Source: Comamonadaceae bacterium ALPHA2B
GTDB taxonomy: Bacteria > Pseudomonadota > Gammaproteobacteria > Burkholderiales > Burkholderiaceae_C
DNA: 64,000 bases
Direction of reading: 5' to 3'
Assembly: GCA_005503065.1 (NCBI GenBank)
Contig: SCOE01000002.1
Location: 62,001-126,000 of the forward strand
The translations under genes were made by a program, and so were the position numbers. The notes under the pieces were generated by a model. It was given only the letters and a program-made list of their open reading frames with translations. It did no database searches and had not been told where the DNA came from. This document shows, in pieces, positions 1-64,000 of this stretch (positions are counted from its first letter, which is position 1; every line of letters begins with the position of its first letter).

Positions 1-645
1 CATCAGCTCGCCCTGCCGCGAGAGCAAGGCGAAATTCTGCGCGACCGTCTTGCCGAAGCCGATGCCGGGATCGAGCACGATGCGGGCCGAATCGACCCCG
101 AGGGCGCATGCAGCCTGCGCCGAGCGCTTCAAAAAAGATAGCACCTGGGGCAGGACGTCGCCCTGCATCGGCGCCACCTGCATCGTCTGCGGATCGCGGT
201 GCATGTGCATCAGGCACACCCCGCAGGACGGATGGGCGGCCACCACCTCGGCGGCACCCGGACGGCGCAGCGCCCAGATGTCGTTGACGATGTCCGCGCC
301 CAGTTCGAGCACGGCGCGCATCACTTCCGGCTTGTAGGTGTCCACGGAGATGGGGACATCGAGCCGAACGGCCTCGCGCACCACTGGGAGCACCCGCGCC
401 AGTTCCTGGTCCAGCGGCACCGCCGGGCTGCCCGGCCGCGTCGACTCGCCCCCGATGTCGAGGATGTCGGCGCCCTCGGCCAGCAGCGCTTCGCAGTGCC
501 GAAGGGCTGTGGACGTGGACCCGTGGGCGCCGCCGTCGGAGAAGGAGTCGGGCGTGACGTTGACGATGCCCATCACTTGCGGACGCCGCAGGTCGATCCG
601 GTGCCGTGCGGTCTTCCATACAGCGGCCTGCCGGGAGGCGGTCAT
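1..645 (-). CDS. folP: Dihydropteroate synthase, 3' end cut by the window
   Basis: FolP condenses 6-hydroxymethyl-dihydropterin pyrophosphate with p-aminobenzoate to give dihydropteroate, in cytosolic folate synthesis, and is the sulfonamide target. The first 215 codons are visible. The protein begins MTASRQAAVWKTARHRIDLR and carries the family signature MGIVNVTPDSFSDGG, then DIGGESTRPG, DIVNDIW and DPGIGFGKT, which form the pterin and pyrophosphate site of the TIM barrel. About 60 C-terminal residues lie outside the window. It follows ftsH, as in many Proteobacteria (ftsH-folP-glmM), but a good intrinsic terminator lies between the two, so folP expression probably depends on read-through or its own promoter. 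A decayed copy of the 17-nt hairpin repeat sits at 126-142 and encodes part of VLSFLKRS. Confidence 0.95.
   Translation of the reverse strand, partial: MTASRQAAVWKTARHRIDLRRPQVMGIVNVTPDSFSDGGAHGSTSTALRHCEALLAEGADILDIGGESTRPGSPAVPLDQELARVLPVVREAVRLDVPISVDTYKPEVMRAVLELGADIVNDIWALRRPGAAEVVAAHPSCGVCLMHMHRDPQTMQVAPMQGDVLPQVLSFLKRSAQAACALGVDSARIVLDPGIGFGKTVAQNFALLSRQGELM
126..142. repeat. 17-nt hairpin repeat, copy 1 (decayed, inside folP)
   Basis: GCTTC-N7-ATAGC: the right arm is intact and the left arm has lost its TAT. Spacing is the same 5+7+5 seen in the other copies. In folP it lies in the phase where an intact copy would read TAG; the decayed arm reads AAG instead, so the frame stays open. 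Confidence 0.45.
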
Positions 646-672
646 GCGTGGACTGCCGGCAGGAGAAAGAAA

Positions 673-692
673 AACGGGGCCGAAGCCCCGTT
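673..692 (-). terminator. Intrinsic terminator of ftsH
   Basis: An 8-bp stem (AACGGGGC / GCCCCGTT) with a 4-base loop at 673-692 is followed, reading on the minus strand, by a T-rich run (complement of the A-rich 661-674). It lies between the ftsH stop at 713 and the folP start at 645. Confidence 0.85.
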
Positions 693-712
693 GTCCAAGC
701 GCAGCGCCACGC

Positions 713-2629
713 TCATGCGGCCGTGGGCGCCGGGTCCGGCTTGACGGCCGGTGTACCGCCACTGCCGCCGCTGCCCGTCGGCGGCACGCGCGGCGTCCAG
801 TCCTTCGGCGGACGGGGCTCGCGGCCGGCCATGATGTCGTCGAGCTGCTCGGTGTCGATGGTTTCCCATTCGAGCAGGGCCTTGGCCATGGCATGCATCT
901 TGTCGCTGTTCTCTTCGATCAGTCGGCGCGCCAGGTTGTACTGATCGTCGATGATGCGGCGCACCTCGGCGTCGACCTTCTGCATGGTCGTCTCGCTCAT
1001 GTTGGTGGTCTTGGTCACCGACCGGCCCAGGAACACCTCGCCCTCGTTCTCGGCGTAGACCATCGGCCCCAGCGCCTCGCTCATGCCGTACTTCATGACC
1101 ATGTCGCGCGCCAGATTGGTGGCCCGCTCGAAGTCGTTGCTCGCGCCGGTGGTCATCTGGTTCATGAACACTTCTTCGGCAATGCGGCCGCCGAAGAGCA
1201 TGCTGATCTGGTTCAGCATGTACTCGCGGTCGTAGCTGTAGCGGTCCTGTTCGGGCAGGCTCATCGTCACGCCGAGCGCGCGGCCGCGCGGGATGATCGT
1301 GACCTTGTGCACCGGGTCGCACTTGGGCAGCAGCTTGCCGATGAGCGCGTGGCCGGACTCGTGGTAGGCCGTGTTGCGGCGCTCTTCCTCGGGCATGACC
1401 ATGCTCTTGCGCTCGGGACCCATGAAGATCTTGTCCTTGGCCTTCTCGAAGTCCTGCATCTCAACCACGCGCGCATTGCGGCGGGCGGCCATGAGCGCGG
1501 CTTCGTTGCACAGGTTGGCCAGGTCGGCACCGGACATGCCGGGCGTGCCGCGGGCGATGATGCTCGGGTTCACGTCCTGGCCGACCGGGATCTTGCGCAT
1601 GTGCACGGAGAGGATCTGCTCGCGGCCACGGATGTCGGGCAGCGTGACGTAGACCTGGCGGTCGAAACGGCCCGGACGCAGCAGTGCGGCATCCAGGATG
1701 TCCGGGCGGTTGGTCGCGGCGACCACGATCACGCCCAGGTTGGTCTCGAAACCGTCCATCTCCACCAGCATCTGGTTCAGGGTCTGCTCGCGCTCGTCGT
1801 TGCCGCCGCCCAGGCCGGCGCCACGCTGGCGACCGACTGCATCGATTTCATCGATGAAGATGATGCAGGGCGCGTTCTTCTTGGCGTTCTCGAACATGTC
1901 GCGAACACGGGCCGCGCCCACGCCGACGAACATCTCGACGAAGTCGGAGCCCGAGATGCTGAAGAACGGCACCTTGGCCTCACCGGCGATGGACTTGGCC
2001 AGCAGCGTCTTGCCGGTGCCCGGGGGGCCGACCAGCAGCAGGCCGCGCGGGATGCGGCCGCCGAGCTTCTGGAACTTCTGCGGGTCCTTCAGGAAGTCGA
2101 CGACCTCCTTCACCTCTTCCTTGGCCTCGTCGCATCCGGCGACGTCGGCGAAGGTCACGGTGTTGTTGTTCTCGTCGAGCATGCGGGCCTTGGACTTGCC
2201 GAAGCTGAACGCCCCGCCCTTGCCGCCGCCCTGCATCTGGCGCATGAAGTACACCCAGACCCCGATCAGCAGCAGCATCGGCCCCCAGCTGACCAGCAGC
2301 GTCATGAGCAGCGAGCCCTCTTCACGCGGCTTGACGTCGAACTTGACGTTGTGGTCGATCAGGTCGCCGACCATGCCGCGGTCGAGCACGGTGGCGTTCG
2401 TGCGGATCTTGCGGTCGTCGTTGGTGATGGCGGTGATCTCGCCGCCGGACAGCCCCTCGGGGATGACGGCGCTCTTGATCTGGTTGTTGCGAACCTGCTC
2501 GAGGAATTCGGAGTAGCTCACGGTCCCCGAACCGACGCCGCCGCGGGTGTCGAACTGCTTGAACACAGTGAACAACACCATCGCGATGACGAGCCAGACG
2601 GCCACTTTGGAAAACCACTGATTGTTCAA
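713..2629 (-). CDS. ftsH: ATP-dependent zinc metalloprotease FtsH
   Basis: FtsH is the inner-membrane AAA+ protease that degrades misfolded membrane proteins and, in enterobacteria, LpxC and sigma-32. The 638-residue protein has two N-terminal membrane segments (about 8-24 and 106-128) around a periplasmic domain, Walker A GPPGTGKT at 201-208, Walker B IIFIDEID, the second region of homology ending LLRPGRFDR, and the zinc-binding HESGH near residue 424. The start is TTG at 2629, chosen because a GGAG lies 6-7 bases upstream and translation runs straight into the first membrane segment. Length matches the family (about 640). It follows rlmE with 188 bases between, the usual order in Proteobacteria. 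The C-terminal tail is rich in Pro, Gly and Thr and is probably flexible. Confidence 0.97.
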
Positions 2630-2730
2630 ACGAAGCTCCAGTCGATGACGGGCGTGTGACGCGACACGCTCGGTAGGCAGTCAGTTGCGAGCCATTTTAG
2701 GCTTTTCAAGCTGCGAAAAGCCGTGAATTC

Positions 2731-2747
2731 CCTATGGGGACCATAGC
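2731..2747. repeat. 17-nt hairpin repeat, copy 2 (rlmE-ftsH gap)
   Basis: CCTAT-N7-ATAGC with the same 5+7+5 geometry; the stem is CTATGG/CCATAG with a 3-base loop. The flanking tail seen beside other copies is not recognisable, so membership rests on arm sequence and spacing. It lies downstream of rlmE and upstream of ftsH. Confidence 0.45.
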
Positions 2748-2817
2748 AGCGGGGCTTTCGCACGTGGCCTCGGCCTGAGGGCCGACAAGGGCGCGAGCTC
2801 ATTCGTATCCGGCTGTT

Positions 2818-3492
2818 TCAGCCGGCCGCCTGCGCCTTCAATCCAATGCCGACGAGGAAGGTCTCGGACGAGCGGTCTCGCGAGGCCTTGGGCTTGAACG
2901 GTTTCACGACGCGGAAGTTGGCACGAAAAAGGCGCACCAAGTCGTCGTAACCCGCGCCATGGAACACTTTCGCCACGAGCGCGCCTTCCCCACGCAGGTG
3001 CTGAACCGCGAAATCGACCGCGAGTTCCACCAGGTGAGATATTCGCGCCGCGTCGGCCGACCCGACGCCCGAAAGGTTGGGTGCCATGTCCGACACGACC
3101 ACGTCGACCGGCCGGCCGCCGACGGCACCCTCCAGCCGGGCCAGCACCTCCGGCTCCCGGAAATCGCCGTGGAGAAAGGTCACGCCCTCGATGGGCTCCA
3201 TGGGAAGGATGTCGAGCGAGACGATTGCACCGTCGAGGGTGCCGGCGGCGGCCCCCGCGGGTGCCAGCCGGCGACGCACGTACTGGCTCCAGGCGCCCGG
3301 CGTCGACCCCAGATCCACCACCACCTGGCCGGGCTTGATCAGGCCCAGCGCCTCGTCGATCTCCTTGAGCTTGTAGGCCGCCCTGGCCCGGTAGCCGTCC
3401 TTCTGGGCCTGCTTCACATAGGGGTCGTTGACATGGTCGTGCAGCCATGCCTTGTTGACTTTCTTGCCGGTGGTCTTGCTCTGGGTGCTCAT
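2818..3492 (-). CDS. rlmE: 23S rRNA (uridine-2552-2'-O)-methyltransferase RlmE
   Basis: RlmE (FtsJ/RrmJ) uses S-adenosylmethionine to methylate the 2'-OH of U2552 in the A loop of 23S rRNA, a late step of 50S assembly. The 224-residue protein starts [20 protein letters not shown]. It carries [13 protein letters not shown] (SAM-binding motif I), [17 protein letters not shown] (motif IV, with the catalytic Asp) and LVAKVFHG (motif VI Lys), giving the K-D-K-E tetrad of the family. The reading frame stays open to 4137, but that extension is antisense to yhbY and is not coding. It is divergent from yhbY with 120 bases between, the common rlmE/yhbY arrangement. Confidence 0.96.
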
Positions 3493-3600
3493 GGGAGGTG
3501 GATCGGCGCGGTGCCTCGGGCAGTTTGATCGGGCGCAAGGCCGCAGCGTGGACATCGCGGTCCCAGGACGGCCTCGTCCGGTCGAGCGCGATGCTGGTTC

Positions 3601-3606
3601 GATAAT
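3601..3606 (+). promoter_or_regulatory. Candidate -10 box of yhbY (leaderless mRNA?)
   Basis: GATAAT ends 6 bases before the ATG of yhbY. Transcription from such a box would begin at or within a base or two of the start codon. No clear -35 sequence is seen at 16-18 bases upstream, and there is no Shine-Dalgarno sequence before the ATG. Confidence 0.4.
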
Positions 3607-3612
3607 ACGGGG

Positions 3613-4086
3613 ATGCCCGCCATCCAACTCACCCCCGCCCAGCGCAAGGCCCACCGTGCCGATGCGCATCACCTCGATCCGATCGTCATGGTCGGTGGCG
3701 ACGGGCTCACCCCGGCCGTCAAGAAGGAGGCCGATGCGGCCCTCAAGGCGCACGGCCTGATCAAGATCCGCGTCTTCTCGGACGACCGCCTCGCCCGCGA
3801 TGCCATGCTGGCCGAGCTGGCCGACGAATTGGGTGCCGCCCCCATCCAGCACATCGGCAAGCTGCTGGTCCTCTGGCGGCCCATGCCCGAGAAGGAACGC
3901 AGCGTCGACGAGGACCGCATGCCCGGTCCCAAGGACGTGAAGGTCATCAAATACAGCAAGCGCGGCGGCCAGCGCCCCGAAGTGAAAATGCTGCGCGTGC
4001 TGGGGAACCAGCGCCTGACGCCGGGCGGCACCGTCAAGCGTGCCAAGCCCAAGCAGAAATCCGTCAAGAAGCGCCAGGCCGATTGA
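3613..4086 (+). CDS. yhbY: YhbY family RNA-binding protein (CRM domain)
   Basis: YhbY-type proteins bind pre-50S ribosomal particles through a CRM (CRS1-YhbY) domain. The 157-residue protein begins [20 protein letters not shown], close to the family's usual opening (LTxxQRxxLRxxAHxLxP), and has the GxxGLTPAVxKE-like segment [13 protein letters not shown] and the [10 protein letters not shown] strand that ends the domain near residue 95. The remaining 60 residues form a very basic tail rich in Lys and Arg, likely to bind RNA; E. coli YhbY lacks it at 97 residues. It is divergent from rlmE, which fits a shared role in 50S maturation. Confidence 0.93.
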
Positions 4087-4093
4087 ACGCACG

Positions 4094-4843
4094 ATGAGCG
4101 GCCAGCGCCACATCCTGTGCATGAAATGGGGCACCAAGTACGGGCCCCACTACGTCAACCGCCTCTACGCGATGGTCCGCCGGCACCTGTCCGGCGACTT
4201 CAACTTCGTCTGCCTGACCGACGACCCGACCGGCGTCCGGCCCGAGGTGCAGTGCCTGCCGATCCCGCCACTGGCGATCGAGCTGGCACCGGGGCAGCGC
4301 GACGGCGCCTGGAAGAAGCTCACGACCTTCGAGGCCGACCTGCACGGCTTGAAGGGCACCGCACTCTTCCTCGACCTCGACGTGGTGGTGGTCGGCCCGC
4401 TGGACGACTTCTTCACCCAGCCCGGCCAATTCCTCATCATCCACGACTACCCACGCTTCTGGCGCTTCGGCGAACGGATCGTAGGCAACTCCTCGGTCTA
4501 CCGCTTCGAGATCGGCGCCCATGCCGACGTGCTGGCGAACTTCCGCGCCCACACCGACGCGATGCGCGCCAAGTACCGCAACGAGCAGGACTACCTTTCG
4601 CACTTCCTGCACGCCCAGGGCAAGCTGTCGTACTGGCCGGCCGCCTGGTGCCCCAGCTTCAAGTACCACGCCATTCCGGCCTGGCCCACCAACCACTGGA
4701 AGCCGCCCTTCGTGCCCGAAGGCGCGCGCATCGTGATCTTCCACGGCGAGGTCAACCCGCCGGACGCCCTCGAAGGCAAGCGCAACAAGCGCTTCGCCCA
4801 CATCGAGCCGGCGACGTGGGTGGCCGAGCACTGGCGGGAATAA
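4094..4843 (+). CDS. Putative GT-A type glycosyltransferase
   Basis: A 249-residue protein without signal peptide or membrane segment. It opens [20 protein letters not shown], which resembles the nucleotide-sugar-binding start of glycosyltransferases that act on surface polysaccharides, and carries [17 protein letters not shown] near residues 93-109, a DxD-type metal and nucleotide-sugar site. NSSVYRFE and the [10 protein letters not shown] segment resemble acceptor-side motifs of the same fold. The donor and acceptor cannot be read from sequence. The start at 4094 gives an 8-base gap after yhbY, so the two may be cotranscribed. Downstream lies a long palindrome followed by TTTTT that may end the transcript. 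Codon use looks like its neighbours. Confidence 0.72.
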
Positions 4844-4851
4844 AGCGGGAT

Positions 4852-4970
4852 CGGACAGCCGAACGCAGAGGGCGCTAAGGGCTCGCAGAAGACGCAGAAA
4901 AGACCACTTTTTGGATCCTTCTGCGCCTTTGCGAGAGCTCTGCGCCCTCTGCGTTCGGCTGTCCGTTTTT
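4852..4970. repeat. Long palindromic repeat between convergent genes, likely terminator
   Basis: The outer arms 4852-4875 and 4942-4965 are perfect 24-bp inverted copies. Inside them, 4876-4900 and 4917-4941 are imperfectly complementary (both contain CGCAGAA-type blocks), leaving a small central loop. TTTTT follows at 4966-4970. The element sits between the stop of the plus-strand glycosyltransferase (4843) and the stop of the minus-strand kdoO (4973), where a bidirectional terminator is expected. The arm sequence, built on CGAACGCAGAGGGCGC, looks like a dispersed repeat rather than a unique terminator. Confidence 0.8.
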
Positions 4971-4972
4971 CG

Positions 4973-5860
4973 TCAGTCCACCAGCGCCCGCCCCGTCAGC
5001 CTCTGCAGGATCGCCAGCGGGCTGGCCGACGGGTCGTACTCGCGCCCCGGAGGCAGGTAGAGCGTCTGCTCCATCATGTATTGGCCGGCCATGACGGCAT
5101 GCGAGGTCTGGTCGGAGAAGCACACCCAGGTAGAGCCGGCCGGGAACGGCACCTCTTCCTGGGGCGAGCTCCGCTGGTAGTCCATGTCGCCCTTCATGCC
5201 GTCGTGCAGCTGCAGCATGAGGTGGTCGTTCTCGCTGCGGAAGGACTTGGTCACGTGCAGTGCTTGCAGCGCCTTGGCCTGCCAGCGCACGTAGGGCTTG
5301 GCCTTGGGCAGGAAATTGCGCGCCACCGTCTCGAAAGGCTCGCCCACGCGCCACACGCGCGGCGCGCCCTCGGGGTTCACGTTGGTGAAGACACGCAGGA
5401 TGCGCTCCCCGTAGTTGGGCCTTGAAGGGAACGAGTCGACGTGCAGCCGACGGTCGTCGGCGCGCCAGGACTGGCTGCGCGTCTCCACCTGCGTGGGCCG
5501 GTAGCTGGTCGGCGCCAGGCGCAGCGAAGGCACGTAGTCCGGCAGCAGCCCGGCGATCAGCGCCTGCGCCTGCTGGCGGAAGCGGCCGATCATGCCGGCC
5601 AGCGCCGCCTGCGTGGCAGCATCGCCGGCCGCGCCCTTGAGCGTGCCGTCGACGTTCAGGCTGATGTTGCGCGACCTGGGGTCGCGGATGTCCGGCCGCA
5701 GGAACGCGCGCTCCTCGGGCAGGAAGTCGAAGCGCAGGTGCGGGAAGAAAAGCACCTTGCCCGCCTCCAGCGCCGCCGTCCACTCCGGCCGGCTGGCCAC
5801 GCCCTCCCAGGTGGCGGCGTCGATCTCGACGATCTGCGATTCGGCTTGCGTGGATGTCAT
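4973..5860 (-). CDS. kdoO: Kdo 3-hydroxylase, Fe(II)/2-oxoglutarate dependent
   Basis: KdoO proteins convert the outer Kdo of the lipopolysaccharide inner core to Ko using O2, Fe(II) and 2-oxoglutarate; the activity is established for enzymes of Burkholderia and Yersinia. The 295-residue protein matches that family: RLHVDSFPSRPNYGERILRV holds the HxD iron ligands (near residues 145-147), followed by FTNVNP, and TWVCFSDQTSHAVMAGQY holds the distal His and the region expected to bind 2-oxoglutarate. No signal peptide is seen, in line with a cytoplasmic or inner-face enzyme. The ATG at 5860 overlaps the stop of the DUF4149 gene by 4 bases, so the two are translationally coupled behind greA. Specific function is inferred from the family. 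Confidence 0.85.
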   Translation of the reverse strand: MTSTQAESQIVEIDAATWEGVASRPEWTAALEAGKVLFFPHLRFDFLPEERAFLRPDIRDPRSRNISLNVDGTLKGAAGDAATQAALAGMIGRFRQQAQALIAGLLPDYVPSLRLAPTSYRPTQVETRSQSWRADDRRLHVDSFPSRPNYGERILRVFTNVNPEGAPRVWRVGEPFETVARNFLPKAKPYVRWQAKALQALHVTKSFRSENDHLMLQLHDGMKGDMDYQRSSPQEEVPFPAGSTWVCFSDQTSHAVMAGQYMMEQTLYLPPGREYDPSASPLAILQRLTGRALVD

Positions 5861-6291
5861 GGGGCTCCCTGTCTCGATGCCTGCAGCCGCGCCTGGCGCC
5901 ACAGCAGCGCCGCGGCGCACAGCCACTGCAGCAGGTACATCCCGCTGCCGACCGCGTGCCAGAGCTTCAGGTTCTCGCGGGCGACGATGCGCGGCGCGAC
6001 GGCATACTCGCCCAGCAGCGCCAGCAACAGCCCGGTCACTATGAAAAAGATAGCTGCCGGCGCAGGTGCGACGGGCGTTGCAGCCCGATTCGACGTGGAA
6101 AGCAGCAGCACCAGCGCGCAGCCGATCGAGACCCAGCTCTGCGCCGTGAACAGCTTCGCCGCCATGGTGCCCGCGACGGCAGGCGTGGCCAGGTGAGCGA
6201 ACAGCATCGGCACGACGATGAAGCCGATGGCGGTGAGGCTGCCCCACCACAGCGCGATGGCGAAGAGCGCCAGGGCCTGCTTGAATCGCAC
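5857..6291 (-). CDS. DUF4149 domain membrane protein
   Basis: A 144-residue integral membrane protein with four hydrophobic segments (about 6-28, 53-66, 80-96 and 118-135) and the opening FKQALALFAIALWWGSLTAI typical of DUF4149. Function is unknown. I chose the GTG at 6291, 17 bases after the greA stop, because the first membrane helix follows at once; no ATG is available. It overlaps kdoO by 4 bases (ATGA). A copy of the hairpin repeat with its tail (6038-6091) is read through in frame and forms residues of the third helix and the Ala/Pro-rich loop before it (AATPVAPAPAAIFFIV), so part of this protein appears to be repeat-derived. Confidence 0.8.
   Translation of the reverse strand: MRFKQALALFAIALWWGSLTAIGFIVVPMLFAHLATPAVAGTMAAKLFTAQSWVSIGCALVLLLSTSNRAATPVAPAPAAIFFIVTGLLLALLGEYAVAPRIVARENLKLWHAVGSGMYLLQWLCAAALLWRQARLQASRQGAP
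6038..6091. repeat. 17-nt hairpin repeat with tail, copy 3 (inside DUF4149 gene)
   Basis: ACTAT-N7-ATAGC at 6038-6054, then a tail to the right ending in TGCAGCCCGATTCG. On the gene strand it reads GCT ATC TTT TTC ATA GT, encoding AIFFIV at residues 80-85. Confidence 0.7.
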
Positions 6292-6308
6292 CGCGCGGCC
6301 CGCCGTGC

Positions 6309-6788
6309 TCAGAGGTAGCTGACCGCCACGATTTCGTAGCGCTTCTCTCCGCCGGGCGCCTGCACCACCGCGGTGTCGCCCTCCTCCTTGCCGATCAGCG
6401 CGCGTGCGATGGGGCTGGAGACGTTGATCAGCCCCTGTTTCAGGTCGGCCTCGTCCTCGCCGACGATCTGGTATTTCACGGCCTCGCCGGAGCTTTCCTC
6501 TTCCAGCTCGACCGTGGCGCCGAAGACCACCTTGCCGCCGCCGTCGATGACCGTGGGGTCGATGATCTGCGCCACCGACAGCTTGCCCTCGATCTCCTGG
6601 ATGCGGCCCTCGATGAAGCCCTGGCGGTCCTTGGCGGCGTCGTAGTCGGCGTTCTCGCTCAGGTCGCCCTGGGCGCGCGCTTCGGCGATGGCATTGATCA
6701 CCGCAGGACGCTCCACGGTCTTGAGGCGATGCAGTTCTTCGCGCAGCTTCTCGGCGCCGCGCTTGGTGATGGGGAGGGTGGTGCCCAT
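6309..6788 (-). CDS. greA: Transcription elongation factor GreA
   Basis: GreA enters the secondary channel of stalled RNA polymerase and stimulates cleavage of backtracked transcripts. The 159-residue protein has the N-terminal coiled coil (about 8-75) with the conserved tip [13 protein letters not shown] carrying the acidic residues needed for cleavage, and a C-terminal FKBP-like domain with [14 protein letters not shown]. Length matches E. coli GreA (158). The ATG at 6788 is preferred to the upstream in-frame codon at 6845 because GGAG stands 8 bases before it. It lies downstream of carB beyond an intrinsic terminator, and is followed by the DUF4149 gene and kdoO in the same direction. Confidence 0.96.
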
Positions 6789-6850
6789 GTCGAAATCTCC
6801 GTTGTCTCTGCGGTCGCGGCACGCCGGGGTGCCACAGGCCGTCATAAAAG

Positions 6851-6880
6851 CAAAACCGCCGGGCGTTGCCGCCTGGCGGT
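6851..6880 (-). terminator. Intrinsic terminator of carAB
   Basis: A 10-bp stem (6855-6864 with 6871-6880, one mismatch) and a 6-base loop are followed on the minus strand by TTTTGCTTTT. It stands between the carB stop at 6952 and the greA start at 6788. Confidence 0.82.
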
Positions 6881-6951
6881 GTCGAATTGCAGTCCATTAT
6901 GCCGTGGCAGCCGGCCACATCAAGCGGCCGGCGCCACGACCCCGGTCGGGC

Positions 6952-10168
<3,217 letters not shown>

Positions 10169-10176
<8 letters not shown>

Positions 10177-11353
10177 TCGCGGCCTCCGCCTTGTGTTTTT
10201 CCATGAGTGCCGTGAAGCGGTCGAACAGGTAGCCGATGTCGTGCGGGCCGGGCGAGGCTTCCGGGTGGCCCTGGAAGCAGAAGGCCGGCTTGTCGGTGCG
10301 GGCCAGGCCCTGCAGCGTGTTGTCGAACAGGCTGATGTGCGTGGGTCGCAGGGTCGCGGGCAAGGTTTTCTCGTCCACCGCGAAGCCGTGGTTCTGGCTG
10401 GTGATGCTCACCCGCCCGTTGTCCAGGTCCTTCACGGGGTGGTTCGCGCCGTGGTGGCCGAACTTCATCTTGAAGGTCTTCGCGCCCGAGGCCAGGGCCA
10501 TGATCTGGTGGCCCAGGCAGATGCCGAAGGTGGGAATGCCGGTCTCGATCAGTTCGGCCACGGCCTTGATCGCGTAGTCGCAGGGCTCCGGGTCGCCGGG
10601 CCCGTTGGCCAGGAAGATGCCGTCGGGCTTGAGCTTGAGCACGTCCGCCGCGGGCGTCTGGGCCGGCACCACGGTGATGCGGGCGCCGCGCTGCGCGATC
10701 ATGCGCAGGATGTTCTTCTTGACGCCGTAGTCGAAGGCGACGACGTGGAACTTGGGCGTGATCTGCACGCCGTAGCCCGCGCCGAGCTTCCACTCGGTCT
10801 GCGTCCATTCGTAGGTCTGCTTGACCGACACCACCTTGGCCAGGTCCAGGCCGGCCATGCTGGGGGCGGCCTTGGCGGCGGCAATGGCCTTGTCGATGAC
10901 GGCTTGGGTGACCGGGTCGCCGGCAGCGAGGCCGACGATGGCGCCGTTCTGTGCGCCCTTCGTGCGCAGGTGGCGGGTGAGCTTGCGGGTGTCGATGCCG
11001 GCGATGGCGACCGTCTGGCCTCGCACCAGGTATTCCGACAGGGTCGCCGTCTTGCGGAAGTTGGAGGCGACGAGCGGCAGGTCCTTGATGATCAGGCCCG
11101 CGGCATGGATCTTGTCAGCCTCGATGTCTTCCTCGTTGACGCCGTAGTTGCCGATGTGCGGATACGTCAGCGTGACGATCTGCTGGCAGTAGCTGGGGTC
11201 GGTGAGGATTTCCTGGTAGCCGGTGATGGCGGTGTTGAACACCACCTCGCCGACGGTGGAGCCGGTGGCTCCGATCGACTTGCCGAGAAAGACCGTGCCG
11301 TCTGCGAGCGCCAGGATGGCGGGCGGGAAGGATCCCTGAAGGGATGAAAGCAC
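10169..11353 (-). CDS. carA: Carbamoyl-phosphate synthase small subunit
   Basis: CarA hydrolyses glutamine and passes ammonia to CarB. The 394-residue protein has the CPSase small domain ([20 protein letters not shown] at the start) and a class I glutamine amidotransferase domain with the nucleophile in [12 protein letters not shown] and the catalytic His in [11 protein letters not shown]. The GTG at 11353 is chosen over the ATG at 11383: GGAG lies 8 bases before it, and similarity to CarA starts right after. The leader back to the -10 at 11485-11490 is about 125 bases and contains a short GC hairpin but no obvious attenuator. The stop codon overlaps the start of carB. Confidence 0.97.
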
Positions 11354-11484
11354 TGGGGTTCTCCGTTGATGGATGACGCCCAAAGCGGACCCAAGGCGCC
11401 CGGCAGTCGGGCAAACGGGTTGCGGCTTTCGTCAGGGATGAGGCTTGCGTGCGCTGTGGGCGGGTGTGAGCGGGAAAGCCGCTG

Positions 11485-11490
11485 ATTATA
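11485..11490 (-). promoter_or_regulatory. Candidate -10 box of carAB
   Basis: Reading on the minus strand, TATAAT preceded by GGGC stands about 130 bases upstream of the carA start. The -35 region does not match TTGACA well at 16-18 bases, so the promoter may need an activator or be weak. Confidence 0.45.
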
Positions 11491-11587
11491 GCCCGGCGCC
11501 TCGGTACTTTCCCTGTGGATGGCGCGATGTCGGCACCGATTTGGTGAGCCAGCCGCGCGTCGCCTGCGGGGAGCGACGGCGCAGCGT

Positions 11588-12379
11588 TCAGGGGCCGCCG
11601 GACAGCCGGCCTGCCGCGCTCGCATGCAGGCAAATGGCGGCGGCCGCCGCCACGTTCAGCGACTCCTCGCCGCCCGGTTGGGCGATGCGGATATGCAGCG
11701 CGGCGCGCGCTTCCAGCGCCGGCGACACGCCCTGCCCTTCGTGGCCGAGCAGCCAGGCGCAGGGCATCGGCAGCCGAGCCTCGTGCAGCCACTCGCCGCG
11801 GTGCGAGCTGGTGGCGATCCATGGCATCTCCTGCAGGGCGTCGAGTGCGTCCGGATCCGCGCCCTCGACCAACTGCAGGCCGAAATGCGCGCCCATGCCC
11901 GCGCGCAGCACCTTGGGCGACCACAGCGCCGCCGTGCCCTTGAGCGCCACCACCTGGCCGAAGCCGAAGGCGGCTGCGCTGCGCAGGATGGAGCCCACGT
12001 TGCCAGGATCCTGCAGCCGGTCGAGCAGGACGGTCGGCACGGTGGTGGACAACCCCGGGGGCGGCGGCAGGTCGACCACGAAACCCACCGGCGCCGGCGA
12101 TTCGAGCCCGCTGCCGGCGGCCAGCAGTGCATCGTCGACCACTACGGTTTTGATAGCACCCTGCGCCCATTCCACGGGCGCCCGAGGCCAAAATGATTCC
12201 GAAAACACGGCGACGGACGGGCGCAGGCCTCGCGCCAGCGCGGCCCGGCACAGGTGGTCGCCCTCAAGCCACACCCGCCCCAGCTTGCGGTAGGCCCCGG
12301 GATCCTGAGCGAGCTTGCGCAACTCCTTGAGCAGCGGGTTGTCGCGCGACTGGATGCGTGTCGGCTCGGAAGGGCTCAC
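11588..12379 (-). CDS. TrmH/SpoU family rRNA 2'-O-methyltransferase
   Basis: SPOUT-class RNA ribose methyltransferase, probably acting on rRNA. The 263-residue protein has the N-terminal RNA-binding part with IQSRDNPLLKELRKLAQDP and the SPOUT knot with its three motifs: LLDRLQDPGNVGSILRSAAA, LLGHEGQGVS and PGGEESLNVAAAAAI. The exact target cannot be read. I chose the GTG at 12379, 13 bases after the rnhB stop; GTG at 12385 and ATG at 12436 are also open, the last overlapping rnhB by 44 bases. A decayed copy of the hairpin repeat (12141-12157) is read in frame as AIKTVV at residues 75-80, on the edge of the methyltransferase domain. It is the last gene of the rpsB-to-rnhB run. Confidence 0.9.
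   Translation of the reverse strand: MSPSEPTRIQSRDNPLLKELRKLAQDPGAYRKLGRVWLEGDHLCRAALARGLRPSVAVFSESFWPRAPVEWAQGAIKTVVVDDALLAAGSGLESPAPVGFVVDLPPPPGLSTTVPTVLLDRLQDPGNVGSILRSAAAFGFGQVVALKGTAALWSPKVLRAGMGAHFGLQLVEGADPDALDALQEMPWIATSSHRGEWLHEARLPMPCAWLLGHEGQGVSPALEARAALHIRIAQPGGEESLNVAAAAAICLHASAAGRLSGGP
12141..12157. repeat. 17-nt hairpin repeat, copy 4 (inside trmH-family gene)
   Basis: ACTAC-N7-ATAGC, right arm intact and left arm decayed. On the gene strand it reads GCT ATC AAA ACC GTA GT, the same codon phase as the copies in dxr and lpxB. Confidence 0.55.
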
Positions 12380-12392
12380 GGGCACGGCAGAC

Positions 12393-13085
12393 TCAGGCGG
12401 CGGGCTGCGACAGCGCGAGTTCGACGGTCTGCACATGGACGGTGACCGAGGCAGACATCACCGGCACGCGCGCCAGCGCCTGGGCCACCGGCGAGAAGGA
12501 ACGACGGTGGTGCACGCAGGCACCGTGCACCTGCAGGGCCGCCAGGTGCTCGGGCGTGCCGTAGCCCTTGTGGCCCGCGAAACCGTAGGCCGGAAATTCG
12601 GCATGCAGTTGCTCGCACAGCCGGTCGCGGTGCACCTTGGCCAGGATCGATGCGGCCGAGATGGCCTTCACCAGCGCATCGCCCTTGACCACCGCCTCCG
12701 CCAGCACGTCCAGCGTGGGCAGGCGGTTGCCGTCCACCAGCACCTTGGCGGGCTTGAGCCGCAGGCCGTCGACGGCGCGGCGCATGGCCAGCATCGTGGC
12801 GCCGAGGATGTTGTGGGTGTCGATCTCCTCCACGCTGGCCTGCGCGATCGAGCAGCAGAGCGCCTTGGCGAGGATCTGGTCGTGGAGCTTCTCGCGCTGC
12901 AGCGCCGTCAGCGTCTTGGAATCGGCCAGCCCGCGGATCGGCTTCTGGTCGTCCAGGATCACCGCGGCAGCCACGACCGGGCCGGCCAGCGGGCCGCGGC
13001 CGGCTTCGTCCACACCGGCCAGGAGACCCGGCGCGTCCCAGACCAGACGCGCTTGCTCAGCCTTCAAGAACTTTCTGGATCGCAT
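12393..13085 (-). CDS. rnhB: Ribonuclease HII
   Basis: RNase HII cuts RNA in RNA-DNA hybrids and removes misincorporated ribonucleotides. The 230-residue protein has the type 2 RNase H signature [20 protein letters not shown] with the first two acidic ligands (Asp and Glu near residues 25-26), then [15 protein letters not shown] and a later Asp in KVLVDGN. Length is a little over E. coli RnhB (198) because of the longer N-terminus. The ATG at 13085 overlaps lpxB by 29 bases; a TTG at 13067 inside the overlap is a possible alternative start. The lpxB-rnhB order is standard in Proteobacteria. Confidence 0.95.
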
Positions 13086-14211
13086 CGGCGCACAGTGTCG
13101 GCGTATCGCGCTGCAGTTGCACGTGCATGGCGGTGAATTTCCGCTCGGCCTCCTGCACCCGCGCCGGCTCCTGCAGCCAGGCCAGGGTGGCCTCGGCCAG
13201 CGCCTCGGGCGTGGCCGCGTCCTGCAGAAGTTCAGGCACCACGAACTCCCCGCACAGGATGTTGGGCAACCCGACCCACGGCTGCAGCTGCTGGCGGTGC
13301 ATCAGGTGCCAGGAGACACGGTTCATGTTGTAGGCGATGACCATGGGCCGCTTCAACAGCGCGGCTTCCAGCGTCGCCGTGCCGCTGGCGATCAGCGTCG
13401 CGTCGCAGGCCGCCAGCACGGCGTGCGACTGGCCATCGACCAGCTTGACTCTGCCCGCCATCGGGCTGGCGGCCAGCAGCTGCTCGGCCTCCACACGCAG
13501 GCTGGGAAGCACCGGCGCTATGAATTCGATAGCAGGCTGCGCCCGCTGCATGAGCGCTGCGGCCGAAAAGAACCTCGAAGCCAGGTAGCGCAGCTCGGAG
13601 CGCCGGCTGCCGGGCAGCAGCGCCACCACGGGCGCCTCGGCCGACAGCCCCAGGGCCCGCCGCGCCCCGGCCCGGTCCGGCTGCATGGGAATGACGTTGG
13701 CCAGCGGGTGGCCGACATAGCTCGCAGGCACGCCCTGCTCCGCCAGCAGCGCCGGCTCGAAGGGGAAGATGCACAGCACATGGTCGGCCGCGGCGCGGAT
13801 CTTCTCGATGCGATCCGCGCGCCAGGCCCAGATCGAGGGGCAGACGAAGTGCACGGTCTTGATGCCGCGCCCGCGCAGCGCCGCCTCGAGGTCGAGGTTG
13901 AAGTCAGGCGCATCGACGCCGATGAAGAGTTCGGGCCATTCGCGCAGGAGACGCGCCTTGAGCTGGCGGCGGATGGCGGCGATCTCGGCGTAGTGGCGCA
14001 GCACCTCGATGTAGCCGCGAACGGCCAGCTTCTCCTGCGGCCACCAGCTCTCGAAGCCGCGCGCGAGCATCTGCGGGCCGCCGATGCCGACCGTCTTCAG
14101 GTGGGGAAAACGGCGCTGCAGGCCGTCCAGAAGCAGGCCTGCGAGCAGGTCGCCCGAAGGCTCGCCGGCCACCAGGGCGAACTGGCGCGCCTGTTCGCTC
14201 TCGCCCGTCAT
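13057..14211 (-). CDS. lpxB: Lipid-A-disaccharide synthase
   Basis: LpxB joins UDP-2,3-diacylglucosamine to lipid X, making the beta-1',6-linked disaccharide of lipid A at the inner-membrane surface. The 384-residue protein has [31 protein letters not shown], the VDAPDFN segment and [11 protein letters not shown], all typical of the GT-19 fold, and length matches the family (about 382). It contains a well-preserved copy of the 17-nt hairpin repeat (13517-13533), read as AIEFIA at residues 227-232 between two Rossmann-type strands, so the essential enzyme tolerates this sequence. It lies 73 bases after lpxA and overlaps rnhB. Confidence 0.96.
13517..13533. repeat. 17-nt hairpin repeat, copy 5 (inside lpxB)
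   Basis: Perfect arms GCTAT and ATAGC around GAATTCG. On the gene strand the codons are GCT ATC GAA TTC ATA GC. A tail to the right is only partly recognisable (CTGCGCCCGCTGCA). Confidence 0.75.
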
Positions 14212-14284
14212 CGCGTGCTCCCCGACGCCGCACGCCTGAAGGTCGGCGGCAGGCGGTGGAGGAAGGTGTCGCCCAAGCCCCGCA

Positions 14285-15073
14285 TCAGCGCGCGATGCCG
14301 CTGGCGGCGGTGGCGAGGAAGCCGTCCATCAGCGCAACATCGGCCTCGATGCCGCCGCGCAGCGCAGCCAGTGCCTGGATCCCGGCGCGCGCCTCGTCCA
14401 GCGTCTTGCCCTGGCGGTACAGCAGCTTGTGCATTTCGCGGATCGCCGAGAGGCGCTCGGCGGAGAAGTCGCGCCGCCGAAGGCCGACCAGGTTGACGCC
14501 CCGCACGGTGAGCGGGTTCCCGTCGACGACCATGAAGGGCGGTACGTCCTTGTTGACGTGCCCCGCGAAGCCCACCATCGCATGGGCACCGATGCGCATG
14601 CGCTGCAGCACGCCCACCAGGCCGCCGATCGTGGCCCAGTCGCCCACCTGCACGTGGCCGGCCAGGGTGGTGTTGTTGGCCATGGTGGTCTGGTTGCCGA
14701 TCTGGCAGTCGTGCGCGATGTGCACGTAGGCCATGATCCAGTTGTCGTCGCCGATGCGCGTCGCGCCGACGTCCTGCACCGTCCCGAGGTTGAAGGTGCA
14801 GAACTCGCGGACCACGTTGCGGTCGCCAATCACGAGTTCGGTGTCTTCACCGGCGTACTTCTTGTCCTGCGGGATCGCGCCCAGCGACGCGAACTGGAAG
14901 ATGCGGTTGTCACGGCCAAGGGTCGTGCGGCCCTCGATCACGCAATGCGCACCGATTGTGGTGCCGGCGCCGATGCGCACCTTGGGGCCGATGACCGCGT
15001 AGGGCCCGACCGCTACCGAGGCATCGAGCTCGGCCTTCGGGTCGACGAGTGCCGTCGGATGGATCTGCGTCAT
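14285..15073 (-). CDS. lpxA: UDP-N-acetylglucosamine acyltransferase
   Basis: LpxA transfers a 3-hydroxyacyl chain from acyl carrier protein to the 3-OH of UDP-GlcNAc, the first step of lipid A synthesis. The 262-residue protein is a left-handed beta-helix of hexapeptide repeats (about 1-190) followed by a helical C-terminal domain. [15 protein letters not shown] holds the catalytic His near 125, and [17 protein letters not shown] is the conserved region after the helix. Length equals E. coli LpxA (262). It follows fabZ by 12 bases and precedes lpxB. Confidence 0.97.
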
Positions 15074-15085
15074 GCGGCCGGCGCC

Positions 15086-15538
15086 TCAGGCGTCGATCCG
15101 GCGCATGGCGCACATCAGCTGCGCCTCGCACGCCACTTCGGTTCCCACCAGGGCACGGCCCTTGAATTTGGAGATGCCGGCCTTCATTCGGTCGATCTCG
15201 ACCTCGAGCGTGAGCTGGTCGCCCGGCTCGACCGGGCGCTTGAAACGCGCGCCGTCGATGGCGGCGAAGTAATAGACCATGTTCTCGTCCGGCACGATGT
15301 CCAGCGACTTGAACGACAGCAGCGCCGCCGCCTGCGCCATCGCCTCGAGCATCAGCACGCCGGGCATCACCGGACGGTGCGGGAAGTGGCCGTTGAAGAA
15401 AGGCTCGTTCATCGTCACGTTCTTCAGCGCCGTGATGCGCTTGCCCTTCTCCATGTCCAGCACGCGGTCCACCAGCAGGAAGGGGTAGCGGTGCGGCAGG
15501 AGCTTGAGGATCTGGTGGATGTCGAGCGTCGTCGTCAT
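15086..15538 (-). CDS. fabZ: 3-hydroxyacyl-[acyl-carrier-protein] dehydratase FabZ
   Basis: FabZ dehydrates 3-hydroxyacyl-ACP in fatty acid elongation and competes with LpxA and LpxD for the same substrate pool, which explains its place between lpxD and lpxA. The 150-residue hot-dog-fold protein carries [14 protein letters not shown] near the start and [20 protein letters not shown] with the catalytic His (near 55) and Glu (near 69). Its ATG overlaps the lpxD stop by 4 bases (ATGA), so translation is coupled. Confidence 0.97.
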
Positions 15539-16524
15539 GGTGTCTTGTTGTCCGGCCCCATCGACTTTTCGAGGGCCTTGAGTCGTTCCCGCAGCGTGTG
15601 CAGCTGCTTCAGGGTGGCAGCGTTCTTCTCCCACGCCGCATTGTCGTCGATGGGAAACATGCCGGTGTATTGCCCCGGCTTCAGGATGGAGCGTGTGACC
15701 ACCGTCGCGGCGGAGATGTGCACGCCGTCGGCCAGCTTGAGGTGACCGAGCACGATCGCGCCCCCGCCGATCGTGCAGTGCGCGCCGATGTCGGCGCTTC
15801 CGGCGACGCCCACGCAGCCGGCCATGGCGGTGTGCCTGCCGACACGCACGTTGTGGCCGATCTGGATCAGGTTGTCGAGCTTGACGCCGTCCTCGATGAC
15901 GGTGTCCTCCAGCGCGCCGCGGTCGATGCAGGTGTTGGCGCCGATCTCGACGTCGTCGCCGATGCGCACGGCGCCGAGCTGCTCGATCTTGACCCACGCG
16001 CCCTGGTGCGGCGCGAGCCCGAAGCCATCGGCGCCGATCACCACGCCCGGATGCAGCAGGCAGCGGGCGCCGACCACGCAGTCCTCGCTGATGGTGACGC
16101 GAGACTTGAGCACCGTGCCGGGGCCGATGCGCGCCCCGCGCTCGACCACGCAGAGCGCACCGACGCGCGCGGTGGCATCGACCTGCGCGGCTGGATCGAT
16201 CACCGCCGAAGGGTGGATGCGCGGGCCCTCCTCACGCGCATGCCTCGCCTTCCACAGTTGCGTGAGCCGGGCGAAATACAGGTAGGGATCGTCGGTGACG
16301 ATGAAGCTGCCGCGCTCGGCGGCCGCCTCGCGCATCGCGGGCGACACAATGACACAGGCCGCCCGGGAGGCGGCCAGTTCCTTGCGGTACTTCGGGTGGC
16401 TGAGGAAGCTCAGCGCATCGGGCCCGGCGGTGGCCAGCGGCGCAAGGCGCCGGACTTCGAAGGCCTCGTCGCCCTGCAGCTCGCCACCGAGCGCTTGGGC
16501 GATCTCACCGAGTCGCAGTGCCAC
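15535..16524 (-). CDS. lpxD: UDP-3-O-(3-hydroxyacyl)glucosamine N-acyltransferase
   Basis: LpxD adds the second 3-hydroxyacyl chain, at the 2-amino group, in lipid A synthesis. The 329-residue protein has an N-terminal uridine-binding domain (about 1-100, with [10 protein letters not shown]), a hexapeptide beta-helix (about 105-285) with [15 protein letters not shown] carrying the catalytic His, [12 protein letters not shown] and GQYTGMFP, and a C-terminal helix. The start is GTG at 16524, 13 bases after the skp stop. Length is typical (E. coli 341). Confidence 0.97.
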
Positions 16525-16537
16525 GCCAGTCAGGGCG

Positions 16538-17065
16538 TCACTTGCCGTTGCCGGCCGGCGCCGCGTTCAGGGCCTTGATGACCTTCTCGGTGATGTCGTG
16601 CTTGGGATTGACATACACCGCGTCCTGCAGGATCACGTCGTACTTCTCGGCCTCGGCAACCTGCTTGATGGCGCGCTGAGCGCTCTCGTAGACCTTCTGC
16701 AGTTCTTCGCTGCGGCGCAGGTTCAGGTCTTCCTGGAACTCGCGGCGCTTGCGTTGGAAGTCGCGGTCCTGGTCCACCAGTTGCCGCTGGCGCGTGTTGC
16801 GTTGCGACTCGGACATCGTCGGCGCTTCGCGCTCGAACTTCTCGGAAGCGCTCTTCAGTGCGGCTTCCTGGTCGTTGATGTCCTTCTCGCGCTTGAGGAA
16901 CTCCTGTTCCAGCCGAGCCTGCGCCGCCTTGGCGGCGGGCGCTTCACGCATCACGCGATCCGGGTTCACGACGCCGAAGCGAAAGCCTTCCTGGGCGTGA
17001 ACAGGCAGCGAGACCGCTGCGATAGCCAGGGCCAGTCCGCTGGCCCAATGGTTGAAATGCTTCAT
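16538..17065 (-). CDS. skp: Periplasmic chaperone Skp/OmpH
   Basis: Skp is a trimeric periplasmic chaperone that holds unfolded outer-membrane proteins on the way to the Bam complex. The 175-residue precursor has a cleavable signal peptide (about 1-24, ending VHA-QEG), the [17 protein letters not shown] opening of the OmpH family, and a long charged stretch from about 45 to 125 that will form the two coiled-coil tentacle helices. The ATG overlaps the bamA stop by one base (TGATG). Its place next to bamA fits its role. Confidence 0.93.
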
Positions 17066-19542
17066 CAGAATGACGTTCCGATCTGGAATTGAACCCGCTG
17101 GATCCGGTCACCCGGAATCAATGGAACATAGGGGTTGTTCGGATCCAGGACCTCGCGCTGCTGGCGGATGGGGAAGGCGTACGCCAGGCGCAGCGGTCCG
17201 AGCGGGGAAACCCAGCTGATGCCGATGCCGGCCGACGCGCGAATCTTCTTCTGGGCCTTGTACTGCTCGTCGGTCTGGCCGCTCACGCGATCGGCAAAGA
17301 CGTTGCCTGCATCGAGGAAGGTGTACAGGCGCAGCGTCCGGTCGTTGCCAGCTCCCGGGAACGGGGTGCTGAGTTCGATGTTGAACACGGCCTTCTTGGT
17401 ACCGCCCAGCGCAGCTTGGGTGATCGTGTCGCGCGGACCGAGCGAGTTCTGCTCGAAGCCGCGGACGGAGCCCAGACCCCCTGCGTAGAAGTTCTTGAAG
17501 ATCGGGAAGTCCTTGCCGCCAAAAGCCTTGGCTGCACCGAGGTCCGCGTTGAAGGCCAGCGTGTACTGCTTCGACAGCGGGATGAACTGCTGGAACTGGT
17601 AGCTGGACTTCACATAGTTGAAATCACCGCCAACGCCCACCTCCAGATTGGCACGCTGCAACCGGCCGCGTGTCGGCACCAAGGCGCTGTCGCGGCCGTC
17701 GCGCGCCCAGCCCACGGTCAGCGGGATGCCCCAGACCGAGTCACGGTCGCATCGCAGGGCCAGGTTGGTGCCGCGCTCGCAGCCAAAATAGTTCAGGTAG
17801 GCATTCGGAACCGAGCGCAGGTAGATGTAGCGGTAATAGTTCGCGTAGGTCGGATTGCCGAGCAGATCGTAGAGGTCGGCAGCATTGAGCAGGGACGACG
17901 CCCCGGTCTCGAACTTGTAGCGCTCCACGCCGGCGCCGAAAAAGACGGTATCGACTTCACTGAACGGCACCCCGAATCGGACCGAGCCGCCTTCGCTGGT
18001 CAGCGTGTAATCCCCGTCCTGCGAGTAGTACGGCGTCGTACGCTGGTGGAAGATGCTGAAGGTGCGGGAGATGCCGTCCTTGGTGAAGTACGGATCGGTC
18101 GTCGTGAGAGAAATGGTGCGGTTGTACTTGCTGGTGTTGACCTGGAAGCCGAGGTAGTTGCCTGAGCCGAACACGTTTTCCTGAGTGATGCCGAAGTTCA
18201 GCGAAATCTTGTCCGCACTCGAGAAGCCCGCACCCAGCTGCAGCGTGCCCGTCGGCTTTTCCTCGACCTGCACCGTCAGGTCGACCTGGTCTGGCGACCC
18301 CGGCACTTCCTGCGTCTCGACGTTGACTTCCTTGAAGTAGCCCAGGCGGTCGACACGCTCGCGCGAGAGCTTGATGCGGTCGCCGTCGTACCAGGAGGCC
18401 TCGTACTGGCGGAACTCGCGGCGGATCACTTCGTCGCGCGTCTTGTTGTTGCCGGCCACGTTCACCTTGCGAACGTAGACGCGACGCACCGGCTCAGCCT
18501 GGAGTACCAGCGTCACACGGTTGTTCTGGCGGTCGATCTCGGGCTTGGACTGCACCTTGGCGAAGGCGTAGCCGAAGCTCGCGAAATAGTCGCTGAAGGC
18601 CTTGGTGGTCTCGGTGACCTCGTCACCGTTGTACGGCTCACCCGGCTTGATGGTCACGAGCGACTTGAATTCGTCCTCGCGTCCCAGGTAGTTGCCTTCG
18701 AGCTTGACGCCGGAGACGACGTACTTGGGCCCTTCGGTGATGTTCACGGTGATCGACAGATCCTGGCGATCGGGAGAGATGGCCACCTGGGTGGAGTCGA
18801 TCCTGAACTCCATGTAGCCGCGCGTGATGTAGTAAGAGCGCAGCGTCTCCAGATCGGCGTTGAGCTTGGTGCGTGAGTACTGGTTGGACTTGGTGTACCA
18901 GGCCAGCCAGCCCCCCGTGTCCTGGTCGAACAGGCCCAGCAGCGTCGACTCGCTGAAGGCCTGGTTGCCGACCACGCGGATGTCCTTGATGCGTGCCGGC
19001 TCACCCTCGGTGACGGTGAAGGTGAGGTTCACGCGGTTGCGCTCGATGGGCGTGACGGTGGTCACGACATCGACGTTGTAGAGGCTGCGGGTGATGTACT
19101 GACGCTTGAGTTCCTGCTCGGCGCGATCGGCCAGCGCCTTGTCGAAGGGACGGCCATCAGCCAGGCCGATCTCGCGCAGAGCCTTCTGCAGCGCTTCCTT
19201 TTCGAACTCCTTGGTCCCCGAGAAGTCGACGCTGGCGATGGTCGGCCGTTCCTCGACGATGACCACCAGCACATTGCCGCTCACGTCGATGCGCACGTCC
19301 TTGAACAGTCCCAGGTCGAACAGCGCCCGGATCGCGGCCGAACCACGATCGTCGGTGTAGGTGTCGCCCACGCGCAGCGGTATCGAAGCGAAGATGGTGC
19401 CCGGCTCCACCCGCTGAAGGCCTTCGACCCGGATGTCGCGCACCGTGAAAGGCTCGACGGCCCAAGCGGCCGTCGCAGCCAGCGCGCTGGCCACCACCGC
19501 TGCCACGCTACGCAGGCGAAAGCGACTGAAGTGTGTGTTCAT
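17065..19542 (-). CDS. bamA: Outer membrane protein assembly factor BamA
   Basis: BamA is the central Omp85 pore that inserts beta-barrel proteins in the outer membrane. The 825-residue precursor has a signal peptide (about 1-28, cut after AWA), five POTRA domains (about 30-425, the first opening FTVRDIRVEGLQRVEPGTIF) and a C-terminal 16-strand barrel, including GGLGSVRGFEQNSLGP with the conserved VRGF of loop 6, and ending in a terminal Phe (QIGTSF), the beta-signal. Length is near E. coli BamA (810). It lies between rseP and skp as in other Proteobacteria. Confidence 0.97.
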   Translation of the reverse strand: MNTHFSRFRLRSVAAVVASALAATAAWAVEPFTVRDIRVEGLQRVEPGTIFASIPLRVGDTYTDDRGSAAIRALFDLGLFKDVRIDVSGNVLVVIVEERPTIASVDFSGTKEFEKEALQKALREIGLADGRPFDKALADRAEQELKRQYITRSLYNVDVVTTVTPIERNRVNLTFTVTEGEPARIKDIRVVGNQAFSESTLLGLFDQDTGGWLAWYTKSNQYSRTKLNADLETLRSYYITRGYMEFRIDSTQVAISPDRQDLSITVNITEGPKYVVSGVKLEGNYLGREDEFKSLVTIKPGEPYNGDEVTETTKAFSDYFASFGYAFAKVQSKPEIDRQNNRVTLVLQAEPVRRVYVRKVNVAGNNKTRDEVIRREFRQYEASWYDGDRIKLSRERVDRLGYFKEVNVETQEVPGSPDQVDLTVQVEEKPTGTLQLGAGFSSADKISLNFGITQENVFGSGNYLGFQVNTSKYNRTISLTTTDPYFTKDGISRTFSIFHQRTTPYYSQDGDYTLTSEGGSVRFGVPFSEVDTVFFGAGVERYKFETGASSLLNAADLYDLLGNPTYANYYRYIYLRSVPNAYLNYFGCERGTNLALRCDRDSVWGIPLTVGWARDGRDSALVPTRGRLQRANLEVGVGGDFNYVKSSYQFQQFIPLSKQYTLAFNADLGAAKAFGGKDFPIFKNFYAGGLGSVRGFEQNSLGPRDTITQAALGGTKKAVFNIELSTPFPGAGNDRTLRLYTFLDAGNVFADRVSGQTDEQYKAQKKIRASAGIGISWVSPLGPLRLAYAFPIRQQREVLDPNNPYVPLIPGDRIQRVQFQIGTSF

Positions 19543-19581
19543 CTGAGAATTGGGCCGGCGCGCATGGGGGCCGGCAGATAG

Positions 19582-20952
19582 TTAACCAAAGAGCCGGTTC
19601 ACGTCGTTGAAGAGTGCAATCGACATCATGACCAGCAGCAGTGCGACCCCCCCGCGCTGCAGCCGATCCATCCAGGCGTCGGAGACGCCCTTGCCGGTCA
19701 GGCCCTCCCAAAGATAATACATCAGGTGCCCCCCATCGAGGACCGGCAAAGGCATGAGGTTCAGCACGCCGAGACTCACGCTGATGAGGGCGAGAAACGT
19801 CAGGTATTGCGTCAGACCCAGGCTCGCCGACTTGCCTGCATAGTCGGCGATCGTGAGCGGTCCGCTGATGTTCTTGATCGACGCCTCGCCGATCAGCATC
19901 TTGCCCATCATGCGCACCGTGAGCGCCGACACCTCCCAGGTGCGGACCACCCCGCGCCACAGGCCGTCGAAGGCACCCTGCCGCACCGTGAGCATCTCGG
20001 GCAGGCTGCCCACGTACGCGGCGATGCGGCCGACACGCGCTGCGCCCTCCTCCCGCACCTCGGGCGTCACCTCCAGCGTCAGCGGCTGGCCCTGCCGCTC
20101 GATGCGCCAGGCCTGCGTGCGCGCCACGCTGCCGTCGACCGAGGCACGGATGAGTTCGCGCAGTTGCTGGCCATCGACGACCTCGACCGCACCGATCGAC
20201 CGCACCACGTCGCCGCGCTGCAGACCCGCCTTTTGGGCAGCGCCGCCGGCCATGACCTCGCCGATCTCCGGGCGCGTGAACGGCGCCACGATGCCGATCT
20301 TGCGGAACATCTGCGGGTCGGCGTCCTTGGCTCCCATGCGGCTGAGCGGCAGCACGAGCTGGCGAGCGCGGGAACCATCGACCTGGGCGAGCTCGAGGGT
20401 CAGGTCGCGCCCATCCAGCGCCCCGCGCGTGATGCGCCACCGAAGGTCCTCGAAGGACTCCACCGGCTCCAGATCGCCATCGAAGCCGGCCTGCGTCACG
20501 AGCTCGCCGCCGCGCACGCCGGCCTCCGCCGCCAGCGAACCGGTGGCGGGCGGGCCGAGCACCGCCCTGGGTTCCTGCACGCCGATCCAGTTCACGGCAC
20601 TGTAGAGCAGCACCGCCAGCAGCAGGTTGGCGATCGGTCCCGCCGCGACGATGGCGGCACGCGCGCGCAGCGGCTGGGTGTTGAAGGCACGGTGGCGCTC
20701 TTCGGGGGGCACGGGCGCCTCGCGCTCGTCGAGCATCTTCACGTAACCGCCCAGCGGAAACGCGCCGATGACGAACTCGGTGTCCTGCCCGGGGTGCTGG
20801 CGCCGTGGCTTCCAGCGCAGCAGCGTCTTGCCGAAACCGATCGAGAAGCGCAGCACCCGCACATTGCAGGCCACCGCGACTCGGTAATGCCCGTACTCGT
20901 GGACGGCGATGAGCACGCCCAGGGCGACAACGAAGGCAACGACGGTGAGCAT
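19582..20952 (-). CDS. rseP: RIP zinc metalloprotease RseP
   Basis: RseP is the site-2 protease that cuts anti-sigma-E factors and remnant signal peptides within the inner membrane. The 456-residue protein has the zinc-binding HEYGH in the first membrane segment (near residues 18-22), two periplasmic PDZ domains (about 125-300), and the LPVLDGGHLMYY segment with the third zinc ligand (Asp) near residue 405, plus about four membrane helices. It is 21 bases after dxr and 39 bases before bamA, linking envelope-stress sensing with barrel assembly. Confidence 0.96.
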   Translation of the reverse strand: MLTVVAFVVALGVLIAVHEYGHYRVAVACNVRVLRFSIGFGKTLLRWKPRRQHPGQDTEFVIGAFPLGGYVKMLDEREAPVPPEERHRAFNTQPLRARAAIVAAGPIANLLLAVLLYSAVNWIGVQEPRAVLGPPATGSLAAEAGVRGGELVTQAGFDGDLEPVESFEDLRWRITRGALDGRDLTLELAQVDGSRARQLVLPLSRMGAKDADPQMFRKIGIVAPFTRPEIGEVMAGGAAQKAGLQRGDVVRSIGAVEVVDGQQLRELIRASVDGSVARTQAWRIERQGQPLTLEVTPEVREEGAARVGRIAAYVGSLPEMLTVRQGAFDGLWRGVVRTWEVSALTVRMMGKMLIGEASIKNISGPLTIADYAGKSASLGLTQYLTFLALISVSLGVLNLMPLPVLDGGHLMYYLWEGLTGKGVSDAWMDRLQRGGVALLLVMMSIALFNDVNRLFG

Positions 20953-20973
20953 GAAAGGCTCCTGTGAGCGGCT

Positions 20974-22170
20974 TCAGGCCGCCAGCCGGATCGCCGCCGC
21001 ATTGGCGGCCGCACGTGCGCTGGCGTCGAGCGCCAGCAGGTCCGCCAGCGATCCGGGATTGGAAGGCGCCACCGCCTCCAAAGTTTCCATGTTCACGGCG
21101 TGGATGCGATCGAAACGCAGGCGTCGGTCGAGGAAGGCCGCGACCGCGACCTCGTTGGCCGCATTGAGGACGGCGGTGGTTCCTGGTGGCGCGCGCAGTG
21201 TCTGCCAGGCGAGTTGGAGACCAGGAAAGCGCCCGGCATCCGGTACCTCGAAGGTCAGCGCGCCCAGCGTGCGGAAATCGAGACGCGCCGTGCCGCTTTC
21301 GACCCGCGCAGGCCAGGCCAGGCCACAGGCGATGGGCACCCGCATGTCCGGCGTGCCCAATTGCGCCAGCACGGAGCCGTCGACGAACTGCACCATCGAG
21401 TGGATCACGCTCTGCGGATGGATGACGACCTCGATCTGGTCCGGCGACACGCCGAACAGGTGGCGAGCCTCGATCACCTCAAGGGCCTTGTTCATCATGG
21501 TCGCCGAGTCCACCGAGATCTTGCGGCCCATGACCCAGTTGGGATGGGCGCAAGCCTGCTCGGGCGTGACGGCCGCGAGCGTGTGGGCCTCGCGCTGGCG
21601 GAACGGGCCGCCCGATGCGGTCAGGACGATCTTGTCGATGCGCTGGGGCCAGACCGCCGGGTCTTCCGGCAGGCACTGGAAGATCGCGGAATGCTCGCTG
21701 TCGATGGGCAGCAAGGTGGCGCCCCCACGGTGGACGGCGTCCATGAACAGTTCGCCGCCCACCACCAGCGCCTCCTTGTTGGCCAGCAAGAGGCGCTTGC
21801 CGGCGCGTGCCGCGGCGAGGCACGGCGCCAGGCCGGCCGCGCCGACGATGGCAGCCATGACGATGTCGACGTCCTCGTCGGATGCTATTGTTTCAATAGC
21901 ATCAGTCGCAGTGATGACGCGGGTTTCAAGCCCATTTTGCTTGAGCTTTTCGGCCAGCAGCGCAGCATGGGGCTCACTCGCCATGGCCGCGAACCGCGGC
22001 TTGAAGTGAGCGCATTGCGCGAGCAGCTCGTCCACCTTGGTCGCAGCCGAGAGCGCGAAGACCTCGAAACGCTCCGGGTGCCGGGCGATCACGTCGAGCG
22101 TGCTGACGCCGACCGAGCCGGTCGAGCCCAGCACGGTGACGCGTTGGCGGGGAACCGAGAGATTCTTCAC
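20974..22170 (-). CDS. dxr: 1-deoxy-D-xylulose-5-phosphate reductoisomerase
   Basis: Dxr rearranges and reduces DXP to 2-C-methyl-D-erythritol 4-phosphate in the MEP isoprenoid pathway and is the fosmidomycin target. The 398-residue protein has the NADPH motif [31 protein letters not shown] with the metal and substrate region, [10 protein letters not shown] and the C-terminal domain; length equals E. coli Dxr (398). The start is GTG at 22170, overlapping the cdsA stop by 4 bases (GTGA). A near-perfect copy of the hairpin repeat (21884-21946 with tail) lies in the N-terminal domain and is read as AIETIA at residues 91-96, with the tail encoding the preceding 16 residues. Confidence 0.97.
21884..21946. 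repeat. 17-nt hairpin repeat with tail, copy 6 (inside dxr)
   Basis: GCTAT-N7-ATAGC, with the stem extended to 10 bp (21881-21890 with 21894-21903) and a 3-base loop. The tail to the right ends AAGCCCATTTTGCTTGAGC, matching tails of copies in nnr and downstream of serB. Codons on the gene strand are GCT ATT GAA ACA ATA GC. Confidence 0.8.
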
Positions 22171-23015
22171 AGGGAGGCGAGCATCATCGCGAGCGGCAGC
22201 GTCGGCAACAGGGCATCCACCCGGTCGAGCACGCCGCCGTGGCCCGGCAGGAGTTGGCTGCTGTCCTTGGCGCCCGCGCTGCGCTTGATGAGCGACTCGA
22301 CCAGGTCACCCACGACGCTCATCGCGGCGAGGAACAGCGCGCCCAGCACGAGCAGCCACCACCCTTGCCCAGCCAGGTGCGAGTAGAGGCTCGGCACCAG
22401 CGCCCCTGCCGCGCGATCGGCCCAGACCCAGGCGAAGGCCAGGACGAGCACACCGATCATGCCGCCCCAGACACCCTCCCAACTCTTGCCGGGACTGATC
22501 GCAGGCGCCAGCTTGTTGCGCGTGAACTTCAGGCCGAAGGCACGCCCCGCGAAATAGGCGAACACGTCGGCCACCCAGACGAGCACGAGGATCGACAGCA
22601 GGAAGTTGACCCCAATCATGCGGGCCTGCACGACGGCCAGCCACGCCACCCAGAGTGCCAGCAACCCGCCGACGAGCCGCAGCGGCTTGGGAATGCGCGG
22701 CCAGCCCGGCACGGCCACCTTGAGCAAGGCGCCACCGACCAGCACCCACGCCGCGCCGGCGACGATCCACAGCCCGGTGAGCCGCACCTCGAGCAACCCC
22801 AGAACCCAGGACAGGACGCACAGCGCCAAGGCCTCGAAGCCGATGAACAGCGCCATGCGCGGGCCATAGCCATTGAGCCGGCCCCACTCCCAGCCGGCAG
22901 CCGCGATCATCGCCAGCATGATGCAGGCGAAGGGAACGTGGGAACCGGGGTAGAACAGTGCGGGCAGCAGGATCGCCAGCAGGACGAGCGCGGTGATGAT
23001 GCGTTGCTTGAGCAT
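22167..23015 (-). CDS. cdsA: Phosphatidate cytidylyltransferase
   Basis: CdsA makes CDP-diacylglycerol from phosphatidate and CTP, the entry to phospholipid synthesis, in the inner membrane. The 282-residue protein has about seven hydrophobic segments and the family signature near its C-terminus: [20 protein letters not shown], followed by [11 protein letters not shown]. Length matches E. coli CdsA (285). It is 8 bases after uppS and overlaps the dxr start by 4 bases. Confidence 0.96.
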
Positions 23016-23023
23016 GCGCGCCG

Positions 23024-23767
23024 TCAGGCTGTCTGCTGCTGGGGGACCGACGGCGCGGCAGCCTCGCCGATCTGGGCCGAGGTCTGGCCAAAGCGCCGCT
23101 CGCGGCGGCCAAAAGCGGCAATCGCCTCGTCCAGCGCGGCCTCGTCGAAGTCGGGCCAGAGGCGGTCGCTGAAGAACAATTCAGCGTACGCGCTCTGCCA
23201 GAGGAGGAAATTGGACAGCCGCTGCTCCCCGCCGGTGCGGATGAACAGGTCCGGGTCCGGCACGTGGGCGAGCGCCATCGCGCGATCGAGGTTGAGCTCG
23301 GTCGGCGGCAGCCCCTGTTCGGCCAGCCTGGCGGCGGCCTGCGCGATGTCCCAGCGTCCGCCATAGTTGAAGCAGACGTTGAGCACCAGCCGGCCGTTGT
23401 GCGCCGTGGCAGCCTCTGCCTGCAAAAGGCCGCTGCGGATGCGCTCCGACAACCCTTGGCGTTCACCGACGAAATGCAGCCGCACGCCGTCGGCCTGCAG
23501 CCGGGGCACCTCGCGCCCCAGCGCCACGACGAGAAGTTCCATCAGGCCCGACACCTCGTCCTGGGGACGGTTCCAGTTCTCGGACGAGAAGGCGAACACG
23601 GTGAGCACCGCCACGCCGCGGTCGGCGCAGGCCTTGACGCAACGGCGCAGCGACTCGACGCCCTGCTTGTGCCCCGCCACGCGGGGCAGGAAACGCCGGG
23701 TGGCCCAGCGGCCATTGCCATCCATCACGATGGCGATGTGATGCGGAACGGTGCGCGAGGCACTCAT
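23024..23767 (-). CDS. uppS: Undecaprenyl pyrophosphate synthase (isoprenyl transferase)
   Basis: UppS adds eight isopentenyl units in cis to farnesyl-PP, giving the C55 carrier for peptidoglycan and O-antigen synthesis. The 247-residue protein has HHIAIVMDGNGRWA with the catalytic Asp near residue 18, the FSSENWNRP segment and DLFIRTGGEQRLSNFLLWQS, all diagnostic of cis-prenyltransferases. I take the ATG at 23767 (MSASRTVPHH); an in-frame TTG exists 15 bases upstream. No clear Shine-Dalgarno is seen. The C-terminal 25 residues are Ala- and Gln-rich and non-conserved. Confidence 0.95.
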   Translation of the reverse strand: MSASRTVPHHIAIVMDGNGRWATRRFLPRVAGHKQGVESLRRCVKACADRGVAVLTVFAFSSENWNRPQDEVSGLMELLVVALGREVPRLQADGVRLHFVGERQGLSERIRSGLLQAEAATAHNGRLVLNVCFNYGGRWDIAQAAARLAEQGLPPTELNLDRAMALAHVPDPDLFIRTGGEQRLSNFLLWQSAYAELFFSDRLWPDFDEAALDEAIAAFGRRERRFGQTSAQIGEAAAPSVPQQQTA

Positions 23768-23828
23768 TGAAGGTCGGCGCAAGCGATGACCACGGGCGCC
23801 GCCGAGCGGCGCAGGGCCGCCCCAAGCC

Positions 23829-23885
23829 GCGAGCGCCCCCCCGGGGGGCAGCGACCCACGCGGAGCGGGCGGAGCGTGGGGGCCA
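23829..23885. repeat. GC-rich double-palindrome element between frr and uppS
   Basis: C7G6 at 23836-23848 forms one small palindrome and CCCACGC (23855-23861) pairs with GCGTGGG (23874-23880) as a second. It lies in the 121-base gap between frr and uppS, the longest gap in this part of the run. From general familiarity, similar GC blocks follow genes in related genomes; only one copy is in this window. Confidence 0.5.
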
Positions 23886-23888
23886 GGG

Positions 23889-24449
23889 TCATACCGCCAT
23901 GATCTCCGCCTCTTTGGCGGTGACCAGCTTGTCGATCTCGGCGATGTAGCGGTCGGTGACCTTCTGGATGTCGGCCTCGGCGCGCTTCTGGTCGTCCTCG
24001 GAGGCCTGCTTGTCCTTGACCAGCTTCTTCACGGCCTCGTTGGCATCGCGGCGCAGGTTGCGCGTGGCGATCTTGGCGCTCTCGCCCTCGTTGCGCGCCA
24101 GCTTGGTCATCTCCTTGCGGCGCTCCTCGCTCATCGGCGGCATCGGCACGCGGATGAGGTCGCCCATGCTGGCGGGATTCAGGCCCAGGTCGCTCTCGCG
24201 GATGGCCTTCTCGATCTTGGCGCCCATGCCCTTTTCCCAGGGCTGGACGCTGATCGTGCGCGCATCGATCAGCGCGACGTTCGCGACCTGCGACAACGGC
24301 ACCTGCGAGCCGTAGTACTCCACGTGCACCGCATCGAGCAGCGCCGGGTTGGCACGGCCGGTGCGGATCTTCGACAGGTTGTTCTGGAAGGCCGCGATCG
24401 ACTGTTTCATCTTCGCTTCGGCCTGATTGCGGATATCTGCAATGGTCAT
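23889..24449 (-). CDS. frr: Ribosome recycling factor
   Basis: RRF works with EF-G to split post-termination ribosomes. The 186-residue protein (E. coli 185) begins [20 protein letters not shown] and has [20 protein letters not shown], the loop of the beta domain, then [14 protein letters not shown] of the three-helix domain. The ATG at 24449 has GGAGA 8 bases upstream and overlaps the pyrH stop by one base (TGATG). The pyrH-frr-uppS order is standard. Confidence 0.97.
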
Positions 24450-25183
24450 CAGTGAGTCTCCTGGGCATGCACCAGCGTGCCCTCGTCCTCGCCCATCACG
24501 ACGCGCTTGAGGGCGCCGTTCTTGAAGATCGAGAACACCTTGATCGGCAGGTTCTGGTCGCGGCACAGCGCGAAGGCGGTCGCATCCATGATGCCGAGAT
24601 TCTGGGCGATGGCCTCGTCGAAGGTGAGCTTCGAATAGCGCGTGGCCGACGGGTCCTTCTTGGGGTCGGCGCTGTAGACGCCGTCGACCTTGGTGGCCTT
24701 GAGCACCAGCTCGGCGCCGATCTCGGCGCCGCGCAGCGCGGCCGCCGTGTCGGTGGTGAAGAAGGGGTTGCCGGTGCCGGCCGCGAAGACCACCACCTTG
24801 CCCTCCTCGAGGTACTGCAGCGCCTTGGGCCGCACATAGGGCTCGACCACCTGCTCGATCGCGATGGCCGACATGACGCGCGCCGTGAGGCCCTGCTTGT
24901 TCATGGCATCGGCCAGCGCCAGCGAGTTCATCACCGTGGCCAGCATGCCCATGTAGTCGGCGGTGGCGCGGTCCATGCCGACGGAACCGCCCGCGACGCC
25001 ACGGAAGATGTTGCCGCCGCCGATGACGACGGCCACCTCGACGCCGAGGTTCACCACTTCGGCCACTTCCTCCACCATGCGCACGATCGTCGCGCGGTTG
25101 ATGCCGAAGGCATCGTCTCCCATCAGCGCCTCGCCCGACAGCTTCAACAAGATTCGCTTGTGGGCTGGGCGGGCGTCGGGCAT
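24449..25183 (-). CDS. pyrH: Uridylate kinase
   Basis: PyrH phosphorylates UMP to UDP and is hexameric and allosteric in bacteria. The 244-residue protein (E. coli 241) has [12 protein letters not shown] at the start, [13 protein letters not shown] for phosphate binding, [22 protein letters not shown] and [15 protein letters not shown]. The ATG at 25183 is preceded by AGAGGA about 9 bases upstream. The frame stays open far into tsf (to 26137), but that extension overlaps the tsf gene in another frame and is not coding. Confidence 0.97.
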
Positions 25184-25278
25184 GGGCAAGATCCTCTGGA
25201 GGTTGGCGGTGGGAGTGTAAGTCGTGGAGAAGTCAGGACGGAGCGGCGCCACGACGGCGCACGCCCCGGCGGGCGGGA

Positions 25279-26202
25279 TCAGGCGGCAGCCTTGGCAGCG
25301 GCGACCTGGGCCGCCACTTCGGCCGCGAAATCGTCGACCTTCTTCTCGATGCCTTCGCCGACCACGAAGAGCGTGAAGCCCTTGATGGTGGTGCCCTTCT
25401 CCTTGAGCATCTGCTCGACGGTCTGCTTGTCGTTCTTCACGAACGCCTGGTTGTGCAGCGAGACTTCCTTGAGGAACTTCTGCACGCCGCCTTCGATGCG
25501 CTTGGCGACGATGTCGGCCGGCTGCGGCTGCTTGCCGGCGGCTTCGGCGGCCTTGCGGTCTTCCTCGGCCTTGCCGGCGGCGACCGAACGTTCCTTCTCG
25601 ATCAGCTCGGCGGGCACGTCGGCGGACGTCAGTGCGACCGGCTTCATGGCGGCGACGTGCATCGCCACGTCCTTGGCGGCCGTGTCGTCGCCTTCGAACT
25701 CCACCACCACGCCGATGCGCGTGCCGTGCAGGTAGGACGCGAGCTTGGCATCGGACGCAAAGCGCTTGAAGCGGCGGAAGCTCATGTTCTCGCCGATCTT
25801 GCCGATCAGGCCCTTGCGCACGTCTTCCAGCGTGGGGCCGAAGCTGTCCTGGGTATAGGGCAGCGCGCCCAGCGCGGCCAGGTCGGCCGGGTTGTGCTTG
25901 GCGACCAGTTCGGCCGCGGCCTGGGCCATGGCGATGAACGAGTCGTTCTTGCTCACGAAGTCGGTCTCGCTGTTGACTTCGACCATGGCGCCGGTCTTGC
26001 CGTCGAGGTAGGCAGCGACCACGCCTTCGGCCGTGACGCGCGCGGCCGCCTTGCCGGCCTTGTTGCCGAGCTTGACGCGCAGGATCTCCTCGGCCTTTTC
26101 CATGTTGCCGTCGGCCTCGGTCAGGGCCTTCTTGCATTCCATCATCGGCGCGTCGGTCTTGGCGCGCAGTTCGGCGACCATGCTTGCGGTGATTGCAGCC
26201 AT
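25279..26202 (-). CDS. tsf: Elongation factor Ts
   Basis: EF-Ts exchanges GDP for GTP on EF-Tu. The 307-residue protein has the N-terminal UBA-like domain with [20 protein letters not shown], the TDFVSKND core motif that contacts EF-Tu near residue 83, and two subdomains including HVAAMKP. Length is slightly above E. coli (283). It follows rpsB after an intrinsic hairpin (26242-26263). Confidence 0.97.
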
Positions 26203-26241
26203 TTGATTACTCCGTCTGTTCTTCAGAATTCAAGTTAAAAA

Positions 26242-26263
26242 AAAGGGGCAACGAAGCCCCTTT
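26242..26263 (-). terminator. Hairpin between rpsB and tsf (attenuating terminator)
   Basis: An 8-bp perfect stem (AAAGGGGC / GCCCCTTT) with a 6-base loop is followed on the minus strand by an unbroken T run. It stands 22 bases after the rpsB stop and before tsf. As tsf and the following genes have no strong promoter visible here, partial termination that lowers tsf relative to rpsB is likely. Confidence 0.8.
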
Positions 26264-26285
26264 CTCAGGCTCGCGCAGCGTGCGC

Positions 26286-27041
26286 TCAGGCGGACGCGCC
26301 CTCTTCGACTTCGACGAATTCGTCGCTGCCTTCGGCGGCCACGGCCTTGACCACATCCGCCGCCGCGTTGTTGCGGCCTTCGATGACGGCGTCAGCCATG
26401 CCGCGGGCATACAGCGCCACGGCCTTGGACGAGTCGTCGTTGCCGGGGATCACGTAGTCGATGCCTTCGGGCGAATGGTTGGAGTCGACCACGCCGATCA
26501 GCGGAATGCCCAGCTTCTTGGCTTCGGCCACGGCGATCTTGTGGAAGCCCACGTCGATCACGAAGATGGCGTCGGGCAGTGCGGCCATGTCCTGGATGCC
26601 GCCGATGTCCTTCTCGAGCTTCTCGATCTCGCGGGTGAAGGTCAGCTGCTCCTTCTTCGACAGGCCGTCGAGGCCGGCTTCCTGCTGCGCCTTCATGTCC
26701 TTCAGGCGCTTGATGGAGGTCTTGACCGTCTTGAAGTTGGTCAGCATGCCGCCCAGCCAGCGGGTGTCGACATACGGCATGCCGGCGCGGCGGGCCTCGT
26801 CGGCGACGAGTTCGCGGGCCTGGCGCTTGGTGCCCACGAACAGGATGGTGCCGCGGTTGGCGGTCAGCTGCTTGGCGTACTTCTGCGCCTCCTGGAACAT
26901 CGGCAGCGATTTTTCCAGGTTGATGATGTGGATCTTGTTGCGGCTGCCGAAAATGAACGGCGCCATCTTGGGGTTCCAGAAGCGGGTTTGGTGGCCAAAG
27001 TGGACACCGGCTTCCAGCATTTCACGCATGGTGGTGGACAT
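26286..27041 (-). CDS. rpsB: 30S ribosomal protein S2
   Basis: S2 binds late at the 30S head-body junction and helps recruit S1. The 251-residue protein (E. coli 241) begins [20 protein letters not shown] and has [46 protein letters not shown] and a C-terminal acidic tail. The ATG at 27041 has GGAG 8 bases upstream. It is the first gene of the long minus-strand run and is divergent from an amidase. The leader back to the likely promoter is about 175 bases. Confidence 0.97.
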
Positions 27042-27180
27042 TGAATTGCTCCAAAGGTTGGGTCTTGAATCCAGCCCGCTTCCGGGGCATTGCCTGGGCT
27101 GCGTACGCACTGGGCGTGCTGCAGGCCGGCCATGCACCGGACACCTTGAAAGGGCTGGTTCGCGGATGCATCCCGCCGCC

Positions 27181-27204
27181 GGTCCTTCACTCGAAGAAAG
27201 GACC
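27181..27204 (-). promoter_or_regulatory. Hairpin at the 5' end of the rpsB leader
   Basis: GGTCCTT (27181-27187) pairs with AAGGACC (27198-27204); inside it CTTC and GAAG can also pair. It lies about 10 bases after the start expected from the -10 at 27222-27227, so it would be the first structure in the rpsB mRNA. It could protect the 5' end or take part in S2 autoregulation; neither is shown. Confidence 0.4.
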
Positions 27205-27221
27205 GAAAGCGGAACCCGAAG

Positions 27222-27227
27222 AGTATA
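27222..27227 (-). promoter_or_regulatory. Candidate -10 box of the rpsB operon
   Basis: TATACT on the minus strand, about 180 bases upstream of rpsB. No good -35 is seen at 16-18 bases. The gap 27042-27334 between the divergent rpsB and amidase genes holds this box, the leader hairpin and no ORF that I can support. Confidence 0.4.
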
Positions 27228-27334
27228 GCATGCGGGGCCGATTTCAGCCGGGTGGATTCACCTCCGGTTGCATGCGCGGGCGGCAAGGAGGCCGCCGGCA
27301 TCCCCGTGGTCCCGTCCTTCCGCCCGCACTTCCC

Positions 27335-28678
27335 ATGACCGAACCCGCCGCACTCCCCGATCTCGTCGCCACCCGCGAAGCCCTGCAGGCCGGCCGTACC
27401 GACGCCCGCACCGAACTGGAGCGCGCCATCGCGGCGGCCCAGGCGGCCGCCAGCACCCACAGCTTCCTGCGCACCGACTTCGAAGGCGCCCGCATCGCCG
27501 CATCGGCCGCGCGCCCCGAGCAGCCGCTGGCCGGCCTGGCGGTGTCGGTCAAGGACCTGTTCGATATCGCCGGGCAGCCCACGCCGGCCGGCTCGGTGGT
27601 GCTGGCCCACTCGCCGGCGGCCGCCACCCACGCCCCTGCCGTCGCGCGCCTGCTGGCAGCCGGCGGCGCGCTGATCGGCCGCACCAACATGACCGAATTC
27701 GCCTTCTCCGGCGTCGGCGTGAACCCCCACCACGGGACGCCGGCGAACGTGGCCGATGCCCGGACCCCGCGTGTGCCGGGCGGTTCGTCGTCGGGCGCCG
27801 CGATCTCGGTGGCGACCGGCGCGGCCTTCGTCGGCCTGGGCTCGGACACCGGCGGCTCGATCCGCATCCCCGCTGCCCTGAACGGCATCGTCGGCTTCAA
27901 GAACACCGCGCGCCTGGTGCCCACGGCCGGCGCCGTGCCGCTGTCGACCACGCTCGACACCGCCTGCGCGATGACGCGCTCGGTGCGCGACGCCATCGTC
28001 GCTCACGAAATCCTGGCGGACCGCCGCGTCACGCCCGACGCCACCCCGCTCGCACAGCGCCGTCTCGCCGTGGTGAAGGACCTCTTCCTCGACGGCCTTG
28101 ACGCCACGGTCGCCGCCGCCTTCGAGCGCACGCTGCGCCGGCTGCGCGCGACTGGCGCAGCGATCGACGAGATCGCCCTCCCCCCGCTGGCCGACCTGCC
28201 GGCGATCAACGCCACGGGCGGCTTCTCGGCGGCCGAGGCCTACGCCTGGCACCGCCTGCTCCTGGAACGCAGCGCGGCCGGCTACGACCCGCGCGTGGCG
28301 CAGCGGATCCTCAAGGGCGCGGCGATGAAGGCCTACGAGTACATCGACCTGGTCCACGCGCGCGCCGCGTGGATCGCCCGCATGGCGTCGGCGCTGGCGC
28401 CCTACGACGCGATCCTCTCGCCCACCGTGCCCATCGTCGCGCCGCCCCTGGCCGACGTCGCGCCGGGCGAGCCGCGCGATGCCGAGTTCTTCCGGGTCAA
28501 CGCGCTGCTGCTGCGCAACCCCTCGGTCGTCAACATGCTCGACGGCTGTGCGATCTCGATCCCCTGCCATGCGCCGGGCGAACTGCCGGTGGGCCTGATG
28601 CTGTGGCACGGTGCGCTGCACGACGACACCGTGCTCGCCATCGCGGCCCAGGCCGAAGAGGTGCTACGAATTCGATAG
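27335..28678 (+). CDS. Amidase, amidase-signature family
   Basis: A 447-residue amide hydrolase of the Ser-cisSer-Lys family. The triad is visible: Lys in AVSVKDLFDIAG (near 71), cis-Ser in GGSSSGAAIS (near 150) and the nucleophile Ser in GLGSDTGGSIRIPAALNGIV (near 171). The substrate is not readable; the family includes GatA, aryl-amidases and allophanate hydrolases. The true start is the ATG at 27335 (MTEPAALPDLV), not the long upstream extension that crosses the rpsB leader. The last codons (CTA CGA ATT CGA TAG) lie inside a copy of the 17-nt hairpin repeat, so the stop codon is repeat-derived and the ancestral C-terminus was probably a little different. Confidence 0.92.
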   Translation: MTEPAALPDLVATREALQAGRTDARTELERAIAAAQAAASTHSFLRTDFEGARIAASAARPEQPLAGLAVSVKDLFDIAGQPTPAGSVVLAHSPAAATHAPAVARLLAAGGALIGRTNMTEFAFSGVGVNPHHGTPANVADARTPRVPGGSSSGAAISVATGAAFVGLGSDTGGSIRIPAALNGIVGFKNTARLVPTAGAVPLSTTLDTACAMTRSVRDAIVAHEILADRRVTPDATPLAQRRLAVVKDLFLDGLDATVAAAFERTLRRLRATGAAIDEIALPPLADLPAINATGGFSAAEAYAWHRLLLERSAAGYDPRVAQRILKGAAMKAYEYIDLVHARAAWIARMASALAPYDAILSPTVPIVAPPLADVAPGEPRDAEFFRVNALLLRNPSVVNMLDGCAISIPCHAPGELPVGLMLWHGALHDDTVLAIAAQAEEVLRIR

Positions 28679-28728
28679 CTGCCTGCGCAGGCGCGGCGTG
28701 GCCTGGAGCCCGATTCGCTTCGAATTTC
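28663..28728. repeat. 17-nt hairpin repeat with tail, copy 7 (supplies amidase stop)
   Basis: GCTAC-N7-ATAGC at 28663-28679, then a tail containing CTGCGCAGGCGCGGCG and ending AGCCCGATTCGCTTCGAAT. The TAG at 28676-28678 ends the amidase gene. Confidence 0.8.
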
Positions 28729-28912
28729 CGTGATTGCGCGAGGCGCGCTGTCCCGCGCGCCGGACACGACGCCCGACCGCCGCAACGCCGAGGTGGCGCC
28801 CATGCAACGCCGCGCGCGCCGAAGGTGTAAGCGACAGGGCGGCCATCGGCGCCTCGTCTATCCTCGGGCGTCCGGCGCGCCGCTGACGCGCCCTGCTGCA
28901 CTCTCTCGTTCC

Positions 28913-30169
28913 ATGAAAATCGCCATCGTGGGCGCCGGCATCATCGGCGTGACCACTGCCTGGGAGCTGGCCTGCGACGGCCACGAGGTCCACGTCTTCG
29001 ATCGCCGCGGCGCCGCCGCCGAGGAATCCAGTTTCGCCAATGCCGGCGTGGTCGCTCCGGGCTACGTGACCCCCTGGGCCGCACCGGGCATGCGCATGAA
29101 GGTGCTGCGCTCGCTGCTCTCCTCGCACGGCGCCATCAAGCTGCGCTGGCCCCTCAGGGCGCGCGACATCGGCTGGATGCGCCAATGGCAGCGCGCCTGC
29201 CAGCTCGAGACCTACCTGGCCAACCGCGCCCGCATGCAGCGCCTGGCCTTCTACAGCCGCACGCGCCTGCACGAGATCGTCCAGGCGCGCGAGCTGAGCT
29301 ATGAGCGCAGCGACGGCTACCTCGTGCTGCTGCGCGGCAAGCGCGAGAAGAAGCTCGTGCAGCCGGGCCTCGACGTGCTGCGCGAGGCCGGCACGGTGTT
29401 CCGCGAGGTCGACGCCGACGAGGCGCGCCGCATCGAGCCGGCCCTGTCGACCGACAGCAAACTGGTGGGCGCCATCCACCTGCCCGAGGACGAGGTGGGC
29501 AACTGCCGCCAGTTCGCGATGCTGCTCAAGCGCGAGGCGGAGGACTTCGGCGTGCAGTTCTTCTTCAACTGCGACATCGCACCACTGTCGCGCGCGGCGC
29601 CACGCTCGCTGCAACTGGCGGCCGGCTCCGAGGCCGTGCCCTACGACGCCGTCGTGGTGTGCGCCGGCGTGGGCTCGGCCGGGCTGCTCGGGCCGCTGGG
29701 CGTCCGCATCCCGATCGCGCCGGTGTACGGCCACTCCATCAGCGCCGCCATCCGCGAACCGCTCAATGCGCCGCGCAGCGCCGTGATGGACGAGCGCTAC
29801 AAGGTCGCGATCAGCCGGCTGGGCCTGCGCGTGCGCGTGGCCGGCAGCGCCGAACTGGGCGGCGACCCCGCCACCCTGCACCCGGCCGCGCTGCAGACGC
29901 TCTACAAGGTGCTGCACGACTGGTTCCCCGGCGCCGCGCAGCTCGGTTCGGGCGTGCAGCAGTGGAAGGGCGCGCGTCCCATGCTGCCCGACGGCCCGCC
30001 CGTCATCGGCCCCAGCGGCGTACCCGGCGTTTGGCTCAACCTCGGCCATGGCTCCAGCGGCTGGGCGCTGTCCTGCGGCAGCGCGCGCGTGCTGGCCGAC
30101 ATGGTGGGCGGCCGGGCGTCGGAGATCGACCTCGACGGGCTGGGGCTGGAACGGCTGCTGCACGCCTGA
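28913..30169 (+). CDS. DadA-like FAD-dependent D-amino acid dehydrogenase
   Basis: A 418-residue flavoprotein of the DAO/DadA family, which oxidises D-amino acids to oxo-acids and passes electrons to the respiratory chain. The FAD-binding Rossmann motif is at the start (MKIAIVGAGIIGVTTAWEL), followed by EESSFANAGVVAPGYVTPWA, the DadA-type segment, VVVCAGVGS and the C-terminal GVWLNLGHGSSGWALSCGSA. Length is close to E. coli DadA (432). No alanine racemase gene is next to it, so D-alanine use is only a possibility. The ATG at 28913 is the first consistent with the motif. The stop codon TGA is also the first three bases of an inverted-repeat element. Confidence 0.9.
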   Translation: MKIAIVGAGIIGVTTAWELACDGHEVHVFDRRGAAAEESSFANAGVVAPGYVTPWAAPGMRMKVLRSLLSSHGAIKLRWPLRARDIGWMRQWQRACQLETYLANRARMQRLAFYSRTRLHEIVQARELSYERSDGYLVLLRGKREKKLVQPGLDVLREAGTVFREVDADEARRIEPALSTDSKLVGAIHLPEDEVGNCRQFAMLLKREAEDFGVQFFFNCDIAPLSRAAPRSLQLAAGSEAVPYDAVVVCAGVGSAGLLGPLGVRIPIAPVYGHSISAAIREPLNAPRSAVMDERYKVAISRLGLRVRVAGSAELGGDPATLHPAALQTLYKVLHDWFPGAAQLGSGVQQWKGARPMLPDGPPVIGPSGVPGVWLNLGHGSSGWALSCGSARVLADMVGGRASEIDLDGLGLERLLHA

Positions 30170-30331
30170 GAAGCTGTGAACGAACCGACCCCGTCCGCTC
30201 GACGCGCCCTGACGACGCCCCTCGTCGTTGCAAATGCTCGCCATAGCCCGAGCTATGGCTGCGCTTTGCGCCTCGATGGGCGCCGCCCTGGCGCGCCGCT
30301 CGAACGCGGCCGATTCATTCTCAGCTTCTGA
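30167..30331. mobile_element. MITE-like element with terminal inverted repeats
   Basis: The ends 30167-30184 (TGAGAAGCTGTGAACGAA) and 30314-30331 (TTCATTCTCAGCTTCTGA) are inverted copies with 15 of 18 matches. In the middle, 30240-30247 and 30252-30259 form an 8-bp perfect stem (GCCATAGC / GCTATGGC) with a 4-base loop. The 165-base unit has no ORF I can support and lies between the dadA-like gene and nnr. It looks like a non-autonomous miniature transposable element or REP-type repeat; no target-site duplication was identified. Confidence 0.6.
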
Positions 30332-30375
30332 GTCACGGCATGCCGCCCGCGTGTGGCCGGCCTCAGAATCGGCGC

Positions 30376-31890
30376 ATGCAGCGCATCCATCCCGACCGCA
30401 TCCCCGCCCCGCTGCCGCTGTACGGCACGCAGGCCACGCGGCGCCTCGAACAGGCGGCCGCAGCCGCTGTGCCTTCGCACACGCTGATGCAGCGTGCGGG
30501 GCTGGCGGTGGCACGCCTGGCGATGGCCGTCGCGCCGCACGCGCGCTCGGTGTGGGTCGCCTGCGGCCCCGGCAACAATGGCGGCGACGGCTTCGAGGCG
30601 GCCATGCACCTGCAGCAGCGCGGCTACGCACCCACCGTGACCTGGATCGGCGACCCGGCACGCCTGCCGCCCGACGCGCAGGCGTCGCTGCGCCGTGCGC
30701 AGGCGGCCGGCGTCGCGATCGCCCACGAGCCGCCGGCGGCACCCGACCTCGTCATCGACGCCCTGCTTGGCCTGGGCAGCACGCGTGCCCCCGAAGGCCG
30801 CATGGCGGAGTGGCTTCGGCGCATGCGCGAAGGCGCAGCACCGGTGCTGGCGGTCGACCTGCCGTCGGGCCTGGATGCCGACACGGGCCGCCACGCTATG
30901 ACTTTCATAGCGTCTGGCGCCCGTCCCGCGGCCGCTGCAGCCCGTTTCTGCTTGAGCCTGCTGAGCCTGAAGCCGGGCCTCTTCACCGCCGAGGGCCGCG
31001 ACTGGGCCGGCGAAGTCTGGTTCGACGACCTGGGTTGCGCGGCCGTGCCTGGGATCGAGGCCGATGCCGAGCTGGCCGCCGCACGGGTCGACGCGCCACG
31101 CGCCCACGCGTCGCACAAGGGCAGCTACGGCGATGTCGCCGTGCTCGGCGGTGCGCCGGGCATGGCGGGCGCTGCCGTGCTGGCCGCGACCGCCGCCTTG
31201 CACGTTGGCGCCGGGCGTGTGTTCGTCGGTCTGCTGGGCGCCGAGCTGGCCTGGGACAGCATCCAACCGGAGTTGATGTTCCGCGATGCCGGCTCGCTGC
31301 CCTCTGCCGGACAGACGCTGGTCTGCGGCTGCGGCGGCGGCGACGCGGTACGCGCCGTGCTGCCGCGCGCGCTGGCCCACGCCGGGCCGCTGGTGCTGGA
31401 CGCGGATGCGCTCAATGCGCTGGCGTGTGACGCGCAGCTGCGGTTGCTCCTCGCCGCGCGCGAAGCCGCCACGGTGATGACGCCCCATCCGCTCGAGGCG
31501 GCGCGCCTGCTGGGCGTCGACACGCGCAGCGTGCAGGCCGACCGCCTGGCCGCGGCGCAGACGCTGGCCGACCGGCACGGCTGCACGGTCGTGCTCAAGG
31601 GCTCGGGCAGCGTCGTCGCCCACCCGGGCGCACGGCCGTCGATCAACCCGACGGGCAACGCGCGGCTGGCCACGGCGGGCACGGGCGACGTGCTGGCCGG
31701 CATGGTGGGCGCCGCCCTCGCCGCCGGCCACCCGCCGCGCGAGGCCGCGATCGCCGCCGTGTGGCAGCACGGCGCCCTGGCCGATCGCTGGCCGGCCGAC
31801 CGGCCGCTGACGGCCTCCGCCCTGGCGCGCGGCGGCCTCCAAAAGAAAAACGGGCCCGAAGGCCCGTCCTGCTTGCGCAAGCAGCTATAG
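30376..31890 (+). CDS. nnr: Bifunctional NAD(P)H-hydrate epimerase / ADP-dependent dehydratase
   Basis: Nnr repairs hydrated NADH and NADPH: the N-terminal YjeF-type domain (about 1-215) epimerises R- and S-NAD(P)HX and the C-terminal ribokinase-like domain (about 230-480) dehydrates the S form using ADP. Visible motifs are CGPGNNGGDGFEAAMHL and DLPSGLDADTG in the first, and HKGSYGDVAVLGGAPGMAGA and NARLATAGTGDVLAGMVGAA with the catalytic Asp in the second. The 504 residues match E. coli YjeF (515). Two repeat copies affect it: one at 30895-30957 encodes AMTFIA plus an Ala-rich stretch within the epimerase domain, and one at 31862-31900 supplies the TAG stop. The last 16 codons also read through the hairpin that terminates the opposing SDR transcript. 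Confidence 0.93.
   Translation: MQRIHPDRIPAPLPLYGTQATRRLEQAAAAAVPSHTLMQRAGLAVARLAMAVAPHARSVWVACGPGNNGGDGFEAAMHLQQRGYAPTVTWIGDPARLPPDAQASLRRAQAAGVAIAHEPPAAPDLVIDALLGLGSTRAPEGRMAEWLRRMREGAAPVLAVDLPSGLDADTGRHAMTFIASGARPAAAAARFCLSLLSLKPGLFTAEGRDWAGEVWFDDLGCAAVPGIEADAELAAARVDAPRAHASHKGSYGDVAVLGGAPGMAGAAVLAATAALHVGAGRVFVGLLGAELAWDSIQPELMFRDAGSLPSAGQTLVCGCGGGDAVRAVLPRALAHAGPLVLDADALNALACDAQLRLLLAAREAATVMTPHPLEAARLLGVDTRSVQADRLAAAQTLADRHGCTVVLKGSGSVVAHPGARPSINPTGNARLATAGTGDVLAGMVGAALAAGHPPREAAIAAVWQHGALADRWPADRPLTASALARGGLQKKNGPEGPSCLRKQL
30895..30957. repeat. 17-nt hairpin repeat with tail, copy 8 (inside nnr)
   Basis: Perfect GCTAT-N7-ATAGC at 30895-30911, stem extended to 8 bp (30893-30900 with 30906-30913). 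The tail to the right ends CTGCAGCCCGTTTCTGCTTG. Codons are GCT ATG ACT TTC ATA GC, residues 174-179. Confidence 0.8.
31850..31867 (-). terminator. Intrinsic terminator of the rnr-SDR transcript, inside nnr
   Basis: ACGGGCC / GGCCCGT with a CGAA loop, followed on the minus strand by TTTTTCTTTT. It ends transcription from the SDR gene (stop at 31923) but lies within the last codons of the convergent nnr gene. Confidence 0.85.
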
Positions 31891-31900
31891 AAAAGATAGC
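31862..31900. repeat. 17-nt hairpin repeat with tail, copy 9 (supplies nnr stop)
   Basis: Perfect GCTAT-N7-ATAGC at 31884-31900 with the tail to the left. The 20 bases 31862-31881 are identical, in reverse complement, to the tail of the copy inside cobS (63575-63628). The TAG at 31888-31890 ends nnr. Confidence 0.85.
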
Positions 31901-31922
31901 GATTGCGCAGCAGCTTGCGCGG

Positions 31923-32684
31923 TCAGCCCCGCCCCACGAAGGGCATCTTGGTCGCCATCACCGTGTGGAAGAGCACGTTGGCCTCCAGCGGCAGGTTGGC
32001 CATGTAGAGCACCGAGTGCCCCACCACCGCCACGTCCATCGTCGGCTCGGTGGCGATCTCGCCGTTGGCCTGCGGCACGCCCTTCTGGAAGCGCGCGGCC
32101 AGCTCGGTCAGCGCGTTGCCGACATCGATCTGCCCCACCGCGATGTCCCACTTGCGGCCATCGAGCGCGGCGGTCTTCGTCAGGCCCTGCACCGCATGCT
32201 TGGTCGCCGTGTAGGCCGCCGAGTTGGGCCGCGGCGTGGTCGCCGAGATGGAGCCGTTGTTGATGATGCGCCCGCCCTGCGGCGTCTGCGCCTTCATCGT
32301 GCGGAAGGCCTGCTGCAGGCAATAGAACATGCCGTTGAGGTTGATGTCGACCACCCCCTTCCACTGCTCGGGCGTCCAGTCCTCGAACGGGCCCGGCGGG
32401 TTGCCCACGCCGGCGTTGTTGAAGAGCAGGTCGACGCGGCCAAAACGCTCGACCACGGCGGCGAAGAGCGCCGCCACCGATTCGGGGTTGGACACGTCGG
32501 TGGGCACGGTGAAGGCACGGTCGCCGGCGCCGGATTCGTCGGCCACCGCGTCGAGCGGATCGGGCCGGCGCCCCGCCAGCGCCACGCGCCAGCCGTCGCT
32601 CAACAGGGCCAGCGCCGCAGCGCGGCCGATGCCGGTGCCGGCGCCGGTGACGATGGCGACGCCTTTCGAAGTCTTATCGGTCAT
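31923..32684 (-). CDS. SDR family NAD(P)-dependent oxidoreductase
   Basis: A 253-residue classical short-chain dehydrogenase. It has the cofactor motif [13 protein letters not shown] (TGxxxGxG) near residue 12, NNAGV at about 89-93, the catalytic Ser in [12 protein letters not shown] and the active-site pair in YTATKHAV (YxxxK). The substrate cannot be read; the C-terminal part ([20 protein letters not shown]) is like SDRs annotated as general oxidoreductases. It starts 46 bases after the rnr stop and is probably cotranscribed with it, with the terminator at 31850-31867 downstream. Confidence 0.92.
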
Positions 32685-32730
32685 GGGTTCAATCTCCAGG
32701 GGAAAGCGCGAACACGGCCGGGCAGCCGCC

Positions 32731-35052
32731 TCAGGGCCGCGGCGCCTTGCGTTTCTTCTTCATCTTGCCCGCCGCCTTCTTGACGGCCGACCTCAGTGCC
32801 TGCATCGGCGAAGACGGCGTGCGCTCCGCACGCTCGCCGCGCTCGGCCGACTTGGCCGCGGCCCTGCGCGACTGGCGCTTGTCCGAGGCCTTGGCCGGCA
32901 CGCCCGAGGCGCCGGTGACGCCCTTGTCCTTGAGCGCACGCGCCGTCAGGTCCTCGCCTTCGCGCACCAGACGGAAGTCGATCTTGCGGCCGTCCAGGTC
33001 CACGCGGCTGACCTGCACCCGCACCCGGCTGCCGATGGCGTAGCGGATGCCGGTGCGCTCGCCGCGCAGCTCCTGGCGCGCCTCGTCGAACTTGAAGTAC
33101 TCGCCGCCGAGCTCGGTGATGTGCACCAGCCCCTCGACGTACATCGCATCGAGCGTGACGAAGATGCCGAAGGTGGTGACGGCCGTGACCACGCCACCGT
33201 ACTCCTCGCCCAGGTGCTCGCGCATGTACTTGCACTTGAGCCAGGCCTCGACGTCGCGGCTGGCTTCATCGGCGCGGCGTTCGTTGGCGCTGCAATGCAG
33301 GCCGGCGGCTTCCCAGCCCTGCAGTTCCTTGGTCGGCACCACGGTGGCCTTGGCGGGCTTGCTGGTGGGCGCCTTCACGCGGGCCGCCAGGCGTTTGGCC
33401 AGTTTGGCCTGCGCCTCGCCCGGCGTCGGCAGCAGCGGCAGCTGGTACTTCGTGTTGCCGAGGATGGCCTTGATCACGCGGTGCACCAGCAGGTCGGGGT
33501 AGCGCCGGATCGGGCTGGTGAAGTGCGTGTAGGCCTCGTAGGCCAGGCCGAAGTGGCCGCTGTTGATCGGGGTGTAGATCGCCTGCTGCATCGAGCGCAG
33601 CAGCATGGTGTGGATCTGCTGCGCGTCGGGGCGCTCCTTGGTCGCCTGGGCGATGGCCTGGAACTCCGAAGGATGCGGCTCGTCGCTGATCGACATGCCC
33701 ACGCCCATGGCCTTGAGGTAACTGCGCAGGATCTCCTTCTTCTCGGGCGTGGGGCCTTCGTGCACGCGGTACAGGCCCGGGTGCTTGCCCTGCGCGATGA
33801 AGTCGGCGCTGCACACGTTGGCGGCGAGCATCGCCTCCTCGATGAGACGGTGCGCCTCGTTGCGCACGCGCGGGACGATCTTCTCGATGCGGCCGGCTTC
33901 GTCGCAGATGATCTGCGTCTCGGTGGTCTCGAAATCGACCGCGCCGCGCTTGCTGCGCTGCTTGAGCAGTGCGCGGTACACATCGGCAAGGTTGATGAGG
34001 TCGGTGACGCGCTCCTTGCGCTTCGCCGCCTCGGGCCCGCGGGTGTTGGCCAGGATGGCCGCCACCTCGGTGTAGGTGAAGCGGGCGTGGCTGAACATCA
34101 CCGCCGGATAGAACTGGTAGGCGTAGATCTCGCCCTCGCCGGTGACCAGCATGTCGCAGACCATGCACAGGCGCTCGACCTCGGGGTTCAGCGAACACAG
34201 GCCGTTGCTGAGCTTCTCGGGAAGCATCGGGATCACGCGGCGCGGGAAGTACACGCTGGTCGCGCGGTCGTAGGCATCGATGTCGATGGCCGAGCCGGTC
34301 TTCACATAGGCGCTCACGTCGGCAATGGCGACCAGCAGGCGCCAGCCGTTCGCGGTGCGCGAGCGGCCGATCTTCGCGGGCTCGCAGTACACGGCGTCGT
34401 CGAAGTCGCGTGCGTCCTCGCCGTCGATGGTCACCAGTGGCACGTCGGTCAGGTCGATGCGGCCCTTCTTGTCGGCGGCACGCACCTTGTCGGGCAGCGC
34501 CCTGGCCTCGGCCAGGCAGGCCTCGGAGAACACATGCGGGACGCCGTACTTGCGCACGGCGATCTCGATCTCCATGCCGGGGTCGTCGATCTCGCCGAGC
34601 ACCTCGATCACGCGGCCGACAGGCTGGCCGAAGAGCGCGGGCGGCTCGGTGAGCTGGACCACCACGACCTGCCCCGTCTTCGCGGTGCCGGTCGCCCCTT
34701 TGGGAATCAGCACGTCCTGGCCGTAGCGCTTGTCTTCGGGCGCGACGAGCCAGATGCCGCCCTCGTGCAACAGGCGGCCGATGATGGGTTGTTCGGGTCG
34801 CTCGACGATCTCCACCACCCGCCCTTCGGGCCGGCCGCGGCGATCGAGCCGCACGATGCGCGCCTTGACGCGATCCTTGTGCAGCACCGCGCGCATCTCG
34901 TTGGGTGGCAGGTAGATGTCGGCTTCGCCATCGTCGCGCTGCACGAAGCCGTGTCCGTCGCGATGGCCTTGGACTGTTCCTTCAATTTCTTCCAGCAAGC
35001 TGCCGGAGGGGCCTGTATTTTTGATATGATCTCCTTCGTTCCTGAAATTCAA
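32731..35052 (-). CDS. rnr: Ribonuclease R
   Basis: RNase R is a processive 3'-5' exoribonuclease that digests structured RNA and acts in rRNA and tmRNA quality control. The 773-residue frame has an OB-fold cold-shock-type domain ([20 protein letters not shown] near residue 26), the RNB catalytic domain with [20 protein letters not shown] and its four Asp residues near 275-285, and an S1 domain ([20 protein letters not shown] near 640), followed by a basic Lys/Arg-rich tail. The start is uncertain: there is no ATG or GTG before the OB-fold. The listed start is TTG at 35052; TTG at 34998 is another choice, and a strong AAGGAG stands 5 bases before an ATC at 35025. It is divergent from tRNA-Leu. 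Confidence 0.93.
35022..35030 (+). promoter_or_regulatory. Candidate extended -10 promoter of tRNA-Leu
   Basis: TGATATGAT matches an extended -10 (TGnTATNNT). It lies about 60 bases upstream of tRNA-Leu and overlaps the translation start region of the divergent rnr gene. No -35 close to TTGACA is present, which fits extended -10 promoters. Confidence 0.45.
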
Positions 35053-35091
35053 AACATAACTGAAGCGCCGAACGGTACAGCAGTTATGAGG

Positions 35092-35176
<85 letters not shown>

Positions 35177-35187
35177 ACAACAGATGA

Positions 35188-35217
35188 AGCCACCGGCCAA
35201 CCCGGTGGCTTTTTTCT
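35188..35217 (+). terminator. Intrinsic terminator of tRNA-Leu
   Basis: A perfect 9-bp stem (AGCCACCGG / CCGGTGGCT) with a 5-base loop, followed by TTTTTCTT. Confidence 0.92.
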
Positions 35218-35331
35218 TGGCCGAACGCAGACGCAGCCTCGGTCGATGCGCTGCAACGACGCGGATCGGCCCGCAAGGCCATCGCATCGTCGGATCGCAA
35301 GACGGGACTCACTCGGCGATTCGTACCGGCC

Positions 35332-36720
35332 TCAGATCGGCACGCCGATCAGGTCGTGGCCCTCGGTCCCGACGATGCGGGCGCGCGTGAACTCACCGAC
35401 CTTCAGCTGCTTGCTGATCTTCTCGGGCGGCAGCAACCGCACGATGCCGTCGATCTCCGGCGCATCGGCATAGCTGCGGCCCAGGCCGCCCTTGCGGCCC
35501 AGCGCCGGCGCGGAATCGACGAGCACCTGCATCGTGGCACCGATGCGCCGCGTGAGCCGCGCGGTCGATACCGCCTCGGCCACTTCCATGAAGCGCGCAC
35601 GCCGCGCCTCGCGTTCGGCTTCGGGCAACATGCCCGGCAGCGCGTTCGCCGTGGCGCCATCGACCGGGCTGTAGGCGAAACAGCCCGCGCGATCGATGTC
35701 CGCTTCGCGGACGAAATCGAGCAGGTGATCGAACTCCTCTTCGGTCTCGCCGGGGAAGCCGGCGATGAAGGTGCTGCGGATCACGAGTTGCGGACACATC
35801 TCGCGCCAGCGCGCGATGCGCTCGAGGTTCTTCTCGCCGCTGGCGGGCCGCTTCATGCGGCGCAGCACATCCGGATGGCTGTGCTGCAGGGGCACGTCGA
35901 GATACGGCAGCACCTTGCCTTCGGCCATCAGCGGGATGATCTCGTCCACACTTGGGTACGGATACACGTAATGCAAGCGGACCCATGCGCCGTAAGGCTC
36001 GGCGATCTCGCCGAGGGTGCGCACCAGTTCGAGCATGCGCGTCTTCACCGGCTTGCCGTCCCAGAAGCCCGTGCGGTACTTCACGTCGACGCCGTAGGCC
36101 GAGGTGTCCTGGCTGATGACCAGCAGCTCCTTCACGCCACCCTCGAACAGCGCCCTCGCCTCCTTGAGCACATCGCCGACCGGCCGCGACACCAGGTCGC
36201 CACGCATCGAAGGAATGATGCAAAAAGTGCAGCGGTGGTTGCAGCCTTCGCTGATCTTCAGATAGGCGTAGTGCTTGGGCGTCAGCTTGATGCCCATGGG
36301 CGGCACCAGATCCACGAAGGGGTCGTGCGGCTTCGGCAGGTTGGCGTGCACGGCATCCATCACCTCCTGCGTCGCATGCGGGCCGGTGACGGCAAGCACG
36401 CTCGGATGCATCTGCCGAACCAGGTTGCCGCCGTCGCCGCCCGACTTCGCGCCGAGGCAGCCGGTGACGATCACGCGCCCGTTCTCGGCCAGCGCCTCGC
36501 CGATAGTGTCGAGGCTCTCCTTCACCGCATCGTCGATGAAGCCGCAGGTGTTGACGATCACGAGATCGGCACCTTCGAAGGTCTTGGCAGTCTGGTAGCC
36601 CTCGGCGCTGAGCTGAGTCAGGATGAGTTCGGAATCGGTGAGGGCCTTGGGGCAGCCCAGGCTGACGAAACCGACCTTGGGGGCGTCCGCGCTTCGTTCG
36701 GGGGAGACAACTTCGCTCAT
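35332..36720 (-). CDS. rimO: Ribosomal protein S12 methylthiotransferase RimO
   Basis: RimO adds a methylthio group to Asp-89 (E. coli numbering) of ribosomal protein S12 using two [4Fe-4S] clusters and SAM. The 462-residue protein has the N-terminal MTTase domain ([34 protein letters not shown] supply three Cys), the radical-SAM motif [15 protein letters not shown] and a C-terminal TRAM domain. The [10 protein letters not shown] form and the length distinguish RimO from MiaB. The ATG at 36720 starts [17 protein letters not shown]. It stands alone between the tRNA-Leu region and phaR, transcribed in the same direction as phaR. Confidence 0.96.
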
Positions 36721-36771
36721 GCGCCTATTGTCCCAGTTCTGCGGCCCAGGAGCCGCGGGCCGCAACGACCT

Positions 36772-37305
36772 TCAGGGCCGCTTCAGGCCAAAGGCGCCGA
36801 GCACCTGCTCGGTGTTCTTCTGCATCTGCTCCTGCATCTGCACGAACACGTTCTTCGACTGCTCGACATAGCTGCCCATCAGGCCCTGCAGCATGGGCGA
36901 CTGCATGCTCATGAAGTGCGACCACATCTCGGGCGTCAGCGTTTGCGCCTTCTCGGCGAGCTGCGCCTGGACCTCGGTCATGGCCTGGATGTTCTTCTCG
37001 AGATAAGGCCCCATGAAGCCCTGCACGGCCTGGCCGTAGAAGCGGATGATGCTGGCCAGCACCTGCTCGGTGAACATCGGTGCACCGCCAGCTTCTTCCT
37101 CGAGGATGATCTGCAGCAGGATGCTGCGCGTCAGGTCGTCGCCGCTCTTGGCATCGCGCACCACGAAGCTGGCGCCTTCGATGACAAGCTGCTTGACCTC
37201 TGCCAGCGTGATGTACGCCGAGGTGTCGGTGTCGTACAGGCGGCGGTTCGGATACTTCTTGATCACTCGCTGCGGCGACTTGGAAGCAACCTTCTTGCTC
37301 TGCAC
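36772..37305 (-). CDS. phaR: Polyhydroxyalkanoate synthesis repressor PhaR
   Basis: PhaR binds DNA upstream of phasin genes and also binds PHA granules, coupling phasin synthesis to granule formation. The 177-residue protein has the PHB/PHA accumulation regulator DNA-binding domain at its start (RVIKKYPNRRLYDTDTSAYI, about 14-33), then the PHB_acc repeats that bind polymer (FMGPYLEKNIQAMTE and QGLMGSYVEQSKNVFVQMQE). The start is GTG at 37305, with AAGGAG about 7 bases upstream. With the 3-hydroxybutyrate dehydrogenase gene at 41344 it indicates a PHB-storing organism. Confidence 0.95.
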   Translation of the reverse strand: MQSKKVASKSPQRVIKKYPNRRLYDTDTSAYITLAEVKQLVIEGASFVVRDAKSGDDLTRSILLQIILEEEAGGAPMFTEQVLASIIRFYGQAVQGFMGPYLEKNIQAMTEVQAQLAEKAQTLTPEMWSHFMSMQSPMLQGLMGSYVEQSKNVFVQMQEQMQKNTEQVLGAFGLKRP

Positions 37306-37421
37306 TGCAAACTCCTTCAGATGGCGCGCCCGATGAGGGCTCGGGACATTCTATGGAGACGTTTTGTTGCACCGCGCCAAGGTTTACCCTCACGGCCCGT
37401 CGAGCCCGGCTGCACGAGCCG

Positions 37422-37796
37422 TCAGAGGCTGGCGCTGGCGTATTCCGCCCCGCAGTTGCGGCACTTGGCGGTCTCGACGCTACCGTCCTCGTTGTCGTGG
37501 AAGCTCAGCAAGGTCTTGGTGCCGCTGAACACCCAGCAGCGCGGGCAATGCTCATGGCCAGCCACGGGCAGGTAGCCGCGGGCCCGCTGCTCGGCGCGCT
37601 CACGCGTCACCGTGATGCCATGCTGGCGCTCCGCGCGGGCCACGTCCTCGGCCGCCATCGAATGGTGGCGACCCGCTGCGCGATCGTTGATGCCGTACAC
37701 CACACGAGCGAACTCCAGTGGAGCCTGGCGCAACAGGGCCGCCAGTCGCTGTTCGGTGCGCGTGGCGTCGACGGGGGTTTCGGACGGGCTGATCAC
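37422..37796 (-). CDS. Conserved hypothetical protein with C-terminal zinc ribbon
   Basis: A 124-residue protein I do not recognise by name. The N-terminal two thirds is helical and charged (LAALLRQAPLEFARVVYGIN, then AAGRHHSMAAEDVARAERQ). The C-terminus has two Cys pairs, CPRC near 87-90 and CRNC near 113-116, spaced like a small zinc ribbon that could bind nucleic acid or stabilise the fold. The start is a GTG at 37796. It lies between phaR and tRNA-Val in the same orientation as both, with no obvious operon partner. Confidence 0.65.
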   Translation of the reverse strand: MISPSETPVDATRTEQRLAALLRQAPLEFARVVYGINDRAAGRHHSMAAEDVARAERQHGITVTRERAEQRARGYLPVAGHEHCPRCWVFSGTKTLLSFHDNEDGSVETAKCRNCGAEYASASL

Positions 37797-37983
37797 GTGG
37801 GAAATTCAAAGACGCCGGCCCTTGCGGCCAGGCTCCTCGGCAAGGTACCACAACAGCAACGTTGCCGCCATCGACCCGATTGGCTATGCACGCCAGCCGG
37901 ATCGCCGAAGCCCGAGTGCACATGGCAAAAGCCATACGACCACGGCGCGAAGCGCCGCGGCGGCTTGGACGAAGAAGGGAAAT

Positions 37984-38060
37984 TGGTAGGCGCGATTGGA
38001 CTCGAACCAACGACCCCCACCATGTCAAGGTGGTGCTCTAACCAGCTGAGCTACGCGCCT
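37984..38060 (-). tRNA. tRNA-Val(GAC)
   Basis: A 77-base tRNA with encoded CCA. On the minus strand the acceptor AGGCGCG pairs with CGCGCCT; the anticodon stem CCACC/GGTGG encloses TTGACAT with anticodon GAC, reading GUC and GUU. The D arm is TAGCTCAGCTGGTTAGAGCA and the T loop is TTCGAGT. It lies 46 bases downstream of relA. Confidence 0.97.
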
Positions 38061-38080
38061 GAGTTGTATTCGAGACCGCA

Positions 38081-38110
38081 AGTATAGCGCGAATTCGCAC
38101 GCGATCTCAG
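38081..38110 (-). promoter_or_regulatory. Candidate promoter of tRNA-Val
   Basis: On the minus strand, TATACT (38081-38086) is preceded at 18 bases by CTGAGA, four of six matches to TTGACA. The -35 overlaps the TGA stop of relA. Transcription would start about 14 bases before the mature tRNA. Confidence 0.55.
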
Positions 38111-40290
38111 CGACGACGTGCGGAACGCACACCAGCCACCCCCGTGACGATGCCCAGCACGTGCGCGAGCCGCGCGGTGTCGGCGATCTCGACGGTGAAA
38201 GTCATCCAGGCCGTGCCCTTCACGGACTGGGTCTGGACGCCGATGACGTTCATCTTCTCGCGTGCGAACACGTCCGAGATGTCGCGTAACAGCCCCTGCC
38301 GGTCGGCCGCCTCCACCGACACGTCGACCGCATAGACCGAATCGCCCGCGGCCTTCGGTTGACCCCATTCGACGTCGATGACACGCTCCGCATCGCGCAC
38401 CGCCATCATGCGGAAGTTGCTGCAATCGGCGCGGTGGATGCTGACCCCATGCCCCCGCGTCACGAAGCCGCGGATCGCGTCGGGCGGCGCCGGCCGGCAG
38501 CACTTGGCCAGTTGCGTCATGAGCGACGACACGCCCACCACCAGCACGCCGCCCTTGCCGCCGTCGTTCACGCGCGGCTTGCGGATGAGCGGTGCCTCCT
38601 CCGCCGGCGTGGCCTCCTGCGGCCGCAGCAGGTTCTCGATGTTGCGCAGGGAGAACTCGTCCTTGCCCACCACCTCGAAGAGATGGTCGGCGGAGCGGAA
38701 ACCCAGTTGGGACGCCAGGTCCTCGAGCTTGAGCGCCGTCTTGCCCTCGCGCTGCAGCAACCGCTCCACCGCCTCCCGCCCACGTGCGATGGTCTCGTGC
38801 GTGGCCTGTGCGTTGAACCAGGCGCGTACCTTCGCACGCGCCCTGTGGCTGGCCAGGTAGCCCAGTTCGGGGTTCAGCCAATCGCGCGACGGCCCGCCTT
38901 CCTTGGCGGCAATGATCTCCACCGTCTGGCCGTTCTGCAGCGGCGTATTCAGCGGCACCATGGCACCGTCGATGCGCGCGCCGCGGCAGCGGTGGCCAAG
39001 CGTGGTGTGGACCGTGTAGGCAAAGTCCACCGCCGTTGCACCCTGCGGGAGTTCGACGATGGCCGCGTCGGGCGTCAGCACATAGATTCGGTCGTCGAAA
39101 AGGCCTTGTCCCTGCTGGCCACTGAGGTCTCGTTCCCACGCCAGAAGCTGCCGCAGCACGGCGATCTTGGCGTCGTACTCGCCCCCGGCCCACACGCCCG
39201 CATAGCCGCGCGGCCCGGCCTCCTTGTAGGCCCAGTGCGCCGCCACGCCGTGCTCGGCGTGGTCGTGCATCTCCTCGGTGCGGATCTGGATCTCGATCGG
39301 CTTGTCGGCCCGGCCGCCCACCGCATCGCGGACCACCGTGTGCAGCGACTGGTAGCCGTTGGCCTTCGGCCGCGCGATGTAGTCGTCGAACTCCTCGACG
39401 ATCGGCTGGAAATGCGAATGCACCCAGGCCAGCACGGCGTAGCAGTCCTTCACGTCTGGCACGATCACACGCAGCGCCAGGATGTCGAACACCTGGTCGA
39501 AGTCCAGCGACTTGCCGCGCATCTTCTTGACGATGCTGTAGATGTTCTTGGGGCGCCCCTGCACCGTGGCGCGGATGTCCTCGCCCTTGAGCCCCTGCTC
39601 CAGCCGCTCGCGCAACTGCGCCACGTAGCCTTCACGCTCGACGCGCTTCTCGTCGAGCAGGCGCGCGATCAGCTTGTAGGTCTCGGGTTCGAGAAAGCGG
39701 AACGAGAGGTCCTCGATCTCCCACTTCACCTGCCAGATGCCAAGCCGGTTCGCCAGCGGCGCGAAGACCTGCAGGGATTCACGCGCCAGGCTCTCGGGCA
39801 CCGGCTGCTTGGCGGCCGCCGCATGGCGCAGCGTCTGCAGTCGCGATGCCAGCCGCAGCATGACCACACGCAGGTCGCGCGAGAACGCGAGCAGCATCTT
39901 GCGCACGTTCTCGGTTTGACCCGCGGCGCCTTCGTGCAGGTGCACGGCGCTGCGCGTCTGCTTCTGCACCTGCACGAGCTTGGTGGTCTCCACTGCCAAG
40001 GACGCGAAGTTGTCGCCAAAGACCTTGGCGATGACCTCCTGCGGCCGATTCAGGTGCTGGCACGAATACACCAGGTAGGTGGCCGCCTGCATCGCCTCCG
40101 ACCCGCCCATCGAGGCCACGATCGCAGCCACCGCGTCGGCATGCGCGAGCGTGTTCTCGCCGGTGTCGAGCATCTCGTCGGCGATCAGCGGGGCGGCAAA
40201 CAGGCGCGCGCGCTCCAGCATGTTCGCCATTGCGGGCGCCTGTGCGGTAGCAGCTGACAGGGCATGGTCGACGACGGCGGGCTCGGACAC
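38107..40290 (-). CDS. relA: GTP pyrophosphokinase RelA
   Basis: RelA makes (p)ppGpp on ribosomes stalled by amino acid starvation. The 727-residue protein has an N-terminal pseudo-hydrolase domain, a synthetase domain with GRPKNIYSIVKKM and FDDYIARPKANGYQSLHTVV, a TGS domain (RIYVLTPDAAIVELPQGATA), a conserved-Cys region (KCCRPAPPDAI) and a C-terminal ACT domain. The EFDD form of the synthetase motif is that of monofunctional RelA rather than RFKD of SpoT/Rel. In the hydrolase region the HD pair is replaced by SCQHLN, so hydrolysis is not expected. The start is uncertain: GTG at 40290 has GAGAG 8 bases upstream; TTG at 40323 would overlap the upstream hydrolase stop. The 1046-codon extension is not coding. 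Confidence 0.94.
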   Translation of the reverse strand: MSEPAVVDHALSAATAQAPAMANMLERARLFAAPLIADEMLDTGENTLAHADAVAAIVASMGGSEAMQAATYLVYSCQHLNRPQEVIAKVFGDNFASLAVETTKLVQVQKQTRSAVHLHEGAAGQTENVRKMLLAFSRDLRVVMLRLASRLQTLRHAAAAKQPVPESLARESLQVFAPLANRLGIWQVKWEIEDLSFRFLEPETYKLIARLLDEKRVEREGYVAQLRERLEQGLKGEDIRATVQGRPKNIYSIVKKMRGKSLDFDQVFDILALRVIVPDVKDCYAVLAWVHSHFQPIVEEFDDYIARPKANGYQSLHTVVRDAVGGRADKPIEIQIRTEEMHDHAEHGVAAHWAYKEAGPRGYAGVWAGGEYDAKIAVLRQLLAWERDLSGQQGQGLFDDRIYVLTPDAAIVELPQGATAVDFAYTVHTTLGHRCRGARIDGAMVPLNTPLQNGQTVEIIAAKEGGPSRDWLNPELGYLASHRARAKVRAWFNAQATHETIARGREAVERLLQREGKTALKLEDLASQLGFRSADHLFEVVGKDEFSLRNIENLLRPQEATPAEEAPLIRKPRVNDGGKGGVLVVGVSSLMTQLAKCCRPAPPDAIRGFVTRGHGVSIHRADCSNFRMMAVRDAERVIDVEWGQPKAAGDSVYAVDVSVEAADRQGLLRDISDVFAREKMNVIGVQTQSVKGTAWMTFTVEIADTARLAHVLGIVTGVAGVRSARRR

Positions 40291-40319
40291 GGACAGACTC
40301 TCGGAAACCAAACGAACAC

Positions 40320-41276
40320 TCAATCCAGAAGAAAGGACACCACGACCGCGGACTGGCGCGGGTCGACGAAGGTCGGCGCATGGCCGACGCCCGCGAACTC
40401 CACGAGCCTGGCCTTGGGCCCGCGCTCGCCCATCTGCCGGGCAGTCGCCGCGGACAGCAGGTCGGACTCGGCGCCGCGCGTGAGCAAGGTGGGGGCACGG
40501 ATGCCGTCGTAAAGGGCCCAGGTCGCCGCTTCGGCCTGGGCGGCGATCTCGGGCGTGATGGCACGGATCGCGACGGCGATGGCGGGGTCGTAGTGGAGTA
40601 CCACGGGGCTGTCGCCGGACACCGCTGCTGCGTCGTCGACCTTGGTGCGCCCATCGGCACTGCGCGCGCTTGCCGGCACCACCATCGGCGCCGACAAGGC
40701 CAGCCACTGTTCCGGCGTGTGCGGCCCGAAGGCGGTGGAGAGCTGCCACATGGCATCGGCCGCGGCCTGAACGTCGGCGTAGCGGCCGCCCTGCCCGACG
40801 TAGCTCGCGATACGCGCGATCGCCTCGGCTTCGATGGTCGGTCCCACATCGTTGAGCACCAGCCTGCCCACCGGCGCCGCGAGCGGCAGTTCCGCGTGAC
40901 CCGCGAGCACCATGCCGATGAGTCCGCCCATGCTGGTGCCGACCACATCGAGCCGCTCGATCGGCTGCGCGGCATGCAGCTGCACGATCAGGGCCACCAT
41001 GTCGGCTGCATACTGCGGCACCTGGTAACCCATCGGGTCGGCGAGCCAATCGCTGTGGCCGCGGCCCACGACATCGGGGCACACCACACGCAACGCGCTG
41101 TCGGCGCGCGCAAGCAGCGCCTGCGCCAGCACATCGAAATCGCGCCCCTGGCGCGTGAGCCCGTGCAGGCACAGCACCACATGCGCCGAGGCCGGATCGC
41201 CCCATTGCCAATAGGCCATGCGGTGGCCGCCTTTGGCATCGGCGCAAGCCACGAATTCGAGTGCCGGTTGGGTCAT
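40320..41276 (-). CDS. Alpha/beta hydrolase
   Basis: A 318-residue hydrolase of the alpha/beta fold. It has the oxyanion-hole region LCLHGLTRQGRDFD, the nucleophile elbow GTSMGGLIGM with Ser near residue 121, an acid residue region around LLTRGAESDLLS and the catalytic His in GVGHAPTF near 302. The sequence is like hydrolases of unknown substrate next to relA in related bacteria (general recollection). It overlaps or nearly abuts the relA start, so the two are probably cotranscribed. It is divergent from the 3-hydroxybutyrate dehydrogenase gene with 67 bases between. A hydroxybutyrate-oligomer substrate is possible from context but not supported by motif. Confidence 0.88.
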   Translation of the reverse strand: MTQPALEFVACADAKGGHRMAYWQWGDPASAHVVLCLHGLTRQGRDFDVLAQALLARADSALRVVCPDVVGRGHSDWLADPMGYQVPQYAADMVALIVQLHAAQPIERLDVVGTSMGGLIGMVLAGHAELPLAAPVGRLVLNDVGPTIEAEAIARIASYVGQGGRYADVQAAADAMWQLSTAFGPHTPEQWLALSAPMVVPASARSADGRTKVDDAAAVSGDSPVVLHYDPAIAVAIRAITPEIAAQAEAATWALYDGIRAPTLLTRGAESDLLSAATARQMGERGPKARLVEFAGVGHAPTFVDPRQSAVVVSFLLD

Positions 41277-41343
41277 GTCCAGGGGTCCGTCTTGCTGCGG
41301 ATAATCGCGCGGTTCATCCTAATTGATCCGGAGATCGCTCATC

Positions 41344-42114
41344 ATGCTCAAAGGCAAAACTGCCCTCGTGACAGGGTCCACCAGCGGCATCGGCCTCGGC
41401 ATCGCCAAGGCCCTGGCGCAGCAGGGCGTCAACATCGTGCTCAACGGTTTCGGTGACGCCAAGGGCCCGCAGGCCGAGATCGAGGCACTGGGCGTGGCAA
41501 GCGCCTACCACGGCGCCGACATGAGCAAGCCGTCCGAGATCGAAGACATGATGAAGTTCGCGGCCTCGAAGTTCGGCCGCGTCGACGTGCTGGTCAACAA
41601 CGCAGGCATCCAACATGTGGCGAAGGTCGAGGACTTCCCGGTCGAGAAGTGGGATGCAGTCATCGCGATCAACCTCACCAGCGCCTTCCACACCACACGT
41701 CTCGCGATCCCCGCGATGCGCGAGGCCAACTGGGGCCGCGTGATCAACATCGCGTCGGCCCACGGCCTGGTCGCCTCGGCGCAGAAGTCGGCCTACGTCG
41801 CGGCCAAGCACGGCATCGTCGGGCTGACCAAGGCGGTCGCCCTGGAGACCGCGACGACCGGCGTGACCTGCAACGCCATCTGCCCCGGCTGGGTGCTGAC
41901 GCCGCTGGTGCAGAAGCAGATCGACGACCGCGCCGCGCGCGAAGGCATCAGCGTCGCGCAGGCGCAGATCGACCTGCTGAGCGAGAAGCAGCCGTCGCTG
42001 CAATTCACCACCGTCGACCAGCTTGGCGGTCTGGCGGTGTTCCTGTGCTCGCCCGCGGCGGACCAGGTGCGCGGCGTGGCCTGGCAGATGGACGGCGGCT
42101 GGACCGCGCAGTAG
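41344..42114 (+). CDS. 3-hydroxybutyrate dehydrogenase
   Basis: An SDR enzyme that oxidises (R)-3-hydroxybutyrate to acetoacetate with NAD, completing PHB breakdown. The 256-residue protein matches HBDH closely: TALVTGSTSGIGLGIAKALA, the NNAGIQHVAKVEDFPVEKWD segment that is characteristic of HBDH, the catalytic Ser in IASAHGLVAS, YVAAKHGIVG and CNAICPGWVLTPLVQKQI, with Gln and Lys residues used for substrate binding. The ATG at 41344 has GGAG about 11 bases upstream; an ATC-ATG start 21 bases earlier is less likely. A short GC hairpin without a T run (42188-42206) lies between it and the convergent SIMPL gene. Confidence 0.93.
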   Translation: MLKGKTALVTGSTSGIGLGIAKALAQQGVNIVLNGFGDAKGPQAEIEALGVASAYHGADMSKPSEIEDMMKFAASKFGRVDVLVNNAGIQHVAKVEDFPVEKWDAVIAINLTSAFHTTRLAIPAMREANWGRVINIASAHGLVASAQKSAYVAAKHGIVGLTKAVALETATTGVTCNAICPGWVLTPLVQKQIDDRAAREGISVAQAQIDLLSEKQPSLQFTTVDQLGGLAVFLCSPAADQVRGVAWQMDGGWTAQ

Positions 42115-42219
42115 ACAAAGCCTCCGGGGCAGCACGCCCCATCGCGACAAGTCACTCGACACCGGCCGACGCGCAAGGCGCGGGCCACCGCCGGACGTCC
42201 CGGCGGCGCCCGCATCCGC

Positions 42220-42927
42220 CTACTTGAGCTGCACCGACCCCGAGACGTTGACCACCACCGTGGTCTTGCCGGCCTCGACCGGGATCGGAGCGTCGGCTGC
42301 CGAGAAGGACTTAGCCTCTGCCGCCATCATGCGCGGACGGATCGGGCCGCCCTCGTTCGCGTTGACCGACACCTCGCGCAGCGTGTAGCTGCCGAAGCCG
42401 AAGTCCTTGGCCAGTTCGGCCGCCTTGCGCTTGAAGTTCTCGATCGCCTGGGTCTGCGCCTCGCCTTCGGACTTCAGGCGCTGCTCGCGGCTGAGCGCGA
42501 AGCCCACGTTGCCGACGTTCAGCGTGCTGATGCGGCCGGCCGCGCGCGTGATGCGCGGGAAATCGCGCCCTTCCAGCACCAGTTCGGCGCTGCCCTGCCA
42601 CCCGTTGATCTTGCCGTCGCGCGTGTAGCGCGGCGACAGGCTGAAGTTGCCCGTGCGCACGTCCATCTGGCCCGGCTGCGCATCCTTCTTCGCTTCGGCG
42701 AGGGCGGCGTCGATCGCCGTGCGAAGCTGGCTCTGCACCGTTGCCGCATCGGTGGCATCGCGCGTGGTGACCAGCGTCATGTTCAGCAGGTCCTGCTGCA
42801 CCTCGACCGTTCCGTTGGCGGACAGCTGCAGCACGTTCTGCGGCTGCGCGGCTCCGCTCCCTTGGGCAAATACGGCCCCTGCGCCCGCCAGTGCTGCGCA
42901 GGCCGCTATCAACTTAATAGCATTCAA
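42220..42927 (-). CDS. SIMPL (DUF541) domain secreted protein
   Basis: A 235-residue exported protein of the SIMPL/DUF541 family, whose members are periplasmic or surface proteins with largely unknown roles (some linked to oxidative stress or to signalling partners). Signal peptide about 1-22 (KLIAACAALAGAGAVFA-QGS). Mature part opens LQLSANGTVEVQQDLLNMTL, the family's usual first strand, and has VNVSGSVQLK at the end. I chose the TTG at 42927 because GGGAG lies about 9 bases upstream and no ATG or GTG fits. The hairpin repeat at 42905-42921 encodes residues 3-8 (AIKLIA) of the signal peptide, so the export signal starts inside the repeat. Confidence 0.85.
   Translation of the reverse strand: MNAIKLIAACAALAGAGAVFAQGSGAAQPQNVLQLSANGTVEVQQDLLNMTLVTTRDATDAATVQSQLRTAIDAALAEAKKDAQPGQMDVRTGNFSLSPRYTRDGKINGWQGSAELVLEGRDFPRITRAAGRISTLNVGNVGFALSREQRLKSEGEAQTQAIENFKRKAAELAKDFGFGSYTLREVSVNANEGGPIRPRMMAAEAKSFSAADAPIPVEAGKTTVVVNVSGSVQLK
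42905..42921. repeat. 17-nt hairpin repeat, copy 10 (signal peptide of SIMPL gene)
   Basis: Perfect GCTAT-N7-ATAGC. On the gene strand: GCT ATT AAG TTG ATA GC, two codons after the TTG start. No convincing tail. Confidence 0.65.
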
Positions 42928-43000
42928 GACAAGAGTCTCCCATTGACTGGATGAAGGAAAAGGCACCGGCACCGGCGCCGATGCGAGCGGGATTGCCCCG

Positions 43001-43384
43001 CTACTGCCGCGAGCCGGCCCAGGGAAAGAGCGAGCGCCAGCCGCCACCCGAATTCTGCGGTCCGGCCCCGTGCGGTTCCGGCGCAGAGGCCGACTCGGCC
43101 GTCTGCGTCGCATCCGGCCTCGCCGGCCACTGGCTGCGCACCTGTTCGCGCAGTTGGGCGCGCTCCGCCGGCGTCAGCCGCCGGCCCGCGACGGCCTCGT
43201 CATGCCGGATCTCGTCGCGCTGCGCCGCGCGATGGGCGTCCACGGCCGCCCGGACCTCGTCGCGGCGCGGGCCCCCGACCTTGAGGAACTCAGCCGACGC
43301 GGCCAGCGGCAACGCGGCGCCCAGCGCCAGGACGAAGGAGAACAGGGACCGGGAAACCAGAGGCATCGAGGGGTATGAGTGCAT
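43001..43384 (-). CDS. Small exported protein of unknown function
   Basis: A 127-residue predicted periplasmic protein. It has a signal peptide (MPLVSRSLFSFVLALGAALP through AASA, about residues 7-31), then a charged helical stretch (RRDEVRAAVDAHRAAQRDEI) and LTPAERAQLREQVRSQWPAR, a motif found in small secreted proteins with heptad-like helices. The C-terminal 35 residues are Pro/Gly/Ser-rich. ATG at 43384 is used; ATG at 43366 would start right at the signal peptide and is nearly as good. It is divergent from ompR and lies upstream of the SIMPL gene on the same strand. I do not recognise a named family. Confidence 0.65.
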   Translation of the reverse strand: MHSYPSMPLVSRSLFSFVLALGAALPLAASAEFLKVGGPRRDEVRAAVDAHRAAQRDEIRHDEAVAGRRLTPAERAQLREQVRSQWPARPDATQTAESASAPEPHGAGPQNSGGGWRSLFPWAGSRQ

Positions 43385-43449
43385 CGAGGAATCCGACTGT
43401 GCCACCGCTGCGTATCCCCTCGGCGTCTCGTCCGCGAGCCCAGGCAAGT

Positions 43450-43527
43450 TTTGTAACTTAGTGTCAGACCAAGGCGATTTCGGAAGGGATGGGGACGCAA
43501 CGCCTTCAGAATCGCCGCTGTTACAAA
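43450..43527. promoter_or_regulatory. Inverted TTTGTAAC / GTTACAAA pair upstream of ompR
   Basis: TTTGTAAC (43450-43457) and GTTACAAA (43520-43527) are exact inverted copies about 70 bases apart in the gap between ompR and the divergent exported-protein gene. GTTACA-type boxes resemble OmpR sites in enterobacteria, so autoregulation of ompR-envZ is possible. No strong -10/-35 pair was identified for either gene. Confidence 0.35.
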
Positions 43528-43552
43528 TTCATCCCTGGGAACTGTTGCTCAA

Positions 43553-44284
43553 ATGACTCAAGCACCCGCCCGCACCGACAAGATCGTCATCGTCGACGAC
43601 GACGCCCGCATCCGTGACCTCCTGCGCCGCTACCTCACGCAAGAGGGCTTCGAGGTCATCGTCGCGGAAGACGGCAAGGCGCTGAACCGGATCCTCCTGC
43701 GCGACACCGTCGACCTCATCGTGCTCGACCTGATGATGCCCGGCGAGGATGGCCTGTCCGTCTGCCGCCGCCTGCGCGCCGCCAACGACCGCACCCCCAT
43801 CATCATGCTCACCGCCAAGGGCGAGGACGTGGACCGCATCGTGGGCCTGGAAGTCGGCGCCGACGACTACCTGGGCAAGCCCTTCAACCCGCGCGAGCTG
43901 CTCGCCCGCGTGCACGCCGTTCTGCGCCGCCGGCCGCCGCAGGAGGCACCGGGCGCGCCTTCCACCGAGAACGAGACGGTGAGCTTCGGCCCCTTCGAGT
44001 TCGACCTGGGTTCGCGCACGCTCAAGAAGGACGGCGAAGAGCTTTCCCTCACGACCGGCGAGTTCGCGATGCTCAAGGCCCTGGTGCGCCACCCTCGCCA
44101 GCCGCTGTCGCGCGAAAAGCTGGCCCAGCTGGCACGCGGCCGCGAGTTCGAGCCCTTCGACCGCAGCCTGGACGTGCAGATCTCGCGCCTTCGCAAGCTG
44201 ATCGAGTCGGACGCCGCCGCGCCGCGCTACATCCAGACGGTTTGGGGCGTGGGCTACGTCTTCGTGCCGGACGGCACGGCCTGA
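43553..44284 (+). CDS. ompR: OmpR-type response regulator
   Basis: A 243-residue two-component response regulator. The receiver domain (about 10-125) has KIVIVDDDARI with the acidic pocket, the phospho-acceptor Asp in LIVLDLMMPGEDG near residue 63, a Thr in MLTAKG and the Lys in GKPFNPREL; the C-terminal winged helix (about 140-240) has REKLAQLARGREFEPFDRSL and GVGYVF. The receiver and DNA-binding parts match OmpR, and the sensor encoded directly behind it is EnvZ-like. Its targets cannot be read; in other Proteobacteria the pair adjusts porins to osmolarity. Confidence 0.94.
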   Translation: MTQAPARTDKIVIVDDDARIRDLLRRYLTQEGFEVIVAEDGKALNRILLRDTVDLIVLDLMMPGEDGLSVCRRLRAANDRTPIIMLTAKGEDVDRIVGLEVGADDYLGKPFNPRELLARVHAVLRRRPPQEAPGAPSTENETVSFGPFEFDLGSRTLKKDGEELSLTTGEFAMLKALVRHPRQPLSREKLAQLARGREFEPFDRSLDVQISRLRKLIESDAAAPRYIQTVWGVGYVFVPDGTA

Positions 44285-44288
44285 GACC

Positions 44289-45776
44289 GTGGCGGTCACC
44301 ACCGCCGGGCGCGACACGACGCAGCCCAGCCCTTTCAGCGAGGAGGGTGCGTCGGTCACGATGCCCAGCCCGCTGGAGCTGACGGAACGCGTTCGCCGTC
44401 GCAACCGGCTCCGGCTGGGCTTCAGCCTCTTCTGGCGCACCTTTTTCCTCTTGACGCTGCTGCTGATGGTCTGCATCTTCGGCTGGCTGCAGACCTTCCG
44501 CGCCTTCGAGGACGAACCGCGCGCCGTGCAGACGGCGCACCAGATCGCATCGCTGGTCAACCTCACCCGCGCCGCCCTGGTGTACTCGGACGCGATCACG
44601 CGCGTCTCGCTCATCAAGACGCTGGCCGACCAGGAGGGCGTGCGCATCCTGCCGCGCGAACCGGGCGACCGCTTCGAGCTCTACACCAGCGGAACGCTCG
44701 ACCGGCGCGTGACCGAGGAACTGATGGACCGCCTGGGCGAAGGCACGACCATCGCGAGCCGCGTGAACGACGACGCGGGCCTGTGGATCGGCTTCACCAT
44801 CGACACCGACAACTACTGGCTGCTGCTGGACCCGACGCGGTTCTCGCGCGTGGGCGGACGCACCTGGCTCACCTGGTTGATCACGGCCGTGGCGCTGTCG
44901 CTGGCCGGCTCGGCCATCATCGCGCGCTTCATCAACCGGCCGCTCAAGCAGCTTTCGCGCGCCACCTCGCAGGTGCGCGAGGGCGAGTACGAGGCCAACC
45001 GGCTCGACGAGCACGCCCGGACCAACGAGATCCGCGCGGTGAACATCGGCTTCAACCGCATGGCCGACCAGCTCGCCAAGATCGAGCAGGACCGGGCCGT
45101 GATGCTGGCCGGCATCTCGCACGACCTGCGCACGCCGCTGGCCCGGTTGCGGCTGGAAACGGAAATGAGCGTGGCCGACGAGGATGCGCGCGCCCACATG
45201 GCGGCCGACATCTCGCAACTGGACGCCATCATCGACAAGTTCCTCGACTATGCGCGGCCCGACCACGTGCAGTTCAAGCCGGTGCTGCTGCGCGACGTGA
45301 TCGATGCCTGCACCTACGCCGTGCAGGACTACGAGGACGTCGAGATCAAGGTCGACGTGGCCAAGGACCTGGCCGTGATGGCCGATGACGTGGAGCTCAC
45401 GCGCGTGATCTCCAACCTGCTGGAGAACGCGCGCCGCTACGGCAAGACCCCCGGGAAGGACGTGGCGCAGATCAACATCCAGGCCCAGGCGCACAACGAC
45501 GCCGTGCTGCTCAAGGTGCGCGACCACGGTGCGGGCGTGGCACCCGCCCTGCTCTCCCAGCTGACCAAGCCCTTCTTCCGTGGCGATGTGGCGCGCACCT
45601 CGGCCGCCGGGGCCGGGCTGGGCCTGTCCATCGTGGCCAAGAACATCGAGCGCATGGGCGGCACCTTTGCGCTCACCAGCACGCCGGGCCGCGGCTTCGC
45701 GGCGCACATCCGCATGCAGCGCGCCTCCACGCAGGCTGCTGCGGCCAGCAAGGAAGAGCCGGCCGAAACGGCCTGA
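44289..45776 (+). CDS. envZ: EnvZ-type sensor histidine kinase
   Basis: The inner-membrane kinase partner of the OmpR regulator. The 495-residue protein has two membrane segments (about 54-76 and 197-217) around a periplasmic domain of about 120 residues, a HAMP linker, the dimerisation/phospho-acceptor motif MLAGISHDLRTPLARLRLE with His near residue 278, and the ATPase with NLLENARRYG, DHGAGVAP and GAGLGLSIV. The GTG at 44289, 4 bases after the ompR stop, gives coupled translation; an ATG at 44361 would remove 24 non-conserved residues and also has AGGAGG upstream, 14 bases away. Confidence 0.92.
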   Translation: MAVTTAGRDTTQPSPFSEEGASVTMPSPLELTERVRRRNRLRLGFSLFWRTFFLLTLLLMVCIFGWLQTFRAFEDEPRAVQTAHQIASLVNLTRAALVYSDAITRVSLIKTLADQEGVRILPREPGDRFELYTSGTLDRRVTEELMDRLGEGTTIASRVNDDAGLWIGFTIDTDNYWLLLDPTRFSRVGGRTWLTWLITAVALSLAGSAIIARFINRPLKQLSRATSQVREGEYEANRLDEHARTNEIRAVNIGFNRMADQLAKIEQDRAVMLAGISHDLRTPLARLRLETEMSVADEDARAHMAADISQLDAIIDKFLDYARPDHVQFKPVLLRDVIDACTYAVQDYEDVEIKVDVAKDLAVMADDVELTRVISNLLENARRYGKTPGKDVAQINIQAQAHNDAVLLKVRDHGAGVAPALLSQLTKPFFRGDVARTSAAGAGLGLSIVAKNIERMGGTFALTSTPGRGFAAHIRMQRASTQAAAASKEEPAETA

Positions 45777-45790
45777 TTTCCGAGCGGATC

Positions 45791-45843
45791 GGCCTGCAGC
45801 CCAAGCAGGACGGACGCCGGACGCTATCAATTCGATAGCGTCC
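45791..45843. repeat. 17-nt hairpin repeat, copy 11 (between envZ and ispF)
   Basis: Perfect GCTAT-N7-ATAGC at 45823-45839, with the stem extended to 9 bp (45819-45827 with 45835-45843). A partial tail lies to the left (CTGCAGCC, AAGCAGGACGG). It sits between the convergent envZ and ispF genes and could act as a terminator hairpin, though no T run follows. Confidence 0.75.
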
Positions 45844-45850
45844 AGGCAGA

Positions 45851-46354
45851 TCATCGATGCAGGAGCACCGCCGCGCGCGCCTCCATGGCGCGGCCCTCGC
45901 CCACCGGGCCGAGCTTCTCGGCCGTCTTCGCCTTCACGTTGACCTGCGCGGCATCGAGCATCAGCAGTTGGGCGATCCGACCACACATCGCCGGGATGTG
46001 CGGCGCGAGCTTGGGCGCCTGCGCGACGATGGTGCTGTCGACATTGCCGATCTGCCAGCCCGCTGCCCGCACGCGGCGCGCCGCCTCGGCCAGCAGCACG
46101 CCCGAATCCGCGCCGCGGAACTGTGGGTCGGTGTCGGGGAAATGGCGGCCGATGTCGCCCAGTGCCGCCGCGCCCAGCAATGCATCGGTGATCGCATGCA
46201 GCAGCACGTCGGCGTCGGAATGGCCGAGCAGGCCCGTGGCATGGGGGATCTCGATGCCGCCGAGCACCAGCCTGCGGCCGGCCACGAGCTGGTGGACGTC
46301 CCAGCCTTCGCCGACGCGGAAGGGAAAGCCTGGGGTGTGGGAAGAGGTGTTCAT
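45851..46354 (-). CDS. ispF: 2-C-methyl-D-erythritol 2,4-cyclodiphosphate synthase
   Basis: IspF cyclises CDP-methylerythritol 2-phosphate in the MEP pathway. The 167-residue protein (E. coli 159) has [20 protein letters not shown] with the zinc ligands Asp and His, [20 protein letters not shown] with the third ligand, [13 protein letters not shown] and [15 protein letters not shown]. The ATG at 46354 overlaps the ispD stop by 4 bases (ATGA), so ispD and ispF are translated together. Confidence 0.97.
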
Positions 46355-47064
46355 GGCGTTGTCGGCATTCGGCTCGCAAGCACTGCGGCGGCCAGCGCGA
46401 AGTCCTCGGGATAGGTGACCTTGAAGTTCCGCGCGCTGCCGGGCACCAGCCGCGGCGCGGCGCCGGTCGCCTCGATGGCGCTGGCCTCGTCGGTCACGCG
46501 CTCCCCTGCATGGTCGATGGCGGAGGCCAAAGCGCCGATGCGGAACATCTGCGGCGTCTGCGCGAGCCACTTGTCGCTGCGCTCGAGCGTGGCCGCCACG
46601 CGGCCGTGGGGCGTCGCGGCCTTGAGCGTGTCGGGCAGCGGCAGCGCGAGCAGCCCGCCGACGGCGTCGCCCTCGCAGGCGGCGATCAGCGCCTCGACCT
46701 GCGCCGGCGTGACGAGGCAGCGGGCGGCGTCGTGCACCAGCACCCAGTCGCCGGCGTCGGCACCTTCGGCCCGCAGCGCGGCGAGCCCGTTGCGCACGCT
46801 GGCCGCGCGCGTGGCACCGCCGACGCGCAGCAGGCGCTCGCCCGCGCGGGGGAAATCCGGCAGCACGCGCTGCACCAGCCCGTCATCAGGGGCCACCACG
46901 AGCGCGATCGTCGCGAAGCGCGCGCCGAGTGCGCGAAAGGCATCGAGCGTGTGGCCCACCAGCGCCTGCCCGCCCAGGAGCTCGTACTGCTTGGGCCCGG
47001 CGACGCCCGCGCGGCTGCCGATGCCCGCCGAGGGAATGAGGACGTGGAAGCGCGGGGACGGCAT
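46351..47064 (-). CDS. ispD: 2-C-methyl-D-erythritol 4-phosphate cytidylyltransferase
   Basis: IspD joins MEP to CTP, giving CDP-methylerythritol. The 237-residue protein (E. coli 236) opens [20 protein letters not shown], the CTP-binding loop with its Gly-rich turn and Lys, followed by [27 protein letters not shown] with the metal-binding region and [10 protein letters not shown]. It overlaps ispF and is divergent from mfd with 128 bases between. With dxr at 20974 the window encodes three of the seven MEP-pathway steps. Confidence 0.97.
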
Positions 47065-47192
47065 GGGGTCGTGAAGACGGCGTCGGGCTGCTGCGGCGGC
47101 GCCAGCGAAGAAAGGGGCGCCATTCTAAAATCCGGCCCTTCGACACCCCTCGCCACTCGGCGCGGGGTGTTTCGCATTGCCTGGCTTCCTGC

Positions 47193-50100
47193 ATGGACCT
47201 CCCCACCCTCCCCTCCGGCAAGCGCTTCACGCTGCCGCGCCCGCCCGCGTCGAGCGACGCCCTGCTGCTCGCCCGCCTGGCCGAGCGCGAGAAAGCCGCC
47301 GGCCGTGTGGTGGCCGTGTTTGCCGCCGACGCCACCGACACCCAGCGCCTGGTCGACGAGTTGGCCTTCTTCGCGCCCGAGCTGCGCATCGCCGTCTTCC
47401 CCGACTGGGAGACGCTGCCCTACGATGCCTTCTCGCCGCACCAGGACCTCATCAGCGAGCGCCTGGCCACACTGTGGCGCATCCTGCAGCGCGACAGGAC
47501 GGAAGGCGTGGATGTGGTGCTCGTCCCCGCCACTACCGCGCTCTACCGCGTGGCGCCGCCGGGCTTCATGGCCGGCTACACCTTCCAGTTCAGGACCGGG
47601 CAGAAGCTGGACGAGGCGAAGTTCAAGGCCCAGCTCACGCTGGCCGGCTACAGCCACGTCACGCAGGTCGTGAGCCCCGGCGAATACGCCGTGCGCGGCG
47701 GGCTGATCGACCTCTTCCCGATGGGTTCGCCGCAGCCCTTCCGCGTCGACCTGTTCGACGACGAGATCGACTCCATCCGCACCTTCGACCCCGACAGCCA
47801 GCGCAGCCTGTACCCGGTGCCGGAGGTGCGGCTGCTGCCGGGCCGCGAGTTCCCGATGGACGACGAGGCGCGGGCACGCTTTCGCAGCCGGTGGCGGGAA
47901 TTGCTCGAGGGCGACCCGACCAAGAGCCGCATCTACAAGGACATGGGCAACGGCGTCGCGACCGCGGGCATCGAGTACTACCTGCCGCTGTTCTTCGACG
48001 AGACGGCGACGGTGTTCGACTATTTGGGCGCCGACGCGACCCTGGTGCTGCATGGCGACCTCGAGGGCGCGTTCCAGCATTTCTGGCAGGACACCCGCGA
48101 GCGCTTTCGCCTGGTGCAGGGCGACCCCGAGCGGCCGGCGCTGCCGCCCGATGCGCTGTTCCTCTCGGCCGAGCAGTTCTATGCGAAGACGAAGGCGCAT
48201 CCGCAGCTGGCGATACGCCCCACCCCACCCGTTCGCGCCGAGTCTGTCGACGCGCAGGCCCCGGCCTCCACAAGCTCAGCCCGAACGGATACGGACGATT
48301 CGCGAGCCTCGGCCTACGCCGAATTCGACACCCTCCCCCCGCTCGGCGTCGTGCGCGGCGCCGAAGACCCGCTCACGCGCCTGAAGGACCACATCCGCAA
48401 CACGCAGCACCGCGTGCTGGTACTGGCCGAGAGCGAGGGCCGGCGCGAGAGCCTGCTCGACTTCCTGCGCGCCAGCGGCGTCAACCCGCCGGCCTTCGAT
48501 TCGCTCGCGGAGTTCGAGGGCGCCGCCGACGAGAAGATCGGCATCGCCACCGCCGCACTGGCGGCCGGCTTCGTCTGGCTCGAGACCGGCATCGACTTCG
48601 TCACCGAAACCGAGCTCTTCGCCACCCAGCCCACCACGCGCCGCCGCGGCAAGCGGCAGGAGCAGACCAGCGACGTCGACGCGCTGATCAAGGACCTGTC
48701 GGAGCTCAACGTCGGCGACCCGGTGGTGCACAGCGCGCACGGCATCGGCCGCTACCGCGGGCTGATGAACATGGACCTCGGCTCGAAGAACCCCGACGGC
48801 ACGCCCGCCCTGCAGGAGATGCTGCACCTGGAGTACGCGGACAAGGCGACGCTGTATGTGCCGGTGTCGCAGCTGCACCTGATCAGCCGCTACACCGGCG
48901 TGTCGGCCGACGAGGCCCCGCTGCACAAGCTGGGCTCCGGCCAGTGGGAGAAAGCCAAGCGCAAGGCGGCCGAGCAGGTGCGCGACGCCGCGGCCGAGCT
49001 GCTCAACATCTATGCCCGCCGCGCCGCGCGCGAGGGCCATGCCTTCCGCTTCTCGGCCGCCGACTACGAGGTCTTCGCCAACGACTTCGGCTTCGAGGAA
49101 ACGGCCGATCAGAAGGCCGCGATCCACGCGGTGATCCAGGACATGATCTCGCCGCGCCCGATGGACCGCCTGGTGTGCGGCGACGTGGGCTTCGGCAAGA
49201 CCGAGGTGGCCCTGCGCGCCGCCTTCGTGGCCGTGACCGGCGGCAAGCAGGTCGCCTTCCTGGCGCCGACCACGCTGCTGGCGGAGCAGCACTACCAGAC
49301 GCTGGTCGACCGTTTCTCGAAATGGCCCGTCAAGGTGGCCGAGATGAGCCGCTTCCGCTCGGCCAAGGAGATCACCGCGGCCGGCAAGGGCCTGGCCGAC
49401 GGCAGCGTCGACATCGTGGTCGGCACGCACAAGCTGCTCAGCGAGTCGGTCAAGTTCAAGAACCTGGGCCTGCTCATCATCGACGAGGAACACCGCTTCG
49501 GCGTGCGCCACAAGGAGGCGATGAAGGCGCTGCGCGCCGAGGTGGACGTGCTCACGCTCACCGCCACGCCGATCCCGCGCACGCTGGGCATGGCGCTCGA
49601 GGGCCTGCGCGACCTGAGCGTGATCGCCACCGCGCCGCAGCGTCGCCTGGCGATCAAGACCTTCGTGCGCAACGAGGGCACCGGTGTGATCCGCGAGGCC
49701 GTGCTGCGCGAACTGAAGCGCGGCGGGCAGGTCTACTTCCTGCACAACGAGGTCGAGACCATCGAGAACCGGCGCCAGAAGCTGCAGGAGATCCTGCCCG
49801 AGGCGCGCATCGCCGTGGCCCATGGCCAGATGCCCGAGCGCGAGCTGGAACGCGTGATGCGCGACTTCGTCGCCCAGCGCTTCAACCTGCTGCTGTGCTC
49901 GACCATCATCGAGACCGGCATCGACGTGCCCAGCGCCAACACCATCGTCATCAGCCGTGCCGACAAGTTCGGCCTGGCGCAGCTGCACCAGCTGCGCGGC
50001 CGCGTGGGCCGCAGCCACCACCAGGCGTACGCCTACCTCATGGTGCCCGACACCGAGGGCCTGACCAAGCAGGCGGCGCAGCGCCTGGACGCCATCCAGC

Positions 50101-50753
50101 AGATGGAAGAGCTGGGCAGCGGCTTCTACCTCGCGATGCACGACCTGGAGATCCGCGGCGCCGGCGAGGTGCTGGGCGAGAACCAGAGCGGCAACATGAT
50201 GGAGATCGGCTTCCAGCTCTACAACGAAATGCTGTCCGAGGCGGTGAATTCGCTCAAGGCCGGCAAGGAGCCCGACCTGCTCTCGCCGCTGTCGGTGACG
50301 ACCGAGATCAACCTGCACGCCCCCGCCCTGCTGCCCGACGACTACTGCGGCGACGTGCACCTGCGCCTGTCCTTCTACAAGAAGCTGGCCACGGCCAAGA
50401 CCTCCGACCAGATCGACACGCTGCTGGAGGAACTGGTGGACCGCTTCGGCAAGCTGCCGCCGCAGGCGCAGACGCTTATCGACGTGCACCGGCTGCGCGT
50501 GCTGGCGCGGCCCTACGGCGTGGCCAAGGTCGACGCCGCCCCGGGCATCATCAACATCAGCTTCCGGCCGAACCCGCCGGTGGATCCGATGGCGATCATC
50601 CAGCTCATCCAGAAGAACAAGCACATCAAGCTGGCCGGCAACGAGAAGCTGCGCATCGAACGCGAACTCAAGGAGCCGCGCGACCGGGCGCAGATGGTGC
50701 GCGATGTGCTGCGCAGCCTGGGCCAGCCGAAGCTCGAGGCGGCAGCCTCATGA
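47193..50753 (+). CDS. mfd: Transcription-repair coupling factor Mfd
   Basis: Mfd removes RNA polymerase stalled at lesions and recruits UvrA. The 1186-residue protein has UvrB-like domains (about 1-330), a CarD-like RNA-polymerase-interacting domain (GDPVVHSAHGIGRYRGL near 510), the superfamily 2 translocase with DVGFGKTEVALRAAF (Walker A, near 665) and LLIIDEEHRFGVRH (near 763), then HQLRGRVGRSHHQAYAYL and a C-terminal TRCF domain. The ATG at 47193 starts MDLPTLPSGKRF. Residues about 346-366 (VRAESVDAQAPASTSSAR) come from a 60-bp imperfect palindrome read in frame, a low-complexity insertion before the RNA-polymerase-binding domain. A second open frame of 1195 codons runs over the same DNA and is a shadow. 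Confidence 0.97.
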   Translation: MDLPTLPSGKRFTLPRPPASSDALLLARLAEREKAAGRVVAVFAADATDTQRLVDELAFFAPELRIAVFPDWETLPYDAFSPHQDLISERLATLWRILQRDRTEGVDVVLVPATTALYRVAPPGFMAGYTFQFRTGQKLDEAKFKAQLTLAGYSHVTQVVSPGEYAVRGGLIDLFPMGSPQPFRVDLFDDEIDSIRTFDPDSQRSLYPVPEVRLLPGREFPMDDEARARFRSRWRELLEGDPTKSRIYKDMGNGVATAGIEYYLPLFFDETATVFDYLGADATLVLHGDLEGAFQHFWQDTRERFRLVQGDPERPALPPDALFLSAEQFYAKTKAHPQLAIRPTPPVRAESVDAQAPASTSSARTDTDDSRASAYAEFDTLPPLGVVRGAEDPLTRLKDHIRNTQHRVLVLAESEGRRESLLDFLRASGVNPPAFDSLAEFEGAADEKIGIATAALAAGFVWLETGIDFVTETELFATQPTTRRRGKRQEQTSDVDALIKDLSELNVGDPVVHSAHGIGRYRGLMNMDLGSKNPDGTPALQEMLHLEYADKATLYVPVSQLHLISRYTGVSADEAPLHKLGSGQWEKAKRKAAEQVRDAAAELLNIYARRAAREGHAFRFSAADYEVFANDFGFEETADQKAAIHAVIQDMISPRPMDRLVCGDVGFGKTEVALRAAFVAVTGGKQVAFLAPTTLLAEQHYQTLVDRFSKWPVKVAEMSRFRSAKEITAAGKGLADGSVDIVVGTHKLLSESVKFKNLGLLIIDEEHRFGVRHKEAMKALRAEVDVLTLTATPIPRTLGMALEGLRDLSVIATAPQRRLAIKTFVRNEGTGVIREAVLRELKRGGQVYFLHNEVETIENRRQKLQEILPEARIAVAHGQMPERELERVMRDFVAQRFNLLLCSTIIETGIDVPSANTIVISRADKFGLAQLHQLRGRVGRSHHQAYAYLMVPDTEGLTKQAAQRLDAIQQMEELGSGFYLAMHDLEIRGAGEVLGENQSGNMMEIGFQLYNEMLSEAVNSLKAGKEPDLLSPLSVTTEINLHAPALLPDDYCGDVHLRLSFYKKLATAKTSDQIDTLLEELVDRFGKLPPQAQTLIDVHRLRVLARPYGVAKVDAAPGIINISFRPNPPVDPMAIIQLIQKNKHIKLAGNEKLRIERELKEPRDRAQMVRDVLRSLGQPKLEAAAS
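48229..48288. repeat. 60-bp imperfect palindrome read in frame inside mfd
   Basis: Left arm CCGTTCGCGCCGAGTCTGTC (48229-48248) and right arm CACAAGCTCAGCCCGAACGG (48269-48288) are imperfect inverted copies; the ends CCGTTCG/CGAACGG match exactly. The motif GGCTGAGCTTGT with CCGTTCGGG is one I associate with dispersed repeats in related bacteria. It is 60 bases long, a multiple of three, so the frame is kept. Confidence 0.65.
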
Positions 50754-50783
50754 CCCGGACCTGAGTCGCCGCCGCCTGCCGCA

Positions 50784-51671
50784 CTACCGGCAATGCCGGT
50801 GGAAGAGCGTGGCGAGCTTGGCGGCCGCGTGCGACATGGGCGCCCCCCTGAGCTTCAGGATGCCCAGGGTCATGTCGGGCAGGTCCATCTGCAGGGGGAT
50901 GCGCACGATCTGTCGCCCGTAGGGCTCGGTGTGCAGGAAGTGCTCGGGCAGCACCAGCAGCATGTCGGTGGTGGTCAACAGTCCCCAGCTGACACCGAAG
51001 GTGTTGGCCTCCATGGTGCGCCGCGGCACCTGGAGCCCCTGCTTTTCCAGGTGGTTGAACAGCACCGTGTGCACGCTGTCGGGCGCACGATGCACCAGCC
51101 ATTCGGCCCCCTCGACCTCGGCCCAGTCCCTGGCACCCGCCAGCGGGTTGCCTGCCCGCCCCGCCACCATCATCGGCATCCGGGCGATCGGCTCGAACTC
51201 GAAGTCCGGGTCGAGCGTGCCCTGCGTGACGCCCACCACCGCGAAGTGCGCAAAGCCCTCGCGCAGCTGCGACTTGGCCCAGGGCATGAGGCCCTCGTAC
51301 AACTTGATTTCGGCATGGGGCAGTTCGCGCCTGAACGCCCTGAGCACCTGCGGCAGGGCGCCCATGAACACGACGGGCGTCACCGCGACCGACACCGACG
51401 CCTGCTTGCCACCCAACAGCTGCTGGATCTCCTCGCGCGCCAGGGCCAGCTGCATCTGGGCCAGCCGGGCCCGCATGCTGAGTTCCTGGCCGAACTCGGT
51501 GAGCTGCACGCCACGGAAACTGCGGTGGATCAAGGGCGCGCCCACCTCCTGCTCCAGGTCCCGGACGGCCTTGGTCACGGCCGGCTGGCTCAGGCCCAGG
51601 GCTCTGGCGGCCGCACGGATGCTGCCCGACTCCACCATCTGCAGCAGCGCCTTGAGCTGGTAGTCCTTCAT
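50784..51671 (-). CDS. LysR-family transcriptional regulator
   Basis: A 295-residue LTTR. The N-terminal winged helix-turn-helix is complete (LKALLQMVESGSIRAAARAL, LSQPAVTKAVRDLEQEVGAP, about 5-60), and the effector-binding domain (about 90-295) has the usual two-lobe pattern. It is divergent from an amidase gene 126 bases away, the classical LTTR layout, so it probably controls the amidase and the following Bug receptor in response to an amide or the acid product. The gap has AT-rich stretches around 51690-51720 but I could not fix a T-N11-A box with confidence. It converges with mfd (30 bases). Confidence 0.92.
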   Translation of the reverse strand: MKDYQLKALLQMVESGSIRAAARALGLSQPAVTKAVRDLEQEVGAPLIHRSFRGVQLTEFGQELSMRARLAQMQLALAREEIQQLLGGKQASVSVAVTPVVFMGALPQVLRAFRRELPHAEIKLYEGLMPWAKSQLREGFAHFAVVGVTQGTLDPDFEFEPIARMPMMVAGRAGNPLAGARDWAEVEGAEWLVHRAPDSVHTVLFNHLEKQGLQVPRRTMEANTFGVSWGLLTTTDMLLVLPEHFLHTEPYGRQIVRIPLQMDLPDMTLGILKLRGAPMSHAAAKLATLFHRHCR

Positions 51672-51797
51672 GAAGGTGAAAACCTCCAGTTATCACCAAG
51701 TCCAAAAAGACATCTTATGCGAGCACCGGCCGATTCCTAAGCTGTGCCACGCCGCTGCAGATCCCCGGGCGGCGCACCTTCCAGGACTCCCGAGCCG

Positions 51798-53210
51798 ATG
51801 CCAACAACCCCTTCCGAACCCTGGCGAATGAGCGCTGTCGAGATGGCCGCCGCCATCCGGCACAAGGACGTCTCCTGCCGCGAGCTCACGGCCAGCGTGC
51901 TCGCGCGCATCCACGACGCCAATCCGCTCTACAACGCCCTGACCGACGTGCTGGCCGAAGAGTCGCTGGCCGCCGCCGAGGAGGCAGACCGGCAGCTTGC
52001 GAACGGGCAGGCCACGGGTGTCCTGCATGGCGTGCCGGTGACGACCAAGATCAACGTCGACCAGGCGGGCCTCGCCACCACGAACGGCTCGCTGAAGATG
52101 CGCGACCTCATTGCCCGCGAGGACGCCCCCGTGGTCGCCAACCTCCGGCAGGCCGGCGCCATCCTGGTCGGCCGAAGCAACACGGCCACCTACTCGGTCC
52201 GCTGGTTCACGGACAACGCGGTGCACGGCCGCACCGTCAATCCCTGGGCAGCGGGCATCACGCCAGGGGGGTCCAGCGGCGGCGCAGCCGTGGCCGTGGC
52301 CAGCGGCATGGGCGCCATCGCCCACGGCAACGACATGGGCGGCTCCATCCGCTACCCCGCCTATTGCTGCGGTGTCGCCGGCCTGCGCCCGACCATCGGC
52401 CGCATTCCGGCCTTCAACCCGAGCGCCACGGCAGAGCGGGGCATCTCGTCGCAACAGATGTCCACCCAAGGCCCGCTGGCACGCCGTGTGGCCGACCTGC
52501 GCCTGGCCATGCAGGCCATGTGCCGCTACGACCCGCGCGACGCCAATGCGCTGGACCTGCCGTGGGCACCCGTCCCTTCGCCGCGCGGCCTGCGCGTCGC
52601 ACTGTGCCGCAGCCACCCGGGACTGGACTTCCACCCCGCTGTGGTCGCTGCGCTGGACGCCGCCGCGGCCTGGCTGGCAAGGGCGGGCTATGTCGTCGAG
52701 GAAGTCGCACCCCCTTCGCTCACCCAGGCCGCCGAACTCTGGCGCGTACTGACCGTCGAGGACGGCCGCCGCAGCGTCAGCGCCGCCATCGCGGACCATG
52801 GCGACGGCCCCATGCGGATCAGCCAGGGCCACATGGAGCACGGCGTCGCCGTCGGTGACCGGGACGCCTACCTGGACGCCCTGGCCCTGCGCTTCACCCT
52901 GGCACGCCAGTGGTCGCAGTTCCTTCACCGCCATCCGCTGCTGCTGTTGCCCACCTCCTGCCAGCCTCCCAGCGAACAGGACGCCGATGCCGGCGACTAC
53001 GCCCGGTTCCAGGCGCTCCTGAACGCACAGAGTCCCCTGCTGGCCACCGCCTGCCTGGGCCTGCCCGGGATTTCCGTGCCGACCGGCATGCATGGCGCCC
53101 ACCCCATGGGCGTGCAACTGGTCAGCGCCCGGTTTCGCGAAGACCTGCTGCTGGACGCGGCGCAGGCCATCGAGTCGGCGGCCGCTTTCGTCGGCTTCCT
53201 GAATCGCTGA
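51798..53210 (+). CDS. Amidase, amidase-signature family
   Basis: A 470-residue amidase-signature enzyme. The triad is visible: Lys in GVPVTTKINVDQAG (near 84), cis-Ser in GITPGGSSGGAAVAV (near 160) and the nucleophile in GNDMGGSIRYPAYCCGVAGL (near 183). YCCGVAGLRPT replaces the more common NGIVGLKPT-like ending. The gene lies between a divergent LysR regulator and a Bug receptor and is likely part of a small catabolic unit for an amide. The ATG at 51798 (MPTTPSEPWR) is my choice; an upstream ATG at 51744 adds 18 non-conserved residues. Confidence 0.92.
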   Translation: MPTTPSEPWRMSAVEMAAAIRHKDVSCRELTASVLARIHDANPLYNALTDVLAEESLAAAEEADRQLANGQATGVLHGVPVTTKINVDQAGLATTNGSLKMRDLIAREDAPVVANLRQAGAILVGRSNTATYSVRWFTDNAVHGRTVNPWAAGITPGGSSGGAAVAVASGMGAIAHGNDMGGSIRYPAYCCGVAGLRPTIGRIPAFNPSATAERGISSQQMSTQGPLARRVADLRLAMQAMCRYDPRDANALDLPWAPVPSPRGLRVALCRSHPGLDFHPAVVAALDAAAAWLARAGYVVEEVAPPSLTQAAELWRVLTVEDGRRSVSAAIADHGDGPMRISQGHMEHGVAVGDRDAYLDALALRFTLARQWSQFLHRHPLLLLPTSCQPPSEQDADAGDYARFQALLNAQSPLLATACLGLPGISVPTGMHGAHPMGVQLVSARFREDLLLDAAQAIESAAAFVGFLNR

Positions 53211-53266
53211 TTTCCCATTCCACCGTTGCCCCCGCCTCGTTCCATCTTCATCTTTCGGAGTCCCCC

Positions 53267-54283
53267 ATGCCCGCACCCCATGTCCCGCTCCTTCCGGCCG
53301 CAGGCCTGCGCCGCCGTCGAATCGCCGTCCTCGGCGGCGCGCTGATGGCCACGGGCCTGCTTTCCCGCACGGCGCTCGCGCAGTCGAGGGACTACGCCAC
53401 GATGCTGCTGCCCTTCCCCGCGGGCGGGGCGGGCGACTTCCTGGCGCGGCTGCTGGCCGAAAAACTGCCCGCGGCGCTGGGCCGCAACGTCGTGGTGGAC
53501 AACCGGCCGGGGGGTGCCACGCGCATTGCCGGGGAGGCGCTGAAGAACGGCCCCAGCGACGGCAGCATGGTGCTCGTCTCGCCCGTGGATCCGATGTTCA
53601 TCGTGCCCGCCATTTACTCGGTGGGCACCCGCTACAACCCGATGAGGGACTTCAAGCCGATCAGCGACGTCGCCGCGCTGCAGTTCGGCATCGCCGTGCC
53701 GGCCGACTCTGCGCATCGAACGCTGGCCCAGTACATCCAGGCAGCGCGTGCGCAGCCTTCGCAGGCCAACGTCGGCATCTCCGTCACGGGTTCGCTGCTG
53801 CACTTCCTGGCCATGGAATTCGTGAAGCAGACCGCGACGAACGGCGTCCTCGTGCCCTATCGTGGCGGGGCGCCCATGGTCACCGACCTGATCGGCGGGC
53901 AGGTCCCGGCCGCGATGGATGCCACCACCACCTTCACCGAATACCACCGCGCGGGCAAGATCCGTGTGCTGGCCGTCTCCGGCGCGCGACGGGCCGACAG
54001 CCTGCCCGAGGTTCCGACCTTCGTCGAATCGGGCTTTCCCCATCTGACCGCCAGTTCCCGCTATGCCGTCTACGCGCGTGCCGACGTCCCCGCAGACAAG
54101 CTCATGGCGTGGAACAAGGCCCTGCGTCAGGTCCTGGCCGACCCCGACCTGCAAGCCAGGCTCCAGAAGACGGGCTACGACACGGTGCCGGGCTCCAGCC
54201 CCGACGCGGTCTCGGCCGCCGTCGACGAGATGGCCCAGCGCTGGCTGCCGGTGATCCAGAAATCCGGGTTCAAGGCCGATTGA
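53267..54283 (+). CDS. Bug-family tripartite tricarboxylate receptor, Tat-type signal
   Basis: A 338-residue periplasmic solute-binding protein of the Bug/TctC family. The signal peptide (about 1-39, LRRRRIAVLGGALMATGLLS with cleavage after ALA) has four consecutive Arg before the hydrophobic stretch, suggesting Tat export. Mature motifs are PFPAGGAGDFLARLLAEKLP, VVVDNRPGGATRIAGEAL and VPYRGGAPMVTDLIGGQVPA, the usual Bug landmarks. The ATG at 53267 has GGAG 6-7 bases upstream. No TctA or TctB transporter gene is present. The position behind an amidase and its LysR regulator suggests it binds the amide or its acid. Confidence 0.93.
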   Translation: MPAPHVPLLPAAGLRRRRIAVLGGALMATGLLSRTALAQSRDYATMLLPFPAGGAGDFLARLLAEKLPAALGRNVVVDNRPGGATRIAGEALKNGPSDGSMVLVSPVDPMFIVPAIYSVGTRYNPMRDFKPISDVAALQFGIAVPADSAHRTLAQYIQAARAQPSQANVGISVTGSLLHFLAMEFVKQTATNGVLVPYRGGAPMVTDLIGGQVPAAMDATTTFTEYHRAGKIRVLAVSGARRADSLPEVPTFVESGFPHLTASSRYAVYARADVPADKLMAWNKALRQVLADPDLQARLQKTGYDTVPGSSPDAVSAAVDEMAQRWLPVIQKSGFKAD

Positions 54284-54457
54284 TCGGGCTGGCCGCCACG
54301 CCGGGCATCGCAGTTGCCTGGCGCTGGAACCGGCCTGCATCGAATGCCGGAAGGTGCCCGCACCGGCTTCCGGGGCAAGGTGCGGCGAAATCGGGGCATC
54401 GATAATGCAGGGCCCGCCGCATCTCACCGGCAGGCCCTTCACGAAGCAGAACCGCCC

Positions 54458-55174
54458 ATGAGCGCCGCCACCGAACTTTCCCCGGGACTGATGGTCCGCA
54501 ACGTCCCCCCGGCCCTGCGGCTCGGCGACTTCAGGCTCATCGCCTTCGACATGGACTCGACGCTGATCAACATCGAATGCATCGACGAGATCGCCGACGC
54601 CGTGGGCAAGAAGGCCGAGGTCGCGGCCATCACCGAGGCCACGATGCGCGGCGAGATCAAGGACTTCAAGGAAAGCCTGCGCCGGCGCGTCGCGCTGCTC
54701 GAAGGCGTGCCGGTGACGGCGCTGCAGCAGGTCTACGACGAGCGCCTGCGCCTGAATCCGGGCGCCGACACGCTGGTGGCGGCCTGCAAGGCCGCGGGCC
54801 TGAAGGTGCTTCTGGTGTCGGGCGGTTTCACCTTCTTCGCCGACCGCGTGAAGGCGCTCCTCTCCATCGACTTCGCGCGCTCCAATCTGCTCGAGGAGGC
54901 CGACGGCCAGCTCACCGGCCGGGTGGTCACGCAGTCGTGGGGCGACATCTGCGACGGCGCCGAGAAGCGCCGCACGATGCTGGAGGTGGCATCGCTGATC
55001 GGTGCCTCGCCCGCGCAGTGCATCGCAGTGGGCGACGGCGCGAACGACCTGCCGATGATGGGCGAGGCCGGCCTGTCGGTGGCCTACCACGCCAAGCCGA
55101 AGGTGCGCGAGCAGGCGATGGTGGCGATCGACGAAGGCGGGCTGGATCGCTTGCTGGACGTCGTCCGGGCCTGA
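54458..55174 (+). CDS. serB: Phosphoserine phosphatase
   Basis: SerB, a HAD-superfamily enzyme, hydrolyses L-phosphoserine to serine. The 238-residue protein has DFRLIAFDMDSTLINIECID with the nucleophile Asp near 31, GVPVTALQQVYDERL, VLLVSGGFTFFADRV and AVGDGANDLPMMGEAGLSVA with the metal-binding Asp. The short N-terminus lacks the ACT-like domain of E. coli SerB (322 residues), as in several related bacteria. The ATG at 54458 starts MSAATELSPGLM. A hairpin repeat with tail (55192-55257) lies between its stop and that of the convergent DUF6172-like gene. Confidence 0.95.
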   Translation: MSAATELSPGLMVRNVPPALRLGDFRLIAFDMDSTLINIECIDEIADAVGKKAEVAAITEATMRGEIKDFKESLRRRVALLEGVPVTALQQVYDERLRLNPGADTLVAACKAAGLKVLLVSGGFTFFADRVKALLSIDFARSNLLEEADGQLTGRVVTQSWGDICDGAEKRRTMLEVASLIGASPAQCIAVGDGANDLPMMGEAGLSVAYHAKPKVREQAMVAIDEGGLDRLLDVVRA

Positions 55175-55191
55175 GGCCAGGCCACCGCTTT

Positions 55192-55257
55192 GCTATCGTT
55201 TTCGTAGCTGCTCGCGCAGGCGGGGCAGGCGCTGCAGCCCGATTTGGCTCAAATTTC
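55192..55257. repeat. 17-nt hairpin repeat with tail, copy 12 (between serB and DUF6172-like)
   Basis: GCTAT-N7-GTAGC at 55192-55208, then the longest and clearest tail: CTCGCGCAGGCGGGGCAGGC, then GCTGCAGCCCGATTTGGCTC, then AAATTTC. The TGA that ends the convergent DUF6172-like gene (55249-55251) lies in the tail. Confidence 0.85.
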
Positions 55258-55569
55258 TTCCTCGCTGGCGCCGTCGCTCTCGGTCGCCGCCGCGTGTCGC
55301 GCCGCCGGCCGCGCCGTCAGCTCCACGTAGATCTGCGGCTGCTGCGTGCGCGCCGCCTCGTCGATGAGCGCGTTGAGCGACGCCAAATTGACGGCCTGCG
55401 CCTCCTCGGCACTGGGACCGAAGCGGCAGTCGAACTCCCAGTGGTGCGCGCCCTCGGGCAGCGGGTGGCGGCGGTCGCGCTTGAGCGCCTTGCGGATGTC
55501 GTGGCGGATGGCGTCGAGCACACGGTCCGGATGCCGGCCCTCGATCTGCAGGGGAAAGGTTTTTCTCAT
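55249..55569 (-). CDS. DUF6172-like small protein
   Basis: A 106-residue soluble protein opening MRKTFPLQIEGRHPDRVLDA, followed by IRKALKRDRRHPLPEGAHHW and EFDCRFG, which I recall as a conserved pattern of small hypothetical proteins (DUF6172). No catalytic motif is recognisable. The last 25 residues are acidic and low-complexity, and the stop lies inside the tail of a hairpin repeat, so the C-terminus may have been changed by the insertion. The ATG at 55569 is the start consistent with the conserved opening. It is divergent from a small ORF at 55662. Confidence 0.75.
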   Translation of the reverse strand: MRKTFPLQIEGRHPDRVLDAIRHDIRKALKRDRRHPLPEGAHHWEFDCRFGPSAEEAQAVNLASLNALIDEAARTQQPQIYVELTARPAARHAAATESDGASEEEI

Positions 55570-55661
55570 GCACGATCGTATCGCGCTGCCCTCTCGACCT
55601 CCGAGCAAGCGCCAGGATCTGCGTACAGTCGGCTGCTCGACGACACACAGGAGATCAACAC

Positions 55662-55889
55662 ATGGCGCGCGCAAACGACTGGGCAAGCAAGGTGATGGCG
55701 CTGGTCCATGCCGGCAACACCGCCGCGGCCATCGCGCAAATCAAGGTCGCGCCCACCGTGAAGGACCTGCAGGCCCTGGCAACGATCATGAAACTGTCGA
55801 AGCTGACGGGCAAATACCGGCACCTCGACGCGGCGATCGAAGAAAACCTTGCCCTGCTATCGGCGCCGCGGCTTCACCGTTCGCCCTAG
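55662..55889 (+). CDS. Small protein of unknown function
   Basis: A 75-residue helical protein (MARANDWASKVMALVHAGNT, then AAAIAQIKVAPTVKDLQALA and a C-terminal SAPRLHRSP). No signal peptide or membrane segment. Support for being real: AGGAGA 8 bases before the ATG, codon use like its neighbours and a compact conserved-looking composition. It ends 43 bases before the exporter gene and may be cotranscribed with it. Function unknown. Confidence 0.7.
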   Translation: MARANDWASKVMALVHAGNTAAAIAQIKVAPTVKDLQALATIMKLSKLTGKYRHLDAAIEENLALLSAPRLHRSP

Positions 55890-55931
55890 CCCGACGCCGG
55901 AACCAGCCCACGCCCCTTCGGCTGCCCAGTG

Positions 55932-57491
55932 ATGGACCCTACCCCGCCTGAGGAAGCCGCGGCGCAGCCTGCACGTGTCCAGCGCGCCGTGCTCGTCGTG
56001 GCCATCCTCGGCTCCAGCATGGCCTTCATCGACGGCACGGTGGTCAACGTCGCGCTGCCGGCCATCCAGCGCGACCTCCAGGCCACGGCTTTCCAGGCCC
56101 AATGGGTGGTGGAGTCCTATGCGCTCTTCCTGGCTGCGCTCCTGCTCGCCGGCGGCGCACTGGGCGATCGGCTCGGGCGACGTCGCGTCTTTGCGATCGG
56201 CGTGGCGATCTTTGCCCTGGCCTCCGTCGCGTGCGGCCTGGCCGGCGGCATTGAGCAATTGATCACCGCGCGGGCCGTTCAAGGCGTCGGTGCGGCCCTG
56301 CTGGTGCCGGGCAGCCTCGCGCTGATCAGCGCCAACTTCGGCGAGCACGAGCGGGGCCAGGCCATCGGCACCTGGTCCGGATTCAGCGGGATCACTGCGG
56401 CGATCGGGCCGGTGCTGGGCGGCTACCTGGTCGACCAATGGAGCTGGCATTGGGCGTTCCTGCTGAATGTCCCGCTGGCTGCCGCCGTGCTCTGGCTGGT
56501 CTGGCGCCACGTTCCGGAAAGCCGTGACCCCTCGGCACGTGGCACCCCGCTGGATGGATGGGGCGCCGTCTGGGCCACCGCCGCGCTGGGTGGCATCGTC
56601 TACGCATTCGTCGAAGCGCCGACGCAGGGCTGGCGGGCAGCACCGGTGCTGGGCGGTCTGGCCGGTGGTCTCACGGCCTGCGCCGCGTTCGCGTTCACCG
56701 AGGCGCGCGTGAAGGCACCCATGATGCCGCTTCACCTGTTCCGCAACCGGAACTTCACGGGCGCGAACCTCGTCACGCTGCTTCTCTACAGCGCGCTCGG
56801 GGGAAGCCTGTACTTCTTCCCGCTCGCGCTGATCCAGGTGCAGGGCTATTCCGCCACCGCGGCGGGTGCGGCACTGCTGCCTTTCGTGCTGATTCTTTTC
56901 GCCTTCTCTCGCCCGGCTGGGCGGCTCGTCGACCGTTTCGGTCCGCGTGGGCCGCTCGTCGCCGGCCCGCTGGTGGCTGCCGCTGCCTTCGTGCTCTTCG
57001 CGCTTCCCGGCGTCGGGGGCGCGTACTGGCGCACCTACCTGCCCGCCGTGGTGCTGCTCGGCATCGGGATGACGATCACGATCGCGCCGCTCACGACGAC
57101 GGTGATGAACGCGGTCGACGTGGAGCACGCGGGCACGGCCTCAGGCGTCAACAACGCGGTGTCGCGGGTGGCAGGGGTCCTGGCGATCGCAGTCCTCGGC
57201 CTGCTCATGGCCTGGGCCTTCGGGCGGCATCTGCGCGATGCGCTGAATGCGCTCGCCCTGCCCGCCGCCGCGAGAGATGCCGTGCTGGCCCAGGAGAGCC
57301 GGCTGGCGGGCGCAGCGATTCCCGCCGGCCTCGATGCGGCGCTGGCCGAGCGGCTGCATCGCGCGATCGGCGAGGCCTACATCGCGGGCTTGCGCTGGGT
57401 GATGGGCGCCGCCGCGGCCCTTGCGGTCATCGGCGCGGGCTGCGCCTGGGTGTGGATCGACGGTACGCCTTCCCCGCAACGCCGGCCTTAG
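55932..57491 (+). CDS. MFS drug exporter, EmrB/QacA (DHA2) type
   Basis: A 519-residue proton-driven exporter with 14 predicted membrane segments. ILGSSMAFIDGTVVNVALPA in the first segment carries the conserved Asp of 14-helix DHA2 pumps, GGALGDRLGRRRVF is the loop 2-3 motif A, and SFSG-type motif C is seen in GTWSGFSGITAAIGPVLGGY of segment 5. Substrates of the family are usually hydrophobic cations and drugs. The ATG at 55932 directly follows an overlapping GTG at 55929. The gene has no periplasmic adaptor (EmrA) beside it. A weak hairpin at 57530-57546 separates it from the convergent aminotransferase gene. Confidence 0.92.
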   Translation: MDPTPPEEAAAQPARVQRAVLVVAILGSSMAFIDGTVVNVALPAIQRDLQATAFQAQWVVESYALFLAALLLAGGALGDRLGRRRVFAIGVAIFALASVACGLAGGIEQLITARAVQGVGAALLVPGSLALISANFGEHERGQAIGTWSGFSGITAAIGPVLGGYLVDQWSWHWAFLLNVPLAAAVLWLVWRHVPESRDPSARGTPLDGWGAVWATAALGGIVYAFVEAPTQGWRAAPVLGGLAGGLTACAAFAFTEARVKAPMMPLHLFRNRNFTGANLVTLLLYSALGGSLYFFPLALIQVQGYSATAAGAALLPFVLILFAFSRPAGRLVDRFGPRGPLVAGPLVAAAAFVLFALPGVGGAYWRTYLPAVVLLGIGMTITIAPLTTTVMNAVDVEHAGTASGVNNAVSRVAGVLAIAVLGLLMAWAFGRHLRDALNALALPAAARDAVLAQESRLAGAAIPAGLDAALAERLHRAIGEAYIAGLRWVMGAAAALAVIGAGCAWVWIDGTPSPQRRP

Positions 57492-57555
57492 GGCGAGCGG
57501 CGTGGGCGCGCCTTGCACGCTCGCTGCAAGCGGGTGAAGCACCCGCCCGCCCAGG

Positions 57556-58743
57556 TCAGAGCGCCTGGCCCAGCCGCGCAATGCCTTCGCGGATCTTGTC
57601 GACGTTGGCCGTCGCGAAGCTCAGGCGCAGCGTCGCAAGATCGGGCTTCTCGGCGAAGAACGGCGCGCCGGGCACGAAGGCAACGCCCTTGTCGATGGCC
57701 TTCTTGGCAAAGGCGTTGGCGTCCTTCTCCTTGCCGCCCGCGCCCGTGAGCGCGGCCCAGAAGAACAGTCCGCCACTGGGCTGCGTGAAGGTGATCGCGT
57801 CGCCCAGCTCCTTCTGCAGGGCTTCGCCCATCGCCTGCGCGCGGCCGGCGTAGACCTCGCGCACGTGGGCCAGCGTGGCCGGCATGCGGCCGCTCTTGAG
57901 GTACTGCGCCGCCGTGGCCTGCGCGAAGGTGCTGGTGTGCGCATCGCTGAACTGCTTGCACATGGTGGCCTTGGCCAGCAGCTCGGCCGGCGCGATCATC
58001 CAGCCGATGCGCAGGCCGGGGCTCAGCACCTTGCTGAGCGAGCCGCAGTGCACCAGCAGTTCGCGGCTGCCCGGCACCTGGTCGCTCAGGGCCATGATCG
58101 ACGGCGGCGGTGCCTCGCCGAAATACAGGTCGCCGTAGGGGTCGTCCTCGACGATGACGGTGTTGTGCTTCACGGCCATCTCCAGCACGTTCCTGCGGCG
58201 CTCCAGGCTCAGCATCGCGCCGCTCGGGTTGCCGAAGGTGGGGATCAGGTAGACGAACTTGGGCTTGTGCTCGGCGATGAGCTGCTCAAGCCGGTCGGCA
58301 TCGACGCCGTTCGCATCGACCGGTGCGCTGACGAGTTGCGCGCCATAGAGGCGGAAGCATTGGATGGTGGCCAGGAAGGTCGGCCCTTCGACGATCACCT
58401 TGTCGCCGGGCGAGATCAGCGTCTTGCCCAGCAGGTCGAGCGCCTGCTGGCTGCCGGTGGTGACGATCAGGCCCGAGGGGTCGACCGCGACGCCCTTGGT
58501 CTTCATGAAGGCCGAGAGCTGCTGGCGCAGCGGGTCGTAGCCCTCGGTGGCGCCGTACTGCAGCGCGCCGCCCGGTTCCTCGGTCAGGGCCTTGTCGGCC
58601 GCTGCCTTCAGGCCCTCGACGTCGAACATCGCGCTGTCGGGAAAGCCGCCGGCGAAGCTGATGATGCCGGGCTTGCCCAGCAGCTTGAAGAGTTCACGGA
58701 TGGCGGAGGTTTCGACGTTGTCGAGGCGGGAGGCGAATTGCAT
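57556..58743 (-). CDS. PLP-dependent aminotransferase (class I/II, 2-aminoadipate type)
   Basis: A 395-residue fold-type I aminotransferase. It opens FASRLDNVETSAIRELFKLL, has ISFAGGFPDSAMF, the substrate and PLP segment NPSGAMLSLERRR and VEDDPYGDLYFGE with the Asp that binds the pyridine nitrogen, and SLSKVLSPGLRIGWMIAP with the Schiff-base Lys near residue 237. This pattern is that of LysN / 2-aminoadipate or MocR-type aminotransferases with broad specificity. The ATG at 58743 is the only sensible start. It is the third gene of a possible operon behind the isonitrile-hydratase-like and Bug genes (gaps of 50 and 73 bases). Confidence 0.92.
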   Translation of the reverse strand: MQFASRLDNVETSAIRELFKLLGKPGIISFAGGFPDSAMFDVEGLKAAADKALTEEPGGALQYGATEGYDPLRQQLSAFMKTKGVAVDPSGLIVTTGSQQALDLLGKTLISPGDKVIVEGPTFLATIQCFRLYGAQLVSAPVDANGVDADRLEQLIAEHKPKFVYLIPTFGNPSGAMLSLERRRNVLEMAVKHNTVIVEDDPYGDLYFGEAPPPSIMALSDQVPGSRELLVHCGSLSKVLSPGLRIGWMIAPAELLAKATMCKQFSDAHTSTFAQATAAQYLKSGRMPATLAHVREVYAGRAQAMGEALQKELGDAITFTQPSGGLFFWAALTGAGGKEKDANAFAKKAIDKGVAFVPGAPFFAEKPDLATLRLSFATANVDKIREGIARLGQAL

Positions 58744-58816
58744 GGGTCTGGTTCCTGGATGAACTGGGCTCGCCGGAGCGAGCCACGATTGTCTCCAATT
58801 CGAATGTCGATCGGCT

Positions 58817-59803
58817 TCACTGCGGAACGAAGCCGCTTTCCTGCACCAGCCCGGCAAACGCCTTCGACACCTGGGCCAAATGCTGCGCCTGCTCCGCCGG
58901 CGTACTCGGTGCAGCGGTCATCACGTGGCCCTGCAACCGGGCGATCACTTCCGGCTGCGCCAGCACGCGGTTGAGCGCGGTGTTGTAGCGCACGACCACG
59001 GCGTCGGGCAATGCGGCCGGCGCATAGAGGCCGAGGAAATCCGTGGTGTTGTCGAGGCCCGCCACGCCGGCCTGCGAGAAAGACGGCACGCCCGGCAACA
59101 AGGGCGTCGCACGGCTGACCGCCAGGATGCGCAGCTTGCCCGCCTGCTGGTACTGGATGAAATCCGAGATGCCCGAGACGCCCGCTGCGACCTGACCGCC
59201 GAGCAGGTCGCTCACCATCGGTGCCGCGCCGCGGTAGGCGACCGGCACGGTGTCGACCCTCAGCACGCGCGACACCTTGCCCGCGACGAACTCCGGCGCA
59301 CTGGCCGGCGCCGGTACGCCGATGCCGGCTCCGCCTGGGTGCGCGCCCAACCAGGCGCCCAGCTCCTGCAGGTTGGCCGCGCCGGTTTTCGGATGCACGG
59401 CCAATGCCAGTTCGAAGGTCGCGACGGTGCCGATCGTGCGGAAGTCGGTCGCCGGCGCAAACCCCGCCGCCTTCATGGTCAGCGGCACCATCGCCACCGT
59501 GTGCGCGTTGCTCATGAAGAGCACCGAGCCGTCGGCGGGCGCGGCCTTCAGCGCTTGCGCGGCGATCTGGCCGCCCGCACCGGGCTTGTTGTCGACCACC
59601 ACCGGCTGACCGAGCTCGACCGCGAGCTTCTCGGCCACGATGCGCGCCGCAGTGTCGGCCGGCCCACCCGGCGGGTAGCCGACCAGCACGCGCACCGGGC
59701 CGGCATGCCCCTGTGCGTGGGCGCCGAAAGCTGCACACAAGGGCGCGACGACGAGCAGTGCGCGCCCCACGACGCGGGCGAGAGAACGGAACGCAGATGG
59801 CAT
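58817..59803 (-). CDS. Bug-family tripartite tricarboxylate receptor
   Basis: A 328-residue periplasmic receptor with a Sec signal peptide (about 1-30, ALLVVAPLCAAFGAHA-QGH). The mature protein has VLVGYPPGGPADTAARIVAE, VVVDNKPGAGGQIAAQAL, VPVAYRGAAPMVSDLLGGQV and SGISDFIQYQQAGKLRIL, the standard Bug pattern of the two-domain fold. The ligand is not readable. It lies 50 bases after the DJ-1/PfpI gene and before the aminotransferase, all on the minus strand, which suggests a nitrogen-compound uptake unit. No membrane subunits are nearby. Confidence 0.93.
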   Translation of the reverse strand: MPSAFRSLARVVGRALLVVAPLCAAFGAHAQGHAGPVRVLVGYPPGGPADTAARIVAEKLAVELGQPVVVDNKPGAGGQIAAQALKAAPADGSVLFMSNAHTVAMVPLTMKAAGFAPATDFRTIGTVATFELALAVHPKTGAANLQELGAWLGAHPGGAGIGVPAPASAPEFVAGKVSRVLRVDTVPVAYRGAAPMVSDLLGGQVAAGVSGISDFIQYQQAGKLRILAVSRATPLLPGVPSFSQAGVAGLDNTTDFLGLYAPAALPDAVVVRYNTALNRVLAQPEVIARLQGHVMTAAPSTPAEQAQHLAQVSKAFAGLVQESGFVPQ

Positions 59804-59853
59804 GGCGAAGCTCGATGGATGCGTTGATGGAAGTGAGGAAGGGAGCCGGCCGC

Positions 59854-60522
59854 TCAGACCCGGCGGCGCGCCGACAGAAGCGCGGCGCGCTGCGCGACGA
59901 TGGGCCGCACCTTGGTGCGCGCCGCTTCGACCATCGCCGCCGGCGCCTTGTGCGGCGACCCGGTGTCGAAGGGCGGCTGCGGGTCGTACTCGGCGAACAG
60001 TTGCACGCCCTGTGCCACCTCCGCGCCGGCGGCCAGCGCGATGGCCTGCAGCGCGCAGTCGATGCCCGAGGTCATGCCCGCGCCGGTGATGCGGTTGCGG
60101 TCGACCACCACACGCTCGTCGACCGGCACGGCGCCGACGAGTTCCAGCAGTTCGTGCGACGCCCAGTGGCAGGTCGCCCGGTAGCCTTCGAGCAGGCCGG
60201 CAGCACCGAGCACCAATGGCCCGGTGCAGATGCCGACGATCCAGGTCGCGCCGGTCGCCTGGCGCGCGAGGAAGCGCAGCGTCTCCTCGTCGTCCAGCAA
60301 CGCGCCGATGCCCGGACCGCCCGGCACGACCAGCATATCGAGCGCTGCGCAGCTCTCGAAGGACGCGGTGGGCCGGAACTCCCAGCCCAGCTCGGTGCGG
60401 ATCGGCCCGGTGTGCTTCCACACGAGGTTCAGCGTCGCGCCGGGAATGCGGACCAGCAGGTCAGCGGGGGCGACGTAGTCGATCGCGGTGATGTCGGGAA
60501 ACACGAGCATGCCGATGTTCAT
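59854..60522 (-). CDS. DJ-1/PfpI family protein, isonitrile hydratase-like
   Basis: A 222-residue member of the DJ-1/PfpI superfamily. MLVFPDITAIDYVAPADLLV and MLVVPGGPGIGALLDDEETL are typical, and the nucleophile elbow WIVGICTGPLVLGAAGLLEG followed by YRATCHW matches bacterial isonitrile hydratase (InhA), which converts isocyanides to N-formamides. The catalytic Cys is in GICTG near residue 97. Function as an isonitrile hydratase is inferred from this pattern only. The gene is divergent from a GlxA-type regulator 155 bases away, whose N-terminal domain belongs to the same superfamily. Confidence 0.88.
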   Translation of the reverse strand: MNIGMLVFPDITAIDYVAPADLLVRIPGATLNLVWKHTGPIRTELGWEFRPTASFESCAALDMLVVPGGPGIGALLDDEETLRFLARQATGATWIVGICTGPLVLGAAGLLEGYRATCHWASHELLELVGAVPVDERVVVDRNRITGAGMTSGIDCALQAIALAAGAEVAQGVQLFAEYDPQPPFDTGSPHKAPAAMVEAARTKVRPIVAQRAALLSARRRV

Positions 60523-60677
60523 GGCGAAGCGCTTTCGAGGGATGCTGGGGCAGCGGTGAGGGCAGTGTAGGATTGGCCTGTCTGTCCGTTCAGACAAACA
60601 CCCCACCATTCCTGCCATCTGCCGCGGTCGAACTGCCACGGTCGAATTCCGCTGCATCGAGGTCTTCCCTGCAAACC

Positions 60678-61676
60678 ATGCGCGCGATCTGGTTCCTCGT
60701 CTTCGAAGACTTTCAGCTGCTCGACGTGAGCGGCCCGCTGCAGGTCTTCGCCACCGCCAACGACGAATTGCGCCTGGCAGGCCGCGAACCGCTCTACGAG
60801 ACCCGCGTGTGCGCCATGGAAGGCGGCGCGGTGCGCAGTTCGAGCGGCGTCGAGCTGCTCGCGCGGGCGTTGCCGAAGCGATTGGCACGAGCCGTCCACA
60901 CGGTGGTGCTACCGGGCGGCCCAGGCGTCTGGCAGCCGGGGCGCCCAACGGGCGCAGCGATCGAAGCCGGTGCCGCGGCCGCACTCGCCGGCTGGACCCG
61001 CCGCGCCGCGCCGCGCATCGACCGCCTCGCCTCGGTCTGCACCGGCGCCTTCGTGCTCGCGCGCACCGGCTTGCTCGATGGTGGCACCGCGGTCACGCAC
61101 TGGGCCGCCTGCGACCAGCTGGCCGCGCAGTTCCCGGCGGTCGCGGTGCAGGACGATGCGATCTACCTGCGCCATGGCCGCGTCTGGACCTCCGCCGGCG
61201 TGACCGCCGGCATCGACATGGCGCTCGGCATGGTCGAGGCCGACGTCGGCCGCGACGTCGCGATGGCGGTCGCCAAGAAGCTCGTGGTGTTCTACAAGCG
61301 GCCCGGCGGCCAATCACAGTTCAGCAGCGCATTGCTGGAGCAGAGCGCCGGCGACGCGCGTGTCGCGCAGTTGCACCAGTGGATCGCCACGCAGCTGCGC
61401 ACGCCCCTGAGCGTCGCACGGATGGCGGAGCGGCTCGCCATGACGCCGCGCACCTTCGCGCGCTTCTACGTCGCGCAGACGGGCAGCACGCCGGCGCACG
61501 CGGTCGAGCGCATACGGCTGGAGCAGGCCTGCCGCCTCGTGGAGGCGCATCAACTGAGCAACAAGGCGATCGCACAGCGGTGCGGCTTCGGCTCCGAGGA
61601 GGTCATGCGGCGCGTGTTCCTGCGCAACCTGCACGTATCGCCGACCGGCTATCGGGAACGCTTCTCGGCCGCCTGA
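60678..61676 (+). CDS. GlxA/FtrA-family AraC transcriptional regulator
   Basis: A 332-residue regulator. The N-terminal part (about 1-190) is a DJ-1/PfpI-like domain (FLVFEDFQLLDVSGPLQVFA, VVLPGGPGVWQPG, ASVCTGAFVLARTGLLDGG) that probably senses a small molecule, and the C-terminal part (about 225-330) has two AraC helix-turn-helix motifs (LSVARMAERLAMTPRTFARF and NKAIAQRCGFGSEEVMRRVF, then HVSPTGYRERF). It stands opposite the isonitrile-hydratase-like operon and probably controls it. The ATG at 60678 matches the family opening. Confidence 0.93.
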   Translation: MRAIWFLVFEDFQLLDVSGPLQVFATANDELRLAGREPLYETRVCAMEGGAVRSSSGVELLARALPKRLARAVHTVVLPGGPGVWQPGRPTGAAIEAGAAAALAGWTRRAAPRIDRLASVCTGAFVLARTGLLDGGTAVTHWAACDQLAAQFPAVAVQDDAIYLRHGRVWTSAGVTAGIDMALGMVEADVGRDVAMAVAKKLVVFYKRPGGQSQFSSALLEQSAGDARVAQLHQWIATQLRTPLSVARMAERLAMTPRTFARFYVAQTGSTPAHAVERIRLEQACRLVEAHQLSNKAIAQRCGFGSEEVMRRVFLRNLHVSPTGYRERFSAA

Positions 61677-61772
61677 CCCTCCCGACGAGCTCGCCTCGCG
61701 CCGAGGGCGAGGCCTGGGCGCCCTCGGCATGCCGTCGATGAGCGCGCGCGATGCACAAGACAATGGCGGGTC

Positions 61773-62414
61773 ATGAAAAAAGACACCATCGTCGCCTTCT
61801 TCGCCACCCTGCAGGCCGCCAACCCCGCGCCCGAGACCGAGCTCGAATACACCACGCCCTTCGAGCTGCTGGCCGCCGTGCTGCTGTCGGCGCAGGCGAC
61901 CGACGTGGGCGTGAACAAGGCCACGCGCAGGCTCTACCCGGTGGCCAACACGCCGCAGGCGATCCTCGACCTCGGGCTGGAAGGGCTGGAGGGCTACATC
62001 AAGACCATCGGTCTGTACCGCAGCAAGGCCAAGCACCTGATGGAGGCCTGCCGCATCCTGGTCGAGCAGCATGGCGGCGAGGTGCCGCGCACGCGCGAGG
62101 CGCTCGAGGCGCTGCCCGGCGTGGGCCGCAAGACGGCCAACGTGGTGCTCAACGTCGCCTTCGGCGAACCCACCATCGCGGTGGACACGCACATCTTCCG
62201 CGTGAGCAATCGCACCGGCCTCGCGCCCGGCAAGACGCCGCTGGAGGTCGAACTGAAGCTGGAGAAGCGCGTGCCCAAGGCGTTCGTGCAGCACGCCCAC
62301 CACTGGCTGATCCTGCACGGCCGCTACGTGTGCGTGGCGCGCAAACCCAAATGCTGGGAATGCGCCGTGCACACGATGTGCAGCTTCAAGCCCAAGACGC
62401 CGGCGCCGGCCTGA
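61773..62414 (+). CDS. nth: Endonuclease III
   Basis: Nth removes oxidised pyrimidines from DNA and cuts the abasic site by beta-elimination. The 213-residue protein (E. coli 211) has LLSAQATDVGVNKATRRL, the helix-hairpin-helix LPGVGRKTANVVLNV with the catalytic Lys near 119, VDTHIFRVSNRTG with the catalytic Asp near 137, and the [4Fe-4S] cluster Cys pattern C-x6-C-x2-C-x5-C (CVARKPKCWECAVHTMC). It stands between the GlxA regulator and a TonB-C protein, in the same direction. Confidence 0.97.
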   Translation: MKKDTIVAFFATLQAANPAPETELEYTTPFELLAAVLLSAQATDVGVNKATRRLYPVANTPQAILDLGLEGLEGYIKTIGLYRSKAKHLMEACRILVEQHGGEVPRTREALEALPGVGRKTANVVLNVAFGEPTIAVDTHIFRVSNRTGLAPGKTPLEVELKLEKRVPKAFVQHAHHWLILHGRYVCVARKPKCWECAVHTMCSFKPKTPAPA

Positions 62415-62472
62415 ACGCCATGGGCATTCGACATCGCCTTCCACCATGCCGCTCACCGAACGAGGTCCCACG

Positions 62473-62838
62473 ATGAACCCTTCGTCCCGCTCGCGCGCCG
62501 TCCTGGCGCTGCATCTCGCGCTGCTCGCCGTCGCCGCCGGCGCGCAGCCGGCCTGGGCGCCGAAGCCGCCCAACCCCAACGCGCCCTACCCCGCCGAGTC
62601 GCGCGATGCCAACGAGCAGGGCACGGTGCTCCTGCGCGTGCGCACCACGCCCGATGGCCAGCCCGTCGAGGTGCGGGTGCACCAGTCCAGCGGCTTTGCC
62701 CGACTGGACCGCTCGGCGCTGGAGACGGTGAAGAAATGGCAGTTCCGTCCCACGCCGGACGACGGCACCGTGGTGTGGCGCGAAGTGCCGATCAGCTTCT
62801 TCATCACATCGCCGCCGCCGCGGCCGGTGCTCAACTAG
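62473..62838 (+). CDS. TonB C-terminal domain protein
   Basis: A 121-residue protein with an N-terminal hydrophobic signal or anchor (SRAVLALHLALLAVAAGAQP, about 6-25) and a C-terminal TonB domain (TVLLRVRTTPDGQPVEVRVH and LDRSALETVKKWQFRPTPDD, ending [16 protein letters not shown]). The Pro-rich middle of real TonB proteins is short, so it may be a small exported TonB-like protein rather than an energy transducer; no ExbB/ExbD genes are beside it. The ATG at 62473 is preferred to 62446 as it puts the hydrophobic stretch at the N-terminus. It overlaps the convergent cobC-like gene by 8 bases. Confidence 0.85.
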   Translation: MNPSSRSRAVLALHLALLAVAAGAQPAWAPKPPNPNAPYPAESRDANEQGTVLLRVRTTPDGQPVEVRVHQSSGFARLDRSALETVKKWQFRPTPDDGTVVWREVPISFFITSPPPRPVLN

Positions 62839-63430
62839 CCGCGCCTCGGCCAGCGTCGCAGGCGTGCGCTGCGCCGATGTCGATCTCGATGCAGCGGCGG
62901 GCACCGAAGGCCATCGGCGCCGAAGGCCAGTCCGCGGCGCTGACCGGTACGCGCATGCCGCGAGCGATCAGTTCCACGGCGCGCATCACGCCGGAATGCG
63001 TGATCCAGACCGTGTCGCGACCACCGGCCCGCCAGTCGTCCCAGGCCGCGCCCACGCGGGCCATGAAGCGGCGCGTGCTTTCGCCGTGGCCACCGGCGGG
63101 CGCATCGGCGAAGTCGTCGGTCCATGCCTGCAGTTCGGCACGCGCGATGGCCTGCCACGCCTGACCCTCCCAGGCGCCGAAGTCCATCTCGGCAAGCCGG
63201 GCGTCGACGCGGGCCGGCGGCAGGTCGGGCCTCAAGGCGGCCAAGGCCTGGGCCAGCCCCACGCAGCGGCGCAGCGGCGAAGTCCAGGGCACCACAGCGG
63301 TCGGCAGTTCGGCCGCCAGCGCCGCCGCGGCGGCCTGCGTGGCCTCGTCTTCGGCCGCATGGTCCGTCGCGCCGTAGCACAGGCCCGGTGCGCACAGCAC
63401 GGGCGCGTGGCGTTGCAGCCAGAGCTTCAT
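62831..63430 (-). CDS. cobC: Histidine phosphatase, alpha-ribazole phosphatase-like
   Basis: A 199-residue histidine-phosphatase superfamily protein ([20 protein letters not shown], with RHAP in place of the usual RHG, and [14 protein letters not shown] for the phosphate pocket; the second His in [11 protein letters not shown]). The position directly after cobS, with a 4-base ATGA overlap, and the sequence point to CobC, which dephosphorylates alpha-ribazole 5'-phosphate or adenosylcobalamin 5'-phosphate late in B12 synthesis. The symbol rests on context plus family. Confidence 0.82.
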
Positions 63431-64000
63431 GCGAGCCGCCATGCCAGCACCCCGTAGACCGCCAGTTCGCACACCTGCTGGGTCGCACCCAGGCCGTCGC
63501 CCGTGAAGCCCTGCAGGCGCCGGCGGAACAGGCCGGCCATCCAGGCGCCCGCCGCCACCACTGCCAACAGCATTGCTCCTGTTTTCATAGCGCCTTGCGC
63601 AAGCAGGACGGGCGCTGCAGCCGGAATCGACCACAAGATGCCGGCCGCGAGCGCACCGCCGCCGATGGCGTCGGCCAGCGGCTTGGACTTGCTCGCCCCG
63701 CTGTCGCCCACGTAGGGCAGGAAGCGGATCAGGAACAGAGGCGCGAGGCGCGACAACACATGCGCCCCAAGGAGCGCGGCCACCACCGACGCCGCGCCCT
63801 GCTGCGCGATGGCTGCCAGCAGCGCCACCTTGAGCCCGAGCGCCAGCACCAGCGCGATGGCCCCGAAGGCGCCGATGCGCGAGTCCTTCATGATCTCCAG
63901 CGCCCGTTCGCGCTGGGCACTGCCGCCCAGCCCGTCGGCCACGTCGGCCAGCCCGTCCTCGTGGAAGGCACCGGTGAGCCAGACGGTGGCGACGGTGCTG
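63427..64000 (-). CDS. cobS: Adenosylcobinamide-GDP ribazoletransferase, 5' part outside the window
   Basis: CobS, an inner-membrane enzyme, joins adenosylcobinamide-GDP with alpha-ribazole to make adenosylcobalamin. The last 190 residues are visible: [20 protein letters not shown] with the conserved acidic motif, [36 protein letters not shown] and [16 protein letters not shown] near the C-terminus, with several hydrophobic helices between. The first part lies beyond the window. A copy of the hairpin repeat with tail (63575-63628) is read in frame as [16 protein letters not shown] within a membrane loop/helix region. Confidence 0.92.
63575..63628. repeat. 17-nt hairpin repeat with tail, copy 13 (inside cobS)
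   Basis: GCTCC-N7-ATAGC, right arm intact and left arm decayed, with a tail to the right (CTTGCGCAAGCAGGACGGGC, then GCTGCAGCC). Codons on the gene strand begin GCT ATG AAA ACA GG, the same phase as the dxr and lpxB copies. Confidence 0.75.

Follow-up and report, generated by a model that had tools for sequence, protein, structure and literature searches.

Results

The window analysed here, a 64-kb stretch of the 6.0-Mb genome G000, carries a dispersed repeat that is genuine and lies in genes, at gene ends and between genes. The unit, ~64 nt long, consists of a 17-bp dyad (GCTAT-N7-ATAGC, hereafter H1) followed by a tail that holds a GCGC-N11-GCGC stem and GGCCgATTTGGC. The tail keeps to one side of H1 in all copies and, because H1 is palindromic, the unit is found on either strand. 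Allowing one mismatch, H1 occurs at 10 sites in the window versus 0.24 expected from shuffles, and six dyads are perfect (13517, 21884, 30895, 31884, 42905 and 45823), exactly as predicted. A search with a profile trained on 31 perfect copies, of which the window supplied 6, returned 12 elements. Eleven score 31.0-50.1 bits and the twelfth is marginal; reversed sequences gave nothing at or above 10 bits. The 13 copies originally counted thus reduce to 11 clear members and a marginal one at 126; position 2731, where the profile finds nothing, does not belong to the family. The 20-nt tail said to be shared by the copies at 31884 (minus strand) and 63575 is indeed identical. In the whole genome the perfect pattern is present 284 times and its reversed control not once. 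Together the shuffle expectation, the reversed control and the profile control reject a chance origin, as had been argued, and uphold a dispersed family whose members keep the 5+7+5 geometry and share a conserved tail.

We compared the copies with the corresponding sites of three congeners: G071, which shares the element, and G177 and G255, which lack it. The marginal copy (81..143, minus; 12.0 bits, E 0.08) lies in a gene that we take to be folP-like from its DPGIGFGK motif; its G071 ortholog scores 21.9 bits, and G255 has equal length without the element. The copy at 6039..6100 (plus, 50.1 bits) falls in a DUF4149 gene (Pfam DUF4149; called gene 5857-6291, minus) and is common to G071, while G177 has equal length without it and G255 is 9 nt longer. 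A SpoU-family RNA methyltransferase gene (Pfam SpoU; 11588-12385, minus) holds the copy at 12144..12202 (plus, 31.0 bits), where G255 has equal length without the element and G177, with poorly aligned flanks, is 43 nt longer. Two further copies lie in lpxB (13516..13568, plus, 42.2 bits; gene 13057-14211, minus) and in dxr (21883..21945, plus, 34.1 bits; gene 20974-22170, minus), and at both sites G255 and G177 have equal length without the element. The copy at 28662..28724 (plus, 41.6 bits), also in G071, runs across the 3' end of a called gene (27335-28678, plus). The called gene at 30376-31890 (plus), presumably NnrD/NnrE-like from its LPSGLDADTG motif, contains one copy (30893..30955, plus, 44.8 bits; relatives 15-18 nt shorter) and carries another over its 3' end in a convergent gap (31840..31901, minus, 39.9 bits; relatives 37-50 nt shorter). 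The copy at 42864..42923 (minus, 41.7 bits), also in G071, lies beside the predicted start of a SIMPL-domain gene (42220-42834, minus; the Pfam match is on a longer ORF). Two intergenic copies separate convergent genes, at 45777..45840 (minus, 41.3 bits, perfect dyad) and at 55191..55253 (plus, 48.0 bits, also in G071). The last copy, likewise in G071, occupies 63575..63631 (plus, 33.8 bits) in a cobS-like gene (Pfam CobS; 63427-63942, minus); its profile match spans 63581-63631 and its H1 starts at 63575.

The repeat is common in many Comamonadaceae-type genomes and present in hundreds of copies in G000, about 500 when extrapolated from the 42 perfect dyads among 79 sampled members. When these 79 elements were examined, 34 of 37 scorable sites were common to G000 and G071, and the compared G071 stretches held 47 elements. 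The sampled elements lie mostly between genes: 55 are intergenic, 10 are at gene ends and 14 are in genes, a count that enters 81..143 as intergenic though it is inside the folP-like gene. They are enriched in convergent gaps and poor in divergent ones (21 convergent, 26 co-oriented and 8 divergent, versus 49/137/89 for all gaps of at least 60 nt). Their orientation shows no relation to the strand of the gene (35 run with it, 39 against), and the nearest neighbours are 125 nt apart, the next-closest 364 nt. In G190, 36 of 55 elements run with the skew-leading strand (p = 0.03); the skew of G071 is too noisy for this comparison, and the bias is given no weight here. As to carriage as plasmid or phage cargo, one near-consensus copy had no blastn match in plasmids and phages. 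The strict pattern occurs in 29 IMG/VR stretches, 25 of which give profile hits, mostly one each; these are possibly provirus flanks.

Comparison of G000 with G071 shows that the arms of H1 change slowly. Changes per site are 0.037 in the arms, 0.152 in the loop and 0.204 in the tail, so that the free loop and kept arms of the original prediction now have numbers (35 ortholog pairs; arms 13/350, loop 37/244, tail 313/1534, flanks 605/5581). The reverse direction gives 14/370 for arms and 38/259 for loop. If elements are picked because their arms are intact in one of the species, the arm rate is at most halved, and with the arm rate doubled to offset this the difference from the loop still has p = 0.004. 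In-gene copies alone show a weak contrast (arms 3/100 versus loop 8/70, p = 0.05). The H1 core thus seems to be kept by selection.

Is it the pairing or the letters of H1 that is kept? Among the 79 copies of G000, 12 carry GCTAC/ATAGC, 3 carry GCTAT/GTAGC and none carries GCTAC/GTAGC; compensatory H1 pairs number 0 of 79. They likewise number 0 in 60 sequences, most of which had been retrieved or selected because their arms were intact. Of 130 copies from other genomes, 4 have a compensatory pair, C..G, at the innermost position (z 2.1). Folding of 7 copies was no better than that of shuffles (z -1.70 to +0.25). Because the two sides vary independently, compensatory pairs are near-absent and folding is no better than in shuffles, the constraint appears to act on sequence, and H1 looks less like a hairpin than like a selected site recognised by its sequence. 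Hairpin constraint on H1 and template-switch repair of H1 are both disfavoured by the near-absence of compensatory changes, the 4 of 130 being the contrary result.

Support for a stem is greater in the tail than in H1; the original name, "hairpin", is doubtful for GCTAT-N7-ATAGC. The tail stem reads GCGC/GCGC generally and GCCC/GGGC in G099, and this compensatory change of G-C to C-G is seen in 6 of 60 sequences, all six from G099, the remaining loci having been fetched with the GCGC stem required and so unable to show it. In 130 copies the inner pairs score z 3.7-4.7, with partners slid by one column reaching up to 6.3; in the 60-sequence set the slid versions score below the unshifted pairing. 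A third hairpin within GGCCgATTTGGC was rejected, covariation being absent. The tail stem of G099 and the enrichment in convergent gaps are what a structured RNA or terminator-like element might show. We consider such an element extremely improbable: the consensus has no T-run, folding does not exceed shuffles in the 7 copies, and orientation ignores gene strand. In Rfam nothing at the elements reaches the gathering score, and the sole sub-threshold match over a copy is CcsR1 at 6013-6091 (19 versus 65.3 bits).

The original prediction suggested looking for a linked REP-type tyrosine transposase. G000 has one Y1 tyrosine transposase gene, single-copy, TIRYT-like and adjoining gltB, with element-like sequence just behind it. 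Its product, P0001, has 231 aa and the motifs NHFH, LWEGR and YIDLNP, the last one residue off the YIELNP of subclass 2.1. In the domain search Y1_Tnp is above its cut-off, and NCBIfam REP_Tyr_transpos, at 71.9 bits, is under its cut-off of 80. By motifs and length the predicted protein fits TIRYT / TnpA-Y1 subclass 2.1, whose marks are NH[YF]H, W[EQ], a YIELNP-like motif and a length of about 238 aa. An H1-like half-site, the left half of H1, lies within 130 nt of the transposase stop in 17 of 26 genomes with at least 12 copies and in 4 of 24 with fewer (Fisher p = 0.0006; random windows 46/3000), a comparison in which 20 of the 50 loci were hand-picked and which is confounded by relatedness. 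The half-site abuts the TGTCCC part of a terminal repeat. Between stop and half-site, G000 and G071 have a tail-like stretch (weight matrix 47.2 and 18.6). An element copy upstream of the gene is a single profile hit, at locus L046, from a chance look.

The terminal repeat, GGGGWSAS, is found downstream of the transposase at 27 of 30 loci of best homologues and 17 of 20 picked loci, and upstream within 200 nt at 16 of 30 and 10 of 20; the upstream inverted copy is absent within that distance in G000, G071, G177 and G255. The transposase gene with its downstream repeat and half-site, together with REP-like placement and shared, decaying copies, would also suit a miniature transposon family of plain TIRYT/REP type that has no function for the host and whose copies, now fixed, are decaying. 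We find that account improbable. H1 arms change several times slower than loop and tail, the GTAG/GTGG tag is missing from the consensus, and the lpxB and dxr copies are not insertions, as set out below. Against the reading we prefer, the transposase is present in 282 of 299 family genomes regardless of element copy number, and G256 (100% complete, 121 perfect copies) has no transposase match at 1e-20.

Ten of 13 deep in-gene copies could be compared with G255 and/or G177. Seven have equal length in at least one relative, and the other three differ by multiples of 3. The ten equal-length relative segments score -48 to -92, and the same seven copies score +35 to +67 in G000. These relative segments fall within their own synonymous recodings (p 0.12-0.80), that is, at background without a partial form. 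In turn, 13 of 13 in-gene copies outscore every one of 3000 synonymous recodings of their own protein, a result partly built in because copies were found by resemblance. The products of lpxB and dxr align without gaps across the element region with LpxB of known structure and with a solved DXR structure. Together the results show that the lpxB and dxr copies did not arise by simple insertion. The original prediction had taken alignment to relatives as ordinary coding sequence as grounds for doubting the family; a number of in-gene copies can indeed be aligned without a difference in length, but the relatives' sequence is not element-like, which speaks against insertion, not against the family.

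Length-neutral gain of this kind could come from copying-over, in which a single-stranded element copy, which the HuH transposase may have set free, pairs during replication with sites that resemble it in part and replaces the DNA there, and only length-neutral, protein-compatible replacements survive in genes. The equal or codon-multiple lengths, the background scores of the relatives' segments, the recoding result and the gapless LpxB and DXR alignments all accord with it. However, neither an intermediate nor a mechanism was observed, no gain inside a gene was caught between G000 and G071, and the lpxB and dxr tails are weaker than most. Several intergenic sites resemble insertions or deletions, and the G177 comparisons at 12144 and 46260 (the latter 24 nt shorter) fit poorly. 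At C22:40679 the relatives are so divergent that equal length carries little meaning. We regard as unlikely, though worth weighing, that the family spread by copying-over, possibly aided by a TIRYT-class HuH nuclease, and that the 17-bp dyad was then selected genome-wide as a candidate protein-binding site.

DNA uptake sequences are sites that are selected or preferentially imported, and the element might similarly have arisen in place, by point mutation towards a functional or uptake-favoured site. Length-neutral in-gene copies, slow H1 arms and the weaker lpxB and dxr tails agree with this. Yet mutation would have had to build ~60 nt of ordered sequence in several genes since the split from G177 and G255, the ten equal-length segments hold no partial form, and the selection needed to build the tail would have to be strong, which agrees poorly with a tail change of 0.2 per site. 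Emergence in place is, in our judgement, distinctly unlikely.

Discussion

We favour, tentatively and as a nearly even call, an old REP-like Comamonadaceae repeat whose dyad now serves as a putative protein-binding site. H1 would be bound as double-stranded DNA by a putative dimeric, sequence-specific host protein and retained because of that binding. The origin of the family may be tied to the single-copy TIRYT-type transposase beside gltB, and G177 and G255 may have lost the element or never gained it. Against this explanation, in-gene copies that leave length unchanged are at odds with plain transposition, clean recent insertions with target duplication were not seen in the site comparisons, and the upstream inverted repeat expected of a TIRYT gene is missing within 200 nt in G000, G071, G177 and G255.

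The usual explanation for repeats of such size is insertion, with the copies being neutral or locally co-opted. Here hundreds of sites share a dyad whose rate of change is markedly below that of its loop and tail, which leads us to expect one partner that binds them all and a role at the scale of the genome. How housekeeping genes came to hold copies that leave their length unaltered is a question to which models of insertion give no answer.

Among known repeats, BRE (PMC3110155), described from Bordetella and its relatives, is likewise dispersed, reported from Comamonadaceae too and mostly intergenic with some in-gene copies. It measures 75-91 nt, is often tandem and has 69% GC in Bordetella. 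Unlike BRE as described, the present elements are not tandem. Another repeat of the window, near 23800, fits BRE better than the present element does.

Five 14-mers of the element core gave no match in the papers searched. The original prediction knew of no description of the family, which is not quite right. PMC5217627 (2017) gives, as unnamed potential novel motifs of two genomes, ATAGCT(N)22CAAAAG, with 125 copies in Polaromonas naphthalenivorans CJ2, and GCTTAT(N)5AAGCG, with 114 in Acidovorax ebreus TPSY. Both match the element in their letters, the first as ATAGCT, tail and CAAAAG, the second as the tail stem, GCGCTTAT-N5-AAGCGC, and both motif pairs are mostly intergenic and near gene ends, like the element here. 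Motif matches fall inside elements in 10 of 12 cases (20 Acidovorax loci) and 2 of 3 (11 Polaromonas loci), the loci having been chosen for holding an element, which favours overlap. The motif pairs are probably fragments of the present family; the motif section of PMC5217627 mentions neither the dyad nor the whole unit, and says nothing of its spread through the family, the slow arms, copies within genes or the transposase.

The gltB-linked gene resembles the TIRtron/TIRYT systems (PMC3733652, PMC6006769) in its NHFH and YIDLNP motifs and its downstream GGGGWSAS. Unlike those systems, the dispersed consensus is H1 plus tail without GGGGWSAS and is not the terminal repeat.

The element also resembles REP/REPIN with RAYT (PMC8266576, PMC6006769, PMC8049555): it is short, largely intergenic, present in hundreds of copies and long kept, in a genome with a single-copy Y1 transposase gene. 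It falls within the size and abundance range used for REPs (20-65 nt, many copies, largely intergenic). The REP tag GT[AG]G is absent 0-2 nt 5' of the palindrome, the consensus before H1 being TT or AT, and AGCA on the other strand. In contrast to REP/REPIN, it appears to be the sequence of the dyad more than its pairing that is conserved, and the linked transposase looks like the subclass reported without REPs. That subclass thus gains a candidate dispersed partner.

A dispersed dyad-and-tail element

The original prediction held that GCTAT-N7-ATAGC forms a dispersed family above chance, and our searches confirm it. Ten places in the window match with at most one mismatch, against 0.24 expected, and the whole genome (G000) holds 284 perfect dyads, against none for a reversed control pattern. 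The element family is real. A profile derived from 31 perfect copies, six of them from the window, finds 12 window elements (11 strong and a marginal one at 81-143) and no match of at least 10 bits in the reversed sequence. Of the 13 predicted copies only that at 2731 has no counterpart among these 12: the near-match dyad CCTATGGGGACCATAGC (window 2731-2747) was rejected as a family member, the profile giving no support there.

Copies align almost without gaps over ~64 nt, with the consensus TT-GCTAT-N7-ATAGC-TGCTnGCGC-N11-GCGCTnnAGGCCgATTTGGCTTnaAA, a dyad (H1) followed by a tail with a GCGC-N11-GCGC stem. Free consensus positions are GC-rich in G000 and AT-rich in other genera. Several copies in G099, from another genus, have GCCC/GGGC or nearly so as tail stem; compensatory cells for the GCGC/GCGC pair number 6 of 60, all six from G099, in an alignment whose other loci were retrieved with the GCGC stem as a requirement.

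Scanning other Comamonadaceae, as had been proposed, we found at least one perfect match in 198 of 299 genomes sampled from the family, the count per genome being tens to hundreds in many genera and 0-3 in numerous others. In the genus to which the window belongs, perfect dyads number 206 in G071, one in G177 and two in G255, beside the 284 of G000. Stretches of G071 totalling 0.30 Mb contain 47 elements of at least 12 bits, and G255 and G177 (0.13-0.14 Mb each) none of at least 10 bits. A scan of named genomes gave at least 114 stretches with a match; among the 80 loci listed, those named to genus come from Acidovorax, Rhodoferax, Polaromonas, Xenophilus, Simplicispira, Giesbergeria, Curvibacter, Xylophilus, Ottowia and one Rubrivivax MAG, all in or near Comamonadaceae, and several further records carry a name of higher rank only.

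Placement and conservation between species

We placed 79 elements in ~0.54 Mb of G000 using a retrained gene caller; the stretches were partly selected for having matches, so densities are not genome averages. Fifty-five are intergenic and 14 intragenic, 13 of the latter more than 60 nt from either end of the gene; the other 10 lie at gene ends. The element at window 81-143, counted as intergenic, probably sits in a gene that runs beyond the analysed stretch. Intergenic elements are over-represented between convergent genes and under-represented between divergent ones, and element strand is independent of gene strand (35 vs 39). Adjacent elements in the stretches of contigs C1, C2, C4 and C22 share a strand in 56 of 70 cases vs 36 expected, in runs a few tens of kb long that bear no relation to gene strand; such sharing was not seen in G190 (27/54), with a sparser, stricter list.

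Of the 79 sites, 37 could be scored in G071: 34 are common to both genomes and three are absent. One absent site is of equal length, probably a decayed element, and the two with shorter sequence may be deletions. In the reverse direction, 36 of 38 scorable sites (47 examined) are common. The loop was predicted to vary freely while the arms are kept, and this is what 35 ortholog pairs display: changes affect 13/350 arm and 37/244 loop positions (tail 313/1534, flanks 605/5581), and 14/370 and 38/259 in the reverse direction. Requiring intact arms in one of the two species when elements are picked can lower the arm rate to half at most; doubled to offset this, the arm rate still differs from the loop rate (p = 0.004). 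Intergenic copies give 8/210 arm and 24/146 loop changes, and in-gene copies 3/100 and 8/70 (p = 0.05). The 3' arm is intact in 68 of the 79 copies vs 48 for the 5' arm, no compensation between arms was found among these copies, and C..G occupies the innermost H1 pair in 4 of 130 copies from named genomes (z 2.1). H1 appears to be conserved as sequence and behaves mainly as a sequence-specific dyad. We infer that it binds a protein, at just under an even chance.

Length-neutral copies inside genes

Where the element lies in their genes, LpxB and DXR of G000 can be aligned gaplessly with solved structures. In-gene tails score far above background, more weakly in lpxB and dxr (matrix from 16 intergenic non-window copies). 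All 13 deep in-gene copies outscore each of 3000 synonymous recodings of their own protein, a result partly built in, as the copies were found by resemblance. Ten are comparable with G255 and/or G177; seven of these match at least one relative in length, and the length differences of the remaining three are multiples of three. Among the seven, the window 12144 copy is 43 nt longer in G177, with poorly aligned flanks, and the C22:46260 copy is 24 nt shorter there; at C22:40679 the relatives are too divergent for equal length to carry much weight.

More tellingly, the seven score +35 to +67 in G000, and ten equal-length G255/G177 segments score -48 to -92, inside their own recoding distributions (p 0.12-0.80), indicating that at these loci the element was gained, or lost without trace, at unchanged length. 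Several in-gene copies do align with coding sequence of the relatives, but with segments that are not element-like. These length-neutral copies are the strangest part of the family and are not explained by insertion. They may stem from single-stranded element copies replacing an equal length of DNA, or from elements arising in place by point mutation and then selected or preferentially imported.

Several antisense in-gene copies use the same reading frame and encode peptides that resemble one another (AQ or AP, x, A, I/M ...), as might be expected if genes accept the element chiefly at sites where an alanine-rich segment does no harm.

A single transposase gene

The original prediction suggested looking for a REP-type tyrosine transposase linked to full-length copies. 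G000 has one Y1_Tnp gene (231 aa), flanked by genes that read, from their own sequences, as gltB and a methyltransferase-like gene. At 1e-20, 282 of 299 family genomes have a homologue, usually a single one, regardless of element count. Among the loci of the 30 best homologues, the GGGGWSAS repeat lies downstream in 27 and TGTCCC in 26; GGGGWSAS lies within 200 nt upstream in 16, and is absent there in G000, G071, G177 and G255. Many high-copy genomes carry GCTAT-N7-GATRTGTCCC between the stop and TGTCCC, which contains the left part of H1. A regular expression finds this half-site no more than 130 nt from the stop in 17/26 genomes with at least 12 copies and 4/24 with fewer (Fisher p = 0.0006, ignoring kinship, for 30 best homologues' loci plus 20 picked by hand), and in 46 of 3000 random windows. 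The link between transposase and element is suggestive. G256, rated 100% complete, has 121 perfect dyads and no homologue at 1e-20; its congeners G072 and G178 do have one.

Relation to known systems

The motifs of the G000 transposase fit TnpA-Y1 subclass 2.1, described in PMC6006769 as without REPs and probably the TIRYTs. A ~169-nt repeat at window 30164-30332, with roughly inverted ends GAAGCTGTGAACGAA / TTCATTCTCAGCTTC, looks like a MITE; it is missing at the orthologous place in G071, which has two copies elsewhere (96-98% identical). A second dispersed repeat, CCCCCCGGGGGGCAGCG...CGGAGCGTGGGGG (window 23797-23910), is found many times in both G071 and G255; in the latter, two copies repeatedly follow each other ~82-91 nt apart. 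Two motif pairs printed in PMC5217627 are probably fragments of the element family. The BRE (PMC3110155) is probably a repeat distinct from that family, and the window 23797-23910 repeat is like it in size and tandem habit.
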